From an archaeon (GTDB lineage: Archaea > Micrarchaeota > Micrarchaeia > Anstonellales > Bilamarchaeaceae), in assembly GCA_020053355.1 (NCBI GenBank), contig JAGVNI010000008.1:1-64000 (forward strand): a stretch of 64,000 nucleotides of DNA, written 5' to 3'. The first letter of the stretch is position 1, and every line of letters starts with the position of its first letter. Of this stretch, positions 1-64,000 are shown piece by piece. A program made the translations under genes and the position numbers. The notes beneath the pieces were generated by a model. That model saw only the letters and a program-made list of their open reading frames with translations. It had not been told where the DNA came from and made no database searches.

Positions 1-182
1 AAAAGACGGGCTTATGGTTACAGGGATTTGGAGTATTTCAGGCTGAAAATCTTGCACAGTTGTGGGTGGAGGTCATCCTAAAGTTGGAGAAGAGCCATTT
101 TTTTATACTCTAACTGCCATAATATTGCAAGACGTTTAGTGCTATTTTTGCACAGTCCGAAACGGGGAGGGGGAATGGCCGC

Positions 183-3100
183 ATGAGACTGCATAGGGGG
201 AGGGAGCGGGAGAACCAGGAGACGCGGGGCTGGCGCCGCGAGCTTGACAAACAGGCGTTGAAACGGTTTTTTTCGAAACTGGAAACCGCTGCGCTGGCGG
301 TGATTCTGTCGGCTGGCTGCGCAACCAATATAAAGAACGCCAGCCCAGAGCATCCCATGGCACAGCCGAAGGTGGCGGAGTTTGAGACGCCGCGGCATAA
401 CAAGGTCGTAGTGCCGGCGCATGCGAAAGAGGCGGGAACGCAAGCGAAGGAGGCAGGGCACAGGACCGCTGATGCGACAATGAGGGCTGCACAGGAGCAG
501 GCGCAGCAGGCCATCCAAAGATTCGTCGAATTCATACTTACGGGCAACCAGCTGAAAGCTGACGAGTTCCTCAGGATTTACGATGAGGAGACGCTGGGCG
601 AAGAGGAGAGGGCCGCGGCTTTCGACGAGGCCCTCGTGGCGGAATTCCGGACCAGGGTGATGGACGATGCGGACATCGGCCCGATTTTCAGCGCGTTCCG
701 GGAATCGCACCAGGTGGAAGGGGGGGGAGTAGACCTCAGCGAATTCATAGGCGCGATAAGAAGGGTCCGCGAGGCAACGGATTCCGGGGAAACAGCGGGG
801 ATGGATGCCCTAAGGCAGGAATTCTCCGCCGTGTTCGTGGACAGCCTTCTCGCGAGATGGCAGAACGCCCAGGTTGCCACGGCGCCGGCGGATATAACAC
901 AGGCGGTTCCTGTACCCGTCCGGAGGGAATCGCAGATTGATGTGGACGGCCTGAGGGCCGCGGAGCTTTTCGCGAGACTGATACGCTCCGGCAGCGAACC
1001 CGACTCGGAAGGCCGCACACGGGGCCATTACGAGGGCCAGATAACCACGCTTTTCACGAGATACCGGGACGGGCCGGCGTTGGACGCCTCCTTCCTCGCG
1101 GTTTTCATGAGGTCGCTCGGGGACATGGAAAGGGCCGTCGTGGACGAATTCATGCACCGCGGGAGCATAGAGACGCTGGCCTTCGAGCATATTGGAAGGC
1201 TCATGCGGGACATAAGGCTTGTCTCACGGGATTTGCGCGCGCCGGAAAATGCGGTGAACATGTCCAACCTGAACCGGGCATTCGGCTCCGGGTTCGTCTC
1301 GGCGCTCCAACGCATCGTCGCCCCGCCGCGGGTGATGGCGCTTGCCAGCATCGAGGATTTGCGGGCGAAGATTGCCGCAATCCGGGATTTCGCCCAATCG
1401 CGCGGGATGGACGCAAGCACGCTGTCGATTGGCGGCCGTACGCTTGAGGAGTGGGATTTGCAGGTTGCGGAGATTGAATCGGCCGGCTCCGGCGGGACAA
1501 CCCAGCAGAGAATCAACGACATCGTGATAGCCTTGCCCAGCGCGGACATGTTATCAGGAGAGGAGAGGGAGGCGCGAAGGCTAGCCGAAAGGTTCGCGGC
1601 CCTCATAAACGGGACCAGGCCTTTCTATTACAATATAGGCGAGAGCTGGCTGTCTGCGGCAAGGAGCATGCTGGCCCAGGCGGATGACCGGCGCGCGCAG
1701 GGAAACACAGGCTCGGTATTCTCGCTCCTTCTTTCACGCGAACTGGAGAGGCAGAACCTCCGTCTCGAGGATTCGACCATTCGGGACGGCGAGGGAAGGA
1801 CGACGCTCACAACCGGAATTCGCACGATTATAGAGCGCGTCGCCAATGTCCTGCCCGTCCTGCGCAGCGCAAGGACCATGCTAAACGGCGATTTCGATGA
1901 AGAAGAGGTGGAGCAGACAAACCGCATGATAGGCGAGCTCCCATCGGACCTTTTTCCGGAAGACGTCCGCGAGGCGATGGCGCATGGATTCGAAAGCGCG
2001 GCGAGAAGGGCGGGGGAGGCGAGGTATTCGCCAGCTTCCATCTCGTCCGCCGCATCGATAATACGCACTTCAATCAGCGCCCTCCCGCAGGCGTTGCAGG
2101 ACCGGATTCTCATGGGGAGCGTTTCGGCATGGGACTATGAGGTCGGCGGCGCCGATGAAGGCGCATCGCGGATGGACGCGATGGATGCAGCGTACCATGC
2201 GATGAGCGGGCCGGCATTCAGCGCATTCTCGGCCTGGGTGGACAGGTTCGCCCAGACGCTCCAGACTGAAGGCGAAGCCGCGCCGGCAGGGATGGACGAT
2301 GAGACGATGCTTGACGGCGTGATGCTGCGGGACGCGCGCTCGAGGCTGATGAATGCCAGCGAGATTTTCAGCAACACGCCCCTTGAAGTCCGGTTCGCAT
2401 TGTACCAGCTATTTGTTAGCAGGGCGGAAAACGGCGAGGAAGGAATCAGCACCGAGGATGCCGGGCGATTCGCTGCAATCGTCAACGCGCTCTCAGGACT
2501 TCCATCAGCGTATGCGGCGCTGCTGGTGCGCAGCACTGGCCCGACGCTGCTTGCCGATTATGACGCGCAGAGCATCGAATTGATACTGAGCGCAATCAAC
2601 ACGTACAGCATGCCGCTGATAAACGCGGGGATGTATAGGGAACTCGAAGAATATTATTCCGGGCTCGGCGACCGCATCCGCGATTTGTTCGTCGATGTCG
2701 TTGCGCTCCGGAATGTCGGCAGGGAGCAGTCCGGAAACCTGCGGGATGTGCGCGTGCGCCTTCCTCCGGACCGGCCGGAGTTCGCCGACATATACCTTCC
2801 TGCAAGCAGGCTGATGGTATCCCTGCCGAAAAGGATTTACGAGAGATGGGTCTCGCAGGGGATGGTCGTGCAGCTGAGCCAGGCGCCGGACATCACGCAA
2901 GGGCCTGCGGCGGCTCCGAGCATCAGCGAGATTGAGAGGGACTTTTTCGGCCGCGACGCCATAACGATTGAGATGAACATACCGACGCCGATGCTGTATC
3001 TTCCGCTTGTCGTCGAGAACCTCGGCGCGCTGAGCCCAAGGTACCCGATACCGGTCGAGGAGATGAACGAGCTGTGGGGCGAGGGGGAGGGCAACATCCA

Positions 3101-5093
3101 TTATGTCACCGGACCGGATGAGGATACTGTCGAGTACGGATTCTCTGAAGCCGTCGGCCAAAGGGGCGGCGGCAGGGACTGGTCCGAGTCTGTCTACGGA
3201 AGGGGCGGAGACGGGCTTGAGCACGTCGTCGGAAATGTCAGGTGGAACAACCAGCCCTTTGCGCAGGATGACGAGGGGCGCAGCACTTACCTGACGCGCG
3301 GCAGGTTCGATTTGGACGTCCAGGGAACGGAACTCGAAACATTGCGCCTCGCATTCGACGGGGTGGCGCCATCCGGGACAGACACCGCGGTCTTCTTCGA
3401 AAAAGAAGGCGACGAATACACCGCGTTCGTTTTCCAGAGGTTTGCCGGCGGAAGCTTCGCGCTCGTGGATGCGCGCACGCTCACCATGGAAGATGCCCAG
3501 TTGCTTTATGAGCATACGTTCGCCGAGCAGCCATACCGCCTTTACGGCAGCACGAGGATTACCGGAGCCGATGCGGGCGGGGCGCGCGAGGACTGGATGG
3601 TCCAGATGGACGGGGCGGTCCTTTTTGCGGGCATGCCATCAACTGAAACGCAATTCCAGGGAGCCGGAGCCGCAATCCAAATCGGGCGCGGCGGGGCTGG
3701 GGCGGATTACGAGGAGACGCGCGGCAGGAGAGTCGGGGCTCTCGGTGCGTATATCAATCCCGAAGAGCGGGATTACTATGTCGGGCGGGTCTATCTCAGC
3801 AACCTTGAAGAAAGCGCAGAGCGCCAGGGTGTCGGGGTGCACGGTGAATTCCAGTATTTCAGGGCGCGCCGCGGCAGCATCGATGTTTTCCTTGGCAGCA
3901 GGAACATCGGCGCAGAAGACGCCGGGCCGGAGAACATAGATGCAGGCCTCATCGCATCCTACCTCGGCGAAGGATGGTATGGCGGGGCGCGCGGCGGATA
4001 TATGATGAGCCAGATGATACGGCCGCAGGCCGAAGGTGTTGTGCCTCCGCTTGCGCTCACTACGGAAAGGATTGCAGGAGGCACGGTATTCGCAGGGACG
4101 GACCTGACCTCCCTTTCTTTTGCCACGGCAGTGTCTGCCGTCTGGACGCAGCTCCAGGAGGAGCAGCCCGAGGGAGTCAGCGACGAGGAATGGCAGAGGC
4201 ACATCGCAGGAGCCCTCCGGGTGTACATACCGGCAATCCGGACAAGGTTCGCCGGGGCCGGGATTAACGACGAGGATTTCTGGACCGGCGGCTACGGCAT
4301 TGCATCCGTTTTATACCCGCTGGACTGGATGCCGGAAATCAACGCGTTTGGCATCTACCTGCAGGGTGAAGGAGAGAATGAGGGGCACACGATTCCGATA
4401 GTCGGAGGCACGGCCGAAGTCGCCCCAAGCGATGGCACGAGATTCAGGGTGCAGGCATTTGGAGTCGTGGATGAAGGCGGCGGGGCAGACCTCCGGGCGT
4501 TCTTCGGCCAGCAGGCCGGGTTCGATTTCTCGGCAAACGGCGTATACACCGAAACGATAGGGGAAATCGGGCGCGGAGTATCAGGAGCGCTAAGGCTGCG
4601 GCTTGGCGATGAGGAAGACCAATACCGCGTGCGGCTGGTGCTCGCCGGCGGATATGCCGAGCAGACGGTCGGAGATGAGAATATCACGACCATTGAAGGC
4701 GGCGGAGGCATAAGGGTGAACCTTGCCGAGCCTGGGGCCGAGCCGACCCTCACGGATATCCAGGTCGGGGCGACCGGAATCCATACCGAAGTGGCCCCGA
4801 TTTCGATGGATGAGGAAGAGCGGAGCGCTGACCAGGTCGACGTCCAGGCCGGAGTCACAGTCGGCACGACGGACTGGAGCCTCGACGCCACGGCCGGCGC
4901 GCAGTGGTGGGCATCCGATGATCGGGAGAGGCTGTATGTCACGGCAGGGGGAGAATACAGGCTCTGGAGCGGGGATGGAATCTGGGAAAGCGTATCAGTC
5001 GTCGGCAGGTTCGCCGGGCTGGTTTGGAGTTCTGAAGAAGCGGATGCCGGGGACTTCAATTTCAGCGTGTTCCTGAGGGCGCTCAACTATTGA
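183..5093 (+). CDS. Giant secreted/envelope protein with N-terminal helical modules and beta-rich, barrel-like C-terminus
   Basis: 1636-aa ORF; N-terminal hydrophobic segment (LETAALAVILSAGCATN); N-terminal module alignable with the 5.9-14.4 kb protein; C-terminal third has alternating aromatic/Gly-rich segments and ends LRALNY. Confidence 0.85.
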   Translation: MRLHRGRERENQETRGWRRELDKQALKRFFSKLETAALAVILSAGCATNIKNASPEHPMAQPKVAEFETPRHNKVVVPAHAKEAGTQAKEAGHRTADATMRAAQEQAQQAIQRFVEFILTGNQLKADEFLRIYDEETLGEEERAAAFDEALVAEFRTRVMDDADIGPIFSAFRESHQVEGGGVDLSEFIGAIRRVREATDSGETAGMDALRQEFSAVFVDSLLARWQNAQVATAPADITQAVPVPVRRESQIDVDGLRAAELFARLIRSGSEPDSEGRTRGHYEGQITTLFTRYRDGPALDASFLAVFMRSLGDMERAVVDEFMHRGSIETLAFEHIGRLMRDIRLVSRDLRAPENAVNMSNLNRAFGSGFVSALQRIVAPPRVMALASIEDLRAKIAAIRDFAQSRGMDASTLSIGGRTLEEWDLQVAEIESAGSGGTTQQRINDIVIALPSADMLSGEEREARRLAERFAALINGTRPFYYNIGESWLSAARSMLAQADDRRAQGNTGSVFSLLLSRELERQNLRLEDSTIRDGEGRTTLTTGIRTIIERVANVLPVLRSARTMLNGDFDEEEVEQTNRMIGELPSDLFPEDVREAMAHGFESAARRAGEARYSPASISSAASIIRTSISALPQALQDRILMGSVSAWDYEVGGADEGASRMDAMDAAYHAMSGPAFSAFSAWVDRFAQTLQTEGEAAPAGMDDETMLDGVMLRDARSRLMNASEIFSNTPLEVRFALYQLFVSRAENGEEGISTEDAGRFAAIVNALSGLPSAYAALLVRSTGPTLLADYDAQSIELILSAINTYSMPLINAGMYRELEEYYSGLGDRIRDLFVDVVALRNVGREQSGNLRDVRVRLPPDRPEFADIYLPASRLMVSLPKRIYERWVSQGMVVQLSQAPDITQGPAAAPSISEIERDFFGRDAITIEMNIPTPMLYLPLVVENLGALSPRYPIPVEEMNELWGEGEGNIHYVTGPDEDTVEYGFSEAVGQRGGGRDWSESVYGRGGDGLEHVVGNVRWNNQPFAQDDEGRSTYLTRGRFDLDVQGTELETLRLAFDGVAPSGTDTAVFFEKEGDEYTAFVFQRFAGGSFALVDARTLTMEDAQLLYEHTFAEQPYRLYGSTRITGADAGGAREDWMVQMDGAVLFAGMPSTETQFQGAGAAIQIGRGGAGADYEETRGRRVGALGAYINPEERDYYVGRVYLSNLEESAERQGVGVHGEFQYFRARRGSIDVFLGSRNIGAEDAGPENIDAGLIASYLGEGWYGGARGGYMMSQMIRPQAEGVVPPLALTTERIAGGTVFAGTDLTSLSFATAVSAVWTQLQEEQPEGVSDEEWQRHIAGALRVYIPAIRTRFAGAGINDEDFWTGGYGIASVLYPLDWMPEINAFGIYLQGEGENEGHTIPIVGGTAEVAPSDGTRFRVQAFGVVDEGGGADLRAFFGQQAGFDFSANGVYTETIGEIGRGVSGALRLRLGDEEDQYRVRLVLAGGYAEQTVGDENITTIEGGGGIRVNLAEPGAEPTLTDIQVGATGIHTEVAPISMDEEERSADQVDVQAGVTVGTTDWSLDATAGAQWWASDDRERLYVTAGGEYRLWSGDGIWESVSVVGRFAGLVWSSEEADAGDFNFSVFLRALNY

Positions 5094-5179
5094 CATTTAT
5101 TTATTAATCCGCACAGTTTGGGATATGCGGGCATAATCATCAATTATCTGGGGATTTTGTACGGACAGAGGGAAATGAC

Positions 5180-5584
5180 ATGGAATGGCACGGCATACGG
5201 CTCTACAAGGTTGAAGCGGAAAGCTTGTCAGACGGGAAATTCGCAGGCATCTCGGCATCATTGGACATAGCGAAGATGGAGGTTGCGCGCGAGGGAAGGA
5301 TGAGGATAGATTTCTCTTACTTTTCGGAATACAATCCCGCAATCGCCAGGATAAAGTTCTACGGATTCGTGACGCTCTCCGGAAAGAAGGGGGAAATGGA
5401 TGCGGCGCTTGCGAAGTGGAAAAATGACAGGTTCATCGAGAAGGAGACGTTCGAGACGCTCGTGAACCTAATCAAATACACCGCCGAAACGAACGGCGTG
5501 CTGGTCGCGAAGGCGCTAAACATCGCGCCGCCGGTTGTGTCGCCAAAAATCTCGCTCCAGCAGAAGCCCGCGAGAAAGAAGTGA
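5180..5584 (+). CDS. Small protein, paralog of 14548..14973, possibly SecB-like
   Basis: 134-aa ORF; pattern F.Y.SEYNPAIARIKFYGFV...ALAKWKN...NLI...ALNIAPPVVSPK shared with the 14.5 kb ORF. Confidence 0.7.
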   Translation: MEWHGIRLYKVEAESLSDGKFAGISASLDIAKMEVAREGRMRIDFSYFSEYNPAIARIKFYGFVTLSGKKGEMDAALAKWKNDRFIEKETFETLVNLIKYTAETNGVLVAKALNIAPPVVSPKISLQQKPARKK

Positions 5585-5741
5585 CTACCCCCCTGGGAGT
5601 AGAGGCGTTCCACCGGATTTCCTGTTTTTTTCAGCCAATTTCCCATTGCTACAGCCCTTTTTCTGATTAAAGTGGAAGCCCCGGCCCGGCATATGGGCGT
5701 TTTCACCAGAATTTGACATACACGAAAATCCTTTTTGAGTG

Positions 5742-5757
5742 ACAACTCTTTATATGT
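5742..5757 (+). promoter_or_regulatory. Candidate archaeal promoter (ACAACTCTTTATATGT) upstream of giant gene 2
   Basis: TATA-like TTTATATG about 150 nt before the likely ATG at 5909; preceding ACAACTCTTT also found before the MoxR operon. Confidence 0.4.
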
Positions 5758-5869
5758 CTTTCTGGCCAATATATACCTGATACAGACACAAATCTCGGTG
5801 GCAATTCGCTCCGGAAATGGGTGGGAGAGGGCGCCCGGAGCAAGAGAGCGAAGGGAACGAAATTCAAAT

Positions 5870-5887
5870 CCGGCCAGAATTGGCCGG
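5870..5887 (+). promoter_or_regulatory. Perfect hairpin CCGGCCA-GAAT-TGGCCGG in leader of giant gene 2
   Basis: 7-bp perfect inverted repeat ending 21 nt before ATG 5909. Confidence 0.45.
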
Positions 5888-5908
5888 GTTCTTAGGATTG
5901 GTGCACTT

Positions 5909-8900
5909 ATGTCCGGACCGAGACTCAGGAAGGAGGGGGAGGGCGGGGAGCCAGAAGGCGAGAGGTCAGCGCGATGGAGGCGGACGCGATTTCTCTCTCA
6001 TTTCAATTCCAGGTGGACGGCTACCACGCTGACGGGACTTATGACGTTGGGGAGCGTTAGCATTTTAAACATCGTCAGCCCAAATATTGCCATGACACAA
6101 CCGGGGCCGGAACAGAGGCGAAGGGGACGCGCAGGCGCAGAACCAGAGGAGATAACAAGGCTCCAGCAGCAGGCGATTGATGCGGCTGCGGCTTTTCGTG
6201 ATTATATCGTCGGCGGCGACCCTGCGCGGAGGCAGGCGTTCTGGACAATCTACAACACCCCGTTCGGCGGGGCGACCCTCCATGACAATTCCACTTTCAT
6301 GAGCAAGCTCTTCGAGGAGCTTGACCGCGTCGGGCAGGATGCGCAGGTGCGGCCTGTATTCGACGCGTTCTGCGCATCGAGGGGGCGGCTCTTCGGCTTC
6401 CTCTGGAGCAACCCGGTCCATTTCACGGATTTCATCGATACGACCTACAACCTCCGGACCCTCCTATCAAGGGCGCCAACGCCGGACCAGGTTCGGGTGC
6501 TGGTTACGCAGGTTCAGGGCTCCGAAGGCAGGCCTGCCAGGGCAGACAGCCAGGTGGGTCGGATTCGCGCCGCCATGCGGGCGACATCCGGGCTCAGTGT
6601 CGAGGATGCCGTCCGCGCGGATTTCGACAGGGCGAACCGCGAGGAAGCCCTCCAGAGATACGACCAGGGGCTCGTTGATGTGGTATGGCAGAACATGCCG
6701 AGGCAGCTTGCGGTCAGAGCTGCCGGCGCATTGCGCGATTTCATCCTGACAGGAGACGAGGCGAAGAGGACGCTTTTCAGGGGCATCTGGGATGCCAACA
6801 CATCGCAGGCTTTCACAGACGCCTTCACGGCAGAATTCAGGACAGCGATATACCAGAACACCGCAGCGGGGCTTGCCCCGATTGCACAGGCATACAATAC
6901 TGCGCACAGCGGCATAGACCCGAATGAATTCGCCGGCATGATTACCCGCCTTTATCAGGCCGCAGGGAGAGGCACGGTTCAGGACGTCGAGGCTCTCCGG
7001 CAGGCCGAGGGCGCCAACGTCATAGACCCGCTGCTCCGCATCGTGGCGCAGGGCATGGCGGGGCGCGCCATCACGCTCCTGCGGGACGTGCTTGAGACAG
7101 GCAACCAGACTTCGCGGGATTCTTTTGTCGCGATACTTAACGGCAGGCTCGCAGTCGTGTCCAACAACACGGTCACGATGCCGACCGTCGAGAACAACGA
7201 TGTTTTCTGGACAGAATTCACGAGGATGTATACGTCCGAGATAAGCCGGAACAGCAGGCTTGCCACGCTGGTGCGCAGTTTCCAGAGGAATATCCTGCCG
7301 ATTGCGATTAGGGACATATATTCCGAGCTTGCACGCGCAAGCCCGGATACCGCCAGGCTTAACACCGATTACGGACCGGACCTTGTCAACCTGGTCGCAG
7401 GCAACCTGGGCACCCTCACCTGGATGCTCCGCCCGGATGCGGACCTCAATGCTGAAATCACCCGGAGGTCGAGGGCAGAGGACCCGGCCGCAGTGCGCAT
7501 CAACGGCATGCGCGTCACATTCAACAAGGCGAGCGGCCTTCGGGAAGTTTATGCTGCGCTCGTGCAGGAGCGGGCGAGGGCGCGAAGCCTCGAGGCCCCG
7601 GATGTCGTGACGCTCCTTGAGCAGAACTACGATGCGCTTTCATACCTCGGTGGCTCGCCCGCCCAGGTGCAGGCAGAAGTGGACCGCAGGGCGAGGGCCC
7701 GGCCGCCGGATGCCCTTGCAGCGCAATTGAAGGCGAGGTTCCCGACGAATGCAGGCGAAGCCCTCTCGCGCGCCTATTCCGCGATGAGGGATGCGCGCGC
7801 AAGGCGGGCGCAACTCGTGACGACTTACGGGCAGGAATTCGTCGATGCGGTGTCCGCTAACCTGGACAACCTCCAGTGGGTGCTGCGGCCCGTCGAAGAA
7901 ATCGACAGGGAGATGCGCACGCGAAGGACCGACCCGTTCGTCACAAGGGTGAATTCGGCGGTGGGATATTCCGTCGGCACGCTCGCGCACGGTTTGCGGG
8001 ACATATACACCACGCTTGGAAGGAGCTCTCCGGACCGCGCAGCGCTCGTCACGCAATATGGCGAAAACGTCGTGGCATACGTAGAGGCCAACCGCGCGCG
8101 CCTCGCATGGCTGGGTGGCGACCTCGCAACGGTGGAAAGGACGCTCCAGGACCCGAGCACGGACGCAACCATCAGGCAGGCGCAGGGATTCCTATACAGC
8201 TATTCGCCGGTGCAGCTCGTTTCGGCGATAGCAAGGGCGAGGAGCGCAATCAGCAGGCGCGGGCTGGCACTTGCGGATGCGACCGACGCATATGGCACCG
8301 TCTTCGTCGGACCGGTGGTCTCGCGCCAGGCAGTGGCTACGCCGTCCATTTCTCCGACGGCAGCCCAGCCGCTTCAGGCCGTCATCGAATCCAGATGCCA
8401 GAACATCATCCGCGACATGGAAGCCATCGACTCGCAATTGCGCTGGAATATCCTTGAGCCTGCCCGTGTCGTGATGCGGGAGCACATGGAAAGGTGGCGC
8501 AGGGAGAACGACGCCATCCGGCTGGAAGCCAGGCAGACTCAGGACCCGGCAGCCCTCGCAGCGCTTGAGGCGAGGCAGCAGGTCCTCATAAACTCCATGA
8601 TGACCCCCTCCGACATGCGCAGGGCTGTCGAGATGGCGTTCTCCATGATACACCTTGCCGAAACCGGCGGGGACATGACAAGGGCGCCGTCCCTTGATGG
8701 CGTCTCCACGACGGATATGGATATCGGAACGCTCAATCGGCTGACAACATGGTACAACGGCCCGGGGATGGCTGGCAAGCAGCCAATCATCAGCGATGTC
8801 GTATCTTCAGTGCTTTACCGTGCCGACCCGAACCTATACCGGTTCATCACAGGGGTCGAGGAGCCCGGGCTGGCAAGCGCCATCTCAAGGACTTTTGCGT

Positions 8901-11900
8901 CCACGCAAAGAAGGGGAGCGGATGCCAGGGCGACGCTCGTGATACTTTATGGCGAGCCTTTCGTCGCGCTCGTGGAGTCGCAGGCCGGAAACCTGCGCAT
9001 CCTTGAAAGCCCCTCGGTGATGCAGAGCCCGACGGCCACGATGCAGGCGCTCCGGATGGCCGAGAATGAGCTTTACGCAAGCATAGTCGTGCGCGTCTAC
9101 CGCGCCCTTGCCAATCCGAGGCAGGGCGAAGATCGCGCATCCATGGTCACGCTTTTCGGCGAAGCGTTCGTCCGGGTAGTCGAAACCAACCAGGCGCAGA
9201 TGATCGCGCTTGGCACCGGCACGCCGACGCTTGAGCAGATACGCGCATTGCCGGCGCCGGTGAAGCAGGCGCTGTTTGCCGCATATCCCCCGGCATATGC
9301 AAGAAGCGTGGGCGCACTCGCTCGGACATTCCGCCGCCAGGACGACTTCATATTCCGGGGAATGGGCACTGTCTATTCCGTGCTCCGCGAGAGGCCGCAA
9401 AGCAGCGCGCCAGCCGACCGGAGGACGGCATTCGACCAGCGGGTCCGTGAGCTTTACGCGACTTACGGCGAGCAGTTCGTGCGCACAATTGATGCCAACA
9501 TGGCGCAACTTGATTTCCTGCAGAGCCCGACATCATCGACCCGGGACCTCGCCAGGCTGACGCCCGAGGTGCGCGAGCGGCTGAATGTGACGTTCGAAAG
9601 CGGGCCGGCAGTAGGGCGGGCGAATTTCATGCCCAATTTCATGAGGGTCGCGACGCAGCTCCCGAGGGTGTTCACCCAGCTGCGCGGCGCGCTCGCATTC
9701 AACAATCCGACAGACACATTGTCCACGACGTTCGCGAACGCCATCCAGTATTACCGCGACCAGTTCGGGACCAACGACTATCTCTTCAACCAGTACATCA
9801 ACATCGACCTCCTCAGCAGGAACATCCAGAGGCTCGCCAGGCAGTACAGCATTTCGCTTCCGGCATACATCATGGATGGCATCGAAACGCCTGAAGAGCT
9901 TTCCAGGTTCCTCGCCTCCGATACAGGACGGGAGTTCATAGCAGAAGGCAGGCGGCAATACGAGAGGGTGGAACAGCAGTACCTGCTTGGCAGGGCCGAC
10001 CTTCCAGCCACTTCTCCGCTTAGGCTAAGCGGGGACCTGAGCGACAGCAGCGTCTCGGATTTGCGCAACCGGCTGTCGATTCTGGATGCTTTGTATCTGG
10101 GCTTGGCGCTGCCGAGCATCTCGGGCACGGACTCGGCGTTCAGCCGCGCCGCGGCCACGGCGACATTCAACTCGATGCTTATCATATCGAACCGGGACCC
10201 GTACCTTGTCGGGCCGTTCCTGCTCCAGGTCCTGCCAGCTATAATCGCCGTGGCGCAGGATGAGCGCACTATCGTCGCCGCGCTGGAAACGTTCAACAGC
10301 ATATTCGCGCAGCGTTACGAGTCAGGGACGAGGGAAATCGCATACAGCACCGCGCTTAACCGCAGGTATTTCCTCGAAGTCTTCGCCCGGATAGGACAGC
10401 AGCTTCCGGAGGTCACGAGCACATACGACCACAACCGCCTTGAAGACGAGCTCCGCCTTGTGCCTGAACCAAGGGCTGACGAGGGATACCTAAGCCCGCT
10501 CCTCTACCGTTACAGGCCAGGATTCTGGCAGGGCGACGGGCTGGAGCCGCTCCCGACGATGTACGGGCAGCAGGGCTCGCCTATCCGGCTGCTGCCGACG
10601 CCGACCATGCCGACAAGCCCTTTCCTTCCGGTTCCTGGAGGGTTCACGCTGAATTCGGGCGCAAGCGGGCTTTTCAGCAGCATGTACGACCAGCTCCGGC
10701 CTCCGGCGGCAAGGATGTTCCGGCAGCGGGTCCCCCAGCGCTTCAGGATAGGCGCGCTTGGCGCTTCGACGATAATCCGAAGGATCAACCAGCTGTTCGG
10801 GCCGATGCCGGTCGATTACAACGACTATTGGCTGAGCGGTTTCGGGGAGACCGGAGGGTTCTATTCACACGAGGAAAGGGGCCCTACGTCGAGGGACCGC
10901 GGCGGGGCTGCGGCAGTCGGCGGCGGGCGCACGATAAGCGGCGGCACAAGAGGCTCTGCCAGATGGACGCGCGAACAGGCAGAGACGGCTGGCACTGCAA
11001 CCGCTGGCCAGCCAACGCAGTCGAACAGCACGACGACGGATACCGTGGATGTCGCGGCCTCCTCGGTGAGGCTGCCGATGCCCATGTCGGGACCGGTCCC
11101 GCTCCCGCTTTTCGGACTGATACCGTATAACATGTTCGGAATGCAGGATGGCACGGGAATACACCGCGCAAGGCAGGAATTCCATTATGAGAATGCATCG
11201 AGTGAAACCAGGACGACGACGCCCGGAACAGGCGGCCAGCCTGGCACCACGACGGTGACAGACCAGCAGACAGCGGGGAGGACCAGGGGCCTGCTCGACA
11301 CGTACCAGAGGATTGCACGCGAATCGCAGACGGACATGCTGCTTTTCGTTTCAGGCGAGCACGTACCGGAACTGACCGGCCCGGGGGGAACGAGCGGGCA
11401 GGAGGGCCAGGACAGGCTTAAATCAAGGCTGTATTTCGTCACGAGGACCGGCGACATATACCAGCTCGCCTACGGCCTCGACACCCGGGCGCAGCTTCTC
11501 AACTACTTGTATGCCGGCGCGAACACCCAGCAGGCGCTCGCATCGGCAAGGACAGTCGGGAGGCAGATGCTGACCGGCGACTCGGCAGCAGGGGGCTTTG
11601 ACGGATCCGCGGTCGGGTTCACGCTTCCGCGCGCCGGCGGGGACTCGTTCTCTGCCCTTGCACTCGGGCAGTTGGTCCGCAGCATGAGCACGATGGACCC
11701 GGTGCACGCGGAGCAGGCCGTCGGAATGGCAGTCACGAACCTGCTCTCGGACAGGAGGCAGCGCGACATTTATGCGGCATTCTACCGCGGGGCGGAGATG
11801 GTGACTGTGGACCCGCAGAACCGCGCGCATATAAGCGACTCGCGCTTTGCTGAAGGCACGGGCGAATTGATGTGGAGGCGCATGCGCATAGACCCGATGG

Positions 11901-14431
11901 CCTACCAGGCTGAAATCCGGGCTGTCGGCGGAATGCCGCTGACGGTAGGGGCACGCGGACGCCTTGAATGGCGCCCGAGCAGGTACCAGACGAATGCGAT
12001 GGGGATAACGGCGGCTTACAGTGGCATCGACCTGCTTCGCGAGACGCGCGCTGCCGGAATGGATTCGGACCAGATATATGGCCGGATGAACACCGTCCTC
12101 ACAAGCCTGTACGGCTGGTCCGAAGACGAGGCCAGGGACACCGGATGGCTTGCCGCAGGAAGCTACATGTATGCACGCATGGAAGACTGGACGGTCCGCA
12201 ACGCGGACGGCACGTATACGACGACACGCCAGGGACCTGAAGGCACTCCGGAAAACCATTTCGCGAGCGCGATGTTCATGTACTGGGCTCAGCGCCATGG
12301 GATTCTCATGGGTGCGCAGAGGGTACCAGGCTGGAGCAGGATTTATGACAGGATAGACCAGGCTATGAGGGCGGTGCAGCAGAATCCGGCAAACGAAGCG
12401 CAGATACTCTCGCAACTCTCAACAGCATTACGGCAGGACCTCCAGCAGGACATATGGAGGTTCGCGCTCGCTTACGGATATGACGGCGAGAGGGTGAGGA
12501 TTTACACCATTGCCGGCGGCCAGTACGTGAACGATGAGACCGCTTACGGCAACCTCTACGCCCTGGCGCTTTTCGGCAGGCCGACGGCTGCGTTCGTGGA
12601 CATACTCGGCCATGCCTACGGGTATTCGCCGCTGGTCATCAGCGAGGACCCCGCTACGGCAGGCGGCTTCAGCGTGAGAAGGGACAGGCTTAGCCCCTTC
12701 CTCGACCTTTACGGCGGTTTCGGAGTCGTCGACTGGCCGAGCGTGAGCCTGCAAAGGTACCAGAGAGAGGTAACGATTAGCGGCGGCGCAGACATCCCCA
12801 GCGCGCTCCGGGATGCCTATCGCGATATGGGCGGAACGCGCAACCGCTCAAGGCTCATACGGCTTTACGGCGAAAGTTTCGTGACCGCAGTTGAAGCGGG
12901 CAGGGCGGGCCTGGAGTGGATGATAAGGCCTCCGGCGCAGGTAAGGGCAGAGATGCAGACGCGCCTCACGCAGGACGACCCGGTTGTAATGTCTTTCCTG
13001 AACCTGAGAAGGGGCAGGGAAAGCGTAAGGCAGGCCGCGAGCGCAGAGGATGCGGCAGCCTTGATTGACATATACCGGGAACTGAGGAAGACTGCGCCTG
13101 ACCGGCAGAGGCTTGAGACGCAGTATTCGCAACAGCTGGTGGATTTGGTCGAGCGCAACACCACCGACCTCGACTGGGTGCTGCTGCCCCCGGAGAGGAT
13201 GAGGGCGGAATTGACGCGCAGGGCGCAGACCAGCGGCTCCGCAGAGGCGGCGATATCCGAATGCGGGATACCCGCCCCGCCGGCACAGGCTGAGTTGACA
13301 GGGCCCGAGGTCAAGAGGCTCATGGAGCAGAATATGCTTGATGTGCTAGTCGGGGCAAGCGGCGCGCAATCCAGGGCCGGCCTGAGCGCGGAGCGCTATG
13401 ACGTGCTCCTTGGCAGCCACCTCGGAAGCCCCGAGGGCAGAAGGGCGAGGGGCACGACATTCTACGTGCTGCACACGCCCGTAGCCGAGAGGCCGGATGC
13501 GCGGGGCTCGCTGGTGATTGGCGATGAGACAGACCTCGATGAGTGGATGAGGCACGGCCACGAGATAGGGCGGGGCATCTCAAGGCTGGAAGTCGCACAG
13601 TCCGGAAGCGATTATACGTTCACCTTCTCTGGCGACCAGAGGCTTCGCGCGCTCACTGCCTTCAGGCTTGTGGGAGGGATTTCCGTGCCGATAAGGCCGG
13701 CTGACTACGGCAATTTCCGCGTAGGCAACAGCTGGACTGTCGGGGGGCTCGTGCAGGTGCTGCAGGACCACAGGATGGACCTGCTGACAGGCGCGATGTA
13801 CGGAAGGCGCGAATATGGCAACGAGCGCTGGGACCAGTGGACAATTTCGATGTCCGGACGCCTCCAGGGCACGAATACGGCGACTGTCAGCGAGCAGTGG
13901 TACGGATACGTGTTCTTCAATCGGCAAACCAAGCAAATCGTATTCGCCAGCGACGGCGTCTTCACGGACGGCGCCGAGATGCGCTCGGTCTGCGAATCGC
14001 TTGGAGGGGCCGGGTGCACCAACCTGACCGAGCTTTCCAGGACGACCGGCGGCGTGGGCCTGGAGTGGGCTCGCACGGATGTCATGACCGGCGACCGGAT
14101 GAGCTTCCACTTCTTCTTCGAAGGGGGAGCTGAGAGCTACAACCGCTTCGGCGGGGCAGGGACGACGGATGCGGGCGGGTTGTATACTGCCAACCCGAAC
14201 CGCGACAACCAGTTCATTTTCAGGAGCGGCGCGACATTCTCGTACACCCAGCAGGCCCCGAACAGCACGGTTCCGAACATTTACTCGCTGAGCGCCACGG
14301 GCCAGAGCGGCACTTGGCCGATAATACCGGGCGACGTCACGCGGCCTGAATACCTGCAGTCATACGAGACCGCCGTCGGTACTGGCGTGCCCGGCTGGTC
14401 GTTCATGCTGCATGGCAGAATAGCATGGTAA
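5909..14431 (+). CDS. Giant (~2840 aa) secreted repeat protein with barrel-like C-terminus
   Basis: ORF track 5735..14431 begins with TTG; likely start ATG 5909 (MSGPRLRK) followed by a hydrophobic signal-like segment TTLTGLMTLGSVSILNIVSPNIAMTQ. Ends GWSFMLHGRIAW. Confidence 0.85.
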   Translation: MSGPRLRKEGEGGEPEGERSARWRRTRFLSHFNSRWTATTLTGLMTLGSVSILNIVSPNIAMTQPGPEQRRRGRAGAEPEEITRLQQQAIDAAAAFRDYIVGGDPARRQAFWTIYNTPFGGATLHDNSTFMSKLFEELDRVGQDAQVRPVFDAFCASRGRLFGFLWSNPVHFTDFIDTTYNLRTLLSRAPTPDQVRVLVTQVQGSEGRPARADSQVGRIRAAMRATSGLSVEDAVRADFDRANREEALQRYDQGLVDVVWQNMPRQLAVRAAGALRDFILTGDEAKRTLFRGIWDANTSQAFTDAFTAEFRTAIYQNTAAGLAPIAQAYNTAHSGIDPNEFAGMITRLYQAAGRGTVQDVEALRQAEGANVIDPLLRIVAQGMAGRAITLLRDVLETGNQTSRDSFVAILNGRLAVVSNNTVTMPTVENNDVFWTEFTRMYTSEISRNSRLATLVRSFQRNILPIAIRDIYSELARASPDTARLNTDYGPDLVNLVAGNLGTLTWMLRPDADLNAEITRRSRAEDPAAVRINGMRVTFNKASGLREVYAALVQERARARSLEAPDVVTLLEQNYDALSYLGGSPAQVQAEVDRRARARPPDALAAQLKARFPTNAGEALSRAYSAMRDARARRAQLVTTYGQEFVDAVSANLDNLQWVLRPVEEIDREMRTRRTDPFVTRVNSAVGYSVGTLAHGLRDIYTTLGRSSPDRAALVTQYGENVVAYVEANRARLAWLGGDLATVERTLQDPSTDATIRQAQGFLYSYSPVQLVSAIARARSAISRRGLALADATDAYGTVFVGPVVSRQAVATPSISPTAAQPLQAVIESRCQNIIRDMEAIDSQLRWNILEPARVVMREHMERWRRENDAIRLEARQTQDPAALAALEARQQVLINSMMTPSDMRRAVEMAFSMIHLAETGGDMTRAPSLDGVSTTDMDIGTLNRLTTWYNGPGMAGKQPIISDVVSSVLYRADPNLYRFITGVEEPGLASAISRTFASTQRRGADARATLVILYGEPFVALVESQAGNLRILESPSVMQSPTATMQALRMAENELYASIVVRVYRALANPRQGEDRASMVTLFGEAFVRVVETNQAQMIALGTGTPTLEQIRALPAPVKQALFAAYPPAYARSVGALARTFRRQDDFIFRGMGTVYSVLRERPQSSAPADRRTAFDQRVRELYATYGEQFVRTIDANMAQLDFLQSPTSSTRDLARLTPEVRERLNVTFESGPAVGRANFMPNFMRVATQLPRVFTQLRGALAFNNPTDTLSTTFANAIQYYRDQFGTNDYLFNQYINIDLLSRNIQRLARQYSISLPAYIMDGIETPEELSRFLASDTGREFIAEGRRQYERVEQQYLLGRADLPATSPLRLSGDLSDSSVSDLRNRLSILDALYLGLALPSISGTDSAFSRAAATATFNSMLIISNRDPYLVGPFLLQVLPAIIAVAQDERTIVAALETFNSIFAQRYESGTREIAYSTALNRRYFLEVFARIGQQLPEVTSTYDHNRLEDELRLVPEPRADEGYLSPLLYRYRPGFWQGDGLEPLPTMYGQQGSPIRLLPTPTMPTSPFLPVPGGFTLNSGASGLFSSMYDQLRPPAARMFRQRVPQRFRIGALGASTIIRRINQLFGPMPVDYNDYWLSGFGETGGFYSHEERGPTSRDRGGAAAVGGGRTISGGTRGSARWTREQAETAGTATAGQPTQSNSTTTDTVDVAASSVRLPMPMSGPVPLPLFGLIPYNMFGMQDGTGIHRARQEFHYENASSETRTTTPGTGGQPGTTTVTDQQTAGRTRGLLDTYQRIARESQTDMLLFVSGEHVPELTGPGGTSGQEGQDRLKSRLYFVTRTGDIYQLAYGLDTRAQLLNYLYAGANTQQALASARTVGRQMLTGDSAAGGFDGSAVGFTLPRAGGDSFSALALGQLVRSMSTMDPVHAEQAVGMAVTNLLSDRRQRDIYAAFYRGAEMVTVDPQNRAHISDSRFAEGTGELMWRRMRIDPMAYQAEIRAVGGMPLTVGARGRLEWRPSRYQTNAMGITAAYSGIDLLRETRAAGMDSDQIYGRMNTVLTSLYGWSEDEARDTGWLAAGSYMYARMEDWTVRNADGTYTTTRQGPEGTPENHFASAMFMYWAQRHGILMGAQRVPGWSRIYDRIDQAMRAVQQNPANEAQILSQLSTALRQDLQQDIWRFALAYGYDGERVRIYTIAGGQYVNDETAYGNLYALALFGRPTAAFVDILGHAYGYSPLVISEDPATAGGFSVRRDRLSPFLDLYGGFGVVDWPSVSLQRYQREVTISGGADIPSALRDAYRDMGGTRNRSRLIRLYGESFVTAVEAGRAGLEWMIRPPAQVRAEMQTRLTQDDPVVMSFLNLRRGRESVRQAASAEDAAALIDIYRELRKTAPDRQRLETQYSQQLVDLVERNTTDLDWVLLPPERMRAELTRRAQTSGSAEAAISECGIPAPPAQAELTGPEVKRLMEQNMLDVLVGASGAQSRAGLSAERYDVLLGSHLGSPEGRRARGTTFYVLHTPVAERPDARGSLVIGDETDLDEWMRHGHEIGRGISRLEVAQSGSDYTFTFSGDQRLRALTAFRLVGGISVPIRPADYGNFRVGNSWTVGGLVQVLQDHRMDLLTGAMYGRREYGNERWDQWTISMSGRLQGTNTATVSEQWYGYVFFNRQTKQIVFASDGVFTDGAEMRSVCESLGGAGCTNLTELSRTTGGVGLEWARTDVMTGDRMSFHFFFEGGAESYNRFGGAGTTDAGGLYTANPNRDNQFIFRSGATFSYTQQAPNSTVPNIYSLSATGQSGTWPIIPGDVTRPEYLQSYETAVGTGVPGWSFMLHGRIAW
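7309..9570 (+). repeat. Protein-level repeats ([L]xxxYxxLxxxxxDRxxLxxxYGexFVxxVexNxxxLxWL), about 7 divergent copies
   Basis: e.g. LRDIYTTLGRSSPDRAALVTQYGENVVAYVEANRARLAWL; LSRAYSAMRDARARRAQLVTTYGQEFVDAVSANLDNLQWV; VYRALANPRQGEDRASMVTLFGEAFVRVVETNQAQMIAL. Confidence 0.75.
12805..13230 (+). repeat. Two further copies of the YGExFV protein repeat
   Basis: LRDAYRDMGGTRNRSRLIRLYGESFVTAVEAGRAGLEWM and LIDIYRELRKTAPDRQRLETQYSQQLVDLVERNTTDLDWV. Confidence 0.75.
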
Positions 14432-14470
14432 TTTTTCCAGAATTTTTTTTTAATTATTTTTTTATTCCTA
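14430..14470 (+). terminator. Poly-T tract, archaeal-type terminator
   Basis: AATTTTTCCAGAATTTTTTTTTAATTATTTTTTTATTCC directly after the stop of giant gene 2. Confidence 0.6.
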
Positions 14471-14547
14471 TTCCAGCGGCAGCTCCCGGCGCAGATGCTG
14501 GGGAGTAGAAAAATTTAATAGGAAGAGGTTGAAAAAGGAAGGAACGG

Positions 14548-14973
14548 TTATTTCTTCTTGATTGGCTTGTCCTTTGCCGCGATTTTCGCCTCGGTGGCAA
14601 TCAGGGGCGGCATGAACGGGGGCAGCAGGTTGAAGGGCCGGAGCAGGAAGATGCTGTTCATCCCGGCATTGGCGTTTATCATGTTGATTGCCGTCGCGCC
14701 GAACTCCATCGGGACGATTTTGGCCTTCTTGTATTCGACCAGCATCCTTTTCAGGTTGTCAGGCGTGTCCCTGCAGTAGGCCTCGCCCATAATCCGGAGG
14801 GAGCCGATGTCCGGCTTGTAGTCGACGGCATAGGTGAACTCGAGTATTACCCCGTCCGGAGTCTTCTGCGTGATTTTATCCACATTGACGTTGACGTCGA
14901 CGCTCGCAGGCACGCCGTCCTTGGCCTTCTTCACTTCCCCGCCTCTGAAAGTTAAGCCCATGACTTCAAGCAT
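14548..14973 (-). CDS. Small protein, paralog of 5180..5584, possibly SecB-like
   Basis: 141 aa; FTYAVDYKPDIGSLRIMGEAYCRD...LKRMLVEYKKAKIVPMEFGATAINMINAN...FNLLPPFMPP. Confidence 0.7.
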   Translation of the reverse strand: MLEVMGLTFRGGEVKKAKDGVPASVDVNVNVDKITQKTPDGVILEFTYAVDYKPDIGSLRIMGEAYCRDTPDNLKRMLVEYKKAKIVPMEFGATAINMINANAGMNSIFLLRPFNLLPPFMPPLIATEAKIAAKDKPIKKK

Positions 14974-15012
14974 ATTTATCCCGATGGATAGAATCAGGCA
15001 TCTAATAAAAAG

Positions 15013-15591
15013 CTATCCCCGGCCGGAATCCGCAAACCGCTTCCCCCGCCCGCACGGCACGACCTTCAGCTTGCCGCCGAAATCGAAACCCGAATCCCCC
15101 CCGCCGGCACCAAGCTCCCGCCCGCCCATAATCCGGTCAAGGGTGATTGCCAATGCCGCGACTTCGCTGTGCGGCTGGTTCGTCACGGAAGCATTGTAGT
15201 CGGCAAGGGCGTAAATCTCGCCCGGGACCTGCTCGCTCCCGACGATTATGAGGAGCTTTTCGCGCCCTTTGATTTCCGGGACGACGTCCTGCACCGGAAG
15301 GCCGTACATGGTCAGATGGATGATGGCAAAGCCGTCCCGCTTGCGGGATTTTATGAACGAGACCGCGCTTTTCTCATATGAAACCGAGAACCCGGAACCC
15401 GCCTGCGTCCTGCCGCCCCAGTTCTCGCAAATTTTCGAAACGCTCAACTCGAAACCCGCGTCATGCTGGCCGGTGTATGCTATGGATGCGGCTCCGAAAG
15501 CCCTTGCCACCAAGGCGACGTGAGTGGAGATTCGCTCATCGCGCGGAAGGCGGTGCGAAAGGCGGAGGACTTCGATGTGCATCGCGGCCAT
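15013..15591 (-). CDS. tRNA (cytidine(56)-2'-O)-methyltransferase (aTrm56)
   Basis: EVLRLSHRLPRDERISTHVALVARAFGA ... IIHLTMYG ... LLIIVGSEQVPGEIYALADYNASVTNQPHSEVAALAITLDRI: recognisable aTrm56 motifs. Confidence 0.9.
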   Translation of the reverse strand: MAAMHIEVLRLSHRLPRDERISTHVALVARAFGAASIAYTGQHDAGFELSVSKICENWGGRTQAGSGFSVSYEKSAVSFIKSRKRDGFAIIHLTMYGLPVQDVVPEIKGREKLLIIVGSEQVPGEIYALADYNASVTNQPHSEVAALAITLDRIMGGRELGAGGGDSGFDFGGKLKVVPCGRGKRFADSGRG

Positions 15592-15645
15592 GCATTGAAT
15601 GATCCGGAATAGGATTTAAATCCAAGCGCGCGAAGCCTTTAGCGC

Positions 15646-16635
15646 ATGGACATAATCGAACTTAGCGGCCTCACGAAGAAATTCGGCCCCCTCGTAGCCG
15701 TGGACAGCGTTTCGCTCAAAATACGGGAGGGGGAGATTTTCGGCCTTCTCGGGCCGAACGGGGCGGGGAAGACCACGGCAATCTCCATGCTTGTGACCAT
15801 GAAGAAGCCGACGTCAGGAAGCGCCTGCGTGAACGGGTTCGACATCGTGAAAGAGCCTGACGGCGTGCGCAGAAGCATCGGAATAGTCTTCCAGGACCCG
15901 TCGCTCGATGAGGAGCTGACCGCCTATGAGAATTTGGAACTGCATGCGGCCATGTATGGCATCGAGCGCAAGGACCGCCGCGACCGGATACTCGAAGTAG
16001 TGCGGATTGTCGAACTGGAAGACCGCATCAACGACATAGTGAAGACGTTCTCAGGCGGGATGCGGAGGAGGCTTGAAATCGCACGCGGGCTCCTGCACTA
16101 CCCGAAAATCCTTTTCCTGGACGAGCCGACAATAGGCCTGGACCCCCAGACCAGGAAGCACGTCTGGGATTACATCAAGACGCTGAAAGTAGAGCATGGG
16201 ATCACGATTGTCATGACGACGCATTACATGGAGGAGGCTGATTCGCTCTGCGACCGGGTCGCCATCATAGACAACGGAAAAATCATCGCGCTGGATACGC
16301 CGGATGCGCTCAAGGACTCGCTCGGCGGGGACATCATAATCGTGCGGACTCCGGAACCCAGGAAAATCGAGGAGGCTGTCAAGGGAATCGCCAGGAAGAC
16401 GAAAATCGACGATGGCTCAATCAGCCTGAGCGTGGCGCAGGCGGATAAGAAAATCCTGAAAATAATGGACATAGCGCGCGAGAGGAAAATCGAGGTGCAG
16501 GCAATCAGCATGCACAAGCCCACCCTCGACGACGTTTTCCTGCATTACACGGGCCGCAACATCAGGGAAGAGGCGGTGAGCGGCAAGGACGCGATGCGCA
16601 TCCGGCACAATGCCTGGGCAGGGGGGAGAAGATGA
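15646..16635 (+). CDS. ABC transporter ATP-binding protein (DrrA/ABC-2 type)
   Basis: Walker A GPNGAGKTT, signature FSGGMRRRLEIARGL, Walker B ILFLDEPTIGLDPQ. Confidence 0.95.
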   Translation: MDIIELSGLTKKFGPLVAVDSVSLKIREGEIFGLLGPNGAGKTTAISMLVTMKKPTSGSACVNGFDIVKEPDGVRRSIGIVFQDPSLDEELTAYENLELHAAMYGIERKDRRDRILEVVRIVELEDRINDIVKTFSGGMRRRLEIARGLLHYPKILFLDEPTIGLDPQTRKHVWDYIKTLKVEHGITIVMTTHYMEEADSLCDRVAIIDNGKIIALDTPDALKDSLGGDIIIVRTPEPRKIEEAVKGIARKTKIDDGSISLSVAQADKKILKIMDIARERKIEVQAISMHKPTLDDVFLHYTGRNIREEAVSGKDAMRIRHNAWAGGRR

Positions 16636-17390
16636 ACCACGAGCTCACCGCGCTGTATTTCATGTGGAAACGCGAACTGATCCGGTTCACCCGCTCGAAA
16701 AGCAGGGTGGTTGGCAGCCTCGCCATGCCGTTTTTCTTCATGGCGATTCTGGGGACCAGCATGAACGGGATTGGCAGCCTCCCGGCCGGCGATGGCAACT
16801 ATCTGGAATTCATCATGCCCGGCATCCTCGCGATGGTTTTGCTTTTCGGTTCTGTTTTCACAGGTGTGATAGTCATCATGGACAGGCAGTTCGGATTCCT
16901 GAAGGAGACGCTTGTGGCGCCCGTTTCTCGGACATGCATAGTCCTTGGGAAGTCGCTCGGCGGGGCGACTACTGCGGTCCTCCAGGGGCTCATGATGATG
17001 GGGCTCGCGGTCGCCCTCGGCGCGAGCGTCGATTTGGCAGGCCTTCCGGTTGTGATAGCCCTCATGGCACTGATTTCGATGGCGTTTGTTGCGCTCGGCG
17101 TGGCAATCGGCTCCGTGCTTGAAGACATGCATGGGTTCCAGCTCATTATGAATTTCCTCGTGATGCCGATGTTCTTCTTGTCCGGGGCGCTTTTCCCGCT
17201 GAGTTCGGCCCCTGAAATCGTGAGGATGGTGTCATATATCGACCCGCTCACCTACGCCGTCGAGGCCATGAGGTTCTTCCTTGTCGGGCATTCGACCATG
17301 CCGATTGAAATCAGCCTCGGCGTCCTTGTATTGTTCTTCGCGGCCACCACCACCATATCCACGTATCTTTTCAACCGGATAGAGAGCTAG
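16632..17390 (+). CDS. ABC-2 type transporter permease
   Basis: 4-nt overlap with ATPase gene; multiple hydrophobic segments; ABC-2 family layout. Confidence 0.9.
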   Translation: MNHELTALYFMWKRELIRFTRSKSRVVGSLAMPFFFMAILGTSMNGIGSLPAGDGNYLEFIMPGILAMVLLFGSVFTGVIVIMDRQFGFLKETLVAPVSRTCIVLGKSLGGATTAVLQGLMMMGLAVALGASVDLAGLPVVIALMALISMAFVALGVAIGSVLEDMHGFQLIMNFLVMPMFFLSGALFPLSSAPEIVRMVSYIDPLTYAVEAMRFFLVGHSTMPIEISLGVLVLFFAATTTISTYLFNRIES

Positions 17391-17436
17391 GGCGGGACAC
17401 CCATTCATTAAAAATCCCTAAAGGGAATTGGATGTC

Positions 17437-18786
17437 ATGGCACGCTACTTCGGCACTAACGGAGTCCGGGGCAGGATTGATGAATTGACCCCCGACCTTG
17501 CCCGCAGCCTCTCGCAGGCGACAGGGTGCTATTTCAAATGCGGTAAAATACTCCTCGCGCGCGACTGCAGGCTGACCGGGGGGATTTTGCGCGCCTCGGT
17601 GGTTTCGGGACTCGTATCCTCCGGATGCGAGGTGGTGGATATCGGCATAGCGAGCTCTCCGACAGCAGAGTTCATGGTGAAGAGGCTCGGAGCGGACGGC
17701 TGCATCATCATCACCGCATCCCACAATCCGCCGGAATGGAACGGGCTGAAAGCCGTGGACGGGAAGGGCGTCGCGGTATCGAAAGAGAGGGGCGAAGATA
17801 TCGAAAAACTGCTTGGGGAACCCGCATCTGGGGGCAAGGAAGGCAGGGTTACGCAGTATGACAGCGCCACTGCGGAACACATAGAGGAGATAATGAGGCA
17901 CATCAGTGCTGATGGGATAAAGAAGAAAAAACCGAAAATCGTGATTGACTGCGGGAATGGCACTGCCGCGCTTATAGCACCAAAACTTCTCAAGGGCCTT
18001 GGATGCGAAATATTAAGCCTCAATTCGCATATGGACGGACGGTTCCCGGGAAGGCCGTCCGAACCGACCGAAGCGAATGTGAAGGACTTGATTGCGCTTG
18101 TGAAATCCTCGAACTCCGATGCCGGAATCGCCTGGGACGGAGACGGGGACCGCGTGATATTCGTCGATGAGTCGGGCGGATACGTCATCGGGGACAAGGT
18201 TTATGCGCTCTCGATTCTGTGGAAAGCGGCAAAACTCAAAACCCGAAACTCGAAACCCGCCGGCGATGTCGTTACGACCGTCGCCACAAGCAAGGCCGTG
18301 GAAGACGTCGCTGCAAAACTCGGCCTCAAAACCCGATATACTGCTATCGGCGCCCCATACCTGTCTGAAGAGGTCGCGAAGGGCGGGGCGTTCATGGGCG
18401 GGGAAGAGGTCGGCGGCGTGATATGGCCGGAATCCTCGCTTGCCAAGGACGGGTTCCTTACAGCGGCGAAGCTCGCCGAGGCGCTCTGCGTCAAGCCGCT
18501 TTCAGCATGGCTCATGGATGTCCCGACCTACTTCAACGTCAAAACCAAACTCGATGCAAACCCGAAAGCCAAGAAGGAGATTGTCGCCCGCGTCCTGGCG
18601 CATGCGAAGGCAAAGAAGCTCGCTTACATCACGGTCGATGGCGTCCGGATAAACTTCAAGGATTCCTGGGTGATAGTCCGGGCTTCTGGGACAGAGAATT
18701 ATGTCCGGATTTTCGCCGAGGCGAAGAGCCAGGCGGAAGCCAAGCGCCTGGTCCAGGAATTTGAGAAGATAGCAAAAGGCAATTGA
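17437..18786 (+). CDS. glmM: Phosphoglucosamine mutase/phosphomannomutase family
   Basis: MARYFGTNGVRGRI, TASHNPPEWNG, DGDGDR, RASGTENYVRIFAEA. Confidence 0.9.
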   Translation: MARYFGTNGVRGRIDELTPDLARSLSQATGCYFKCGKILLARDCRLTGGILRASVVSGLVSSGCEVVDIGIASSPTAEFMVKRLGADGCIIITASHNPPEWNGLKAVDGKGVAVSKERGEDIEKLLGEPASGGKEGRVTQYDSATAEHIEEIMRHISADGIKKKKPKIVIDCGNGTAALIAPKLLKGLGCEILSLNSHMDGRFPGRPSEPTEANVKDLIALVKSSNSDAGIAWDGDGDRVIFVDESGGYVIGDKVYALSILWKAAKLKTRNSKPAGDVVTTVATSKAVEDVAAKLGLKTRYTAIGAPYLSEEVAKGGAFMGGEEVGGVIWPESSLAKDGFLTAAKLAEALCVKPLSAWLMDVPTYFNVKTKLDANPKAKKEIVARVLAHAKAKKLAYITVDGVRINFKDSWVIVRASGTENYVRIFAEAKSQAEAKRLVQEFEKIAKGN

Positions 18787-18812
18787 TGCAGGATATTCTT
18801 GGGGGAGGAGAA

Positions 18813-19583
18813 TCAACCACCATTCGACTCGACCACCACCCCAACCGCAGCGGACGGCGCATAGCCGAGATTGACGAGCCGCCTGCCGTTGAAGAGCCAG
18901 CCGATGTGGCCGCGGGCAACAAGGCTCACTAGTTTTTTAGCTCTTGATAGTTCATTGGCTTGGCTGCCAACAACATCCGGGGCAGGTTCACCAAAGGGAA
19001 TGCCGAATTGCGCGTCTGCCTGATACCAGCCGCCTTGAGCAGGAAACCGTTCAATCAGCGACACGTGTGCCGCCCTTACAATCCGGTCGCTTCCATCAGT
19101 TTCAAGCCGAAAGTGAGGATGGTTGACAACGAGGATTGAGTCTTTCTTGTCGAGATGCTCTTCCGGGATTGGAAAGAGATAGCGGATTTTTGTTTCTATG
19201 TCAACATAAACAATCGCATGGCTTTTGAGTGCACCGCTCCATTCTCCAGCTTCCCTGAAAGTCCTACCCGGCTCAATGTAGCCGGCCATCGTGCCGGTCC
19301 AGCATGGAAGTGCATCTTTGATGGCTACCCACCCTTCGCTAGCCAGAATCGAATCGATAGCTTTGTTGGATGCGATTACGACGCCGGCTTCGTCTGCCCG
19401 CCGTATCGCTTCCTCCATGGGAACTCCAGGGGAGCTTGGAATGAAAACGGAAAGCGAATTCGGCCTGTTGAGGGGTTCGGCCTGCTTCTTGAGCATCGGG
19501 CTAAGGTCGCCATTGGCAACCGCTCCCTGTATGGCATCGCGCCTTCCTTTGTCGAACAATGCGTTGTATTGCATGGGAATCAC
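18813..19583 (-). CDS. Tagged operon protein, family A (unknown function), copy 3
   Basis: MIPMQYNALFDKGRRDAIQGAVANGD tag plus IERPFAQ/CWTGTMAGY/GRTFREAGEW/HAIVYVD/YLFPIPEEHLDKKDSILVVNHP blocks shared with two paralogs. Confidence 0.85.
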   Translation of the reverse strand: MIPMQYNALFDKGRRDAIQGAVANGDLSPMLKKQAEPLNRPNSLSVFIPSSPGVPMEEAIRRADEAGVVIASNKAIDSILASEGWVAIKDALPCWTGTMAGYIEPGRTFREAGEWSGALKSHAIVYVDIETKIRYLFPIPEEHLDKKDSILVVNHPHFRLETDGSDRIVRAAHVSLIERFPAQGGWYQADAQFGIPFGEPAPDVVGSQANELSRAKKLVSLVARGHIGWLFNGRRLVNLGYAPSAAVGVVVESNGG

Positions 19584-20359
19584 TTCTCTGCCTCTTGCCG
19601 GTCCACGGCCACCCCATGACAGTTGGACGCTATGGCGCAGAGTATGATGACAAACCGCAGGTAGTGGAAGTCGTCGTCACAAGAGCCGCGGGTTGCAAGG
19701 CCTACCCATTTTTCTCCCCTAAACAATAATTTGGGAATGCCACCAAGACACGAAGCAGGTGCATCATACGGAATGCCGAATTGCGGGTCGGCCTGATAGC
19801 GGCCGTCTTGAGCAGGAAACCGTTCAATCAGCGACACTTGTGCCGCCCTTACAATCCGGTCGTTTCCATTGGTTTCAAGTGAGAAGAGAGGATGGTTGAC
19901 TACAAGGATGGAATCTTTCTTGTCAAGGTGCTCTTCCGGAATTGGAAGGAGATAGCGGATTTTTGTCTCGTCATCAACGTAAACAATCGCATGGCTTTTG
20001 AGTGTATCGCTCCATTCTCCTGCTTCCCTGAATGTTCTACCCTGCTCAACGTAGCCGGCCATTGTCCCGGTCCAGCAAGGAAACACACTCTTGATGCTTT
20101 CCACTTGGTCGCTGTATAGCACCGAATCGATTACTTTGTTCGATGCGATTACGACGCCGGCTTCATCTGCCTGCCGTATCGCTTCCTCCATGGGAACGCC
20201 GGGGGATTTTGGAATGAAAACGGAGAGCGGATTGGGAGTGTCGAAGGGTTCGGCCCGCTTCTTGAGGACTGGGCCGAGGTCCCTGCTAGCAACCGCTCCC
20301 CTTATCGCATCGCGCCTTCCTTTGTCGAATAATGCCGAGACATGCATGGTGGCCATCAC
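19580..20359 (-). CDS. Tagged operon protein, family A (unknown function), copy 2
   Basis: Closely similar to 18813..19583; 4-nt overlap with its neighbours. Confidence 0.85.
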   Translation of the reverse strand: MMATMHVSALFDKGRRDAIRGAVASRDLGPVLKKRAEPFDTPNPLSVFIPKSPGVPMEEAIRQADEAGVVIASNKVIDSVLYSDQVESIKSVFPCWTGTMAGYVEQGRTFREAGEWSDTLKSHAIVYVDDETKIRYLLPIPEEHLDKKDSILVVNHPLFSLETNGNDRIVRAAQVSLIERFPAQDGRYQADPQFGIPYDAPASCLGGIPKLLFRGEKWVGLATRGSCDDDFHYLRFVIILCAIASNCHGVAVDRQEAEK

Positions 20360-21204
20360 CGGGTATAATCATTCAGCATCTTCGCGACATCCCCGTGCCC
20401 GCCCTTTACTGCGTACTGGAGCGCGGTCTTGCCGCTCCTGCTGACTTTATGGATTGTGGCACGGTTCGCGATAAGGATACCCGCTTCTGCGAGATTGCCC
20501 TTCTGTGCCGCCCACATGAGGGCTGTCTGGCCGCCGGCATCCTCCGCATCCACATCCGCCCCAGCTGCAAGCAGCTTCTTTATGATGCCCTTGTAGCCGG
20601 ATTCTGCTGCATGCATCAGAATCGTCTTCCCCTCATTGTCCCTGTCTTCGAGGTTAATCTTATACGAGATGAACAGTTCTACTGCCGCCTGCCGGCCGTA
20701 TATTGTGGACAGCATCGGCGCAGTCTTGCCGCCATTATTCCGTGTGAATAGGCGCGCTCCGTTGGATAAAAGCTCGAACAATACTGCGCATGTGCCGTCC
20801 TGTGCCGAATTCATCAGCGGGGTCATCCTCCCATTCGACTCCGTGCATTCGACATTCGCTCCTGATAAGAGGGCGTTTTGCACCCCGGCCAGATTCCCAT
20901 TCCGGGCTGCGAGCAGGAGATCCATGTCTGCGACAGGGTTTGCTCTCGGCGCCGCCTGCCGGGCCGGAGGCGGGGGCAAAACCCCGGGCAATGGCGGCGG
21001 AACCACCCTTGTGGGCTGGGTAGGTGCGGATGGCACCGCCACGGTCATGGTCGGCACGTCCTCTTCGAGAACAGCCGCTGGCCAGATATGCCTCTGCCGC
21101 ACCGGAGGCGCCATCAGGACTTCCGGCGTCTTGAGCAGTCGCGCATCTCCCCGTTTTACCGCCTCGCGCACAAGGCTGCGCCTGGATTTTTCGAAAAGCG
21201 TCAT
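20356..21204 (-). CDS. Tagged ankyrin-repeat protein
   Basis: MTLFEKSRRSLVREAVKRGD tag; ankyrin repeats (NGRMTPLMNSAQDGTCAVLFELLSNGARL..., EGKTILMHAAESGYKGIIKKLLAAGADVDAEDAGGQTALMWAAQKG). Confidence 0.9.
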   Translation of the reverse strand: MTLFEKSRRSLVREAVKRGDARLLKTPEVLMAPPVRQRHIWPAAVLEEDVPTMTVAVPSAPTQPTRVVPPPLPGVLPPPPARQAAPRANPVADMDLLLAARNGNLAGVQNALLSGANVECTESNGRMTPLMNSAQDGTCAVLFELLSNGARLFTRNNGGKTAPMLSTIYGRQAAVELFISYKINLEDRDNEGKTILMHAAESGYKGIIKKLLAAGADVDAEDAGGQTALMWAAQKGNLAEAGILIANRATIHKVSRSGKTALQYAVKGGHGDVAKMLNDYTR

Positions 21205-21692
21205 CGCGTGGCCCCCGCTCCGAGCAGTTCGTGCTCTACATGCAAATGCTTGTGTTTCTGCGAATACGAAAGAGCCGTCGGGAACGGGCAGGAGCCGTAG
21301 TTGAAGTCCAGGTTCACATCCGCGTTGTATGAGATTAGCAATTTCACAAGGTCCAGGTTCCCGTTTTGCGAGGCAATCATGAGGGCAGTATTACCCCATG
21401 CGCGGGATTGCGGCGCGCCACTTATCACTGTCGCATGGGCAGAGCTTGCATCGCGGGCGTTTGGGTCCGCCCCCTTGTATAGAGCATCCTGTGCAGACGC
21501 GATATCATCATCGTATACTGCCTTCAGCAGCTGCTTGTCCAACTGGTTCAATGGAACATAGTGCGGGCTATCAGTATCGGTATCCTGGGGTGAAGGTTCA
21601 AGAGCCGGTTTCCGGACCTGGAAGCGGCCTAGTTGGATTCCGCGGCGGATTTCCAGCCTCCGGCTTTCATCAAAGAGTGCATGCATGGCCAT
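21201..21692 (-). CDS. Tagged ankyrin-like protein
   Basis: ORF track starts at 21806; internal ATG at 21692 gives MAMHALFDESRRLEIRRGIQLG; GNTALMIASQNGNLDLVKLLISYNADVN. Confidence 0.85.
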   Translation of the reverse strand: MAMHALFDESRRLEIRRGIQLGRFQVRKPALEPSPQDTDTDSPHYVPLNQLDKQLLKAVYDDDIASAQDALYKGADPNARDASSAHATVISGAPQSRAWGNTALMIASQNGNLDLVKLLISYNADVNLDFNYGSCPFPTALSYSQKHKHLHVEHELLGAGATR

Positions 21693-21697
21693 GGTAA

Positions 21698-22159
21698 TCA
21701 CTCGGTGGCTCCGTTTCGCTTCAGGAATTCCACTACCTCGGCCTTGCCGAGCTTCTTGGCGTACTGGAGCGGAGTCCTGACCGATGGAATGATGGTGCGA
21801 GAGCAATCTTCGCCGACCGGCGGGTGGACGGGTTTTAAGAAGTGGGTGTATTTCCTGTTGACATTTGCACCGTTATCAACAGCTTCCATTGCTGCAGAGA
21901 GGTCGCCGTATTGTATGGCAAGAAGCAGATACTCGTCGGGAGAGTATTTTGTTTTGCCAATCTTGAACGCCGGAGGATTGGGTTCAAATTTCACGGCCCC
22001 AAACTCATTGGATAGGGGCATGGAATGCACATCTTGCCCTCCCTCGTCCTGCCCCGGCCGGGTTTTGCCTGAAAATATATTTTCGCCCCTGCGTACAGCG
22101 GCCAGGACAGCCTTCCTCCTCCGCTCATCATAAAGGGATTTTATCGCCATGGAAATCAC
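21698..22159 (-). CDS. Tagged short ankyrin-like protein
   Basis: MISMAIKSLYDERRRKAVLAAVRRGENIFSG tag; TPLQYAKKLGKAEVVEFLKRNGATE. Confidence 0.85.
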   Translation of the reverse strand: MISMAIKSLYDERRRKAVLAAVRRGENIFSGKTRPGQDEGGQDVHSMPLSNEFGAVKFEPNPPAFKIGKTKYSPDEYLLLAIQYGDLSAAMEAVDNGANVNRKYTHFLKPVHPPVGEDCSRTIIPSVRTPLQYAKKLGKAEVVEFLKRNGATE

Positions 22160-22602
22160 TACCTTGCCCCGTTCTGCTTCAGAAATTCCGCAATCTCGGC
22201 CTTACCCAGCTTCTGCGCGTACTGGAGCGGGTTTTTCACTGAAGCATCGCTGATGCGCGCCGGGTGCTCGCTGTCGCAGTCCGGGCTTACCGGAAGGAAC
22301 ATCATCTGGTGGTTGACATCGGCACCCTTTTTCACAGCCGAAATAACGGAAGCAAGGTCGCCGCATTGGATTGCGAGCATGAGGAACGAATTGGGAGAGT
22401 AGGTCTGCTTTCCGACACGGAACCGGGGGGGGTCTGACATGAGAAGTTCTGCGCTCAGGCTTCTGCTTGGGCCCGAATCATCAGCGGATATCGCAGGCTC
22501 GGTCTGCGCCCTTCCCGAGAATATGTCTTTCCCCTGGCGTATGGCGTCGCGTACCGCCTTCCGCCTTTGCGGATCGAATAGCGATTCAATATTACCCGCC
22601 AT
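22159..22602 (-). CDS. Tagged short ankyrin-like protein
   Basis: MAGNIESLFDPQRRKAVRDAIRQGKDIFSG; NPLQYAQKLGKAEIAEFLKQNGAR; close paralog of 21698..22159. Confidence 0.85.
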   Translation of the reverse strand: MAGNIESLFDPQRRKAVRDAIRQGKDIFSGRAQTEPAISADDSGPSRSLSAELLMSDPPRFRVGKQTYSPNSFLMLAIQCGDLASVISAVKKGADVNHQMMFLPVSPDCDSEHPARISDASVKNPLQYAQKLGKAEIAEFLKQNGAR

Positions 22603-23431
22603 CAGGATGACCTCGCTGGATGCGGGCTTCCCGCTCGCACTCCTTCAGATACTCGACCAATTCAGGCCGCTTGGGGGGATTTTGGGCATGCCAGAGCGCC
22701 GTGGCATGGTTCTCGTCCTTTGCAAGGGCATCGGCATGATGCCGGATTAGCACCTTGGCAACCGTCAGATTCCCGCCGATTGCAGCGTGCATGAGAGGTG
22801 TGCGCCTGTGCTTGTCACGGGCATCTATTTCAGCAGTGTGGAATATGAGGCTGTCAGCAGCATTATGCGAGCCTGACTTTGCGGCATAAGCAAGGGCAGT
22901 CTGGCCTTCGTTGTCCTTGTCATTGACAAAAGCCGATTTTCCATATAGGAATACCAGCATGTCAAAGTCTCCCCCCTGTGCCGCCCGCATGAGGCATGTC
23001 CGCCCGAGGCGGTCCTTGGCATCCACGTTCGCGCCCCTTGCGAGAACCGCCTCCATGCGCCCCTTCTCGTCCTTTTCAAATGCGTCAATCAACTCCTCGT
23101 CCAGCGCCCTCTGTTCATTATAAGGGCGCTTGGAAGCAGCGGCTGGGGATTGTATCAGCGGCGGGGGAGTAAGATGGGGAGCCGGGGAAGGCTGCGCACC
23201 TGCCGGCGGAATCAGGGCCTGCGGAAGAGGGACCTTCATGACCGTTGGCTTGTTTGCGGAAGCTGCAGCAGGCGGCGAATCAATGAGGATGATGTCGCGC
23301 TCGTCCACATCGATTACGGACTCCTCTTCCATCGGGGTTTTCTGCGGTCTCCTGATTACTGGTTCGCCGCGTGCTATCGCCTTGCGGATTTCCGCCCTCC
23401 GGTCCTTGTCGAATATAGCCTTGAGCGTCAT
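22592..23431 (-). CDS. Tagged ankyrin-repeat protein
   Basis: MTLKAIFDKDRRAEIRKAIARGE; LGRTCLMRAAQGGDFDMLVFLYGK...GQTALAYAAKSGSHNAADSLIFH...RRTPLMHAAIGGNLTVAKVLIRHHAD. Confidence 0.9.
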   Translation of the reverse strand: MTLKAIFDKDRRAEIRKAIARGEPVIRRPQKTPMEEESVIDVDERDIILIDSPPAAASANKPTVMKVPLPQALIPPAGAQPSPAPHLTPPPLIQSPAAASKRPYNEQRALDEELIDAFEKDEKGRMEAVLARGANVDAKDRLGRTCLMRAAQGGDFDMLVFLYGKSAFVNDKDNEGQTALAYAAKSGSHNAADSLIFHTAEIDARDKHRRTPLMHAAIGGNLTVAKVLIRHHADALAKDENHATALWHAQNPPKRPELVEYLKECEREARIQRGHPDGG

Positions 23432-23437
23432 GGTAAA

Positions 23438-25459
23438 TCACATGTTCCTGTATTTTTTCGCCTCGCCGGCAGCGCCGGATGCGATTGCCGCGCGGTATCT
23501 CTGGACGGTCAGGTCAATCGCGAGCTTCACGATGTCCTTGTGCGTTGCGACATAGTGGACGGCAAGGCCTGCGGCTTCCATGTCCCTGCTCGCCTGGCTC
23601 TTCCTGCCGATTTGTATCATGAAGAACTGGTTCCTTTTCGCAAGGGCGATGAACTCGTCCTTGATGCCTTTCACGGGCTCCTGCCTGGACTGGCCTGTAA
23701 CCGGGTCAATCACCCAGGCGGAGGTATCGTTCCAGTTTCCGATTTCACCGTCTGATATCATGGAGAAGAGGACGTTCGTCCTGCCGCGGAGGCTTTCCAT
23801 CACCTTTGCGACATCGAGCGAGGTCCCTCCGCTGACAGGGTTGAGTATGAGTTTTTTCACTTCGTCGAGGCCTGAAGCGGAAAGCGTCTTGTCCGAGAAT
23901 ATCGCCGCCGATACGCCCATCTTGTGGAGGATGCGCTCGGTGTCGAAGAAGCGGAGAAGGCCGTAGAAAGCCAGCAGCGCGTAATGGTAGTAGCTCTGGT
24001 CGCCCCATGGGAGAATGGTCCGGTTTCCCCCGCCCCACATCATGCTTCCCGATGAATCGATTAGCGCCATCACGAAATCCGGGAGGTTGCGCTTCTCTTT
24101 CTTAATCGGGATGTCGATTGGCAGCCGGGCCCTTGCCACCGAGGGAGAAACCACCCCCCGGGCGCGGTCGATGCAGAGCCTGCCCATCAATATGTCGCGC
24201 GCATCATGCACGTCCGGGTCGTATGGCTCGTAGAGGAGCGGCACCAGCGGCATCTGCGCTGCCGGAAGCTTTCCTGCGGCCTTGATTGGAATCCGTTTGG
24301 AGAGGCCCGAATAATATGCATCAAGTCCTTCCGTGGTGTTGATGTAGAACGGTATGCCCTGGCCGGCTTTGCGGCCCATCATGATTTTCTCCTTGTCGCC
24401 CTTTTTCAAATCTTCGCCGGGTTTCTGCTCCGGCTTTTGCCCCCCGCCCTTTCCGTCTTCCCCTTCTTTCTGATCTTCCTTGCCTTTTCCTTGGCCCTTG
24501 CCGCCTTCTTGGCGGCCTTCCTTGCCGCCTTCCTGGCCGCCCTGCTGCTGCGGCTGGCCGGGATTGCCGGACCCAGCCGAGTACTGGAAGTTGGACTGGC
24601 CCTCGCCGGGTTCGATGAACTTGATTGCTTCACGGGTATATACGCGGGCAAGGCGCTCCCAGTGGCTGCGTGAGAGCATCGGGCTTGCAGTATCTGCCGA
24701 TGCAGGGGAGAATACATGTGTGAGGCGTTTGACGGCCTGGCCGAGTTCAGCTGACGAATCGATGAATCCTTTAAGAAGCGCCAAATCATGCTTGTTGCCG
24801 AATAGCGCGAGGTTGAGTTTCACGAAGAGAGAGTATTCCTTCGAATATGCCCCCTCGTTTTCCTGGCCCTGGAGGTACCAGAACAGGGACTGGCCGGAGA
24901 ACGCCTGCCTGCGGGCAATGCGCGTCGAGGAGATGTTGAAGTTGTCGATGATGTCGGTCACGGCGTTGGCGAAACGCATGCTGAGCGCTTTGCATTCATC
25001 CGGCTGGAATTTGCCGGAACGAAGGAGTTCCTCGTGGATTGGCTCGACGAATGTAGTATAATACAGCGGCTTGTCGAAAGGGCATCCGAATCCGCTCAGT
25101 TTCGGATATTCCCAGTGGCCTATTTCATGGAACGTGACATCGCGGAGCGCCTCCCCGACAGCGTCGTTAATCCCGAGCGTCGATAGAAATCTCCGCAGAG
25201 GGGCGCTCTCCTCGAATGCCAGGCCCTGCCGGATGGTGAAATTGACATCCCAGGTGTCCGGGTCGATGCCTGCCGAGAGGGGCTGGGGGTGGTTCTCTTC
25301 CGCCTTGACGCGTATCCTGGATTTGCTGGGCCCTTCGCGCCGGATGATGCTTTCAATCATGGTGCGGTATGCAAAAAGCCGGGCATTGTCGAAGCTGAGG
25401 TTCGGGCGAATCGCCGGCCTTCCAACACGTCTTGTAGTTTCCATCAGGACCACGTTCAA
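23438..25459 (-). CDS. Putative zincin (HExxH) / VWA-domain fusion protein, partner of MoxR ATPase
   Basis: 673 aa; DVTFHEIGHWEYP in N-terminal part; Gly/Gln/Lys/Glu-rich linker; VWA MIDAS DSSGSMMWGGG and SGGTSLDVAKVM. Confidence 0.85.
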   Translation of the reverse strand: MNVVLMETTRRVGRPAIRPNLSFDNARLFAYRTMIESIIRREGPSKSRIRVKAEENHPQPLSAGIDPDTWDVNFTIRQGLAFEESAPLRRFLSTLGINDAVGEALRDVTFHEIGHWEYPKLSGFGCPFDKPLYYTTFVEPIHEELLRSGKFQPDECKALSMRFANAVTDIIDNFNISSTRIARRQAFSGQSLFWYLQGQENEGAYSKEYSLFVKLNLALFGNKHDLALLKGFIDSSAELGQAVKRLTHVFSPASADTASPMLSRSHWERLARVYTREAIKFIEPGEGQSNFQYSAGSGNPGQPQQQGGQEGGKEGRQEGGKGQGKGKEDQKEGEDGKGGGQKPEQKPGEDLKKGDKEKIMMGRKAGQGIPFYINTTEGLDAYYSGLSKRIPIKAAGKLPAAQMPLVPLLYEPYDPDVHDARDILMGRLCIDRARGVVSPSVARARLPIDIPIKKEKRNLPDFVMALIDSSGSMMWGGGNRTILPWGDQSYYHYALLAFYGLLRFFDTERILHKMGVSAAIFSDKTLSASGLDEVKKLILNPVSGGTSLDVAKVMESLRGRTNVLFSMISDGEIGNWNDTSAWVIDPVTGQSRQEPVKGIKDEFIALAKRNQFFMIQIGRKSQASRDMEAAGLAVHYVATHKDIVKLAIDLTVQRYRAAIASGAAGEAKKYRNM

Positions 25460-25684
25460 TCATCCAGGCGGGATTTCGACTCTGATTGATACGGAGTATA
25501 TTGACGCATCTGCGCCATTTTTTTCATTGGAGCGCATTGCGGAATCCGAGGGTGAACGCATGCCATCTAGCAGAACGGGGGGAGTGGGTTTTTTCCGGAA
25601 CTTCAGTAGGCCTGTCCGTATGCCATCCCGGATTTCCTTCCTTCTTTTCTCATCGAACAGCACCTGCAGTGTCATGGGAATCAA
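25460..25684 (-). CDS. Short tagged orphan protein (74 aa)
   Basis: MIPMTLQVLFDEKRRKEIRDGIRTGLLKFRKK; abuts VWA gene, overlaps upstream gene by 4 nt. Confidence 0.65.
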   Translation of the reverse strand: MIPMTLQVLFDEKRRKEIRDGIRTGLLKFRKKPTPPVLLDGMRSPSDSAMRSNEKNGADASIYSVSIRVEIPPG

Positions 25685-26463
25685 TCCTTCGCTCCGTGAC
25701 TATCCACGGCCACCCCAAGACCGCTGGACGGCCTGTAGAAGAGATAGACGACCCGCCTGCCGCTATAGTCGACGTAGCCGTCGTCGCCGCGGGCAACAAG
25801 GCCCACCCGTTTTGTTTTTCTATACAGGTGTCTGGCAAAGCTATCAACATCTGGAGCATGTGCATCTCCAAACGGAATGCCGAATTGCGAGTCTGCCTGA
25901 TACCAGCCGTTTTGAGCGGGAAATCGCTCAATCAGGCCTGTTCTTGCGGCTCTCACAATTCTGTCATTTCCTCTAGTTTCAAGCTTGAAGTCAGGATGCT
26001 CTGTAACGAGGATGGAATCTTTCTTGTCAAGGTGCTCTTCCGGGATTGGAAAGAGATAGCGGATTTTTGTCTTTTCATCAACGTAAACAATCGCATGGCT
26101 TTTGAGCGCGTCGTTCCATTCTCCTGCTTCCCGAAACGTTCTGCCCGGCGGAACGTAGCCGGTCATTGTCCCAGTCCAGCATGGAAACGCGCCTTTTATC
26201 ATTTCCCACCCATGCCTGATGATGAGTGAGTCGATTTTTTTATTGGATGCTATAACAACTCCGGCCTCGTCTGCCCGCCGTATCGCTTCCTCCATGGGAA
26301 CTCCCGAGGATTCTGGGATGAAAACGGAAATCGATTTGATCGTCATGTTGAAGGTGTCGGAGGGTTCGGCCTGTTTTCTGAGCACTTTTCCAAAGTCTCC
26401 GCTGGCAATCGCTCCACGTAACGCATCGCGCCTTCCTTTGTCGAATAATGCATTGAATTGCAT
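25681..26463 (-). CDS. Tagged operon protein, family A (unknown function), copy 1
   Basis: MQFNALFDKGRRDALRGAIASGD; same blocks as 18813 and 19580 genes. Confidence 0.85.
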   Translation of the reverse strand: MQFNALFDKGRRDALRGAIASGDFGKVLRKQAEPSDTFNMTIKSISVFIPESSGVPMEEAIRRADEAGVVIASNKKIDSLIIRHGWEMIKGAFPCWTGTMTGYVPPGRTFREAGEWNDALKSHAIVYVDEKTKIRYLFPIPEEHLDKKDSILVTEHPDFKLETRGNDRIVRAARTGLIERFPAQNGWYQADSQFGIPFGDAHAPDVDSFARHLYRKTKRVGLVARGDDGYVDYSGRRVVYLFYRPSSGLGVAVDSHGAKD

Positions 26464-26468
26464 GAGAA

Positions 26469-26945
26469 TCAGTCCTTGGCCCCGTATCTTTCGAGCAGTT
26501 TGACGATTACCTGGTCCCCTTTCTTCTTGGCGTACTGGAGGGGCGAGGTATCGGACATGATTATGCAGTCGCCCTGCCTGTGCTGGGGCACGTGCGGGTA
26601 TCTGGCATTCAGGTTCGCGCCCAGATTAATCGCGTCTATCACTTTCGCGATATCGCCGGCCTTAATCGCATCGAACAATGACTGGTCAAGCGGTTTGGGA
26701 GTCTGGAGGCCTTCGAATGCGATGACCTGCGAATGCTGCATATCGGCTGGGTTCCCGGCAGGCCAAGCATCCGGGCCCGCGGATGGCTGCGGCACCGGAG
26801 CAGTTAGCGGAAAAATCCGGGTGGTCTCCAAATCCTCCTTCAGCGGCTTCCGGAGGGCCCTGGAAAGGTCTCCCCGTTTCACCGCGGCGCGAAGCCGCTC
26901 GCGCCTTTCTTTGTCGAAAAGTGAATTTATTGCCATAAAAGTCAC
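26469..26945 (-). CDS. Tagged short ankyrin-like protein
   Basis: MTFMAINSLFDKERRERLRAAVKRGD; LFDAIKAGDIAKVIDAINLGANLNARY...SPLQYAKKKGDQVIVKLLERYGAKD. Confidence 0.85.
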   Translation of the reverse strand: MTFMAINSLFDKERRERLRAAVKRGDLSRALRKPLKEDLETTRIFPLTAPVPQPSAGPDAWPAGNPADMQHSQVIAFEGLQTPKPLDQSLFDAIKAGDIAKVIDAINLGANLNARYPHVPQHRQGDCIIMSDTSPLQYAKKKGDQVIVKLLERYGAKD

Positions 26946-27346
26946 TCCTTTGCCCCGTGCTTCCTGAGGACGTCTTCGACGTCCTTGTGCCCGAGCCTTT
27001 TCGTGAGGGCGAGCGGCGTCTCCAGCGAGAACATGACCGTAGCCTCCGGTTCGCTGCCGCTGAATACGCTGGATGGGTCTATGGCATTCACGTCCGCGCC
27101 CCGCTCAATCGCATCCTTTACTGCGGAATATTCGCCGGTCCGGATTGAATTGAAGAGCGTTTCATTGAGAAATTTCTGGCGATAATCCACGGATAGCCCG
27201 GCTTGTGCGCCATCTTCCGCATTTCGCCCGGCCAGTTTGCGGCGGCCAAAATCGAGACTGCCGTCCCGTAAGCCTTTCCGGATTTCCTCTTTCCGGTTCT
27301 TGTCGAAAAGCGCGCGAATCGTCATGGAAGGCACCTTCAGCATCAT
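26942..27346 (-). CDS. Tagged short ankyrin-like protein
   Basis: MTIRALFDKNRKEEIRKGLRDGS (start may be the internal ATG at 27325); LFNSIRTGEYSAVKDAIERGADVNA...TPLALTKRLGHKDVEDVLRKHGAKE. Confidence 0.8.
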   Translation of the reverse strand: MMLKVPSMTIRALFDKNRKEEIRKGLRDGSLDFGRRKLAGRNAEDGAQAGLSVDYRQKFLNETLFNSIRTGEYSAVKDAIERGADVNAIDPSSVFSGSEPEATVMFSLETPLALTKRLGHKDVEDVLRKHGAKE

Positions 27347-28944
27347 CCTGAACCTGAAAGCGCCGCCTGGAGCAGCCCGGTTTTCCTCGCATCGTCCTTC
27401 TTCCTGAGTTCCGCTTCCATGATGCCGTGGGCGGTCGCAAATGCGGGGTTCTCCTCCACCGCCTTCGAAATCGCATCCACCACCTTCCGGGCTTCATCAT
27501 CGTCGCCTGCCTGGGACGCGGATATGAATTCCGTCAGGAGGATTCCCGCGTCATGGAAGCTGTCGACGTCAATGGCCGAGGAGAGGTCCTTGAACGTTGC
27601 ATCGAGCATCTCCTTGTGCGTCATGTCGAGCTGCTTCGGCAGTTCGGCCGGGATGAACCTCCGGTCGTATGTGAGCGCGAGCCGGAGCGAATCCAGGAAC
27701 GAGCCTAAAAAGTCAGTGTAGCCGACCGGCTCTACGTCCACGCTCTGGCTCCGAAGAAGCTCGGATTCGACCGAAGCGGTCTTGAAGATGGCGAACCCAA
27801 GGCGGGCCGCGTGCTTGAGGGTTCTGACCGACACGTCGGAAACGTACGAGATAATCCTGCCCCCTTCGTGCTCGCCCATCAGGTGGTCCCTCCATCCGTC
27901 GTCCTGCGCCTTGTCCAGGCGCCTTTGCGAGACGTCCACATAGCGGAACTGGTTGTAGGCGAATTCCGAAAGCAGCGCCAGCGTCGCCAAAATATCCGGG
28001 TCTTCTAGGCGCTTCTGCGTGAGATAGCGGTGCGCGCCGAGGACGTCCGCGCTCAAATCACCAAGCGGGATGCGGCTTTTCTCGACGTCGGCGACCATGA
28101 TGGAAGCGATGTCGCCCTGGGCATGCTCTATTTCATCGACGTTTATGATGAGCGGGATGCGGTCGAGGAGAGCGATGTCCTCTTCGAAGACGCCGGGGTG
28201 TTCGCCGTTGATTGGCGGGTTGCCGGTGGCCACCGCCAGCATGTACTCGTCGCTTCCAAGGTAGTATTTCTGCCCGCGGATTTCGACATAGCCGTCGACC
28301 AGGTTGAGGAACTGGTTCTGGAGCACGCCCGGGACGCGGTTCAATTCGTCTATGAGGGCGAAGATGTACTTCATCGTCTCGGCGACCTGGTAAATCTCCT
28401 CATCGGTCTTCCCGTGGAGGTTCAGCCTCATGAAAAGGTCCTTGAGGTTGAGGTTCACGTCGCCTCGCAGGTAGAGGCCGCGGTCCCCGAAGACCGAGCG
28501 CCGCATGGTTTCGGCAAGGAGCGTCTTTCCGCTTCCGCGCGAACCAATCAGGTACATGTTCGTGCCGCTCTGGATTGCCACTGCGACAAGGTCGTTAATC
28601 GTGAATGCCGTGTTCCCGCAGACGACGACGGGAGTCTCGTTAACGAAGGACGCCTTCAGGCGTTCCCTCAGGTCCAGGAAATTCGCAAAAAGCCTGAGGT
28701 CATTCATCATAGGCGGCAGGCCGGATTGACTATGGCCTGATGCATTGGAAGATGAGATGATTATCGGCGGGGGGGAGGTGGCGACCGGCGGTTCCGGGGC
28801 CAAAACTGCCGGCGGTTCCGCAAGGGGCTCCGGCGCCTTCTGATGATGCAGCGGCGGGGGCTGGCGGAGCGTCGGGGGTTCCAAAACTTTTGGGCCGGGG
28901 ACGGCGCCCTTCCCACCTCTGATGAATCTGTCAGCGTTGCTCAT
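27343..28944 (-). CDS. MoxR-type AAA+ ATPase with Pro-rich N-terminus
   Basis: LIGSRGSGKTLLAETMRRSVFG (Walker A), FALIDELNRVPGVLQNQFLNLVDG (Walker B/sensor region), ATGNPPINGEHPGVFEEDIALLDRIPL. Confidence 0.9.
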   Translation of the reverse strand: MSNADRFIRGGKGAVPGPKVLEPPTLRQPPPLHHQKAPEPLAEPPAVLAPEPPVATSPPPIIISSSNASGHSQSGLPPMMNDLRLFANFLDLRERLKASFVNETPVVVCGNTAFTINDLVAVAIQSGTNMYLIGSRGSGKTLLAETMRRSVFGDRGLYLRGDVNLNLKDLFMRLNLHGKTDEEIYQVAETMKYIFALIDELNRVPGVLQNQFLNLVDGYVEIRGQKYYLGSDEYMLAVATGNPPINGEHPGVFEEDIALLDRIPLIINVDEIEHAQGDIASIMVADVEKSRIPLGDLSADVLGAHRYLTQKRLEDPDILATLALLSEFAYNQFRYVDVSQRRLDKAQDDGWRDHLMGEHEGGRIISYVSDVSVRTLKHAARLGFAIFKTASVESELLRSQSVDVEPVGYTDFLGSFLDSLRLALTYDRRFIPAELPKQLDMTHKEMLDATFKDLSSAIDVDSFHDAGILLTEFISASQAGDDDEARKVVDAISKAVEENPAFATAHGIMEAELRKKDDARKTGLLQAALSGSG

Positions 28945-28972
28945 ATAGTCACAGGTATATACTTATGGCAAC

Positions 28973-28983
28973 AATTTAAAAAG
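28973..28983 (-). promoter_or_regulatory. Candidate TATA element of MoxR operon (TTTTTAAATTG)
   Basis: AT-rich element about 30-40 nt upstream of ATG 28944, within ACAACTCTTTTTAAATTGT. Confidence 0.45.
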
Positions 28984-28992
28984 AGTTGTTAT

Positions 28993-29856
28993 TTATGACT
29001 TTTCAGGCATCACTGCTTTGAGGAGGGGGTTGATGTCCACTTCCGCGGCCTCGTTCGGTATGGAATTGGTCGTGAAGACGCCATCTGCCACCATCTTCAG
29101 CTTCGGAAGGGAGTCGTTTAGGAAAAACCCGTGGGTGGCGGCGCAAATAACCTTCTTCGCCCCGCCCTTCTTCACGTTGTCCACCGCCTTCAGCATGGTG
29201 CCCCCGGTTGATATCATGTCGTCGAGGATGAGGATGTTCTTCCCTTCCACGTCGAATTCCCTCTCGACTTTCTGGACCGAGCGGTATGCCTCCTCGCCGT
29301 TCCCGGCATCATATGCCCCCCGGACCTTGCTCATGCTCTTGCCCCCGAACTCAGATACAAGGTAGTTAGCCCCCTGGTCCGGGGAGATTACTTCGAGGTG
29401 CTCCAGGCCGAGCTTCATTCGCGCATGCTCGACAAGCAGGCGCCCGGCGCTGATATTGTGGATTTTCAGATTGGAGTATTCGGATTCGCCCTCTTTTTTC
29501 AGGAAATGGCAGTCCACGGTGACCAGCTTCACGGTGCCGAAATCGGCAAGCAGCTTGCAGAGCACCTGCGCGGAAAGCGACTCGCCCATCAGGAACGTCT
29601 TGTCCTGCCGGGCGTACGGGAGATACGGCGAAACGAGCGTGACGCGGGCGCCGACGCGCTTCAATGTGTGGAGCATCTGGGCGACGTTGAATATGGCCGA
29701 GTTCTGCTTCGGGTAGAGGCGGTGGAAAAGCACCACGTCCTCGCCCTGGCATTTGGATATGTCGTTGATGCGGGCATAGCTGTCGCCGTCGGGAAAGAGC
29801 TTGATTTCAATATTCGGCGCTGACAAATCTGAGAAATTAGGGGAAACGAGGTACAT
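28993..29856 (-). CDS. prs: Ribose-phosphate pyrophosphokinase
   Basis: KLFPDGDSYARI, VSPYLPYARQDK, VISPDQGANYLV, ILILDDMISTGGTM; ORF track start 30099 is too far upstream, ATG 29856 gives MYLVSPNF. Confidence 0.9.
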   Translation of the reverse strand: MYLVSPNFSDLSAPNIEIKLFPDGDSYARINDISKCQGEDVVLFHRLYPKQNSAIFNVAQMLHTLKRVGARVTLVSPYLPYARQDKTFLMGESLSAQVLCKLLADFGTVKLVTVDCHFLKKEGESEYSNLKIHNISAGRLLVEHARMKLGLEHLEVISPDQGANYLVSEFGGKSMSKVRGAYDAGNGEEAYRSVQKVEREFDVEGKNILILDDMISTGGTMLKAVDNVKKGGAKKVICAATHGFFLNDSLPKLKMVADGVFTTNSIPNEAAEVDINPLLKAVMPEKS

Positions 29857-29947
29857 GATTACAATTACTATCGATGGGATTAAAGTCTTTGGCGCAACAA
29901 CCCCCGCCCTCCGATAGGTAAAAAAATGTTCGATGCAATCGGTAGTA

Positions 29948-30469
29948 ATGGCTAAAATCCTCATGATTGTCGCCCAGAGCGGATTCCGCGACGAAGAGCT
30001 TCTTGTTCCAAGGGAAGTCCTTGAAAGGGCGGGGCACGATGTGAAAGTGGCGAGCATTACGCGGGCCAAGGCAAAGGGCGTCAAAGGCGCCACCATCACG
30101 CCGGATATGGCGGTTTACGAGGCCAACCCTGAATTCTTCGACTGCGTTGTCGTGGTCGGCGGGCCCGGTTCGCCAACGCTTGCTGACGATAAGGACGTGA
30201 CCGGTCTCCTGATAGGCGCAGCCGGCAAGGGAAGGATTATTGGCGGCATATGCCTTGGGCCCATGGCGCTTGCAAAAGCAGGCGTGCTGGCAGGCAAGAA
30301 CGCCACGGTTTTCCCGGACCGAAAAGCAATCAGCCTCCTTAGGGAGACCGCCGCGTACTATAAGGCGGAACCGGTCGTGATTGACGGCAATGTCGTGACT
30401 GCCGACGGGCCGCAGAGCGCCGGGAGGTTCGGGGCCGAGCTGGTTTCCATGCTCCAGAAGAAGAGGTAG
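29948..30469 (+). CDS. DJ-1/PfpI family protein
   Basis: MAKILMIVAQSGFRDEEL, VVVGGPGSPTLADD, IIGGICLGPMALAKAGVL (nucleophile-elbow Cys). Confidence 0.88.
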   Translation: MAKILMIVAQSGFRDEELLVPREVLERAGHDVKVASITRAKAKGVKGATITPDMAVYEANPEFFDCVVVVGGPGSPTLADDKDVTGLLIGAAGKGRIIGGICLGPMALAKAGVLAGKNATVFPDRKAISLLRETAAYYKAEPVVIDGNVVTADGPQSAGRFGAELVSMLQKKR

Positions 30470-30483
30470 CCGGGTAGGTTATT

Positions 30484-30696
30484 ATGATAACAATCAAGCA
30501 TGACGGATGCATATTCTGCGTGGGCTGCTCTTCGGTATGCCCGGCAAGCGCCATCGAAGCGGTAGGGACGAGGATGAAGACATACCCGGAGAAATGCATC
30601 GATTGCGGGCTTTGCGTGAAAGTCTGCCCGGCCAACGTGATTTGCCTGTATAAGGGCGTGAAGGACGAGAAGGATTTGCCGGCCGGGGCGCGCTAA
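30484..30696 (+). CDS. 4Fe-4S ferredoxin-type protein
   Basis: CIFCVGCSSVCPA and CIDCGLCVKVCPA motifs. Confidence 0.93.
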   Translation: MITIKHDGCIFCVGCSSVCPASAIEAVGTRMKTYPEKCIDCGLCVKVCPANVICLYKGVKDEKDLPAGAR

Positions 30697-30711
30697 GGAG
30701 GAGATGGGAGG

Positions 30712-31935
30712 ATGTCTTCAAAATTCGACCATGATGTCATAGTTATCGGCGGGGGTCCGGCCGGCTCGTCATTTGCAAGGGTGGCCGCGGGTGCCGGCCT
30801 GGATGTCCTTGTCGTTGACAAGAGGAAGGAAATCGGCGTCCCGGTCCGCTGCGGGGAGGGCCTCGGAAGCCTCGAGATACTAAAGCAGGGTTTCGTTCTG
30901 CCCCGCGCATGCTATTCGATAGAAATCGAGGGCGCGAAGGTCTATGCCCCAAACGGCAAGTCAATAACCTGGAGGGGCGAGGACACCGCAGGCTGGGTGC
31001 TGGAACGGAAGGTGTTTGACAAATGGCTCTGCGAACTCGCAATCGAGAAAGGGGCCAGGGTGCATACGTATACGCGCGCTGTCGGGGTGGTGAAGGACGA
31101 GAAGGGAAGGCCGCAGGGCGTGAAGGTGTCGCATGGGGGGAAGGAGCCCTACGAGATAAGCGCCCCGCTCATCGTTTCCGCCGAAGGCATGGAGTCCATG
31201 ATTGCGCGCGAACTCGGCTTCAAGACCGTCCATTCGCTCTATGATGTCGATACGTGCTACGAGTATGAGATGAAACCGTACAACCATGAGAACCTGATAG
31301 AATTGTATTTCGGGAACGAGGCCGCGCCGAGGGGGTACGTGTGGATATTCCCTAAAGCGGACAAGAAGGCGAATGTGGGAATCGGAGTCGGCGGCCTGGT
31401 CCAAAACGGCACCAAGCAGGGCGGCATCAAAGGCGCCGACCCTAAAACCCTGCTCGACGCATTCGTGAAGAAAGACGAACAGCTTAAAGACGCAAGCACG
31501 CTCCTGGATTTCGGCGGCGTGATTTCAGTGGGTTCTCCCATCGACGAGTTCACCAGGGACAACTGCATGGTGATTGGCACGGCGGCAAAGCAGGTGGACC
31601 CGATACACGGAGGCGGCATCGGCCTCGCGATAGACACCGGCATCATGGCCGCAGGCACCGCGATTAAGGCCCATGAGCGCAAGGATTTCAGCAAGAACAT
31701 GCTCATGGAATACGAAACCGTATGGCGCAGGCAGAAGTCGCCGACTTTGGCAAACCGGCTGAAACTCCGTAAAATCCTCGAGAAGGTCTCGGACGACGAC
31801 CTGAACCACATATTCAACACCCTGAACAAGGAGGATTTGCAGAAAGTGATGAGTAGCGACTTCGCTCCCGTTGCCATGAAAGTCCTGGCCGGGAGGCCGC
31901 AACTGCTGGCGGTTCTCCGGGGACTGATGTCCTAA
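30712..31935 (+). CDS. Geranylgeranyl reductase family (FAD-dependent, archaeal lipid saturation)
   Basis: VIVIGGGPAGSSFARVAAGAGLDVLVVDKRKEIGVPVRCGEG; GYVWIFPKADKKANVGIGV; next to ferredoxin. Confidence 0.92.
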   Translation: MSSKFDHDVIVIGGGPAGSSFARVAAGAGLDVLVVDKRKEIGVPVRCGEGLGSLEILKQGFVLPRACYSIEIEGAKVYAPNGKSITWRGEDTAGWVLERKVFDKWLCELAIEKGARVHTYTRAVGVVKDEKGRPQGVKVSHGGKEPYEISAPLIVSAEGMESMIARELGFKTVHSLYDVDTCYEYEMKPYNHENLIELYFGNEAAPRGYVWIFPKADKKANVGIGVGGLVQNGTKQGGIKGADPKTLLDAFVKKDEQLKDASTLLDFGGVISVGSPIDEFTRDNCMVIGTAAKQVDPIHGGGIGLAIDTGIMAAGTAIKAHERKDFSKNMLMEYETVWRRQKSPTLANRLKLRKILEKVSDDDLNHIFNTLNKEDLQKVMSSDFAPVAMKVLAGRPQLLAVLRGLMS

Positions 31936-31966
31936 TCAAAAAGGGAAATAAAAAACCAACGGGAGT

Positions 31967-32614
31967 TCAGCCTTTTTTGCCGAAATTCATGTCCTGCGGC
32001 GGCACGGGCAGCTTCGTAGTCAGCATCAGGCGCTCGCCGGACGTATCGTAAGCGATTGTGACCGGTAGCGCGTTCCTGCCCCGGTCGCATTGGGCATGCA
32101 GCTGCCTGGCGAGTTCCGGAACCGCGTTCGGAATCCTGGCAACGACGTTGCTCATGTCCACCGGCGCTGAGCGGTTGCGCGGGTCGCTGAGGCGCGCAAC
32201 GGTATCGATGAATGGCTGCCTGGCTGCGCTGAACACGCCGCGTATGCTGGTTTGGAAAACAGCTGCGTTGAACCCGATGCGGTTGCCCTGGACCACCATC
32301 CAGTCGCTAGCGCCATTGGTGGCACGGTAGTATCTTGCCAGCACGGAATTGGGGTTCTGCTCAACGTAATCGGCAAGCACCTGCGTGACATCAGCATCCT
32401 CGCCCCGGCGCTGTATCGTATCAACCGCGCGCCTGATGGCAGCCACTTCAGCTGCCGGGGGCGGCTGGGAAAATGATGTCCTTATCACGGCGGCCATTGA
32501 CGCATCGAAACCGGCGCCGGCCCGTCTCCGGGTCTCTTCCTCGCTTAGCCTCGGAACTGTAATCTCAGCCGGCCTTCTCTGCTCTTCCGGTTGTCTTTGC
32601 CTTGGTCCGCCCAT
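31967..32614 (-). CDS. Hypothetical protein
   Basis: Intact ~215-aa ORF in coding context; no recognised motif. Confidence 0.6.
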   Translation of the reverse strand: MGGPRQRQPEEQRRPAEITVPRLSEEETRRRAGAGFDASMAAVIRTSFSQPPPAAEVAAIRRAVDTIQRRGEDADVTQVLADYVEQNPNSVLARYYRATNGASDWMVVQGNRIGFNAAVFQTSIRGVFSAARQPFIDTVARLSDPRNRSAPVDMSNVVARIPNAVPELARQLHAQCDRGRNALPVTIAYDTSGERLMLTTKLPVPPQDMNFGKKG

Positions 32615-32662
32615 CAATATCACCTTCACATTTTTCGATTCAAAAACGATTCCGATATCAAC

Positions 32663-33334
32663 CTAATAAACGTTCCACCCCGGATACGGGTCCGCCAGGT
32701 CGATGCTCCAGCGCCGCCCTGCGTTGCTGACCACCCGGAGTGTCATGCCGACAATCGAGGACGAGGAAACTCCCCGGTCCTCATCTACCACCGGCTTGAG
32801 GCTGATTTCGTAGGAATTCGCGCTGATGAAGCGCCCGCTTATGACTCCGAGCATCTCGCCGCCTTCAAGGACCTGCCGCCCTCCCAGGGAGACGATTGCA
32901 CGGTCGGGAAGCATGAGAACCGTGAATTCTTCCGAACACATGACGGAACGCGCGCCGCGGGCGTCGCTGTCCAGCCGGAGCGACCTCTGCCTTGAATCCA
33001 AATCATCCGAGTAGGATATGTCCCTCCCGTTTTCGAAAACGCACCTTCCCCGGTCCCAGGAAGCGAGAAGAGTGCGCCGGTTCGTGCCGGAGGATTCTTC
33101 GGCGGCCGAAACCACGGGCGCAGATGATGGCTGGAAAGCAGGGGAAGAGACAGGCGCCGAGGACACCGGCCGCATCAATGGCGTCGCGCATCCGAAGAGG
33201 AAAAATGCCGACATGAACGCTGCCGCGGCTCCTGCGGCTCCCCCGGCCCCAGCAGCCCGGACGGGTTTATCGTGCCGGAGGATATGATTGTGAACGAGCT
33301 TCAAGAAACCACTAATCGACTTTAAATAAAACAA
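32663..33334 (-). CDS. Putative secreted lipoprotein
   Basis: Ala/Gly hydrophobic segment followed by FFLFGCATP lipobox-like motif. Confidence 0.6.
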   Translation of the reverse strand: MFYLKSISGFLKLVHNHILRHDKPVRAAGAGGAAGAAAAFMSAFFLFGCATPLMRPVSSAPVSSPAFQPSSAPVVSAAEESSGTNRRTLLASWDRGRCVFENGRDISYSDDLDSRQRSLRLDSDARGARSVMCSEEFTVLMLPDRAIVSLGGRQVLEGGEMLGVISGRFISANSYEISLKPVVDEDRGVSSSSIVGMTLRVVSNAGRRWSIDLADPYPGWNVY

Positions 33335-33423
33335 TTTTTAAAGGCTCACCGCAGTGAAAACCGCAGCATATTAATTCGGCCGATTCAGGCGGCGCGATTG
33401 CCCCCGGGCGGCCCGAACGCAGG

Positions 33424-34698
33424 TCATTTCCCGTCCGAACCGCGGCCTGAGCAGGTGCGGAGGAGCAAGTCGCCCCTGTGGATTTCCCGGAGGTCGCCAA
33501 GAGGCGTTAGGGGTTCATGTGGAGTCCTGAAGTCCTCAAGGATTTTGGATGCGCATGCGCGCACACGGGCATTTCCATCATGCTGCATCCTTGTTACTGC
33601 GGCCAAGGTTTCACGGTCATGATACGCCCATACGTCGATAAGCGCTTCGCACCTTTCTTCCGCATCAGGATTATCGAGAAGCCTGATCAGGGCGGCGCGG
33701 ACCTTCGGGCCGCGGTAAGGCGTTTGCGCCAGGTTGAATTGCGCACCCGAGCGGACCATCCCGTCAGGGTCGTCCAGATGCCGAATTAGGGGGTCCAAAG
33801 CGGACCGGTCCCGGATGAAACCGAGCCCCTCAACGGCGAGTCTCCGGACATTTGCATCCCCGTCTTCGAGCATTTCGATTAATGCCGGCACCGCCGCAGG
33901 ATTATTGCGGATCCTGAGCCATAGTGCCACTTCCCTTCGGACGGCGGGGTCCTCATTCTTCCTTGCATCGGCCAATGCGGCAAATGCCGTGTCGATGCCT
34001 GAGCCGGCAAGGTCGGAAAGGGAGATTACCGCACGCCGGCGAACCGCCGGGTCTGCATCCGAGAGCCGCTCGACAATGGCGGGAACAGCCATCTCCAGCC
34101 GGGTCTGGCCGAGAATGCCCGCAGCGCCCCGCCGGACTTCCGCATCTTCATGGTAGGTCAGCTCTGCCAGTGTGTATATGGCATGCTGCGGAAGGGACTT
34201 GCCGCTCTCATAATAATCCCGGACGGCTAAGGCGCTGTCCGCGACTGCCAAGGCAAGTGTCAGCGCCCTCTGCTCGGCCGGTTGCGCGCGTTCTATGCGC
34301 CCTATGAGATCGGCGATACCTATGCCGCCCCAGCTGCGGTTTTTAGCCGCGCGGAGTATGTCCGCATCGGTCAAGCCGCCGGGTGCTTTTTCGCCGCGGA
34401 AGATGAATCGGCTAATCGGCGTATCGTAGGAGGAGCGTGGAGCAGACGGCCCCTCTTTGCGGTCGGCGCACGGATTCCGGTGGGCCTTAACCTCCTGCTG
34501 CCGTGCGGATGCGGCGGCCTGCTGCGGCGGGCTTGCGTTCCTGGCCTCTCCGCATCCCCCAAGAAGCGGGGCGAAGGATGAAAAAACAGCGATGCATACG
34601 CCCGCAGCACATATAGCCTGCCGCTGGGCCTTGGGGCTCCGCCCTTCTTCCGAATCGTGAACGAGCTTGCGCATTGAACATCCCTCCTGGATAAACAT
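33424..34698 (-). CDS. HEAT-repeat (PBS lyase-like) lipoprotein
   Basis: SSFAPLLGGCGEA lipobox; repeated AVPAIVERLSDADPAVRRRAVISL / AVPALIEMLEDGDANVRRLAVEGL units. Confidence 0.85.
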   Translation of the reverse strand: MFIQEGCSMRKLVHDSEEGRSPKAQRQAICAAGVCIAVFSSFAPLLGGCGEARNASPPQQAAASARQQEVKAHRNPCADRKEGPSAPRSSYDTPISRFIFRGEKAPGGLTDADILRAAKNRSWGGIGIADLIGRIERAQPAEQRALTLALAVADSALAVRDYYESGKSLPQHAIYTLAELTYHEDAEVRRGAAGILGQTRLEMAVPAIVERLSDADPAVRRRAVISLSDLAGSGIDTAFAALADARKNEDPAVRREVALWLRIRNNPAAVPALIEMLEDGDANVRRLAVEGLGFIRDRSALDPLIRHLDDPDGMVRSGAQFNLAQTPYRGPKVRAALIRLLDNPDAEERCEALIDVWAYHDRETLAAVTRMQHDGNARVRACASKILEDFRTPHEPLTPLGDLREIHRGDLLLRTCSGRGSDGK

Positions 34699-34761
34699 CG
34701 TTAATAACTATTATAATACGAGCATGATGACATAAAAAACCTTTACTGCGAGTAAAAGGCC

Positions 34762-36390
34762 ATGGAGACATTCACGGAGGAGGAGAGGCGGCTCCTCGAG
34801 CCTTTTGTCAGCAACATGGATAAGCCGATTTTCGTCCTGCGCAACCTTCCGGAAGTCGTGAAGGGCGCGCTCTTCTCAAGGTACAGCAGGAGCACCAAAA
34901 GCCTCCGCAGGACGCTCCTGGACGAATTCATAAAGAATCGCGATATCGGCCTCGATGCGGCCCTGGCTTCCGGAAAAGGCGGAAGCGGCGCGGCCGGGGA
35001 CGGATTCGTTGGCATCGTCGCGACAGATAAGGCGGAACAGTTCTACGACCGGGTGCTTCTCGGCTATGGCGATGACTCGGTGGCTGAATTGGCAGGCGCG
35101 CACATCGCATTGGAAGACATATCCATCATAGCGACCAAGCTGGTCGAGGACGCGAGAATAGGCCTCTCCCCCCTTGAGAAATCCACCCGCTACGTATATT
35201 TCGACCAGAAGGACGAAAACGGCAAATGGCGTTATTATGAGGAGCCGGAGCTTGCAACCTCGGAATTCGCGGAAGTGTATCGCGGAACGTGCGACAAGCT
35301 TTTCGGGACGTACGCGGCGCTGATACCGAAGGTATCGAAATATGTTTCGGAAAAGATGCCCAAGGGCGAGTTGTTGAGCGAGCGGGCGTATGAGGCAACT
35401 GTCCGGTCCAAGACCTGCGACATCATCCGCGGCCTCCTGCCGGCGTCGACTAAGACTAATATGGGTTTCTTTGGGAACGGACGTGCATACGAATACCTGA
35501 TTACCAAGCTCTACGCCGACCCGCTCGCCGAGATGAGGGAGCTCGCGAAATCCATGCAGACGGAACTGCGGACAACCATCCCGTCTTTCGTCAAAAGGCC
35601 GGACACGCCCCATGGCAGGGAGATGCAGGACTACATCAGGAATACGCGCCTTGATGCGCAGGGGGCGTCTGTCCCGGCCGAGCCGGGGGCAGAGGGAGTG
35701 ACTCTCGTCGATTACGACCAGGATGCCGAGGAGCGGATTATCGCCGCAGCCCTCTACCCTTACTCGGGGCTCCCGATGAAGGGCCTGCTTGCATACGCGA
35801 AAACGATGCCGCAGGAAATGCGCGAAAAAATCATCGCTGCGTATGTCGGCGAGAGGCAAAACCGGCGCCACAAGCCGGGCCGCGCATACGAATGCGCGAG
35901 GTACACGTTCGACATCTGCGCCAACTACGGATGCTACCGCGACATACACAGGCACAGGGTGCTCACGCAGCAGAGGCAGGTCTTGGGGTGCCTCCACGGA
36001 TACACGCTTCCCAGGGAGATTGTGGAATCCGGATACGAGGCTGAGTTCAAGGAGGCCATGGACGCGGCAAGAGGGGCATGGGAGACGATTGCAAAAAAGC
36101 GTCCGCTACAGGCCCAATACGTCGTGCCGCTCGCATACCGCATAAGGTGGCAGATGACGATGAACCTGCGCGAAGCGTTCCATTTCTGCGAATTGCGCTC
36201 TGCGATGCAGGGCCACGTTGATTACCGGCGCGTCGCGCAGGGGATGTTCCGGGAGATTGAGAAGGCCCAGCCCAACCTTGCGAAGCACATGAAATTCATG
36301 GACATGAAAGAATACGAGTTCGAGCGGCTTGAAGCTGAAAAAAGGCTGGATTCGAAAATCGCGGAGAGCATGAAGAAACATGGCAACTGA
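34762..36390 (+). CDS. Two-domain ThyX-like (FAD-dependent thymidylate synthase family) protein
   Basis: LLGYGDDSVAELAGAHIALEDISIIATKLVEDARIGLSPLEKSTRYVYFD in N-half; CYRDIHRHRVLTQQRQ in C-half. Confidence 0.85.
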   Translation: METFTEEERRLLEPFVSNMDKPIFVLRNLPEVVKGALFSRYSRSTKSLRRTLLDEFIKNRDIGLDAALASGKGGSGAAGDGFVGIVATDKAEQFYDRVLLGYGDDSVAELAGAHIALEDISIIATKLVEDARIGLSPLEKSTRYVYFDQKDENGKWRYYEEPELATSEFAEVYRGTCDKLFGTYAALIPKVSKYVSEKMPKGELLSERAYEATVRSKTCDIIRGLLPASTKTNMGFFGNGRAYEYLITKLYADPLAEMRELAKSMQTELRTTIPSFVKRPDTPHGREMQDYIRNTRLDAQGASVPAEPGAEGVTLVDYDQDAEERIIAAALYPYSGLPMKGLLAYAKTMPQEMREKIIAAYVGERQNRRHKPGRAYECARYTFDICANYGCYRDIHRHRVLTQQRQVLGCLHGYTLPREIVESGYEAEFKEAMDAARGAWETIAKKRPLQAQYVVPLAYRIRWQMTMNLREAFHFCELRSAMQGHVDYRRVAQGMFREIEKAQPNLAKHMKFMDMKEYEFERLEAEKRLDSKIAESMKKHGN

Positions 36391-37312
36391 CAAGGCCGGG
36401 GGGGGAGCCGGCAGTGGAAAAGTTTACATAACAGGAGCGAGCGGGAAGGTCGGGCGGGCGATTTTCGAGGCGATTGACGCCATCCCCCTCGTACGGAAGC
36501 CTTCGGGCCTGCGCGGCGAAATCCTCACGGATTTCTCAGAAACTGATTTGCGGAAAATACTGGGGGATGCCAGGGCGGTACTGCATATTGCAGGCTCGGT
36601 CGCGACATATGACAAGAAGTTGCTGCATGATGCGAACGTCGAATTGACCCGGAAGATATCGTCTTCCATCCCGCCCGGCTGCCGGTTCATTTTCGCAAGC
36701 TCCATATCGGTTTATGGGAAGAAGCCCTTGAACATTCCTGCGAACGAAACCACCCCTCCGGCGCCTGATTCGGAATACGCCAAGACGAAGAGGGAGGCCG
36801 AGAAGATCGTGGCTGCATGTCCGGACCACGTCATACTGCGAATCGGCACGGTTTACGGCCCGGGGTTCGTTGATTATTTCCGAATCCTCAAGCGCATAGA
36901 AAACGGCCGGATGAGGCTGATAAGCGATGGGAAAAACAGGATACCATTCGTGCATATAGACGACATAGTCCCGGTATTCCGCCTTGCGGTATCGAGAGGT
37001 AGCGGGACTTACGTGCTTGCCGGAGAGGGCCTTAGCCAGGAGCGGGTATTCGCGATTGCGGCCCGGGAACTCGGGGTTCCGGCACCGGATAAAAGGCTGG
37101 GCCTTAACCTCGCCATGCTGATTGCCTGGGTTGGCGAAATCGGGTACCGCATCAGCGGAAAGGCGCCAACGCTGTCAAGGGAGCATATAGCCGTTCTCGG
37201 ATATGACCGGGCATTCGACTGCAAAAAGGCAAGGCGGGAACTGGGGTTCTCGCCGCGGGCGCTTGATAATGGCATCCGCGAGATGGTGCGCGAGTATCGG
37301 AAACGCGGATAA
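36380..37312 (+). CDS. NAD-dependent epimerase/dehydratase (SDR)
   Basis: VYITGASGKVGRAIFEAI; FASSISVYG; YAKTKREAEKIV. Confidence 0.9.
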   Translation: MATDKAGGGAGSGKVYITGASGKVGRAIFEAIDAIPLVRKPSGLRGEILTDFSETDLRKILGDARAVLHIAGSVATYDKKLLHDANVELTRKISSSIPPGCRFIFASSISVYGKKPLNIPANETTPPAPDSEYAKTKREAEKIVAACPDHVILRIGTVYGPGFVDYFRILKRIENGRMRLISDGKNRIPFVHIDDIVPVFRLAVSRGSGTYVLAGEGLSQERVFAIAARELGVPAPDKRLGLNLAMLIAWVGEIGYRISGKAPTLSREHIAVLGYDRAFDCKKARRELGFSPRALDNGIREMVREYRKRG

Positions 37313-37379
37313 ATGCGGGCGGCGGCAAGGGATGGCAATAGCATCTGCTTTTTATTTTTTCACTCCCCTAGTTACCCCC

Positions 37380-38105
37380 ATGAGACGGGAGATAATCGCG
37401 CTATTGCTGATATCGTTGATGGCCGGGGCCACGCTGGACCAGAGCTATGTCCAGACGGTTTCCAGGAATGGGGCATCCGGAATGGAGAAGACCATCGAAG
37501 TCACCCTGTTCTCGAACCAACTCAGCCTCGAGGGCCTCACAAGGATGGCGGAAGTCTGCAGGACCAGCAAGAGCTTCGATTGCTCGGTGGATGTCGAGAA
37601 CAAATTGGTCACGATGACCGAGGAGTTCAGTTCAGGCGGCTACTATACATTCACCAGCGACTACGGCCTCCCGTCCATAACGCACACGCTCACAATCAGC
37701 AAGGTGCCGACAGACCGCTTCAGCACATCGCTCGAGAAGCTCCTGGTAGCCGCCAACGCCACCAACTACACCGGAGGAAGCGGCACGGGAAAGGCGATTG
37801 ACCTCTCCGACAAGGTGGCGAACACCGAATCGGCAGGCATCCTGAAGATGCTGAAAGCCAATATCACATACACGCTCATCATGCCCGCGCAGATAAGCGA
37901 GGCGAAGGCCGGGAGCGTAAATGGCGCGGTTTCCGGCACTTCCGCCACGTTCGACCTGGTATCGGTCCTGGCGGAATCCGAACCGATTGTTGTCAAAGCC
38001 CAGGAGCTAAATTACGGATACATCATCGCCATAACCGGGGTAGTCGTCCTGGCGGCGCTCGCGCTGTCATTCCTCGGCACAAGGCCTGGCAAAAGGAGGA
38101 AATAG
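37380..38105 (+). CDS. Secreted/membrane-anchored protein, paralog of 46697..47479
   Basis: N-terminal signal, C-terminal TM; ITYTLIMPAQISEAK...ATFDLV...EPIVVKAQELNY block shared with paralog. Confidence 0.75.
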   Translation: MRREIIALLLISLMAGATLDQSYVQTVSRNGASGMEKTIEVTLFSNQLSLEGLTRMAEVCRTSKSFDCSVDVENKLVTMTEEFSSGGYYTFTSDYGLPSITHTLTISKVPTDRFSTSLEKLLVAANATNYTGGSGTGKAIDLSDKVANTESAGILKMLKANITYTLIMPAQISEAKAGSVNGAVSGTSATFDLVSVLAESEPIVVKAQELNYGYIIAITGVVVLAALALSFLGTRPGKRRK

Positions 38106-38165
38106 CAGTTTAAAAAAACGACATCAAACCAAACAGCGGCAAAGGGAGAAACGGAGGGAATTCTG

Positions 38166-39206
38166 ATGGCAGGAATAGTCAGTTATGGCGCTTATATCCC
38201 GGTTTACCGGATAAAGACGGCAGAGATAGCGAGGGTCTGGGGAGAGGAGACGGACCGCATCGAGAAAGGGCTCGGCATTTTAGAGAAAGCCGTAGGCGGA
38301 GTGGACGAGGATACCGCCACGATTGCGGTGGAAGCCGCCCGGAACGCGATTGCGAGGGGCAAAATCGACCCGAAGAAGCTCGGCGCGCTTTATGTCGGAA
38401 GCGAATCCCACCCATATGCAGTCAAGCCGACCGGCACAATAGTGGCAGAAGCCCTCGGAGCTACACCCAACCTTACGAGCGCGGACCTTGAGTTCGCATG
38501 CAAGGCAGGGACGGCTGGGCTCCAGATAGTCCTTGCCATGGTCGATGCCAAGATGATTGAGTACGGAATGGCGATAGGCGCCGATACGGCCCAGGGAAGG
38601 CCCGGGGACGCCCTCGAATACTCGGCCGCTTCAGGCGGCGCGGCATTCATCGCAGGCCCGGATAATGAGTCGCTGGCAAAGGTCGAGGGGACGTTCTCCT
38701 ACACGACCGACACTCCGGATTTCTGGCGCAGGCAGCTTGCAGACTACCCGTCGCACGGGGGCAGGTTCACGGGCAAGCCCGCGTATTTCAAGCATGTGAT
38801 AAGCGCCACGCAGGGCTTGTTGCAGAAGATGGGCACCAAGCTCACGGATTACGACTATGTCGTGTTCCACCAGCCGAACGGCAAGTTCCCGCTGGAGGCT
38901 GCCAGGAAGCTAGGGATTCCCCCGGAGAAGCTGAAGGCCGGGCTCCTGACGCCGATTGTGGGCAATACTTATTCGGGCGCATCGCCGCTCGGCCTTACGG
39001 CCGTTCTCGATGAGGCGAAGCCGGGTGCGAGGATTCTCCTGACTTCGTTCGGTTCGGGCGCAGGAAGCGACTCGTTCTCGATGACTGTCACCGACAGGGT
39101 TGAATCCATGCGGGACGGCGCGCCGTCCACGAAGGACTACATCAACAACAAGCGGTACATCGACTACGCGACCTACATCAAGTATCGGAGAAAAATCAAG
39201 GTCTGA
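38166..39206 (+). CDS. Hydroxymethylglutaryl-CoA synthase, archaeal type
   Basis: [72 protein letters not shown]. Confidence 0.95.
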
Positions 39207-39216
39207 AAGAAGAAAA

Positions 39217-39372
39217 CGGGCCCGGTGAGATTTGAACTCACGACCTTCGCCTTCCGCCTTTTTGGGAAAAATGCGGCCAAAAACCGCCTTATCGCCATCA
39301 ATTAGGAGAGCGTCGCTAAAGACCCGGAAAAGCGAATGCCGTTCCGGTCTATCCAAGCTGAGCTACGAGCCC
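39217..39372 (-). tRNA. tRNA-Arg, probable anticodon CCT, with two introns
   Basis: 5' GGGCTCGTAGCTCAGCTTGGATAGA and 3' AGGTC-GTGAG-TTCAAAT-CTCAC-CGGGCCC-G. Removing CCGGAACGGCATTCGCTTTTCCGGGTCTTTA restores D-stem GAGC; a second ~50-nt intron at 37/38 gives a 75-nt mature tRNA. Anticodon stem ACGCT/GGCGA has 4 of 5 pairs (one G-T). Confidence 0.7.
39254..39287 (+). repeat. Intron element (copy in tRNA-Arg-CCT anticodon-loop intron; inverted relative to tRNA)
   Basis: CCGCCTTTTTGGGAAAAATGCGGCCAAAAACCGC. Confidence 0.7.
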
Positions 39373-40023
39373 GTACCATATGTTTTTTTCCAATTGGAAT
39401 ATTTATTCCTGTGTATGTGATTTTTAGGCGATATCTCTTTAAACCATTTGTGGAGGCCGGCCTTTCCCTTTATCCTGATGCTCTTGATACCTTTTAGGAC
39501 CGAATAACCGCGCCGATGCAGCACATCTGCAATCCAATCGAGCACTTCACGATTTTTCATAGTGATGTCAATGACGGGGTATGGACAACGGTATCTCGGA
39601 TCGTTATCAAAATACAGCGACCCGTCAGTGTCGAAAATCCCTCGGATGACCATTTTTTGAAGAACCCACGTCTTGGGTAATTTTTCTGTATTAAATAAGA
39701 TTTTGCAGCCGAGGAAAGTCGTAGCGATTTCGAAAAAGATTGAAAATGTTTTCACTGTTTATGATGATGTAATAGGTATTGTACTCTTTTCTTTCCTGAT
39801 AATATCCATTGACATTCAGGGTTGCCTGGATTAGTTTTTGAAGGTATATTCGATACCTCGTTTCAGTTTTCAAATTACCGCAAATGCAGACCTGTTTTCT
39901 TACCCTTGGCCGGCCGGATAGGCCAATCCAACCGTCGCCCATCAAAACCCCCAGCAGTTCGCACAGTTTGGGGTCGTTCGCAGGGGGCAATCTGGCCCGA
40001 ATCCCAGTTATCCGTTTATTCAA
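39363..40023 (-). pseudogene. LAGLIDADG homing endonuclease, split by an apparent frameshift
   Basis: First part LCELLGVLMGDGWIG (40023..39691), second part in another frame FIRGIFDTDGSL-type motif (MVIRGIFDTDGSLYF, 39755..39363). Shift likely near the CTTTTTCG run. Confidence 0.75.
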
Positions 40024-40127
40024 ATTAATCCGCCCTTCCGAAAAAAATATATAACCCGGGATTATTAAGGTCGGACGGACGGCATTTCCGCGGATGTATT
40101 AAAAACCGTTTTCAGCATCATTCCGGC

Positions 40128-40889
40128 ATGATTCTGCCCTTGTCCGAGCTTATCAGCCGTGCCGTTGAGCAGGCGCTTGAAGACGAGGTCGCAGTCTCCT
40201 TCTCCGGAGGCCTGGACTCCAGCGTCATCGCATCGATAGCGAAGAAACACGCCCGGGTAGAGCTGTTCACGGCAGGCGTGGATGGGAGCGAGGATGTGCA
40301 GTATGCGGAGAAAACGGCAGCGGCTTTGGGCCTCCCCCTCACTGTTTCAAGGATTGACGAGGAGAAGGCCATGGCCGTGTATTCAAAGTGCCATTCGATG
40401 CTTCCGATGGATTTTTTGAAGCTCGAGATACTCGTTCCGGCGTATTGCGCCGCGCAAGCCGCAGCCGGAAAAGGCCACAAGGTCATGCTTTTCGGCTCGG
40501 CAGCGGAAGAGCTGTTTGCCGGTTATGACCGGTATTATATTTACCGCGAAGAGGGAAAGGACGTGGATGCGCTGCTTCGCGAGGAGTACCGCACATTGCC
40601 GCAGCGCGACATGGGGTATGTCAAGAAAGTCTGCAGGTCCTTGGGCATCGAGGCGAGATTCCCGTTTTATGATAAGGGGCTTGCGGATGCGATGTTCGCC
40701 GTCCCGATAGAAGAGCGCATGGATGACCGGGCGCTGAAAAAGGGGATACTGCGCGAAGCGGCAAAAATCCTGGGCGTGCCGGATATCGCGGTCATGAGGA
40801 AGAAGAAGGCCATGCAGTACGGCTCCGGCGTCCACAAGATGCTCATTCGGCGCGTGGAAGAGATAAACCGGGATTTCCCAGGTTCATGA
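40128..40889 (+). CDS. Asparagine synthase-like PP-loop ATP pyrophosphatase (no glutaminase domain)
   Basis: VAVSFSGGLDSSVIASIAKKH; LFGSAAEELFAGYDRYY. Confidence 0.85.
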   Translation: MILPLSELISRAVEQALEDEVAVSFSGGLDSSVIASIAKKHARVELFTAGVDGSEDVQYAEKTAAALGLPLTVSRIDEEKAMAVYSKCHSMLPMDFLKLEILVPAYCAAQAAAGKGHKVMLFGSAAEELFAGYDRYYIYREEGKDVDALLREEYRTLPQRDMGYVKKVCRSLGIEARFPFYDKGLADAMFAVPIEERMDDRALKKGILREAAKILGVPDIAVMRKKKAMQYGSGVHKMLIRRVEEINRDFPGS

Positions 40890-41717
40890 GCGGCGGGATG
40901 CGGCTTCGATGACGTTGCTGATAAGGACTGCGACGGTCATCGGCCCGACCCCGCCTGGAACCGGGGAGCAGTGCGCTTTTTTTATGACGCTTTGAAAATC
41001 AACATCGCCCAGCGTCTTGTCGCCAACGCGCGTGGTCCCGACATCGATTACATATGCGCCTTCTTTTACCATGTCCGAAGTTATCAGCCCCGGCTTCCCC
41101 ACGGCGCAGATTAGGATGTCCGCTTTGCGGGTATGCTCTGCAAGGTTCCGGGTTTTCGAATGGCACACTGTCACGGTCGCGTCGCGCTCAAGAAGCAACA
41201 GGGCCAGCGGCTTCCCGACAACGTTGCTCCGGCCGACCACGACGGCATTCTTCCCCCGCAAATCTACCCCGTGGAATTCGAGCATCTTCATGACGCCAAG
41301 GGGGGTCGCAGGAAGCAGGGCATCCTTCATCCCCGCCGCAAGCTTCCCGAGATTTGCCGACGTCCAGCCGTCCACGTCCTTTTCCGGTTCTATCGCCTCC
41401 AGAACATGCACGGGGTCGATGTGCTTGGGAAGCGGGGCCTGGACGATGAAGCCGTCAACGGTCGTGTCTTTGTTGAGCCGTTTCACCAGTTTGAGGACTT
41501 CGGCTTGGGTAGCGGATTCGGGAAGCTTCTCGAGGCGTGCGGATACGCCAGCGGAAGAGGCCTTGTCCAGCTTCTTCCTCACATACAATTCGGATGCCGG
41601 GTCATTTCCGACAAGAACGATGGCCAGTCCGATAGGTTTGGCCATGGAAGCTGAACGCGCTTTCGCCTGCGCAAGGGTTGCTTCCGCGGGCTCGCGTCCC
41701 GAGAGCGTCTTGTACAT
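40884..41717 (-). CDS. folD: Methylenetetrahydrofolate dehydrogenase/cyclohydrolase
   Basis: IVLVGNDPASELYVRKKLDKA; GFIVQAPLPKHID; VVGRSNVVGKPLALLLL; PGGVGPMTVAVL. Confidence 0.96.
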   Translation of the reverse strand: MYKTLSGREPAEATLAQAKARSASMAKPIGLAIVLVGNDPASELYVRKKLDKASSAGVSARLEKLPESATQAEVLKLVKRLNKDTTVDGFIVQAPLPKHIDPVHVLEAIEPEKDVDGWTSANLGKLAAGMKDALLPATPLGVMKMLEFHGVDLRGKNAVVVGRSNVVGKPLALLLLERDATVTVCHSKTRNLAEHTRKADILICAVGKPGLITSDMVKEGAYVIDVGTTRVGDKTLGDVDFQSVIKKAHCSPVPGGVGPMTVAVLISNVIEAASRRS

Positions 41718-41800
41718 GGTTTAATCTTGTCCGCCCAAGGATTAAAAACAACGCCCTAGGACGGCCGGTTTTTATAGCATTACCCCCCATATCCCAGAAT

Positions 41801-42271
41801 ATGTCACATGTTTTACACTCACCCCAGATGACAGGCCGCGAAGCGGCCAGGAGGGTATTGACGGAACACTTCAAGTGCAAGGACAGCCCGTGGAAGAACG
41901 AGGCGAAGTGGGGGTTCCGCGATTTTTGCCCTGAAAACGAGGACATGATGCAGCCGGCCGCAGCCGAGAGAATCAGATTCGCCGAAAGCCTATTTTCGAA
42001 ACTTGAAGGGGCGGCGGCGCATGTCGGATGCGAATTGCGCGGATTGTGGAGGTTCGGAATCCATTTCATCCCCGGCCATGAACTCGTCCGCACGCTCTCG
42101 CCCGAAGGGTTCCTGCTTATTGAGGCAAATGGCGGATTCAGCCCAATCATTGTCGGGCATGAGGAAATCCTGCTGCAGTGCGGCGAGCACCCGTTCGTCT
42201 TCAGGTACACCATCAAGACCGACTTCAACCCGATTTTCGAGAATGCCGTCATCGCCGGGAGCTTCTTCTGA
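41801..42271 (+). CDS. Hypothetical protein
   Basis: In-frame ATG 41801 (MSHVLHSPQMTGREAARRVL); compact ORF. Confidence 0.6.
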   Translation: MSHVLHSPQMTGREAARRVLTEHFKCKDSPWKNEAKWGFRDFCPENEDMMQPAAAERIRFAESLFSKLEGAAAHVGCELRGLWRFGIHFIPGHELVRTLSPEGFLLIEANGGFSPIIVGHEEILLQCGEHPFVFRYTIKTDFNPIFENAVIAGSFF

Positions 42272-42275
42272 TTGC

Positions 42276-42284
42276 TTTATAAAA
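42276..42284 (+). promoter_or_regulatory. Candidate TATA box (TTTATAAAA) upstream of tRNA-Ile
   Basis: TATA consensus about 63 nt before mature tRNA 5' end. Confidence 0.4.
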
Positions 42285-42346
42285 GTTATTCGGCATCTTC
42301 AGTTTGAACGCGCGACGGCGCCGGTAACGGCATCGGGGCGCGTTTT

Positions 42347-42556
42347 GGGCCTGTAGCTCAGCTCGGTTAGAGCGACGGTCTTATATGACACGTTCTAGCA
42401 CAGTTGTCTATACGACTGAGTGCCTATGAAAGCCGTAGGTCCGGAGTTCCGCCTTTTAGGAAAAGGCGGCCCAAAACTGGGTTGCTATAACGGTGGAACG
42501 GAATTCAAAAGAGTCGGAGGTTTCGACCTGCGATTCTGCGGCTCTCCGCAGGCCCA
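42347..42556 (+). tRNA. tRNA-Ile (anticodon TAT) with anticodon-loop intron and T-loop intron
   Basis: GGGCCTG-TA-GCTC-AGCTCGGTTA-GAGC-G-ACGGT-CTTATA|intron 42386..42430|A-GCCGT-AGGTC-CGGAG-TTC...CTCCG-CAGGCCC-A; 75 nt mature if a 90-nt intron is removed from the T-loop (exact junction unresolved). Confidence 0.75.
42449..42481 (+). repeat. Intron element (copy in tRNA-Ile T-loop intron, sense)
   Basis: CCGCCTTTTAGGAAAAGGCGGCCCAAAACTGGG; two hairpins. Confidence 0.85.
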
Positions 42557-42571
42557 ATTTTTTCTTATTGT

Positions 42572-43312
42572 TCAGTGTTTTGAGTTCTGAGTTTTGGGAT
42601 TCGGGTTTTGCCAGGAATCGCCCCGCCATCCCTTTGAAAGGTGCCGGCCAAGAATCTCCGGCAGTTCATTCAGCGATTCAATGATGCAATCCGCTTTTGA
42701 CAAATCGAGGCTTGAATTCACCCGGCCTTTCAATGCTACGCTGAACATGCCCGCGGAATTCGCCGCCTGGATTCCGGATGGCGCATCTTCGACGACAGCA
42801 CAGTCTTCCGGCCGGAGTTTCATCCTTTTTGCCGCGGCTAGGAAGATATCCGGCTCCGGTTTGCCCTTCGTGACATCCGCGCCGCAGACTATCGCGTCGA
42901 AAAAATCCGATATCCCAAGCCCACCCGTCACGATATCTATGAAGCTCTTCGGAGCCGATGAAGCCACCGCAAGGGCGATGCCTTTTTTCCTGAACCCGGA
43001 GAGGAGATTGTGAAGGGCCTTGTCCGGCTTCGCGGCTTTAAGGAGAAGGCTTTCCATGACCGGGTGCTCGATTTTTTTCATCCCCTCGACGCTGGCCGGA
43101 AGAGAATGGCGTTTTATGACATCCCCCCAGAACTCGTCCTCCCTCCAGCCGAGGTAATGTTTCAGTTCCTCGGTCGTCATCGGGTACCCGAAGCGGGCGA
43201 TTGTCATCTTCTCGGCCTGGAAATGCAGCGGCTGGGAGTCTATCAGGACCCCGTCCATGTCAAAAATCACGCCTTTGATATTAGCACCGGTCATTCCGGA
43301 TATCTGATACAT
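42572..43312 (-). CDS. HAD-superfamily phosphatase/beta-phosphoglucomutase-like
   Basis: GVIFDMDGVLIDSQPLHF; VASSAPKSFI; KGKPEPDIFLAAAKRM; VVEDAPSGIQAANSAGM. Confidence 0.92.
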   Translation of the reverse strand: MYQISGMTGANIKGVIFDMDGVLIDSQPLHFQAEKMTIARFGYPMTTEELKHYLGWREDEFWGDVIKRHSLPASVEGMKKIEHPVMESLLLKAAKPDKALHNLLSGFRKKGIALAVASSAPKSFIDIVTGGLGISDFFDAIVCGADVTKGKPEPDIFLAAAKRMKLRPEDCAVVEDAPSGIQAANSAGMFSVALKGRVNSSLDLSKADCIIESLNELPEILGRHLSKGWRGDSWQNPNPKTQNSKH

Positions 43313-43411
43313 GCGAAATAAATTAAATCGCGCGTCCTGCCGCGCGTATCGGGCTCCCCATCCCCCAGCTTTTGTGAAGGATTAAAACGCCGTATCCTCA
43401 AGAGTTGCTAC

Positions 43412-45055
43412 GTGTGCGGAATCGGAGCAGTCCATGGAAAGGGACTGGCAGATGGAGAGCGTTTCATAAGAAAAAGCCTTGAAACGATTACCTACCGCGG
43501 GTTCAGCCTGTTCGAAATCGCCATCTTCCCGAACTGCGCCCTGGGCGCGAACCGGCTGGAGATAGTGGATGCGCCGAAGGCGAGGCAGCCGCAGACGAAC
43601 GAGGACGGCACTATCTCCGTGGTGTTCAACGGGGAAATCTTCAATTTCAAAGAACTCCGCAGCGAACTCATCGGCAAGGGGCACGAATTCAGGAGCGAAT
43701 CGGACACCGAGGTCCTCGCCCACCTCTACGAGGAGCATGGCGGGGGAATGGTGAAAAAACTGGATAGCGAGATGTTCGCATTCGTTTTGTATGACAGGAA
43801 ATTGGACGCATTGTTCGCCGCCCGCGACCCTTATGGGGTGAAGCCGCTTTATTACGCCATCGACAGTTCCGGGAACATGCACTTCGCCTCGGAAATCAAG
43901 CAGCTCGTGCAATTCCAGGAGATTTCGCAGGTGTTGGAATTTCCGCCCGGCCACTATATGCAGGACGGCATGCTAACGGAGTATCATATCATCCCGAAAC
44001 CAGGGGATGTCACGAAAGAGGATGTCGGGGACATCGTCCTCAACCTTAGGAATCTTTTTGATTTGGCCGTGAAGAAACGGGTGGATACAGAACTGCCTAT
44101 CGGCGTGCTTTTCAGCGGAGGCCTCGACAGCGCCGCGGTGCTCGCGACTGCGAGGAAATACAACAAGAACGTCACGGCGATAACAATCGGGCACAAGGAA
44201 TCCTCGGACAGGTTGGCGGCGAAGAGGTATTGCGACGAGTTCGGGGTCGACCTGATAGCCGAGGACGCGCCGACCGACGAGGAGCTCGCCCCCCGCATAC
44301 CGGAATTCATCAGGATGGCGGAGAGCTATGAGCCCAGGCTCATCGTCCATACGGCGTCTTACTGGTGCATCGCAGAACTAGCCCGCAGGCACGGTTTCCG
44401 CATCGTCCTCTGCGGGGAGGGAGCTGACGAGCTCCTGGGCGGGTATGACGCGTTCGAGCAGATTGAAGATGAAGAGTCGCTTTCCCGGATGCTTTACTCG
44501 TTCGTAGCCAACATCCCCCGGACCCAGTTCCAGCGCCTTGACCGCTCCACCATGGCTAATACCGTGGAGGCGAGGGCGCCGTTTTTCGATACGCAGTTTG
44601 CCGATTATGCCATGAGGATACCTCCCCGGATGAAGGTTAAGCGCGGTATGGGCTTCCGGTCGGTGAAGTGGATTTTCAGGGAAGCGATGTCGGACAGGCT
44701 CCCAGGTTACATCGTGGACAGGGAGAAGGTGCCCCTGCACAGGGGGGCCGGGTTGAAGGCTTACCAGGACCGGAAGGGTTTCCTGTACGGAGTCCTTAAG
44801 GGCAGGATGACTCCCGGCGAAGTCTCCAGCCTGCGGGCGTCGCACCCTGGATGGGTTATCCGGGACGATGTGGAAGCATACGCATTCCGGATTTTCGCGG
44901 AAGCGGGATATGCCAAGGCCGATTTCAACAGGGAAAGGCTGTATTCCTTCCTTCCAAGGTTCTCTTTTTGGGATAAAATCAGGTATTGGCCAATTAGGAT
45001 TCTCCAAAAACGGTTCGAACGCATGCGGACCGGCTCGAAGCTTACGCAGCGATGA
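43412..45055 (+). CDS. asnB: Asparagine synthase (glutamine-hydrolysing)
   Basis: MCGIGAVHG (track start confirmed at Cys-containing N-terminus); IGVLFSGGLDSAAVLATARKYN; LCGEGADELLGGY. Confidence 0.93.
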   Translation: MCGIGAVHGKGLADGERFIRKSLETITYRGFSLFEIAIFPNCALGANRLEIVDAPKARQPQTNEDGTISVVFNGEIFNFKELRSELIGKGHEFRSESDTEVLAHLYEEHGGGMVKKLDSEMFAFVLYDRKLDALFAARDPYGVKPLYYAIDSSGNMHFASEIKQLVQFQEISQVLEFPPGHYMQDGMLTEYHIIPKPGDVTKEDVGDIVLNLRNLFDLAVKKRVDTELPIGVLFSGGLDSAAVLATARKYNKNVTAITIGHKESSDRLAAKRYCDEFGVDLIAEDAPTDEELAPRIPEFIRMAESYEPRLIVHTASYWCIAELARRHGFRIVLCGEGADELLGGYDAFEQIEDEESLSRMLYSFVANIPRTQFQRLDRSTMANTVEARAPFFDTQFADYAMRIPPRMKVKRGMGFRSVKWIFREAMSDRLPGYIVDREKVPLHRGAGLKAYQDRKGFLYGVLKGRMTPGEVSSLRASHPGWVIRDDVEAYAFRIFAEAGYAKADFNRERLYSFLPRFSFWDKIRYWPIRILQKRFERMRTGSKLTQR

Positions 45056-45117
45056 CGGACATAGGGGCCGTTGCGCGCCACCCTCACCCATTATAAACAC
45101 TTTTAGACACAATAACA

Positions 45118-46659
45118 ATGGGTAAAGGAGGTGGGAGGATGGCAGGCCCAATCGTCAGGGGACGGGTGGAAGAGAGACTTATAGAGGCCATGAAGAAAGC
45201 CGGCTTCCCGCTAGCAAACTCCGCGCCGCTCCATGAGAGGCCCATGGGAACCGCGCTCTATCACGAAAACGAACTCATCTTCAACCGCGCCTTGGACGGA
45301 AAAAGCTCCGCGTTCTGCGTGATTGCCACAAAAGAGGCGGACGGCGCAGTGGCGGTCCATTGGTACAATCCTGAGCAGGACGGCAGCACGCTCCGCAAAG
45401 ACGAATTCCTCAGGAAAACCCTGCTCCCGCCGGCCGCCGGGAACGAGTTGGTCGGCGCGGTGGTTGGAAAAATATCCTCCGATGCGGCGAAAAAGAAGCC
45501 CAACCAGCTATTCCTAGACCCGCACACGCATTTCGGTTCGCTGTGTTCGCCGGTGACCGGCCCGGACGGGAAGACCATTCGGTGGGGCAACATCAAGTAC
45601 GATGACGGGGTTTCGTACCTTACGGACAACCTGCGCAAGGCGATGTTCTACCATATCGACTATTACGCGCTGACGGCACACAACAGCTTCTCGAAGAACG
45701 CGTTCGATTTCATGTCATGGGCCGGCCACCACCTCGGTTTCCTGCCTGTCCCTGCGGTCGAACTTACAGCCCCCCTTAAGGAGCCGAACGGCCCGCATTT
45801 CCTGGTATACATGAAGAATGCCAATGTCGGCGCTTACCTTGAGCGCAGCATTTTCTCCCGCAGGGAGAAACTGGACATGCCATCATATTTCAGCGGGATG
45901 GACATGAAGGGGATGCTTGATGTCCTGTTTTCGCTTCAGAAGGCGAATCTTGCAGCGCTCGGGATAGCCCATCCTGTGAATTTCAATTCCCCGAGCCTGC
46001 CGATACCGGTGGTTGGGCTCTATTCTGCGGTGGATACCGGCGCAATCAGCCTCGATGAAGCGCATATGATTGCCCAGAATTTCGACACGATTGCGATGTG
46101 GAATCCGAGCCTGCATGGAAAGGCCGACGAAATCCGCGTGCAAGACGAGCGGCTGAAAAGCTTCCTCCGCGAAGCCAGCCGCAAGCATGTCGGCAACAGG
46201 AGGCTCTGGGTGAACCAGACGAATTACGCCCTCGCAAAGGAGCTCCACGAGTGCTTCGGGATTTACACCCATTTCGAAACCGACGAGCATAAGACGCTCC
46301 CTTTCATAAGGGCGCCTGGCGGGCACGGGTACATACTGGGCGGGGACAGCCTCTGCATGGGAATGACGGTGATTGAGGTTCCGGAAGCGGGCTTTGCGGG
46401 AAGGCCGAGCGTGCCCGAACTTATCGAACTCATCCGGACGCGGGCGGTTGACATGGCTGGCAGGGTATTCGCGGTCGCAAGGCCGGAAGCCATCACCGTC
46501 CACGCCGAGCGGGCATCTATTCCGGAAGAATTGAGGAGAGTCGCCCGCAAAGCCGAGCACGCCCTCACGAGAAGGTATGCGGGCATGCTGGTGCGCGATT
46601 TCTTCGGCATGCTGTTTTCCGGCGATGTCGAGGAGATAGGCAACATGGACGGAGATTAA
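45118..46659 (+). CDS. PHP-like phosphoesterase-domain protein
   Basis: LFLDPHTHFGSLCSP...DYYALTAHNSFSKNAFDF...VPAVELTAP metal-ligand-like pattern. Confidence 0.6.
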   Translation: MGKGGGRMAGPIVRGRVEERLIEAMKKAGFPLANSAPLHERPMGTALYHENELIFNRALDGKSSAFCVIATKEADGAVAVHWYNPEQDGSTLRKDEFLRKTLLPPAAGNELVGAVVGKISSDAAKKKPNQLFLDPHTHFGSLCSPVTGPDGKTIRWGNIKYDDGVSYLTDNLRKAMFYHIDYYALTAHNSFSKNAFDFMSWAGHHLGFLPVPAVELTAPLKEPNGPHFLVYMKNANVGAYLERSIFSRREKLDMPSYFSGMDMKGMLDVLFSLQKANLAALGIAHPVNFNSPSLPIPVVGLYSAVDTGAISLDEAHMIAQNFDTIAMWNPSLHGKADEIRVQDERLKSFLREASRKHVGNRRLWVNQTNYALAKELHECFGIYTHFETDEHKTLPFIRAPGGHGYILGGDSLCMGMTVIEVPEAGFAGRPSVPELIELIRTRAVDMAGRVFAVARPEAITVHAERASIPEELRRVARKAEHALTRRYAGMLVRDFFGMLFSGDVEEIGNMDGD

Positions 46660-46696
46660 CGCTTTTACACACTTTTTTAAACTCTTTCCCGGATAA

Positions 46697-47479
46697 ATGC
46701 CGTTTATGAGGGGATGGATAGCGATTGTTTTGGTTTTTGCCGCAATGCTCGCAGGCTGCATCTCGACTGAGATGACGCACGTGCAGCACGCGGATGGGGG
46801 CGCGGACATCACGCAGACGACGGACATGTCGGCGCTGAGTTCGCTAGGCGCAAGCGACAGCTCGTATGGCTCTGCTTATTCGGAAGCGCTATCCTCGTCA
46901 TTGGAGACGGTATGCGACAAGTACGAGGAAGGCGTCGCCTGCAGCCAGGAAGACGGCACCGTGACGCTGAAAAAACACTTCAGGGCAACCGACGCGTTCT
47001 ACAAATTCGAGGTAAAAGACGAGATATTCGTCAAGAAATACAGGCTGACAGTGGACCGCATCGAGTCCCTTGGCGACGTTTCATCCAGTTCGCTCGCAGC
47101 CAACACCACGGACAGCGCGTATTCAAGCCCCTACGGGACCAGCCTGGGCAGCTATGGGGATTTGGGCGCGGATGATACTGTGACGCTAACGTCATCAAGG
47201 TCGAAAATGATAGGGAACCTGCTCGAGCAGATGAAAATGGAGTATACGTACACAATCCGGATGCCCGGAAAAATCAGCGAGGCGCAGGGCGCGGTTTCGC
47301 AAAACGAGAGCGAAGCGACATTCGACCTCATCAAGCAGATGCAGGACCGCAAGCCGATTGTGGTCATGTCCGAGGAGGTCAACTGGCCGCTCGTTCTTAT
47401 AGCCGGCATTTTCGGGTTCATGGGAATCGTGCTTGCAGCCCTAGGCGTGATGCTGATGCTCAAACCAAAACAGGTGTAG
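46697..47479 (+). CDS. Lipoprotein with C-terminal TM, paralog of 37380..38105
   Basis: AAMLAGCIST lipobox; YTYTIRMPGKISEAQ...ATFDLIKQM...KPIVVMSEEVNWP; C-terminal TM. Confidence 0.8.
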   Translation: MPFMRGWIAIVLVFAAMLAGCISTEMTHVQHADGGADITQTTDMSALSSLGASDSSYGSAYSEALSSSLETVCDKYEEGVACSQEDGTVTLKKHFRATDAFYKFEVKDEIFVKKYRLTVDRIESLGDVSSSSLAANTTDSAYSSPYGTSLGSYGDLGADDTVTLTSSRSKMIGNLLEQMKMEYTYTIRMPGKISEAQGAVSQNESEATFDLIKQMQDRKPIVVMSEEVNWPLVLIAGIFGFMGIVLAALGVMLMLKPKQV

Positions 47480-47481
47480 CG

Positions 47482-48411
47482 ATGAAGACTCTTGCATTTA
47501 TCCTGGCAGTTTTCGTGCTTTTCTTCGGTTGCGTAGGCGAGTGGAAGGCGGTTGCAGTGCCTAAGGAGGCCAACGCAAGCTCTTCGGCAGCCACCGAAGC
47601 CGGGCTACCGGATTCAATCGGATACCTGTACGCAAACCAGGAATATGGATATTACGGAGAGAACGATTCCTACAACGTGTCGTTCACGCTCGAGGACGCG
47701 AATGGCCTGGTCGTGACCGCCCCCGGCACCCTCAAGGTGACCATGGTCGACACCCAGAACAAGACGCTCTACAGCGGGCAGACATCGGTATCCGAGGACG
47801 GGTTCGCGAAGAGCGAGGGGTTCCCGTTCTACGACAACGAAGCGTATTCATACCGCATGGATTTCAGCGAGATTAACAAGTCGCAGGTTTATTATGCCAA
47901 CATCACGGTGGAATTCAAGACGCAGGATGCGAGGACTTTCCGGAAATCCCGGCAGGTTTACCTCTCGTACGACCTTGTCAACTACTCGTCCGGCTACGGT
48001 TATGGCTATGATACCGCTGATACGCTGAAGCCCATCAACGCGAGCGCGTCGAACAGGGACGTCCAGGTCACCATCGTGGAGGGCGGAGTGACGGGAAGCT
48101 ACTACAGGTACTACGAGACCACAATCGACTTCAGGAACATGGGCCCGAAGAAGAAGGAAATCACGGTGACGGATGCCGCGCTTGTCGCTGGCGGAAGGCA
48201 GTACCCGCTGTATTCCTACTATTCGGACGAAGACGTGGGAACAGTCTATCCTGGCGCGGCCGTCTCCAAGACGCTGGAATTCACCGGCTCCGATTACGAC
48301 ATAGATGAAAGCGCTCTTGGAACGAATGCCACGATGTACCTTGAACTGCAGGTGTGGAATGACGACGGGAACGGCGAGACGTTCAGCATCCAGGTCCCGT
48401 TTAAGCCCTAA
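47482..48411 (+). CDS. Putative lipoprotein, beta-rich extracellular
   Basis: VLFFGCVGEW lipobox-like; Tyr/Asn/Ser-rich beta pattern. Confidence 0.7.
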   Translation: MKTLAFILAVFVLFFGCVGEWKAVAVPKEANASSSAATEAGLPDSIGYLYANQEYGYYGENDSYNVSFTLEDANGLVVTAPGTLKVTMVDTQNKTLYSGQTSVSEDGFAKSEGFPFYDNEAYSYRMDFSEINKSQVYYANITVEFKTQDARTFRKSRQVYLSYDLVNYSSGYGYGYDTADTLKPINASASNRDVQVTIVEGGVTGSYYRYYETTIDFRNMGPKKKEITVTDAALVAGGRQYPLYSYYSDEDVGTVYPGAAVSKTLEFTGSDYDIDESALGTNATMYLELQVWNDDGNGETFSIQVPFKP

Positions 48412-48439
48412 TCTTTTGCTAATCTTTTTTTTTATAAAA

Positions 48440-49060
48440 TCATTTCATGATGCTCGAGAGCACCCGGTAGGCGCGCTCGGTGTCAGCCTGGCGCACCACA
48501 AGCAGCGTGTCCGTGTAGCAGGATATGAATTCTACGACGTTTATTCCCTCTGAAGCCAGAGAGCCCAGGATATGGGATATCACGCCCGGCACTTCCTCCA
48601 ATTCCTCCGGGCTCTCTATTGTTATGAGGTTCAGGTTGTCCTCCCGCTTCCAAAGCGCCTTGGGCGGGATTTTCTCGAGTTCCCGCTGCTCCAGGATGTA
48701 TGTCATATATCGGCCGGATTTGACATGGGTCAGGGGGTGGATGCCCTCGATTTCACGCTTGGCTATCACGACGGCCACCTTGCTTTTCAGCACCATGGAG
48801 CTCTTGCCAAGGACGGCAAGGATGCGCGCCTCCAAATCATTGTCAACCCGGTCCATCCGCGCCCCAAGGCGGATGAGGGCCATCTTCACCGCACCATGGC
48901 GCTTGGCCGACCCGAACGCATCGATGGATATCTTCCTTGCGAGGGCGGAATGGTTCACGACGCCCTGGCGCAGGACCTCCTTGAGGTACGGCCTCTGCTT
49001 CACATAAAGCCAAACGAGTTCCGAAATGCTTTCCATGATGGGTTCCCCCGTTGCCGCCAT
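48440..49060 (-). CDS. ACT-domain-like regulatory protein
   Basis: C-terminal LITIESPEELEEVPGVISHILGSLASEGINVVEFISCYTDTLLVVRQADTERAYRVL; start 49060 or 49036. Confidence 0.75.
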   Translation of the reverse strand: MAATGEPIMESISELVWLYVKQRPYLKEVLRQGVVNHSALARKISIDAFGSAKRHGAVKMALIRLGARMDRVDNDLEARILAVLGKSSMVLKSKVAVVIAKREIEGIHPLTHVKSGRYMTYILEQRELEKIPPKALWKREDNLNLITIESPEELEEVPGVISHILGSLASEGINVVEFISCYTDTLLVVRQADTERAYRVLSSIMK

Positions 49061-49158
49061 GGCGCAGGATGTTCTATTTGTAACGCGATAGCAGCATTTT
49101 GTAACATATCTTGCGCAACGTTTATAATCCTCTTGCGGCGCACATCCATCTGAGAGGC

Positions 49159-49809
49159 ATGATTCCACCCAGCGTCATCCATGCAGAGGTTTATGGCAAG
49201 GCGCCAATGCCAGCAGGGCTGCTGCACCCCATGCGCACAAGGACCAGCCTGCCCATCCTGATACGGAGAGGATGGGTCGCTGGGCCCCTGCTGGATGTGA
49301 ACTGGGACAGCATATGCGGCATAGGAAGCGGTGGAAGCGGAGCCGCAATCATCGCCCAGGACGGGTTCGGCGCGCTCGATAGGGCGAGGATAAAAACCCT
49401 GCTTGAAACGAGCTTCGGAAAGTCCCTGGCAGCCGGCTATCTCGACATGCCTGCCGGAAGGGTTTATCTCGCCGGGGATTATTTGGGAATCGCGATAATC
49501 AAAACGCTTTGGGGATTCGATTACCTGGACAAGCTGGCCGTCGCTCCCGGTGCCAGGGGCAATGGGGTTGGCAGGGAGCTATGGGAAAACATTAAGAAAG
49601 ATTTCCCGTCCTTGGTATGGCGGGCGGCCCCGGACAACCCGGCGAACGCCTGGTATCTCCGGAACAGCGACGGGGCAGCAAGGAGCGGCGATTGGATGGT
49701 TTACTGGTATGGCATCGAACCGAATTCGATGGATGCCATCATCCCGCTCGCAGCCGCCCTGCCGCCGACATTGACGAATGGCATTCATCAGAACCAAGGG
49801 AGAATGTGA
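49159..49809 (+). CDS. GNAT acetyltransferase, NAGS-type (DUF619-like)
   Basis: [65 protein letters not shown]; upstream of argG-argH. Confidence 0.8.
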
Positions 49810-49831
49810 TGAAGGAAGGAAGGTGCAAAAC

Positions 49832-51073
49832 ATGAAAAACAAGGTTATCCTGGCGTATTCCGGCGGTTTGGACACATCCTGCATCCTGAAATGGCTAGTC
49901 GACAAGGGCTATGACGTGGTCGCGTATATCGCGGACGTCGGCCAGCAGGAGGATTTTACGGCAGCGAAGGAAAAGGCCCTCAAAGTCGGAGCCTCGAAAG
50001 TTTATATCGAGGATTTGAAGATGGAGTTCGTCACGGATTTCATCTTCCCGGCAATCAAGGCGAACGCCATATATGAGGGAAGATACCTGCTTGGCACATC
50101 CCTTGCGCGCCCTTTGATTGCAAAGAGGCAGATGGAGATTGCAGCCAAGGAGAACGCGGAGTATGTCTCGCACGGGGCCACTGGGAAGGGGAACGACCAG
50201 GTGAGGTTCGAGCTTACGTATTACGCCTTGAATCCGAAAATAAAGGTCATATCACCCTGGAAGGACCCGGAGTTCCTATCGAAATTCAAGGGAAGGACCG
50301 ACCTCATTAATTACGCCAGGGAGAAGGGGATTCCAATCAAGGCGACGCACGAGAAACCCTACAGCACGGATGCGAACCTGATGCACATCAGCTACGAATC
50401 AGGGGTGCTCGAAGACCCGATGACCGCGCCCATGGATGACATTTTCGAATGGACGAAATCGCCCAAGGACGCCCCGGACAAGGAGACGAACCTGGAAATC
50501 CATTTCAAGGACGGCATCCCAATCAAGGTCGTGAACAAGGACGACGGAACGGTTAAAACGGGCCCGCTTGAGATTTTCACCTACCTTAACTTGGTGGGAG
50601 CGGAAAACGCGATAGGCAGGATAGACATCGTGGAGAACCGCTTCGTCGGCATAAAATCCAGGGGGGTTTACGAGACCCCGGGGGCGACGGTGCTGCGCGC
50701 GGCTCATATGGATATCGAGGCCATCGCCATGGACCGCGAGGTGATGGCGTTGCGCGACATGCTTGAGCCGAAGTTCTCTGAACTAGTCTACAACGGCTTC
50801 TGGTTCAGCCCTGAAATGGACTTCCTGATGGCAGCGATAGACAAGAGCCAGGAGGTCGTCGACGGGACCGTGCACCTTTCCCTCTACAAGGGGAACATCA
50901 CGATAAAGGGCAGGGAATCCCCGAGTTCGCTCTATGACAAGGAGCTTTCCAGCATGAACATCGAGGGCGGGTTCAACCAGACGGATTCGGTCGGCTTCAT
51001 CAAGATAAACGCCATCCGCCTGATGGCACATCATGCCATCATGGCGCGTTCAAAAACGCGCAGTGACAAATGA
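49832..51073 (+). CDS. argG: Argininosuccinate synthase
   Basis: [44 protein letters not shown]. Confidence 0.97.
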
Positions 51074-51164
51074 ACGGTTCGCCGTTCAGGCTGTTATGCA
51101 TAGGAAGAGGGAGTGAGCCTGCTTAAACGCAGGCTTCATATTTTTTCTTACCCAAGGGGATTGC

Positions 51165-52547
51165 ATGAAAAAGAAGCTTTGGGGCGGCCGTTTCAGCGGT
51201 GATCCGGCCGCCGAGACCGTCCAGTTCAACAGTTCCGAGAACATCGTGCTTGACCAGAAGCTGGTGCCGTATGACCTGCTCGGCAGCCTTGCGCATGTGC
51301 GGATGCTGTATAAGCAGGAGATTCTGTCCACGAGCGAATATGAGGAAATCAGCCGCGCCCTCAAGACACTGTACCGCCAGTGGGAAGGGAATGCCTTCTT
51401 CCTCCGGCCGGATTTGGAGGACGTGCATATGAATGTCGAGACCGCGGTTACGCAGATGACCCCGGCGGGAATGAAGATGCATACCGCACGCTCCAGGAAC
51501 GACCAGGTCCTCCTGGATATGAGGCTGTATATGCGCGAGCAGGCATTGGACCTCCTCGCGGCAGCCGAAGGGCTCCAGGGCGCGTTTGCCGCCCTTTCGA
51601 AAAAAGACGGGCCAATGGTCGCTTACACGCATACGCGGGTGGCCCAGCCGATTACCGTTTCATTCTGGTGCGGATGCCATGCGGATTCGCTGGAACGGGA
51701 CATCGGGAGGCTCACGGAAGCGTACAAACGGGTCAATACGAATCCGCTAGGAGCATGCGCAGTGGCAGGAACATCATGGAGAATTGACCGCAAAGAGACC
51801 GCCAGGCTGCTTGCATTCGATTCGGTGCAGGAGAACGAGCTCGATACGATAAATTCCCGTGGCGAATGCGAGGCTGAGCTGCTCTTCGTCATGTCGCTCC
51901 TGATGTGCAAGCTCTCCAGGCTGAGCGAGGAACTCATCTGGCTCTCCCAAAAAGGCATTATCACGATTGCCGAGAAGCACACGACCGGAAGCAGCATCAT
52001 GCCGAACAAGAAGAATCCTGACGCGCTGGAGCTCATCCGGGGAAGAACCGGCCGGGTTTATGGAAACCTGGTCCACGTATTAGCAGCCCAAAAAGGCACC
52101 ATGGGCGGCTACAACTCGGACATGCAGGAGACGAAATACGCGGTTATCAGCGGCTTCGATACGACTGCCGCATGCCTCAGGGCCGCAACCAGCATAGTTT
52201 CCGGGCTCGGCTTCGAGCGGGACGCCATCGAGAAGGAGCTGGAAGGGGGTTACGCCCAGGCTACGGAGATTGCGGATTACCTCGCTATGCGGGGGATGCC
52301 CTTCCGCGAGGCTCACGGGGCATCCGGAAAGCTCGTCCTGCATTGCGAGAAGGCAGGCATCGGCATATCGAAGCTCTCGGCAGCCGACGCCGGGAAGATT
52401 CTCGGCAAGGCTGTCAGCGAGGCCGACTGGGCGGGCCTCAAAGGATTTGGGAGGAAACGGCTTGCGAGAAGGGTTGAAACGAAACCGAGCGGATTCGTAA
52501 AGGGGGAAATGGAAAAGATAGAAAAAGCGTATGATGATTTGCTCTAG
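51165..52547 (+). CDS. argH: Argininosuccinate lyase
   Basis: LWGGRFSGDPAAETVQFNSS; TARSRNDQVLLDMRLYMRE; GSSIMPNKKNPDALELIRGRTGRVYG. Confidence 0.97.
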   Translation: MKKKLWGGRFSGDPAAETVQFNSSENIVLDQKLVPYDLLGSLAHVRMLYKQEILSTSEYEEISRALKTLYRQWEGNAFFLRPDLEDVHMNVETAVTQMTPAGMKMHTARSRNDQVLLDMRLYMREQALDLLAAAEGLQGAFAALSKKDGPMVAYTHTRVAQPITVSFWCGCHADSLERDIGRLTEAYKRVNTNPLGACAVAGTSWRIDRKETARLLAFDSVQENELDTINSRGECEAELLFVMSLLMCKLSRLSEELIWLSQKGIITIAEKHTTGSSIMPNKKNPDALELIRGRTGRVYGNLVHVLAAQKGTMGGYNSDMQETKYAVISGFDTTAACLRAATSIVSGLGFERDAIEKELEGGYAQATEIADYLAMRGMPFREAHGASGKLVLHCEKAGIGISKLSAADAGKILGKAVSEADWAGLKGFGRKRLARRVETKPSGFVKGEMEKIEKAYDDLL

Positions 52548-52556
52548 CGCCGGCCA

Positions 52557-53219
52557 TCATGCTTCGTCTTCTGCAAGGCTGTTCCGGAACAGCATGAAAA
52601 GGACGCCGACAGCGCCAACGCCCAGGAGGAGCACGACATAGACTACGTACCCAAGGGGCGAATCGAGGTTGTTTTTCGTAGTGGCCGGGGCTTCAAGCTC
52701 GTTGTCCTTGATTATGGTTGTCTTTTTCCGGGTTTCCGCGGGCGGCTGCTGCGGTTCAGGCGGCGCGACCGTATCGTTAGCCACATTGTCACTTGCGGCC
52801 TGCCCTGGAACTATGTAAGCATCCACGTCGCCGGTCTGCTCCGGCGTGTCATTCTGGCCCGGGAACACTTCCGGAGCCGGGGATGCGCCGCATTCTGCCT
52901 GAGTCGGGCAGTAGTTGGGTGCCATCATCTGGATGCACTCAGCGCCCATCTGCGATGGGGCGACGACGGGACAGCTCACTATCTTGCCGCTTGGCTTGTA
53001 GAATGTGCTGCCTTCGCCAGGAACGGTGGAAACCACCCTGACGATGTTGCCGAAGCATTTGTAGACGGCCTGGGTATTCGGCTCCAGGCACATTTTTGCC
53101 GCGGTCTCGTTGACGAACGCCGCCCCGTCATCACCTGATTCTACGAGGATTACAGCGAAGCTGGCCGGCAGTAAAAGTAAAAGTGATAGTGAAAGATACG
53201 TTACCCATCCCATATACAC
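52557..53219 (-). CDS. Secreted/membrane-anchored protein
   Basis: N-terminal signal peptide and C-terminal TM (YVVYVVLLLGVGAVGVLFMLF). Confidence 0.7.
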   Translation of the reverse strand: MYMGWVTYLSLSLLLLLPASFAVILVESGDDGAAFVNETAAKMCLEPNTQAVYKCFGNIVRVVSTVPGEGSTFYKPSGKIVSCPVVAPSQMGAECIQMMAPNYCPTQAECGASPAPEVFPGQNDTPEQTGDVDAYIVPGQAASDNVANDTVAPPEPQQPPAETRKKTTIIKDNELEAPATTKNNLDSPLGYVVYVVLLLGVGAVGVLFMLFRNSLAEDEA

Positions 53220-53314
53220 ACCTATCTAATTTATGAAACAAATAGTATAAAAAGCTACCCTTTGCCACCTCGAAGGGCAAAGGATGGCAAGCCAGCGCTC
53301 CGGCCGCCTGCGGG

Positions 53315-53590
53315 CTACTTCTTTGCGGTCACGACTATCAGGTGGTAGCCGAACTCGGTCTTGATGGGAGCTGAAACCACGCCCACAGAAAGCGAGAACG
53401 CGGCGTCCTCGAACTCTTTCACCATCTGGCCCTTCCCGAAGAAGCCCAAATCGCCTCCGGATTCCCCGCTAGGGCATTTGGAGTGCTTCTTGGCGACTTT
53501 GGCGAAATCCGCGCCTTTGTCTATCTCGGCTTTCAGCTTCTTCGCAGTCTTCTCGTCCTTCACTAGGATATGGCTTGCCCTTACCTGCAT
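53315..53590 (-). CDS. Parvulin-type peptidyl-prolyl isomerase
   Basis: [65 protein letters not shown]. Confidence 0.96.
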
Positions 53591-53622
53591 GAATTCACCT
53601 CTTAGTTTTTCACCTTATGGCT

Positions 53623-54807
53623 TCATGGCTGAATCCATTCTATTTCGTAGTATTCATATTCGCTTCCGGGGAGGTCGATGGTCTTTATCACGTAGTACGT
53701 CACGCTGCTTTCCCGATCCGAAATCGCCATCATCATCTCGAGCCCGAACTTGTTGCATTCCGCTAGGGCCTCGGCCAGCCCCTCGCCCCCGATATATTCA
53801 TCTTCTGTCAGCGAATACATCAGGTAGCGGGGCGTGCCATCTTTCGGCGTTTCAATCCCGCCTTTTTTCCTGTGATAGAGGAGGAAATCCAGGCGCGGCT
53901 TCTTCGGATTGACCTCAATCGGCGTTTTCTTGCCCGGAATCGCGAGTATGAACGTCTTTTTCACGCTGTGCGCGACGCGAATCGCCCGCGCCCATTCCGA
54001 TATGATGAGCTTGTGCTTGCGGGGGAACACGTGGATGACGTGCTTGGAGTGCATCCATTCGTCCTCGCTTCGCACAGGGGATGCGCCCGGGAAGTAGATG
54101 CGGAAGTGCGTCCCGAACTTGAACCCGGTCTTCACCACATAGCCGCGCTTCCTCCAGTCCTCATATACGAGGTACATGTCGCTGAAGAACTTAATCCTCT
54201 TGGAAGCGGCCTTCTCGATATCGGCAAGGCGGGCGTTTTTCAGGTGCAAATCGCCGTGCTTGAGCAGGAAAATCGTCTCGTAGATGTCCAGTTTCGAAAT
54301 CCTTCCGCGGTGCGCTGCCTTGTACGTGCCGAACTGCCCTATCCAGTAGCGCTCATAGAGCTCCTTCCCCACCCGCTCGTCATCGACAAGGGTTATCAGG
54401 TCGTTCGGGAAGAAAAGCCCCTGGAACGAGAAGGAGGCGAGGGTGAAATCGCCGCCGGCGTATTTCACAGACAGGCTGCGGCCGTAGTTCCCGTCCGCCT
54501 CGTTCATCCCGCGCAGGATGAGCCCCTTGTCGCGGTAGTCCTTGTAAGTCAGGTATCTTGCCAGGAGCTTCTTGTTCCGGAGGAATTGCGATGCGACTTC
54601 GTTGAACGAGAATTCGTTCCCGACAGAATCGTAGCACCTGCCGTTCCTGATATCCATGACATACAGCGCTTCCTCTGGGGACAGGTAAATGACTCCCCTT
54701 ACCATCTGGCCGTAAAAACCGTTCGCAAGCGACGAGACGTCGGGCGCCTCCTTGACGCAGAGCGAATGCTTTTTCCGGTCCAGCTCAAGCTTAATCATAA
54801 GCGACAT
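53623..54807 (-). CDS. endA: tRNA-splicing endonuclease, epsilon2 (three-unit) type
   Basis: 394 aa; YLVYEDWRKRGYVVKTGFKFGTHFRIYFPG...HSKHVIHVFP catalytic-domain motifs plus N-terminal and C-terminal EndA-like units. Confidence 0.85.
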   Translation of the reverse strand: MSLMIKLELDRKKHSLCVKEAPDVSSLANGFYGQMVRGVIYLSPEEALYVMDIRNGRCYDSVGNEFSFNEVASQFLRNKKLLARYLTYKDYRDKGLILRGMNEADGNYGRSLSVKYAGGDFTLASFSFQGLFFPNDLITLVDDERVGKELYERYWIGQFGTYKAAHRGRISKLDIYETIFLLKHGDLHLKNARLADIEKAASKRIKFFSDMYLVYEDWRKRGYVVKTGFKFGTHFRIYFPGASPVRSEDEWMHSKHVIHVFPRKHKLIISEWARAIRVAHSVKKTFILAIPGKKTPIEVNPKKPRLDFLLYHRKKGGIETPKDGTPRYLMYSLTEDEYIGGEGLAEALAECNKFGLEMMMAISDRESSVTYYVIKTIDLPGSEYEYYEIEWIQP

Positions 54808-54935
54808 CTTAAGCGGAATTTCCGAAATCAGGTGGATATCGCGTCGAACCCATTTAAACCTTCCTCGAATGGATTGCGCCTTCGCAGGCGTGGGCGGGCA
54901 TACCTTTAAAATAACGTTTAACCATTAATTATAAC

Positions 54936-55835
54936 ATGCACTCGAACAAGCCAGGCGTATCCACGGCCCAGGGGGCCGACTACGGCCACCGGGGGCTCAT
55001 GGCAAGGCTCCGGGAGCTTATGCCGCACCGGCTTGCGCCTGAACGCATAAGCCGCTTCGAGAATATGGGGGCGATAGGGAGCGGATGCATGGGCCGGGTG
55101 TTCAAGGCGTTCGACACCCGCCTGGGGATTGATGTCGCCCTCAAGATAGCCTCGCGCCATGAGCGCGCCAAAATCAGCATAGAGAACGAGGTCAGGGCGC
55201 TTTCCGATATACGCCATGGCAATATCGTCCGGCTTCTTGATAGCGGCATATTTAGCGACGGCCAGTATGGGGGAATGCCGTTCCTTGTGATGGGATTGGT
55301 CTTTGGCGACAGCCTCAAGGGCATCCTCGATAGGGAGGGGACGCTGGAATGGGGCCATGCGAAGCATATGCTGATGGAGCTTTGCGATGCGTTATCTGCG
55401 TCCCATGAGGCCGGATTCGTTCATCGGGACGTCAAGCCCGAAAACATCTTAATCGGGAGGGATGGGCTTACCCTGGTTGATTTCGGCGTATCCGAACCCA
55501 TCTTGTCCAGGTATTCCATCCGGAACCTGACGGTTTCAAGGTTCTCGCCCGGAAACATCGGATTTGCCGCCCCGGAGACATTCTTCGGGAAAAGCGACCA
55601 AAGGACGGACATATATTCCGCCGGGATGCTCATGCGCCGGATGCGCGTAGGCAGCCTGCCTCAGGACCCGTCATTCATGTTCAGCGGCACCATGCCCGCC
55701 GAGGCGGATGCGGTGCTCGCCGAAGCGAGGCTTTCCGAGGCGGAAATGATGATAATAGCCAGGGCGACAGACAGATGCCCGGAAAAGAGGTATGAATCGG
55801 CTTCCCAGATGAGAGCTGCGATTTATTGCGCATAA
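54936..55835 (+). CDS. Ser/Thr protein kinase (eukaryotic-like)
   Basis: IGSGCMGRVFKAFD; VALKIA; FVHRDVKPENILI; LVDFGVSE; APETFFGKSDQRTDIYSAGML. Confidence 0.93.
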   Translation: MHSNKPGVSTAQGADYGHRGLMARLRELMPHRLAPERISRFENMGAIGSGCMGRVFKAFDTRLGIDVALKIASRHERAKISIENEVRALSDIRHGNIVRLLDSGIFSDGQYGGMPFLVMGLVFGDSLKGILDREGTLEWGHAKHMLMELCDALSASHEAGFVHRDVKPENILIGRDGLTLVDFGVSEPILSRYSIRNLTVSRFSPGNIGFAAPETFFGKSDQRTDIYSAGMLMRRMRVGSLPQDPSFMFSGTMPAEADAVLAEARLSEAEMMIIARATDRCPEKRYESASQMRAAIYCA

Positions 55836-55875
55836 GAAGCCCCCCCCCAGGCTCCGGATAAGGCTCAACCAAGGG

Positions 55876-56532
55876 TCAGCCAAGAAGGGATTCGAGTTTT
55901 ATACGGGATTTGCCTGAAAAATCCAGGATTTCAATATCGAATCCGGGCGGCGGAATCATCGAAGCGGCGGGTTTTAGCCATGCAAGCTTCATGCCTGCCC
56001 GTTTTGCCGACTCGCATCCGGAATAGGAATCCTCGATGACAAGGCATTCGGATGGGGTCACTCCAAGCGCCTTCGCCGCATGCAGGAAGGGTCCGGGGTC
56101 TGGCTTTCGCACCACTAGGTCATCCCCGCTGACGATTAAGTCGAAAAGGCCTTCTAAGTGCAGGGAATCGATGGCAGCCTGGACGTTGGTGCGGTGGCTT
56201 CCCGATACAATCGCGGTATGGATGCCCCGCTTCCGAAGCAACGAGATGAAATCCCTCACACCCACAGTCTCTTTCAGCTCCCCTGCACGCACGCGGGCTT
56301 CGTACGCCGCCTTGCGTTGCGTTACGAGGCCGTCCACATCCAGCCCCAACCCCCGCTCTTTCACAAGGACCTCGAATATGTGCCTTGAGCCGGTGCCGGC
56401 GAATTCGCGGTACCACCGCTTCTCCGGGACAGTGATGCCATACGGGGCGAGCAGCTCCAGGAATGTCCGCATATGGAGGGGCTCGGACTGCACAACAACG
56501 CCGTCGAAATCGAAAAGAACCGCATTTATCAT
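55876..56532 (-). CDS. HAD-superfamily hydrolase
   Basis: AVLFDFDGVVVQSEPLHM; SGSHRTNVQAAI; RKPDPGPFLHAAKALG; VIEDSYSGCESAKRAGM. Confidence 0.92.
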   Translation of the reverse strand: MINAVLFDFDGVVVQSEPLHMRTFLELLAPYGITVPEKRWYREFAGTGSRHIFEVLVKERGLGLDVDGLVTQRKAAYEARVRAGELKETVGVRDFISLLRKRGIHTAIVSGSHRTNVQAAIDSLHLEGLFDLIVSGDDLVVRKPDPGPFLHAAKALGVTPSECLVIEDSYSGCESAKRAGMKLAWLKPAASMIPPPGFDIEILDFSGKSRIKLESLLG

Positions 56533-56585
56533 GCGTAGAAACCGGCATGCAACGCTTTAAAATGATTTTCAGGCGATAACTGTTC

Positions 56586-57329
56586 ATGAAAGCGCTCATT
56601 TTGGGACTGATTCTGGCTTCGTTGGTGATTTCGGGCTGCGTGATTTTCGGGGAGCAGCAGAACGTGACAAACGATACTAACGTGACACCGCCGCCGCCAC
56701 CCCCGCCGCCAAAGACACCGACGATGTCCATCTCAAGCCCTGCTTCAGGAGATGTCATAATGAGCGAAACTGACACCGCAGACGTCACGCTGATGCTCAC
56801 CACGCAGAACCTGATTGTCAAGTCTCCGGGCGGAGCTGCCAAGGTCGGCGAGGGCCACTTCAGGATTACGGTGGACGATGGCGTCCCCCAGCCCGTCACG
56901 ACGAAGACGTACCTTATCAGCGCCCTCGGCGTTGGCGAACACAGGGTCAAGGTCGAGCTCCTTAACAATGACCGGACGCAGTATTCGCCAGCCATTTCCA
57001 AGGAAGTGACATTCACGATTGAGAAGCAGAAGCCCGCCGAATACGTCCCGCAGGACTATACGGTGTCAATCAGCGACACCGCTTACACCCCGTCTTCCCT
57101 GACCGTCAAGGTCGGCGACACGGTCACCTGGACGAACAATGGCGCAAGGCCCCAGACCGCGACCTGCTTCATAAACGGCGCCAAAGTATTCGACACGCAG
57201 ACGCTCGGGCCCGGGAAAAGCGCCACTATCACGATGAATGAGATGCTCGAGTGCGACTATTACTCCATTCTCTTCAGGGCGCTGACCGGCAAGATAAAAG
57301 TCGAGAGCAACGGCACCCAAGCCGGTTGA
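56586..57329 (+). CDS. Lipoprotein with C-terminal cupredoxin-like domain
   Basis: LVISGCVIF lipobox; VSISDTAYTPSSLTVKVGDTVTWTNNG...GKSATITM...LTGKIKVES. Confidence 0.8.
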   Translation: MKALILGLILASLVISGCVIFGEQQNVTNDTNVTPPPPPPPPKTPTMSISSPASGDVIMSETDTADVTLMLTTQNLIVKSPGGAAKVGEGHFRITVDDGVPQPVTTKTYLISALGVGEHRVKVELLNNDRTQYSPAISKEVTFTIEKQKPAEYVPQDYTVSISDTAYTPSSLTVKVGDTVTWTNNGARPQTATCFINGAKVFDTQTLGPGKSATITMNEMLECDYYSILFRALTGKIKVESNGTQAG

Positions 57330-57350
57330 TTTTTTGATATTCTTTTTCTA

Positions 57351-57632
57351 TTAATATTCTATTTCTATTTCCCCTTTCATCAGCCACACCTGGCAAGCCA
57401 GGCGGTTCCTTGGCGAGTTCGGGAGGCCGGCCCGATGCAGCGTCTCGATTTCCTGCTGGGTCTTGTGGTTGAGGTTGGCGACGCCGGAGAGTATTACGCA
57501 TGCGCAGATGGGGGTGCTGCCATCCTCGCAGCCCTGCGGGAAGGACGTTTTCTCCCAAAGGAATGGAAGGATTTGCGAGCCATCTGGGACGATGATTTCG
57601 ATTCCGTCGTTTTTTACCCTGATTTTGGCCAT
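57351..57632 (-). CDS. 2Fe-2S ferredoxin-like protein
   Basis: From ATG 57632 MAKIRVKNDG; CEDGSTPICACVILSG...RLACQVWLMKGEIEIEY. Confidence 0.7.
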   Translation of the reverse strand: MAKIRVKNDGIEIIVPDGSQILPFLWEKTSFPQGCEDGSTPICACVILSGVANLNHKTQQEIETLHRAGLPNSPRNRLACQVWLMKGEIEIEY

Positions 57633-57633
57633 T

Positions 57634-58356
57634 TCAGGGCGCCCCGGGCTTTTCCCCTGCAGGCATGCTGCCGCCGGCATCCCCGCCCGCATCCGCAGGC
57701 GCGCGGTCCGCTTCCGCATCAATGGCTTCGAAAAGCTTGGTCTGCATGATGTTTTCAAGCGTCTTCCATTTCTGCCGTATGAAGGGCTCGAGAAGCTTGC
57801 GGCTGGCCTTGTCTTTGAGGGCCTTCACGGTCTTCGGGTCGCTGGGGTAGCCGCTCCCGAAATCGCACGTGGCCTTCTTTATCTCCTCGATTTTGTGGTC
57901 CCGGATAATCTTGGCGCAAATCGACGCGGCCGCCACAATGGGATAGTTCTCGTCCGCCTTGTGCTCGGCCTCGAATTTCGTCACTCCGAATTTCTCCATG
58001 CGCTTGCGGAACGTCCAGGCGTAGCGGTCGGGCATGTCAACCATGGCATCGCCCCCTTCGGGGAGCTTCTTGATTAGGTCGGCCATGACTTTGGCCTCGA
58101 TGTCGTTGAGGGACATCTCGTCCATGAGCTTATTCAGGTCCATGGCGCTGATTTCCACCCAGCGGAATGTCACGAAGCCTTTCAGCTTGTCGTAAGCGGC
58201 CTCCCTTTGGGCGGCAGTTAGCGCCTTCGAGTCCTTGGAAGCAAGTTTCTTGAGCTGCTTCTCGTCCTCCCTCCTGCAGGAGGCGCAGCACACGACTAGC
58301 GGGCCTATCACCGGCCCCCTGCCGGCCTCGTCGATTCCGGCTATCATCGACAGCAT
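57634..58356 (-). CDS. rnhB: Ribonuclease HII
   Basis: IAGIDEAGRGPVIGPLVVC; KDSKALTAAQRE; AEHKADENYPIVAAASICAKIIRD; GSGYPSDPKT. Confidence 0.96.
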   Translation of the reverse strand: MLSMIAGIDEAGRGPVIGPLVVCCASCRREDEKQLKKLASKDSKALTAAQREAAYDKLKGFVTFRWVEISAMDLNKLMDEMSLNDIEAKVMADLIKKLPEGGDAMVDMPDRYAWTFRKRMEKFGVTKFEAEHKADENYPIVAAASICAKIIRDHKIEEIKKATCDFGSGYPSDPKTVKALKDKASRKLLEPFIRQKWKTLENIMQTKLFEAIDAEADRAPADAGGDAGGSMPAGEKPGAP

Positions 58357-58495
58357 ACGCTAAGGATAGACTGGAAGCTAATATAAAACGAGGTTTGCTG
58401 GGGGGAAAACGGGCGGATGCGATGGATTGGGCAGGATTGGTTGGGATAAAACAAGGGGGAGATAATAAAAGATAGAGGCTGAAGGGAAACCCGCT

Positions 58496-58753
58496 TCAGT
58501 AGCTCATATTTCTTTTCTCGACTATGATGAAGTCGCCGACAGCGAGCACGCTTTCGTAGGGAATGTGCACCATGCCGTCTTCTTTCTTCATCTTTCCGGC
58601 GACACCGCTGTCAGGGTTGGGTTCGACAATCATGCTCTCGATCTTGCCGCTGACCTCATTGACCTCAATGTCCACAAGCCTACCGAAGTCGTCGCCTTCG
58701 TTGGTCACTAATTTTTTTCCAGAGAGTTGTCTCGCTATAAGATACTTGGCCAT
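58496..58753 (-). CDS. PRC-barrel domain protein
   Basis: GKKLVTNEGDDFGRLVDIEVNEVSGKIESMIVEP...IPYESVLAVGDFIIVEK. Confidence 0.92.
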   Translation of the reverse strand: MAKYLIARQLSGKKLVTNEGDDFGRLVDIEVNEVSGKIESMIVEPNPDSGVAGKMKKEDGMVHIPYESVLAVGDFIIVEKRNMSY

Positions 58754-58855
58754 TACACCACCAATAAACGCTGCTGTTGTTAGCGGATTTGCAGTTCAAG
58801 TTTATAAATATTGTTATGACGCCGGGGGAGCCCCGCGCCCGCATGCGGACGTGGA

Positions 58856-60292
58856 TTATGACTTGAAATCGAGGGTGTGAAGGCGCCCGCCCTTGAGCTC
58901 GTACACCGGCACCAGCGCCGGCGTTGGAACATGGCCCTGTTTCACCTGGAAGTCCGTCCGGTCCTGGAAGGTCCCTGAATTGATTAGTAGGGTCCCGCGG
59001 TACTGGGTGTAGCCGTTCTTATGAACGTGACCGGAGTGGAAGATATCAGGCGGTTCCTCGATGACCATGTAATCCACGTTCTCCGGGATGATGAGGTTGC
59101 CGCCGTAGATGGGGGAAAGGTGCCGCCGTTTCAGGTATTCGACCATGACCTTTTCCGGGTGCATATAAGACGCGCCAGGGATGTTCGCTATCATGGAGTC
59201 GATGGACGTCCCGTGGTAGACGAGATGCTTGACGCCTTCGATGGAGAGGGTGCACGGGTTCCCAATGGCCGTGATGTCGCAGGATATGAGGTCTTTGCCC
59301 AGAGCCGGCTGGGGCTCCCCGCGGCGGACCGCATCGTGGTTGCCGGGCGCGGCGATGACTTCGATATAATCGGGCAGGTCGTTCACGAAATCATCGAACA
59401 TCTTATACTGCTGGTAGATGTCTTTAACGACCAAATCCTTCTCCTGGTTCGGATAGATGCCTATCCCGTCAACGATATCGCCCGCTATCAGGAGGTACTT
59501 CACCTTGCCTGCGAGTTCGCGGGCTTCCCCGCGGCCATGGAGCCAGTCGGTGAATGATTTGAGGTGCTTGCCGAGGAAATGGCGGCTCCCGAAATGGATG
59601 TCTGAGAGATATGCGACCGCCACGTCGTTCTCGGCGCGCCGCTTCTCGCGCACGACGGGGAGTTCCGGCCATTCGATATCCTCGGCAATCATGTACGGTT
59701 CGAGTACCTTCCCGGTTATGGCGACGATGTCGTCTTTGAGCACGGACTTTGCCTTGTCCAGGATTTTCTCGTTGAACCGGGATTGGGATATGACGACCTT
59801 GAAGGTCCCGGTCATGTCCTCGACTTCGAAAAGAAGGTTGCCCTTCTTGGTCTCGCGCTTTTCAAATATGAAGACCGTGACCCGCACCTTCTCGTTGACG
59901 TGGCGCTTCACATCTGCAAGGTCGACCTGCGGGACCGAGCCGCTCCGCCGCAGCATTTTCGAAAGGCGCTCGAAGCGGTTGCGGAAATGCGCGATGAAAT
60001 TGTCCACTTCGCCTTTTGTGCGCGATTTCCCGGTGACGTCCAGGGTATGGTTGATTTTGATGTTCGGCGCGTGCTCCTTGGCGGTGGGGATGAATTCCGC
60101 CGGGCGCACTACTTCCGTGGCAGATGCGGGATTTGCCGGGTGTGCGAGCAACTGCTCGATGTCATCTTTTCCGACAAAATTCTTGTTCAGGAGGAGGATT
60201 TTCCGCAGGATTTCGTCGGACTGGTTCACGCGAAGGAGGTCTTCGGCCTCCACAGTAAGCCTGATGCCCTTCTCGGCGAGCTCTCCGAACAT
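58856..60292 (-). CDS. DNA polymerase D small subunit (DP1)
   Basis: AYLSDIHFGSRHF; LLIAGDIVDGIGIYPNQE; IEVIAAPGNHDAVRRGEPQPAL; FHSGHVHKNGY. Confidence 0.95.
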   Translation of the reverse strand: MFGELAEKGIRLTVEAEDLLRVNQSDEILRKILLLNKNFVGKDDIEQLLAHPANPASATEVVRPAEFIPTAKEHAPNIKINHTLDVTGKSRTKGEVDNFIAHFRNRFERLSKMLRRSGSVPQVDLADVKRHVNEKVRVTVFIFEKRETKKGNLLFEVEDMTGTFKVVISQSRFNEKILDKAKSVLKDDIVAITGKVLEPYMIAEDIEWPELPVVREKRRAENDVAVAYLSDIHFGSRHFLGKHLKSFTDWLHGRGEARELAGKVKYLLIAGDIVDGIGIYPNQEKDLVVKDIYQQYKMFDDFVNDLPDYIEVIAAPGNHDAVRRGEPQPALGKDLISCDITAIGNPCTLSIEGVKHLVYHGTSIDSMIANIPGASYMHPEKVMVEYLKRRHLSPIYGGNLIIPENVDYMVIEEPPDIFHSGHVHKNGYTQYRGTLLINSGTFQDRTDFQVKQGHVPTPALVPVYELKGGRLHTLDFKS

Positions 60293-60322
60293 CGTATCAG
60301 TTCCGCGGCGGGGCCGCGATTT

Positions 60323-60568
60323 TCAGCGCTCATTGAGCGTTTCCAGCGCGCTCATAATAGCCCAGATTTGGGTGCGGGCGTGAGCGGGCATGTTGATGTC
60401 TTCGGTGATGGATTCGATGACGTAAATGGCTGCGCTGACCTTGACATTGCTGTCTTCACCGGAATCAAGGCGGCCCTTCGCTTCGGAAAGGGCCCTGCGG
60501 ATGTTCTTCGGTATGCTCGTGTCGTTGACGAGGTCATCAATCATGTCGCTAATCTGCCTGATATCCAT
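60323..60568 (-). CDS. UPF0147 family protein
   Basis: QISDMIDDLVNDTSIPKNIRRALSEAKGRL...VSAAIYVIESITEDINMPAHARTQIWAIMSALE. Confidence 0.93.
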   Translation of the reverse strand: MDIRQISDMIDDLVNDTSIPKNIRRALSEAKGRLDSGEDSNVKVSAAIYVIESITEDINMPAHARTQIWAIMSALETLNER

Positions 60569-60770
60569 AATCATCACTCCCAGCCGGTATTTCCTGATAA
60601 AGTAGAATGATTGGATTTGAGGGAAAAAGAATTTAAAGATGATGAGGAAAAAACGGGCCGGCCATGAACGGCTTTCCGCCATTTCCGTCCCGAATCCTCT
60701 GAGCAAGGCTGGGCAGGACGAGGAAAAAGAAAAAAACGGGCCCGGGGGGATTGTCAGCACCGTTTTAGCG

Positions 60771-60807
60771 CACCAGTTTTTGGTGCACCTTTTTTCTAAA
60801 AAGGTGC
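60771..60807 (-). repeat. Intron element (copy in tRNA-Arg-TCT T-loop intron, sense)
   Basis: GCACCTTTTTAGAAAAAAGGTGCACCAAAAACTGGTG. Confidence 0.8.
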
Positions 60808-60831
60808 ATTTGAACCCCCGACCTACAGCTG

Positions 60832-60864
60832 CCACCTTTTAGGAAAAGGTGGACCAAAACGGTC
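60832..60864 (+). repeat. Intron element (copy in tRNA-Arg-TCT anticodon intron, inverted relative to tRNA)
   Basis: CCACCTTTTAGGAAAAGGTGGACCAAAACGGTC. Confidence 0.85.
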
Positions 60865-60963
60865 TGTAACCCTTTTCCTAACAATAGAAGGCTGCCGCTC
60901 TATCCAAGCTACCCCCGCCTTTCAGTTGGATTCGGCCAAAAACGCGAAGCGTTTTTCAACAAT

Positions 60964-60994
60964 CGGTTTTGGGCCGCCTTTTCCCAAAAGGCGG
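60964..60994 (-). repeat. Intron element (copy in tRNA-Arg-TCT D-loop intron, sense)
   Basis: CCGCCTTTTGGGAAAAGGCGGCCCAAAACCG. Confidence 0.85.
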
Positions 60995-61075
60995 ACTGAG
61001 CTACGAGCCCATGTCGATAACAATAGAGAAGTAGGCGGAAATTAAAAATAAAGCGGAAAAACGGAAATAGCAGTT

Positions 61076-61177
61076 CTAATCGTCTTCTTCCCAGTCTTCG
61101 TCCTCAAAGTCGTCCTCATCAGTATTCTCGTCCTCATCAAGGGTGAGGGGCGCGACATTATCGAACGGGGGAATCAC
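61076..61177 (-). CDS. Tiny acidic peptide (33 aa, GTG start), possible twin of next ORF
   Basis: VIPPFDNVAPLTLDEDENTDEDDFEDEDWEEDD; start overlaps upstream stop. Confidence 0.45.
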   Translation of the reverse strand: MIPPFDNVAPLTLDEDENTDEDDFEDEDWEEDD

Positions 61178-61260
61178 TCTTCATCCTCTTCTTCCCATTC
61201 CTCGTCCTCGCTGTCATCTTCGTCCCAGTCTTCCTCTTCGTCCATTTTCAGCGGTATCAT
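61174..61260 (-). CDS. Tiny acidic peptide (28 aa)
   Basis: MIPLKMDEEEDWDEDDSEDEEWEEEDEE; similar in start and composition to 61076..61177. Confidence 0.45.
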   Translation of the reverse strand: MIPLKMDEEEDWDEDDSEDEEWEEEDEE

Positions 61261-61361
61261 TGAATCCACCTGAGATTTGATGGTATAACGAAGAAAGGCT
61301 TTTAAAGATACGCCTAAGGGGGCAGCGAAAGGAGTAAAAATCTTCGACGTGTTCGGTTTCC

Positions 61362-61835
61362 ATGGACCTATTGAGGATGAGTTGGGATGCGACGATTGCC
61401 CATTGCGAGGAGCTTGCCGCAAAAATCCGGGACTTCAAGCCGCAGATGATAATCGGGCTGTCGCGTGGCGGCCTCGTGCCTGCGCGCATCATGTCGGACC
61501 TGCTGGATGTGAAAGAGGTCGGCATCCTGGGCGTCACGTTCTACAAGGCGATGGGGAAGCCCTCGGACTTCCCTAGAATCACGCAAGAGCTCACGATGGA
61601 CCTTGCCGGCAAGCGCATCCTCATCGTTGACGACGTTGCGGATACAGGCAGGAGCCTGATGGTCGCGAAGGATTACCTCCAGAGGAAGGGGGTGAAGGAG
61701 ATAAAAATCGCGACAATCCACTACAAGCCGAATTCCGTATTCAAGCCGGATTACTTCGTGGCATCCACGACGGCCTGGATAGTGTACCCCTGGGAGCGCC
61801 ACGAGATAGAGCGGGAGCTGGCCGCGAAGAAATGA
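61362..61835 (+). CDS. Phosphoribosyltransferase (xanthine/hypoxanthine type)
   Basis: MIIGLSRGGLVPARIMSDLL; ILIVDDVADTGRSLMVAKDYL. Confidence 0.93.
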   Translation: MDLLRMSWDATIAHCEELAAKIRDFKPQMIIGLSRGGLVPARIMSDLLDVKEVGILGVTFYKAMGKPSDFPRITQELTMDLAGKRILIVDDVADTGRSLMVAKDYLQRKGVKEIKIATIHYKPNSVFKPDYFVASTTAWIVYPWERHEIERELAAKK

Positions 61836-61861
61836 ATTTGAAAAAAGGCTATTTCAGAGGC

Positions 61862-63775
61862 TTATTTCAGCCGCACAGCCTCGAGGTCCGCAATCGCCCT
61901 CGAATCCTTCCGCATCATCATGCCAATCGAGCGGGCGAACTCCTCGGTCTTGCCCCAGTCGCCATGCATCGTTATGACGCGCTCAGGAGTCGGCCGCAGG
62001 TTCTTGATGTAAGCCATCAATTGCGCCCTGTCCGAGTGGCCAGAGAAGCCCTCGCAGGTCTCCACGCGCATGTTGATGTTCAAGGTCTTCATCTTGCCGT
62101 CGTCGCCTAGGATGGGCAGTTCCTTCATGCCCCGCTGCACCTTGCTGCCCAGGGACAGTGCGCTCTGGTAGCCGACAAAAAGCAGCGCGTTGTTCGGGTC
62201 ATCAGCCATGAGTTTCAGGTACTCGTACGAAGGGCCGCCGGTCAGCATGCCTGAGGGGGCAAGGATGATTGCCGGCTCGCCGTTCACGATATCGTCCCTC
62301 GACATCCCCTTGGCCACCTTGATTAGGGGCGACTCGAAGGGGCTCCGGTCTGACAGGATGCGCCTCTGGAGCTGCTCGCGCATGTATTCCGGGTAAGCGG
62401 TGTGTATCGCAGAGGCTTCCATTATCATGCCGTCGATGTAAATCGGGATGTTGAAATCCGGCTCGCGCCTCGACATCTCCTCCAGGACGAGGAGCATCTC
62501 CTGCGAGCGGCCGACCGCGAAGACCGGGATGAGCACCTTGCCGCGCTTTGCGGTGGTTTCCTTGATTATCTGGAAAAGCCTTTTTTCGCTGTCGAAGCGG
62601 TTGACTGATATGTCGTTCCTGCCTCCGTAGGTGCTCTCGATGAAGAGCGTCTCGAGGCGGGGGAAGTGGGTCGTGGCCGGGTCGAAGAGCCTTGTGAAGC
62701 CGAACTTCACATCTCCAGTGTAGACCAGGTTGTGGGCCCCTTCGCCGATATGCAGGTGGACGGATGCGCTGCCGAGCATGTGGCCGGCGTTATAGAGCGT
62801 CATCTTGATTTCAGGCGTTATGTCCACCACTTCCTCGTAATCGACCGTAATGACGTTACGCAGCTCCTTGTAGATGTCCTTCTTGGTGTATGGCGGGTCG
62901 ACATCGAACGCCTTCTTGCACAGGTTAAGGTAGTCCTGCTGGAGCAGCACCATGAAATCGCGCGTCGGGGGGGTGCAGTATACCGGGCCGTCGTAGCCGT
63001 ATGCGAAGAGGTATGGCAAAAAGCCCATGTGGTCCATGTGGCCGTGGCTGATGACGACAGCGTCGATGTCTTCGAGCGAGAAGCCCATCATGTTCAGGTA
63101 CGGGTACGCTTTCGAGTGGTCGCCTGTCGCCGGGTTCACGCCGACATCAATCAGGACCTTGGAGTGCGGGGTCTGCACGAGCAGGCAGGAACGGCCGACT
63201 TCGCGGAAACCGCCTAGGGCCATCACGCGTATCCAGTCCCCGGCAGGGGACGGCTGGCAGATTTTCTTGCCGATGTTCACGAGGAATTTCTTCCGCTCCC
63301 CGGCTTCGAGCGCGTTGATTTTGCGGACGCCGTCCAGCGTAGCCGAGGGCATCGTCGGGGCGCGCAGAGTCACCGGCGCCCAGTTCGTACGGAGCATGAT
63401 TTCCTTGAGTATGGAGCCGCCCTTGCCGATTACCAGGCCGGGCTTTATCGCCTCGATGCGCACTTCGCACATCTCCGGGACGAACGTTATGCCCCGGATG
63501 TCGGCTTCCTTGGGGACGAGCGCCTCGATGGCCGCCTTGGCCTCGTCGACATTCATGAGGTTCGTCGGGTCCACGCGGATGGTGACCTTCTTCTTGAGGG
63601 CGCTCGCCAGCTCCTTGATGAGCCGGTCGTTCGAGTAGAATGCCTTGATGTTCTTGATGTATATAACGGTGGAGAGCCCTTCGGGCTCGACCTTGGTCAC
63701 CTCGCAGTCTGGAGGCATTATCTCTGCTATCTTCTTGACTATGTCCTTATAGTGCAATAAAACACCCCTTATCAA
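61862..63775 (-). CDS. aCPSF1/FttA: KH-domain beta-CASP ribonuclease
   Basis: KH domains (GLVIGKGGSILKEI), SHGHMDHMGFLPYLFAYGYDGPVYCTPPT, YTGDVKFG, GFSGHSDRAQLMAYI. Confidence 0.96.
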   Translation of the reverse strand: MIRGVLLHYKDIVKKIAEIMPPDCEVTKVEPEGLSTVIYIKNIKAFYSNDRLIKELASALKKKVTIRVDPTNLMNVDEAKAAIEALVPKEADIRGITFVPEMCEVRIEAIKPGLVIGKGGSILKEIMLRTNWAPVTLRAPTMPSATLDGVRKINALEAGERKKFLVNIGKKICQPSPAGDWIRVMALGGFREVGRSCLLVQTPHSKVLIDVGVNPATGDHSKAYPYLNMMGFSLEDIDAVVISHGHMDHMGFLPYLFAYGYDGPVYCTPPTRDFMVLLQQDYLNLCKKAFDVDPPYTKKDIYKELRNVITVDYEEVVDITPEIKMTLYNAGHMLGSASVHLHIGEGAHNLVYTGDVKFGFTRLFDPATTHFPRLETLFIESTYGGRNDISVNRFDSEKRLFQIIKETTAKRGKVLIPVFAVGRSQEMLLVLEEMSRREPDFNIPIYIDGMIMEASAIHTAYPEYMREQLQRRILSDRSPFESPLIKVAKGMSRDDIVNGEPAIILAPSGMLTGGPSYEYLKLMADDPNNALLFVGYQSALSLGSKVQRGMKELPILGDDGKMKTLNINMRVETCEGFSGHSDRAQLMAYIKNLRPTPERVITMHGDWGKTEEFARSIGMMMRKDSRAIADLEAVRLK

Positions 63776-63857
63776 ATAATAGAGTATTATCGATTATCGA
63801 GGATAAAATGAAACGGGATTGGGATAAACGGGATAAGAAAAAATGAATTAGAAAAAA

Positions 63858-64000
63858 TTATGCGCCAATGAGTTTGTTAACGTCTTCCTTCTCCATGCGC
63901 TTGAAGCCGAATTTGGTCACGACGCAGAGGTCCACCCTCTCGCCGCTCGCCGCATCGCGCTTCATGGCGGCGCTTACAGCCTTGGCCGCAACCGGGAGGT
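63858..64000 (-). CDS. Proteasome beta subunit, C-terminal fragment (runs off window)
   Basis: LPVAAKAVSAAMKRDAASGERVDLCVVTKFGFKRMEKEDVNKLIGA; typical neighbour of aCPSF1. Confidence 0.75.
   Translation of the reverse strand, partial: LPVAAKAVSAAMKRDAASGERVDLCVVTKFGFKRMEKEDVNKLIGA

Follow-up and report, generated by a model that had tools for sequence, protein, structure and literature searches.

The transposed tRNA introns of Thermoproteales were reportedly brought to light by Fujishima et al. 2010. As reviewed, introns of this group have been transposed between tRNAs, carry BHB junctions, and are supposed to have moved at the DNA level (PMC4090602). The 16S rRNA genes of Thermoproteales hold both short hairpin-forming introns and LAGLIDADG-coding ones, whose endonucleases are able, through co-conversion, to spread a small intron nearby (PMC4496867). 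In Caldiarchaeum, a tRNA-Thr gene has been disrupted by an integrating element, and the proposed model needs a tRNA fragment repeat together with an integrase (PMC3293823). The epsilon2 EndA of Ca. Micrarchaeum acidiphilum ARMAN-2 is described as having a broad substrate range, with pre-tRNA-Ile(UAU) as a test substrate (PMC6379350, PMC12397907), and among the available passages of PMC12397907 none concerns a repeated module at intron ends.

The introns described here resemble those of Thermoproteales in that near-identical introns occupy phylogenetically different tRNAs. As far as the review goes (PMC4090602), they differ in their host, which belongs to a different phylum (Micrarchaeota, DPANN), in a defined hairpin-plus-tail terminal module that is inverted at the two ends and follows a run-length rule within each module, and in counting copies within 16S and 23S rRNA among the members of the family. 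Like the Thermoproteales 16S introns (PMC4496867) they are small BHB introns, but their LAGLIDADG genes lie outside the introns, with 3' ends at a tRNA gene. As in Caldiarchaeum (PMC3293823), the gain of tRNA introns would be tied to a mobile element, although no long tRNA repeats surround the six LAGLIDADG-tRNA pairs examined here. With ARMAN-2 they share the type of EndA enzyme and introns at many positions (PMC6379350, PMC12397907). In the full-text literature on Micrarchaeota tRNA introns, judged by titles and abstracts and with subscription papers mostly outside its scope, no such family appeared. A sequence-only reading of this DNA was aware of no described element of this kind; the module architecture and the lineage do appear new, but intron transposition in archaea was already known.

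Our starting point was the window, that is, the whole 64,000-nucleotide stretch analysed, in which that reading had placed five copies of a short hairpin element within introns of three tRNAs, and all five are present where it put them. The tRNA-Ile(UAU) gene (42347..42556, plus strand; a spliced alignment, with a weak RF00005 match at 42347-42443) has an anticodon-loop intron without the module and a T-loop intron that starts with the form we call module A (42449..42489, plus strand), consisting of the hairpin CCGCC-TTTTAGGAAAA-GGCGG followed by CCCAAAACTGGGTTGCTAT. The tRNA-Arg(CCU) gene (39217..39372, minus strand), whose homologue in genome G014 is L145, has an insert close to its D arm, and its anticodon-loop intron finishes with the reverse complement, module B, here with an imperfect stem (39254..39287, plus strand). 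Three introns, in the D, anticodon and T loops, interrupt the tRNA-Arg(UCU) gene (60737..61010, minus strand): the first begins with module A (60955..60994, minus strand), the second finishes with module B (60832..60868, plus strand), and the third, for which a BHB was found, begins with a T5AGA6 loop variant of module A (60771..60807, minus strand). The reported match of 28 of 29 positions between the Ile T-loop and Arg D-loop copies is correct, the sole difference being an A/G in the loop. With default settings, ARAGORN called no tRNA anywhere in the window because of the introns of these three genes, which were recovered by alignment to intronless tRNAs of the same genus, their anticodons being read by eye from the anticodon loops. 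Since the reference set lacks these Arg tRNAs, the aligner labels the window's Arg genes Ile or Thr; more generally, some isoacceptors are missing from the reference, so that junctions may be misplaced by a few bases and the aligner gives certain genes a wrong isotype name.

We consider it probable that the element is the end-piece of a mobile family of archaeal BHB introns in one Micrarchaeota genus. By the exon-intron maps, what is repeated is a terminal module of BHB-type introns and not an orientation-free insert: module A opens introns in the sense direction and module B closes them. Module A takes the form of a hairpin, S-TnRGGAn-S', followed by nCAnCYGnnTGYTA; the consensus proposed earlier describes a real element, but the conserved unit is longer, running to about YGGnnTGCTAT/TGTTA. 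Both one-ended and two-ended introns occur, and under a strict rule 12 of 95 carry both modules. In the window the element had seemed to be sense in D- and T-loop introns and inverted in anticodon-loop introns. This rule fails beyond the window, where some anticodon-loop introns have sense copies (L045, L054, L062) and both module orientations are found together in two-ended introns (L002, L008, L049), and the idea that loop type sets orientation was rejected after examination of the 95 introns. What looked like insertion in two orientations comes instead from the two ends, 5' and 3', of introns whose own direction is always that of the tRNA; as the modules face inward at both intron ends, both orientations are seen without any inverted insertion, and the former rule is a by-product of which intron end is kept. 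The introns are 30-240 nt long and occupy the D, anticodon, variable and T loops as well as 16S and 23S rRNA, and spliced alignments restore the tRNA bodies in genomes G000, G009 and G014.

The element is also concentrated in tRNA introns at the scale of whole genomes. A generalised pattern, TTTTNGGAAAAN{3,20}CAAAA, was run on the 1.59 Mb genome G000 and gave 25 matches against 1 for the reversed pattern, which is more than chance; one match having been counted twice, these represent 24 distinct strict copies. Twenty-one of the 24 lie inside tRNA introns and the other three directly beside tRNA ends, two shortly before a 5' end (His, Leu) and the third some 70 nt past a 3' end (Ser). Two looser copies in G000 (L010, L011) are near protein genes, as are some of those in G014, where others fall in intergenic DNA. 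The same-genus genome G014 yielded 66 matches (control 4), has modules inside its 16S and 23S rRNA genes, and carries up to three introns within one tRNA. At least one match was present in each of the 16 other genomes of the genus, G014 included, the counts of G003 (1) and G007 (2) being at background level. Outside the genus, only genus g2 and a few others had counts that departed from those of the control. Among 84,980 species genomes the strict pattern matched only three MAG records, two of them under the name Micrarchaeota and the third labelled simply archaeon, and a scan of IMG/VR for the module gave no match.

The suggestion that the element is a structured RNA module gains support from stem covariation and from a rule of run lengths. 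Over 41 distinct hairpins with a 9-bp stem, among which 34 different outer 5-mers occur, 99.2% of cells pair, compared with at most 78% in 500 shuffles, and double-change cells number 100 against a shuffle maximum of 46; the compensation noted in the window is confirmed on this set. Hairpin and tail also agree in run length: in 93 of 102 modules the T/A run of the former has as many letters, n, as the A run of the latter (permuted mean 43, maximum 60). When each distinct stem is represented by a single module, which controls for shared descent only in part, the match holds in 42 of 46 (permuted maximum 33). Among the two-ended introns, n agrees within module A in 9 of 12 and within module B in 12 of 12, but between the two hairpins of the same intron in only 4 of 12. 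Pairing of both intron ends was accordingly rejected as the source of the match, for n differs between ends, and the constraint is local to each module. From its sequence, the strand TnRGG has two possible pairing partners, its own An and the tail CCAn.

Covariation and run lengths of this strength show structural constraint, and could be read as the mark of a selected RNA structure in old introns, similar by convergence and with no recent mobility. Introns of different tRNAs and positions, however, are 79-91% identical over 100-212 nt, interiors included, with examples of 90.6% over 212 nt, 87.4% over 190 nt and 83.5% over 164 nt, which cannot be convergent; divergence is greatest at the two extremities, over the few to tens of bases in contact with the exons. 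Intronless same-genus tRNAs also exist: a check for empty sites found such counterparts in G003, G007 and G013. Convergence is hence contradicted for G014, while the short one-module introns of G000 could still have arisen in that way, and as a general account we find it highly improbable. Near-identical introns in different tRNAs and positions imply that introns have moved, and their comparison makes it well supported that they did so between tRNA genes, by transposition or by ectopic gene conversion, in agreement with the intron transposition suggested from the window.

Could such movement be explained by ectopic gene conversion between tRNA genes alone, at the same position and via shared exon stretches (GTAGCTCAG, GGTTCAAATCC), without any special mobility? 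Such conversion preserves orientation and makes a reverse transcriptase unnecessary, and several same-position pairs fit it, namely the D-loop introns of Tyr and Thr (92% over 77 nt), two T-loop introns in Ser genes (94% over 111 nt) and two D-loop introns in Ala genes (97% over 67 nt). Against this, homologues with 87-91% identity sit at different positions, where the flanking exons are not homologous: L126 in the anticodon loop of a tRNA-Glu-like gene, L134 in the D loop of a Thr gene, and L131 in a T loop, and the pair with 87% over 190 nt joins an anticodon-loop intron to a D-loop intron. Conversion alone is therefore unlikely. The ends of the introns, being inverted repeats with hairpins, and the copies beside tRNAs and at some non-tRNA places also bring to mind a MITE-like DNA transposon, bounded by terminal inverted repeats, whose insertion into tRNA genes in either direction would be tolerated because either strand could be spliced. 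Yet full-length copies do not vary in orientation: of the 119 long matches between tRNAs, 118 are plus/plus relative to the tRNA. The largest cluster, which draws its 25 introns from many tRNA genes, has 65 links, not independent of one another, of which none is inverted. Already weakened by this, a MITE-like origin is also at odds with the lack of a transposase gene within any copy, and we hold it to be very unlikely. At the listed junctions, whose positions are uncertain by a few bases, no target-site duplication was evident.

The removal of the introns is predicted to proceed by splicing. With a score based on a central 4-bp helix, two 3-nt bulges and flanking helices (cut-off 13), 59% of 41 anticodon-loop introns and 76% of 21 T-loop introns qualified, compared with 4.6% and 5.6% once the introns were shuffled and 16% and 19% when each was paired with the exons of another gene. 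None of the D-loop introns reached the cut-off, the canonical scheme not fitting them, and 12 of 27 end in the complement of the 5' exon (GCTC...GAGC type; shuffled mean 5.3, maximum 13). The window itself encodes a 394-aa tRNA-splicing endonuclease EndA of the epsilon2 (three-unit) type (53623..54807, minus strand; PF01974, E 4.5e-23), matching the ARMAN-2 epsilon2 enzyme (PDB 4fz2) over residues 6-394 with E 1e-129, which presumably removes these introns. A second small EndA-like gene was considered as a marker of intron-rich genomes and rejected, as it is also present where modules are at background level. Since the intron ends form BHB helices, selection of the module for EndA recognition is a plausible candidate role. 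As to whether the element forms part of each BHB, a check proposed earlier, the ends of anticodon- and T-loop introns do form these helices, but the local hairpin competes with the BHB fold instead of belonging to it: in 24 introns at 37 C the computed energies of the two are nearly the same, with a median difference of -0.35 kcal/mol.

These features suggest how an intron of the mobile family might work. Each would begin with module A and/or finish with its mirror, module B; the outer arm (TnRGG / CCYAn) would have a choice of two partners, the opposite end in the splicing fold or its own inner arm in the local hairpin, and the tail (CCAn) would serve as a third partner of the TnGG strand, so that the intron end would be bistable. 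Spread may take place at the DNA level, through breaks in tRNA genes repaired from intron-bearing ones, or alternatively by reverse splicing, and the single orientation of the introns fits both. A route by which excised introns are spliced back into tRNA or rRNA, with reverse transcription and recombination as later steps, would also suit the fixed orientation in transcribed RNAs, the BHB-like target sites and the copies in rRNA. EndA leaves 2',3'-cyclic phosphate ends, and reversal would consequently not be simple; moreover, no reverse transcriptase domain (RVT_1, PF00078) was detected in G000, G014 or G009, genomes 88-90% complete. The same absence speaks against group II or other retro-introns, and it makes reverse splicing quite unlikely.

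For break repair, the best candidate for the breaking enzyme, proposed with low confidence, would be the free-standing LAGLIDADG genes that abut tRNAs. LAGLIDADG_3 occurs in 16 of the 17 genomes of the genus, the exception being the intron-poor G003, and many of the matches are sited in long ORFs and probably represent inteins. The short LAGLIDADG ORFs examined (<300 aa) number 14, with the broken pair of the window taken as one. Nine of them have their 3' end against a tRNA gene, in several cases with an overlap of as much as about 30 nt. One of the nine is the window's degenerate, frame-broken ORF pair (39363..40023, minus strand; PF14528, E 3.2e-4, just below the cut-off), whose 3' end runs into tRNA-Arg(CCU) and which is possibly the relic of a tRNA-linked homing endonuclease with a putative link to the introns. 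These ORFs sit at tRNA ends and outside the introns, in contrast to LAGLIDADG homing introns, which enclose their endonuclease. That they are inserts between tRNA fragments was rejected, no long tRNA repeats flanking the six pairs examined. Apart from G003 (no LAGLIDADG and a single, background-level module match), their counts do not track module counts, and we take the tally of tRNA-abutting genes as a lead on the mobility engine. A broader proposal, that short non-coding BHB introns with bistable-module ends (hairpin, invading tail, splicing helix) form a distinct mobile class that invades tRNA and rRNA in trans via free-standing homing endonucleases at tRNA edges, seems to us doubtful.

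In practical terms, genomes of this kind may look tRNA-poor, as default ARAGORN finds none of the window's three tRNAs. At the molecular level, the matched run lengths of hairpin and tail point to an uncharacterised three-strand interaction of RNA or DNA. As to how archaea gain tRNA introns, we have here a large and recent family within one genus, with recognisable ends and with both filled and empty sites, in which the fixed orientation and the intron-poor sister G003 make the mechanisms separable by sequence and simple tests. The family thereby gives a rare handle on the movement of archaeal tRNA introns.

Some modules, i.e., the hairpin-and-tail elements that begin (type A) or, as the reverse complement, end (type B) the mobile tRNA introns, directly flank tRNAs rather than sitting within them. 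The sense of the tRNA is kept, with type B immediately before the 5' end and type A immediately after the 3' end. Such modules were found at tRNA-His (stretch L046) and tRNA-Leu (L051) of the source genome G000, and in the same-genus genomes G014 (L137, L140, and L151) and G009 (L156). Modules also adjoin protein genes in G014 and G000 (L133, 1070; L011, 1520; L079, 406), and at least those of L079 and L011 immediately follow a stop codon; L011 and L133 appear to be a single ribosomal-gene locus sampled from two genomes. Another repeated hairpin, GTGCGAGCC...GGCGAGCG, is present within long G014 introns such as L126, L131, L134, and L139, and occurs in intergenic DNA too.

Free-standing LAGLIDADG ORFs of about 212-275 aa, each with a 3' end that touches or extends into a tRNA gene (for Arg, Glu, Met, Phe, Ser, or Ala), occur in several of the genus's genomes: L252 973-1617, L253 962-1648, L276, L268, L279, L288, L290, L291, and a frame-broken copy in the window (39363-40023, minus strand). 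Intact tRNA genes are also accompanied by repeated short tRNA-end copies, e.g., CCTCGTCGGCG and GGGCCCGTAGCT (L061 1250-1900; L012 1330-1500; L003, downstream of the tRNA), part of them arranged as inverted repeats, and these copies are possible integration relics.

Most archaea decode AUA by a CAU tRNA with agmatidine. The tRNA-Ile gene at 42347-42556 of the window carries the anticodon UAU, and pre-tRNA-Ile(UAU) served as a test substrate in a study of the ARMAN-2 EndA (PMC12397907). Alongside the epsilon2 EndA, most genomes of the family contain a second EndA-like protein of 165 aa (G000:C7:41403-41636; L217 1447-1944), whose closest solved chain is 1a79 (E 2.6e-9) and which is possibly an extra subunit.
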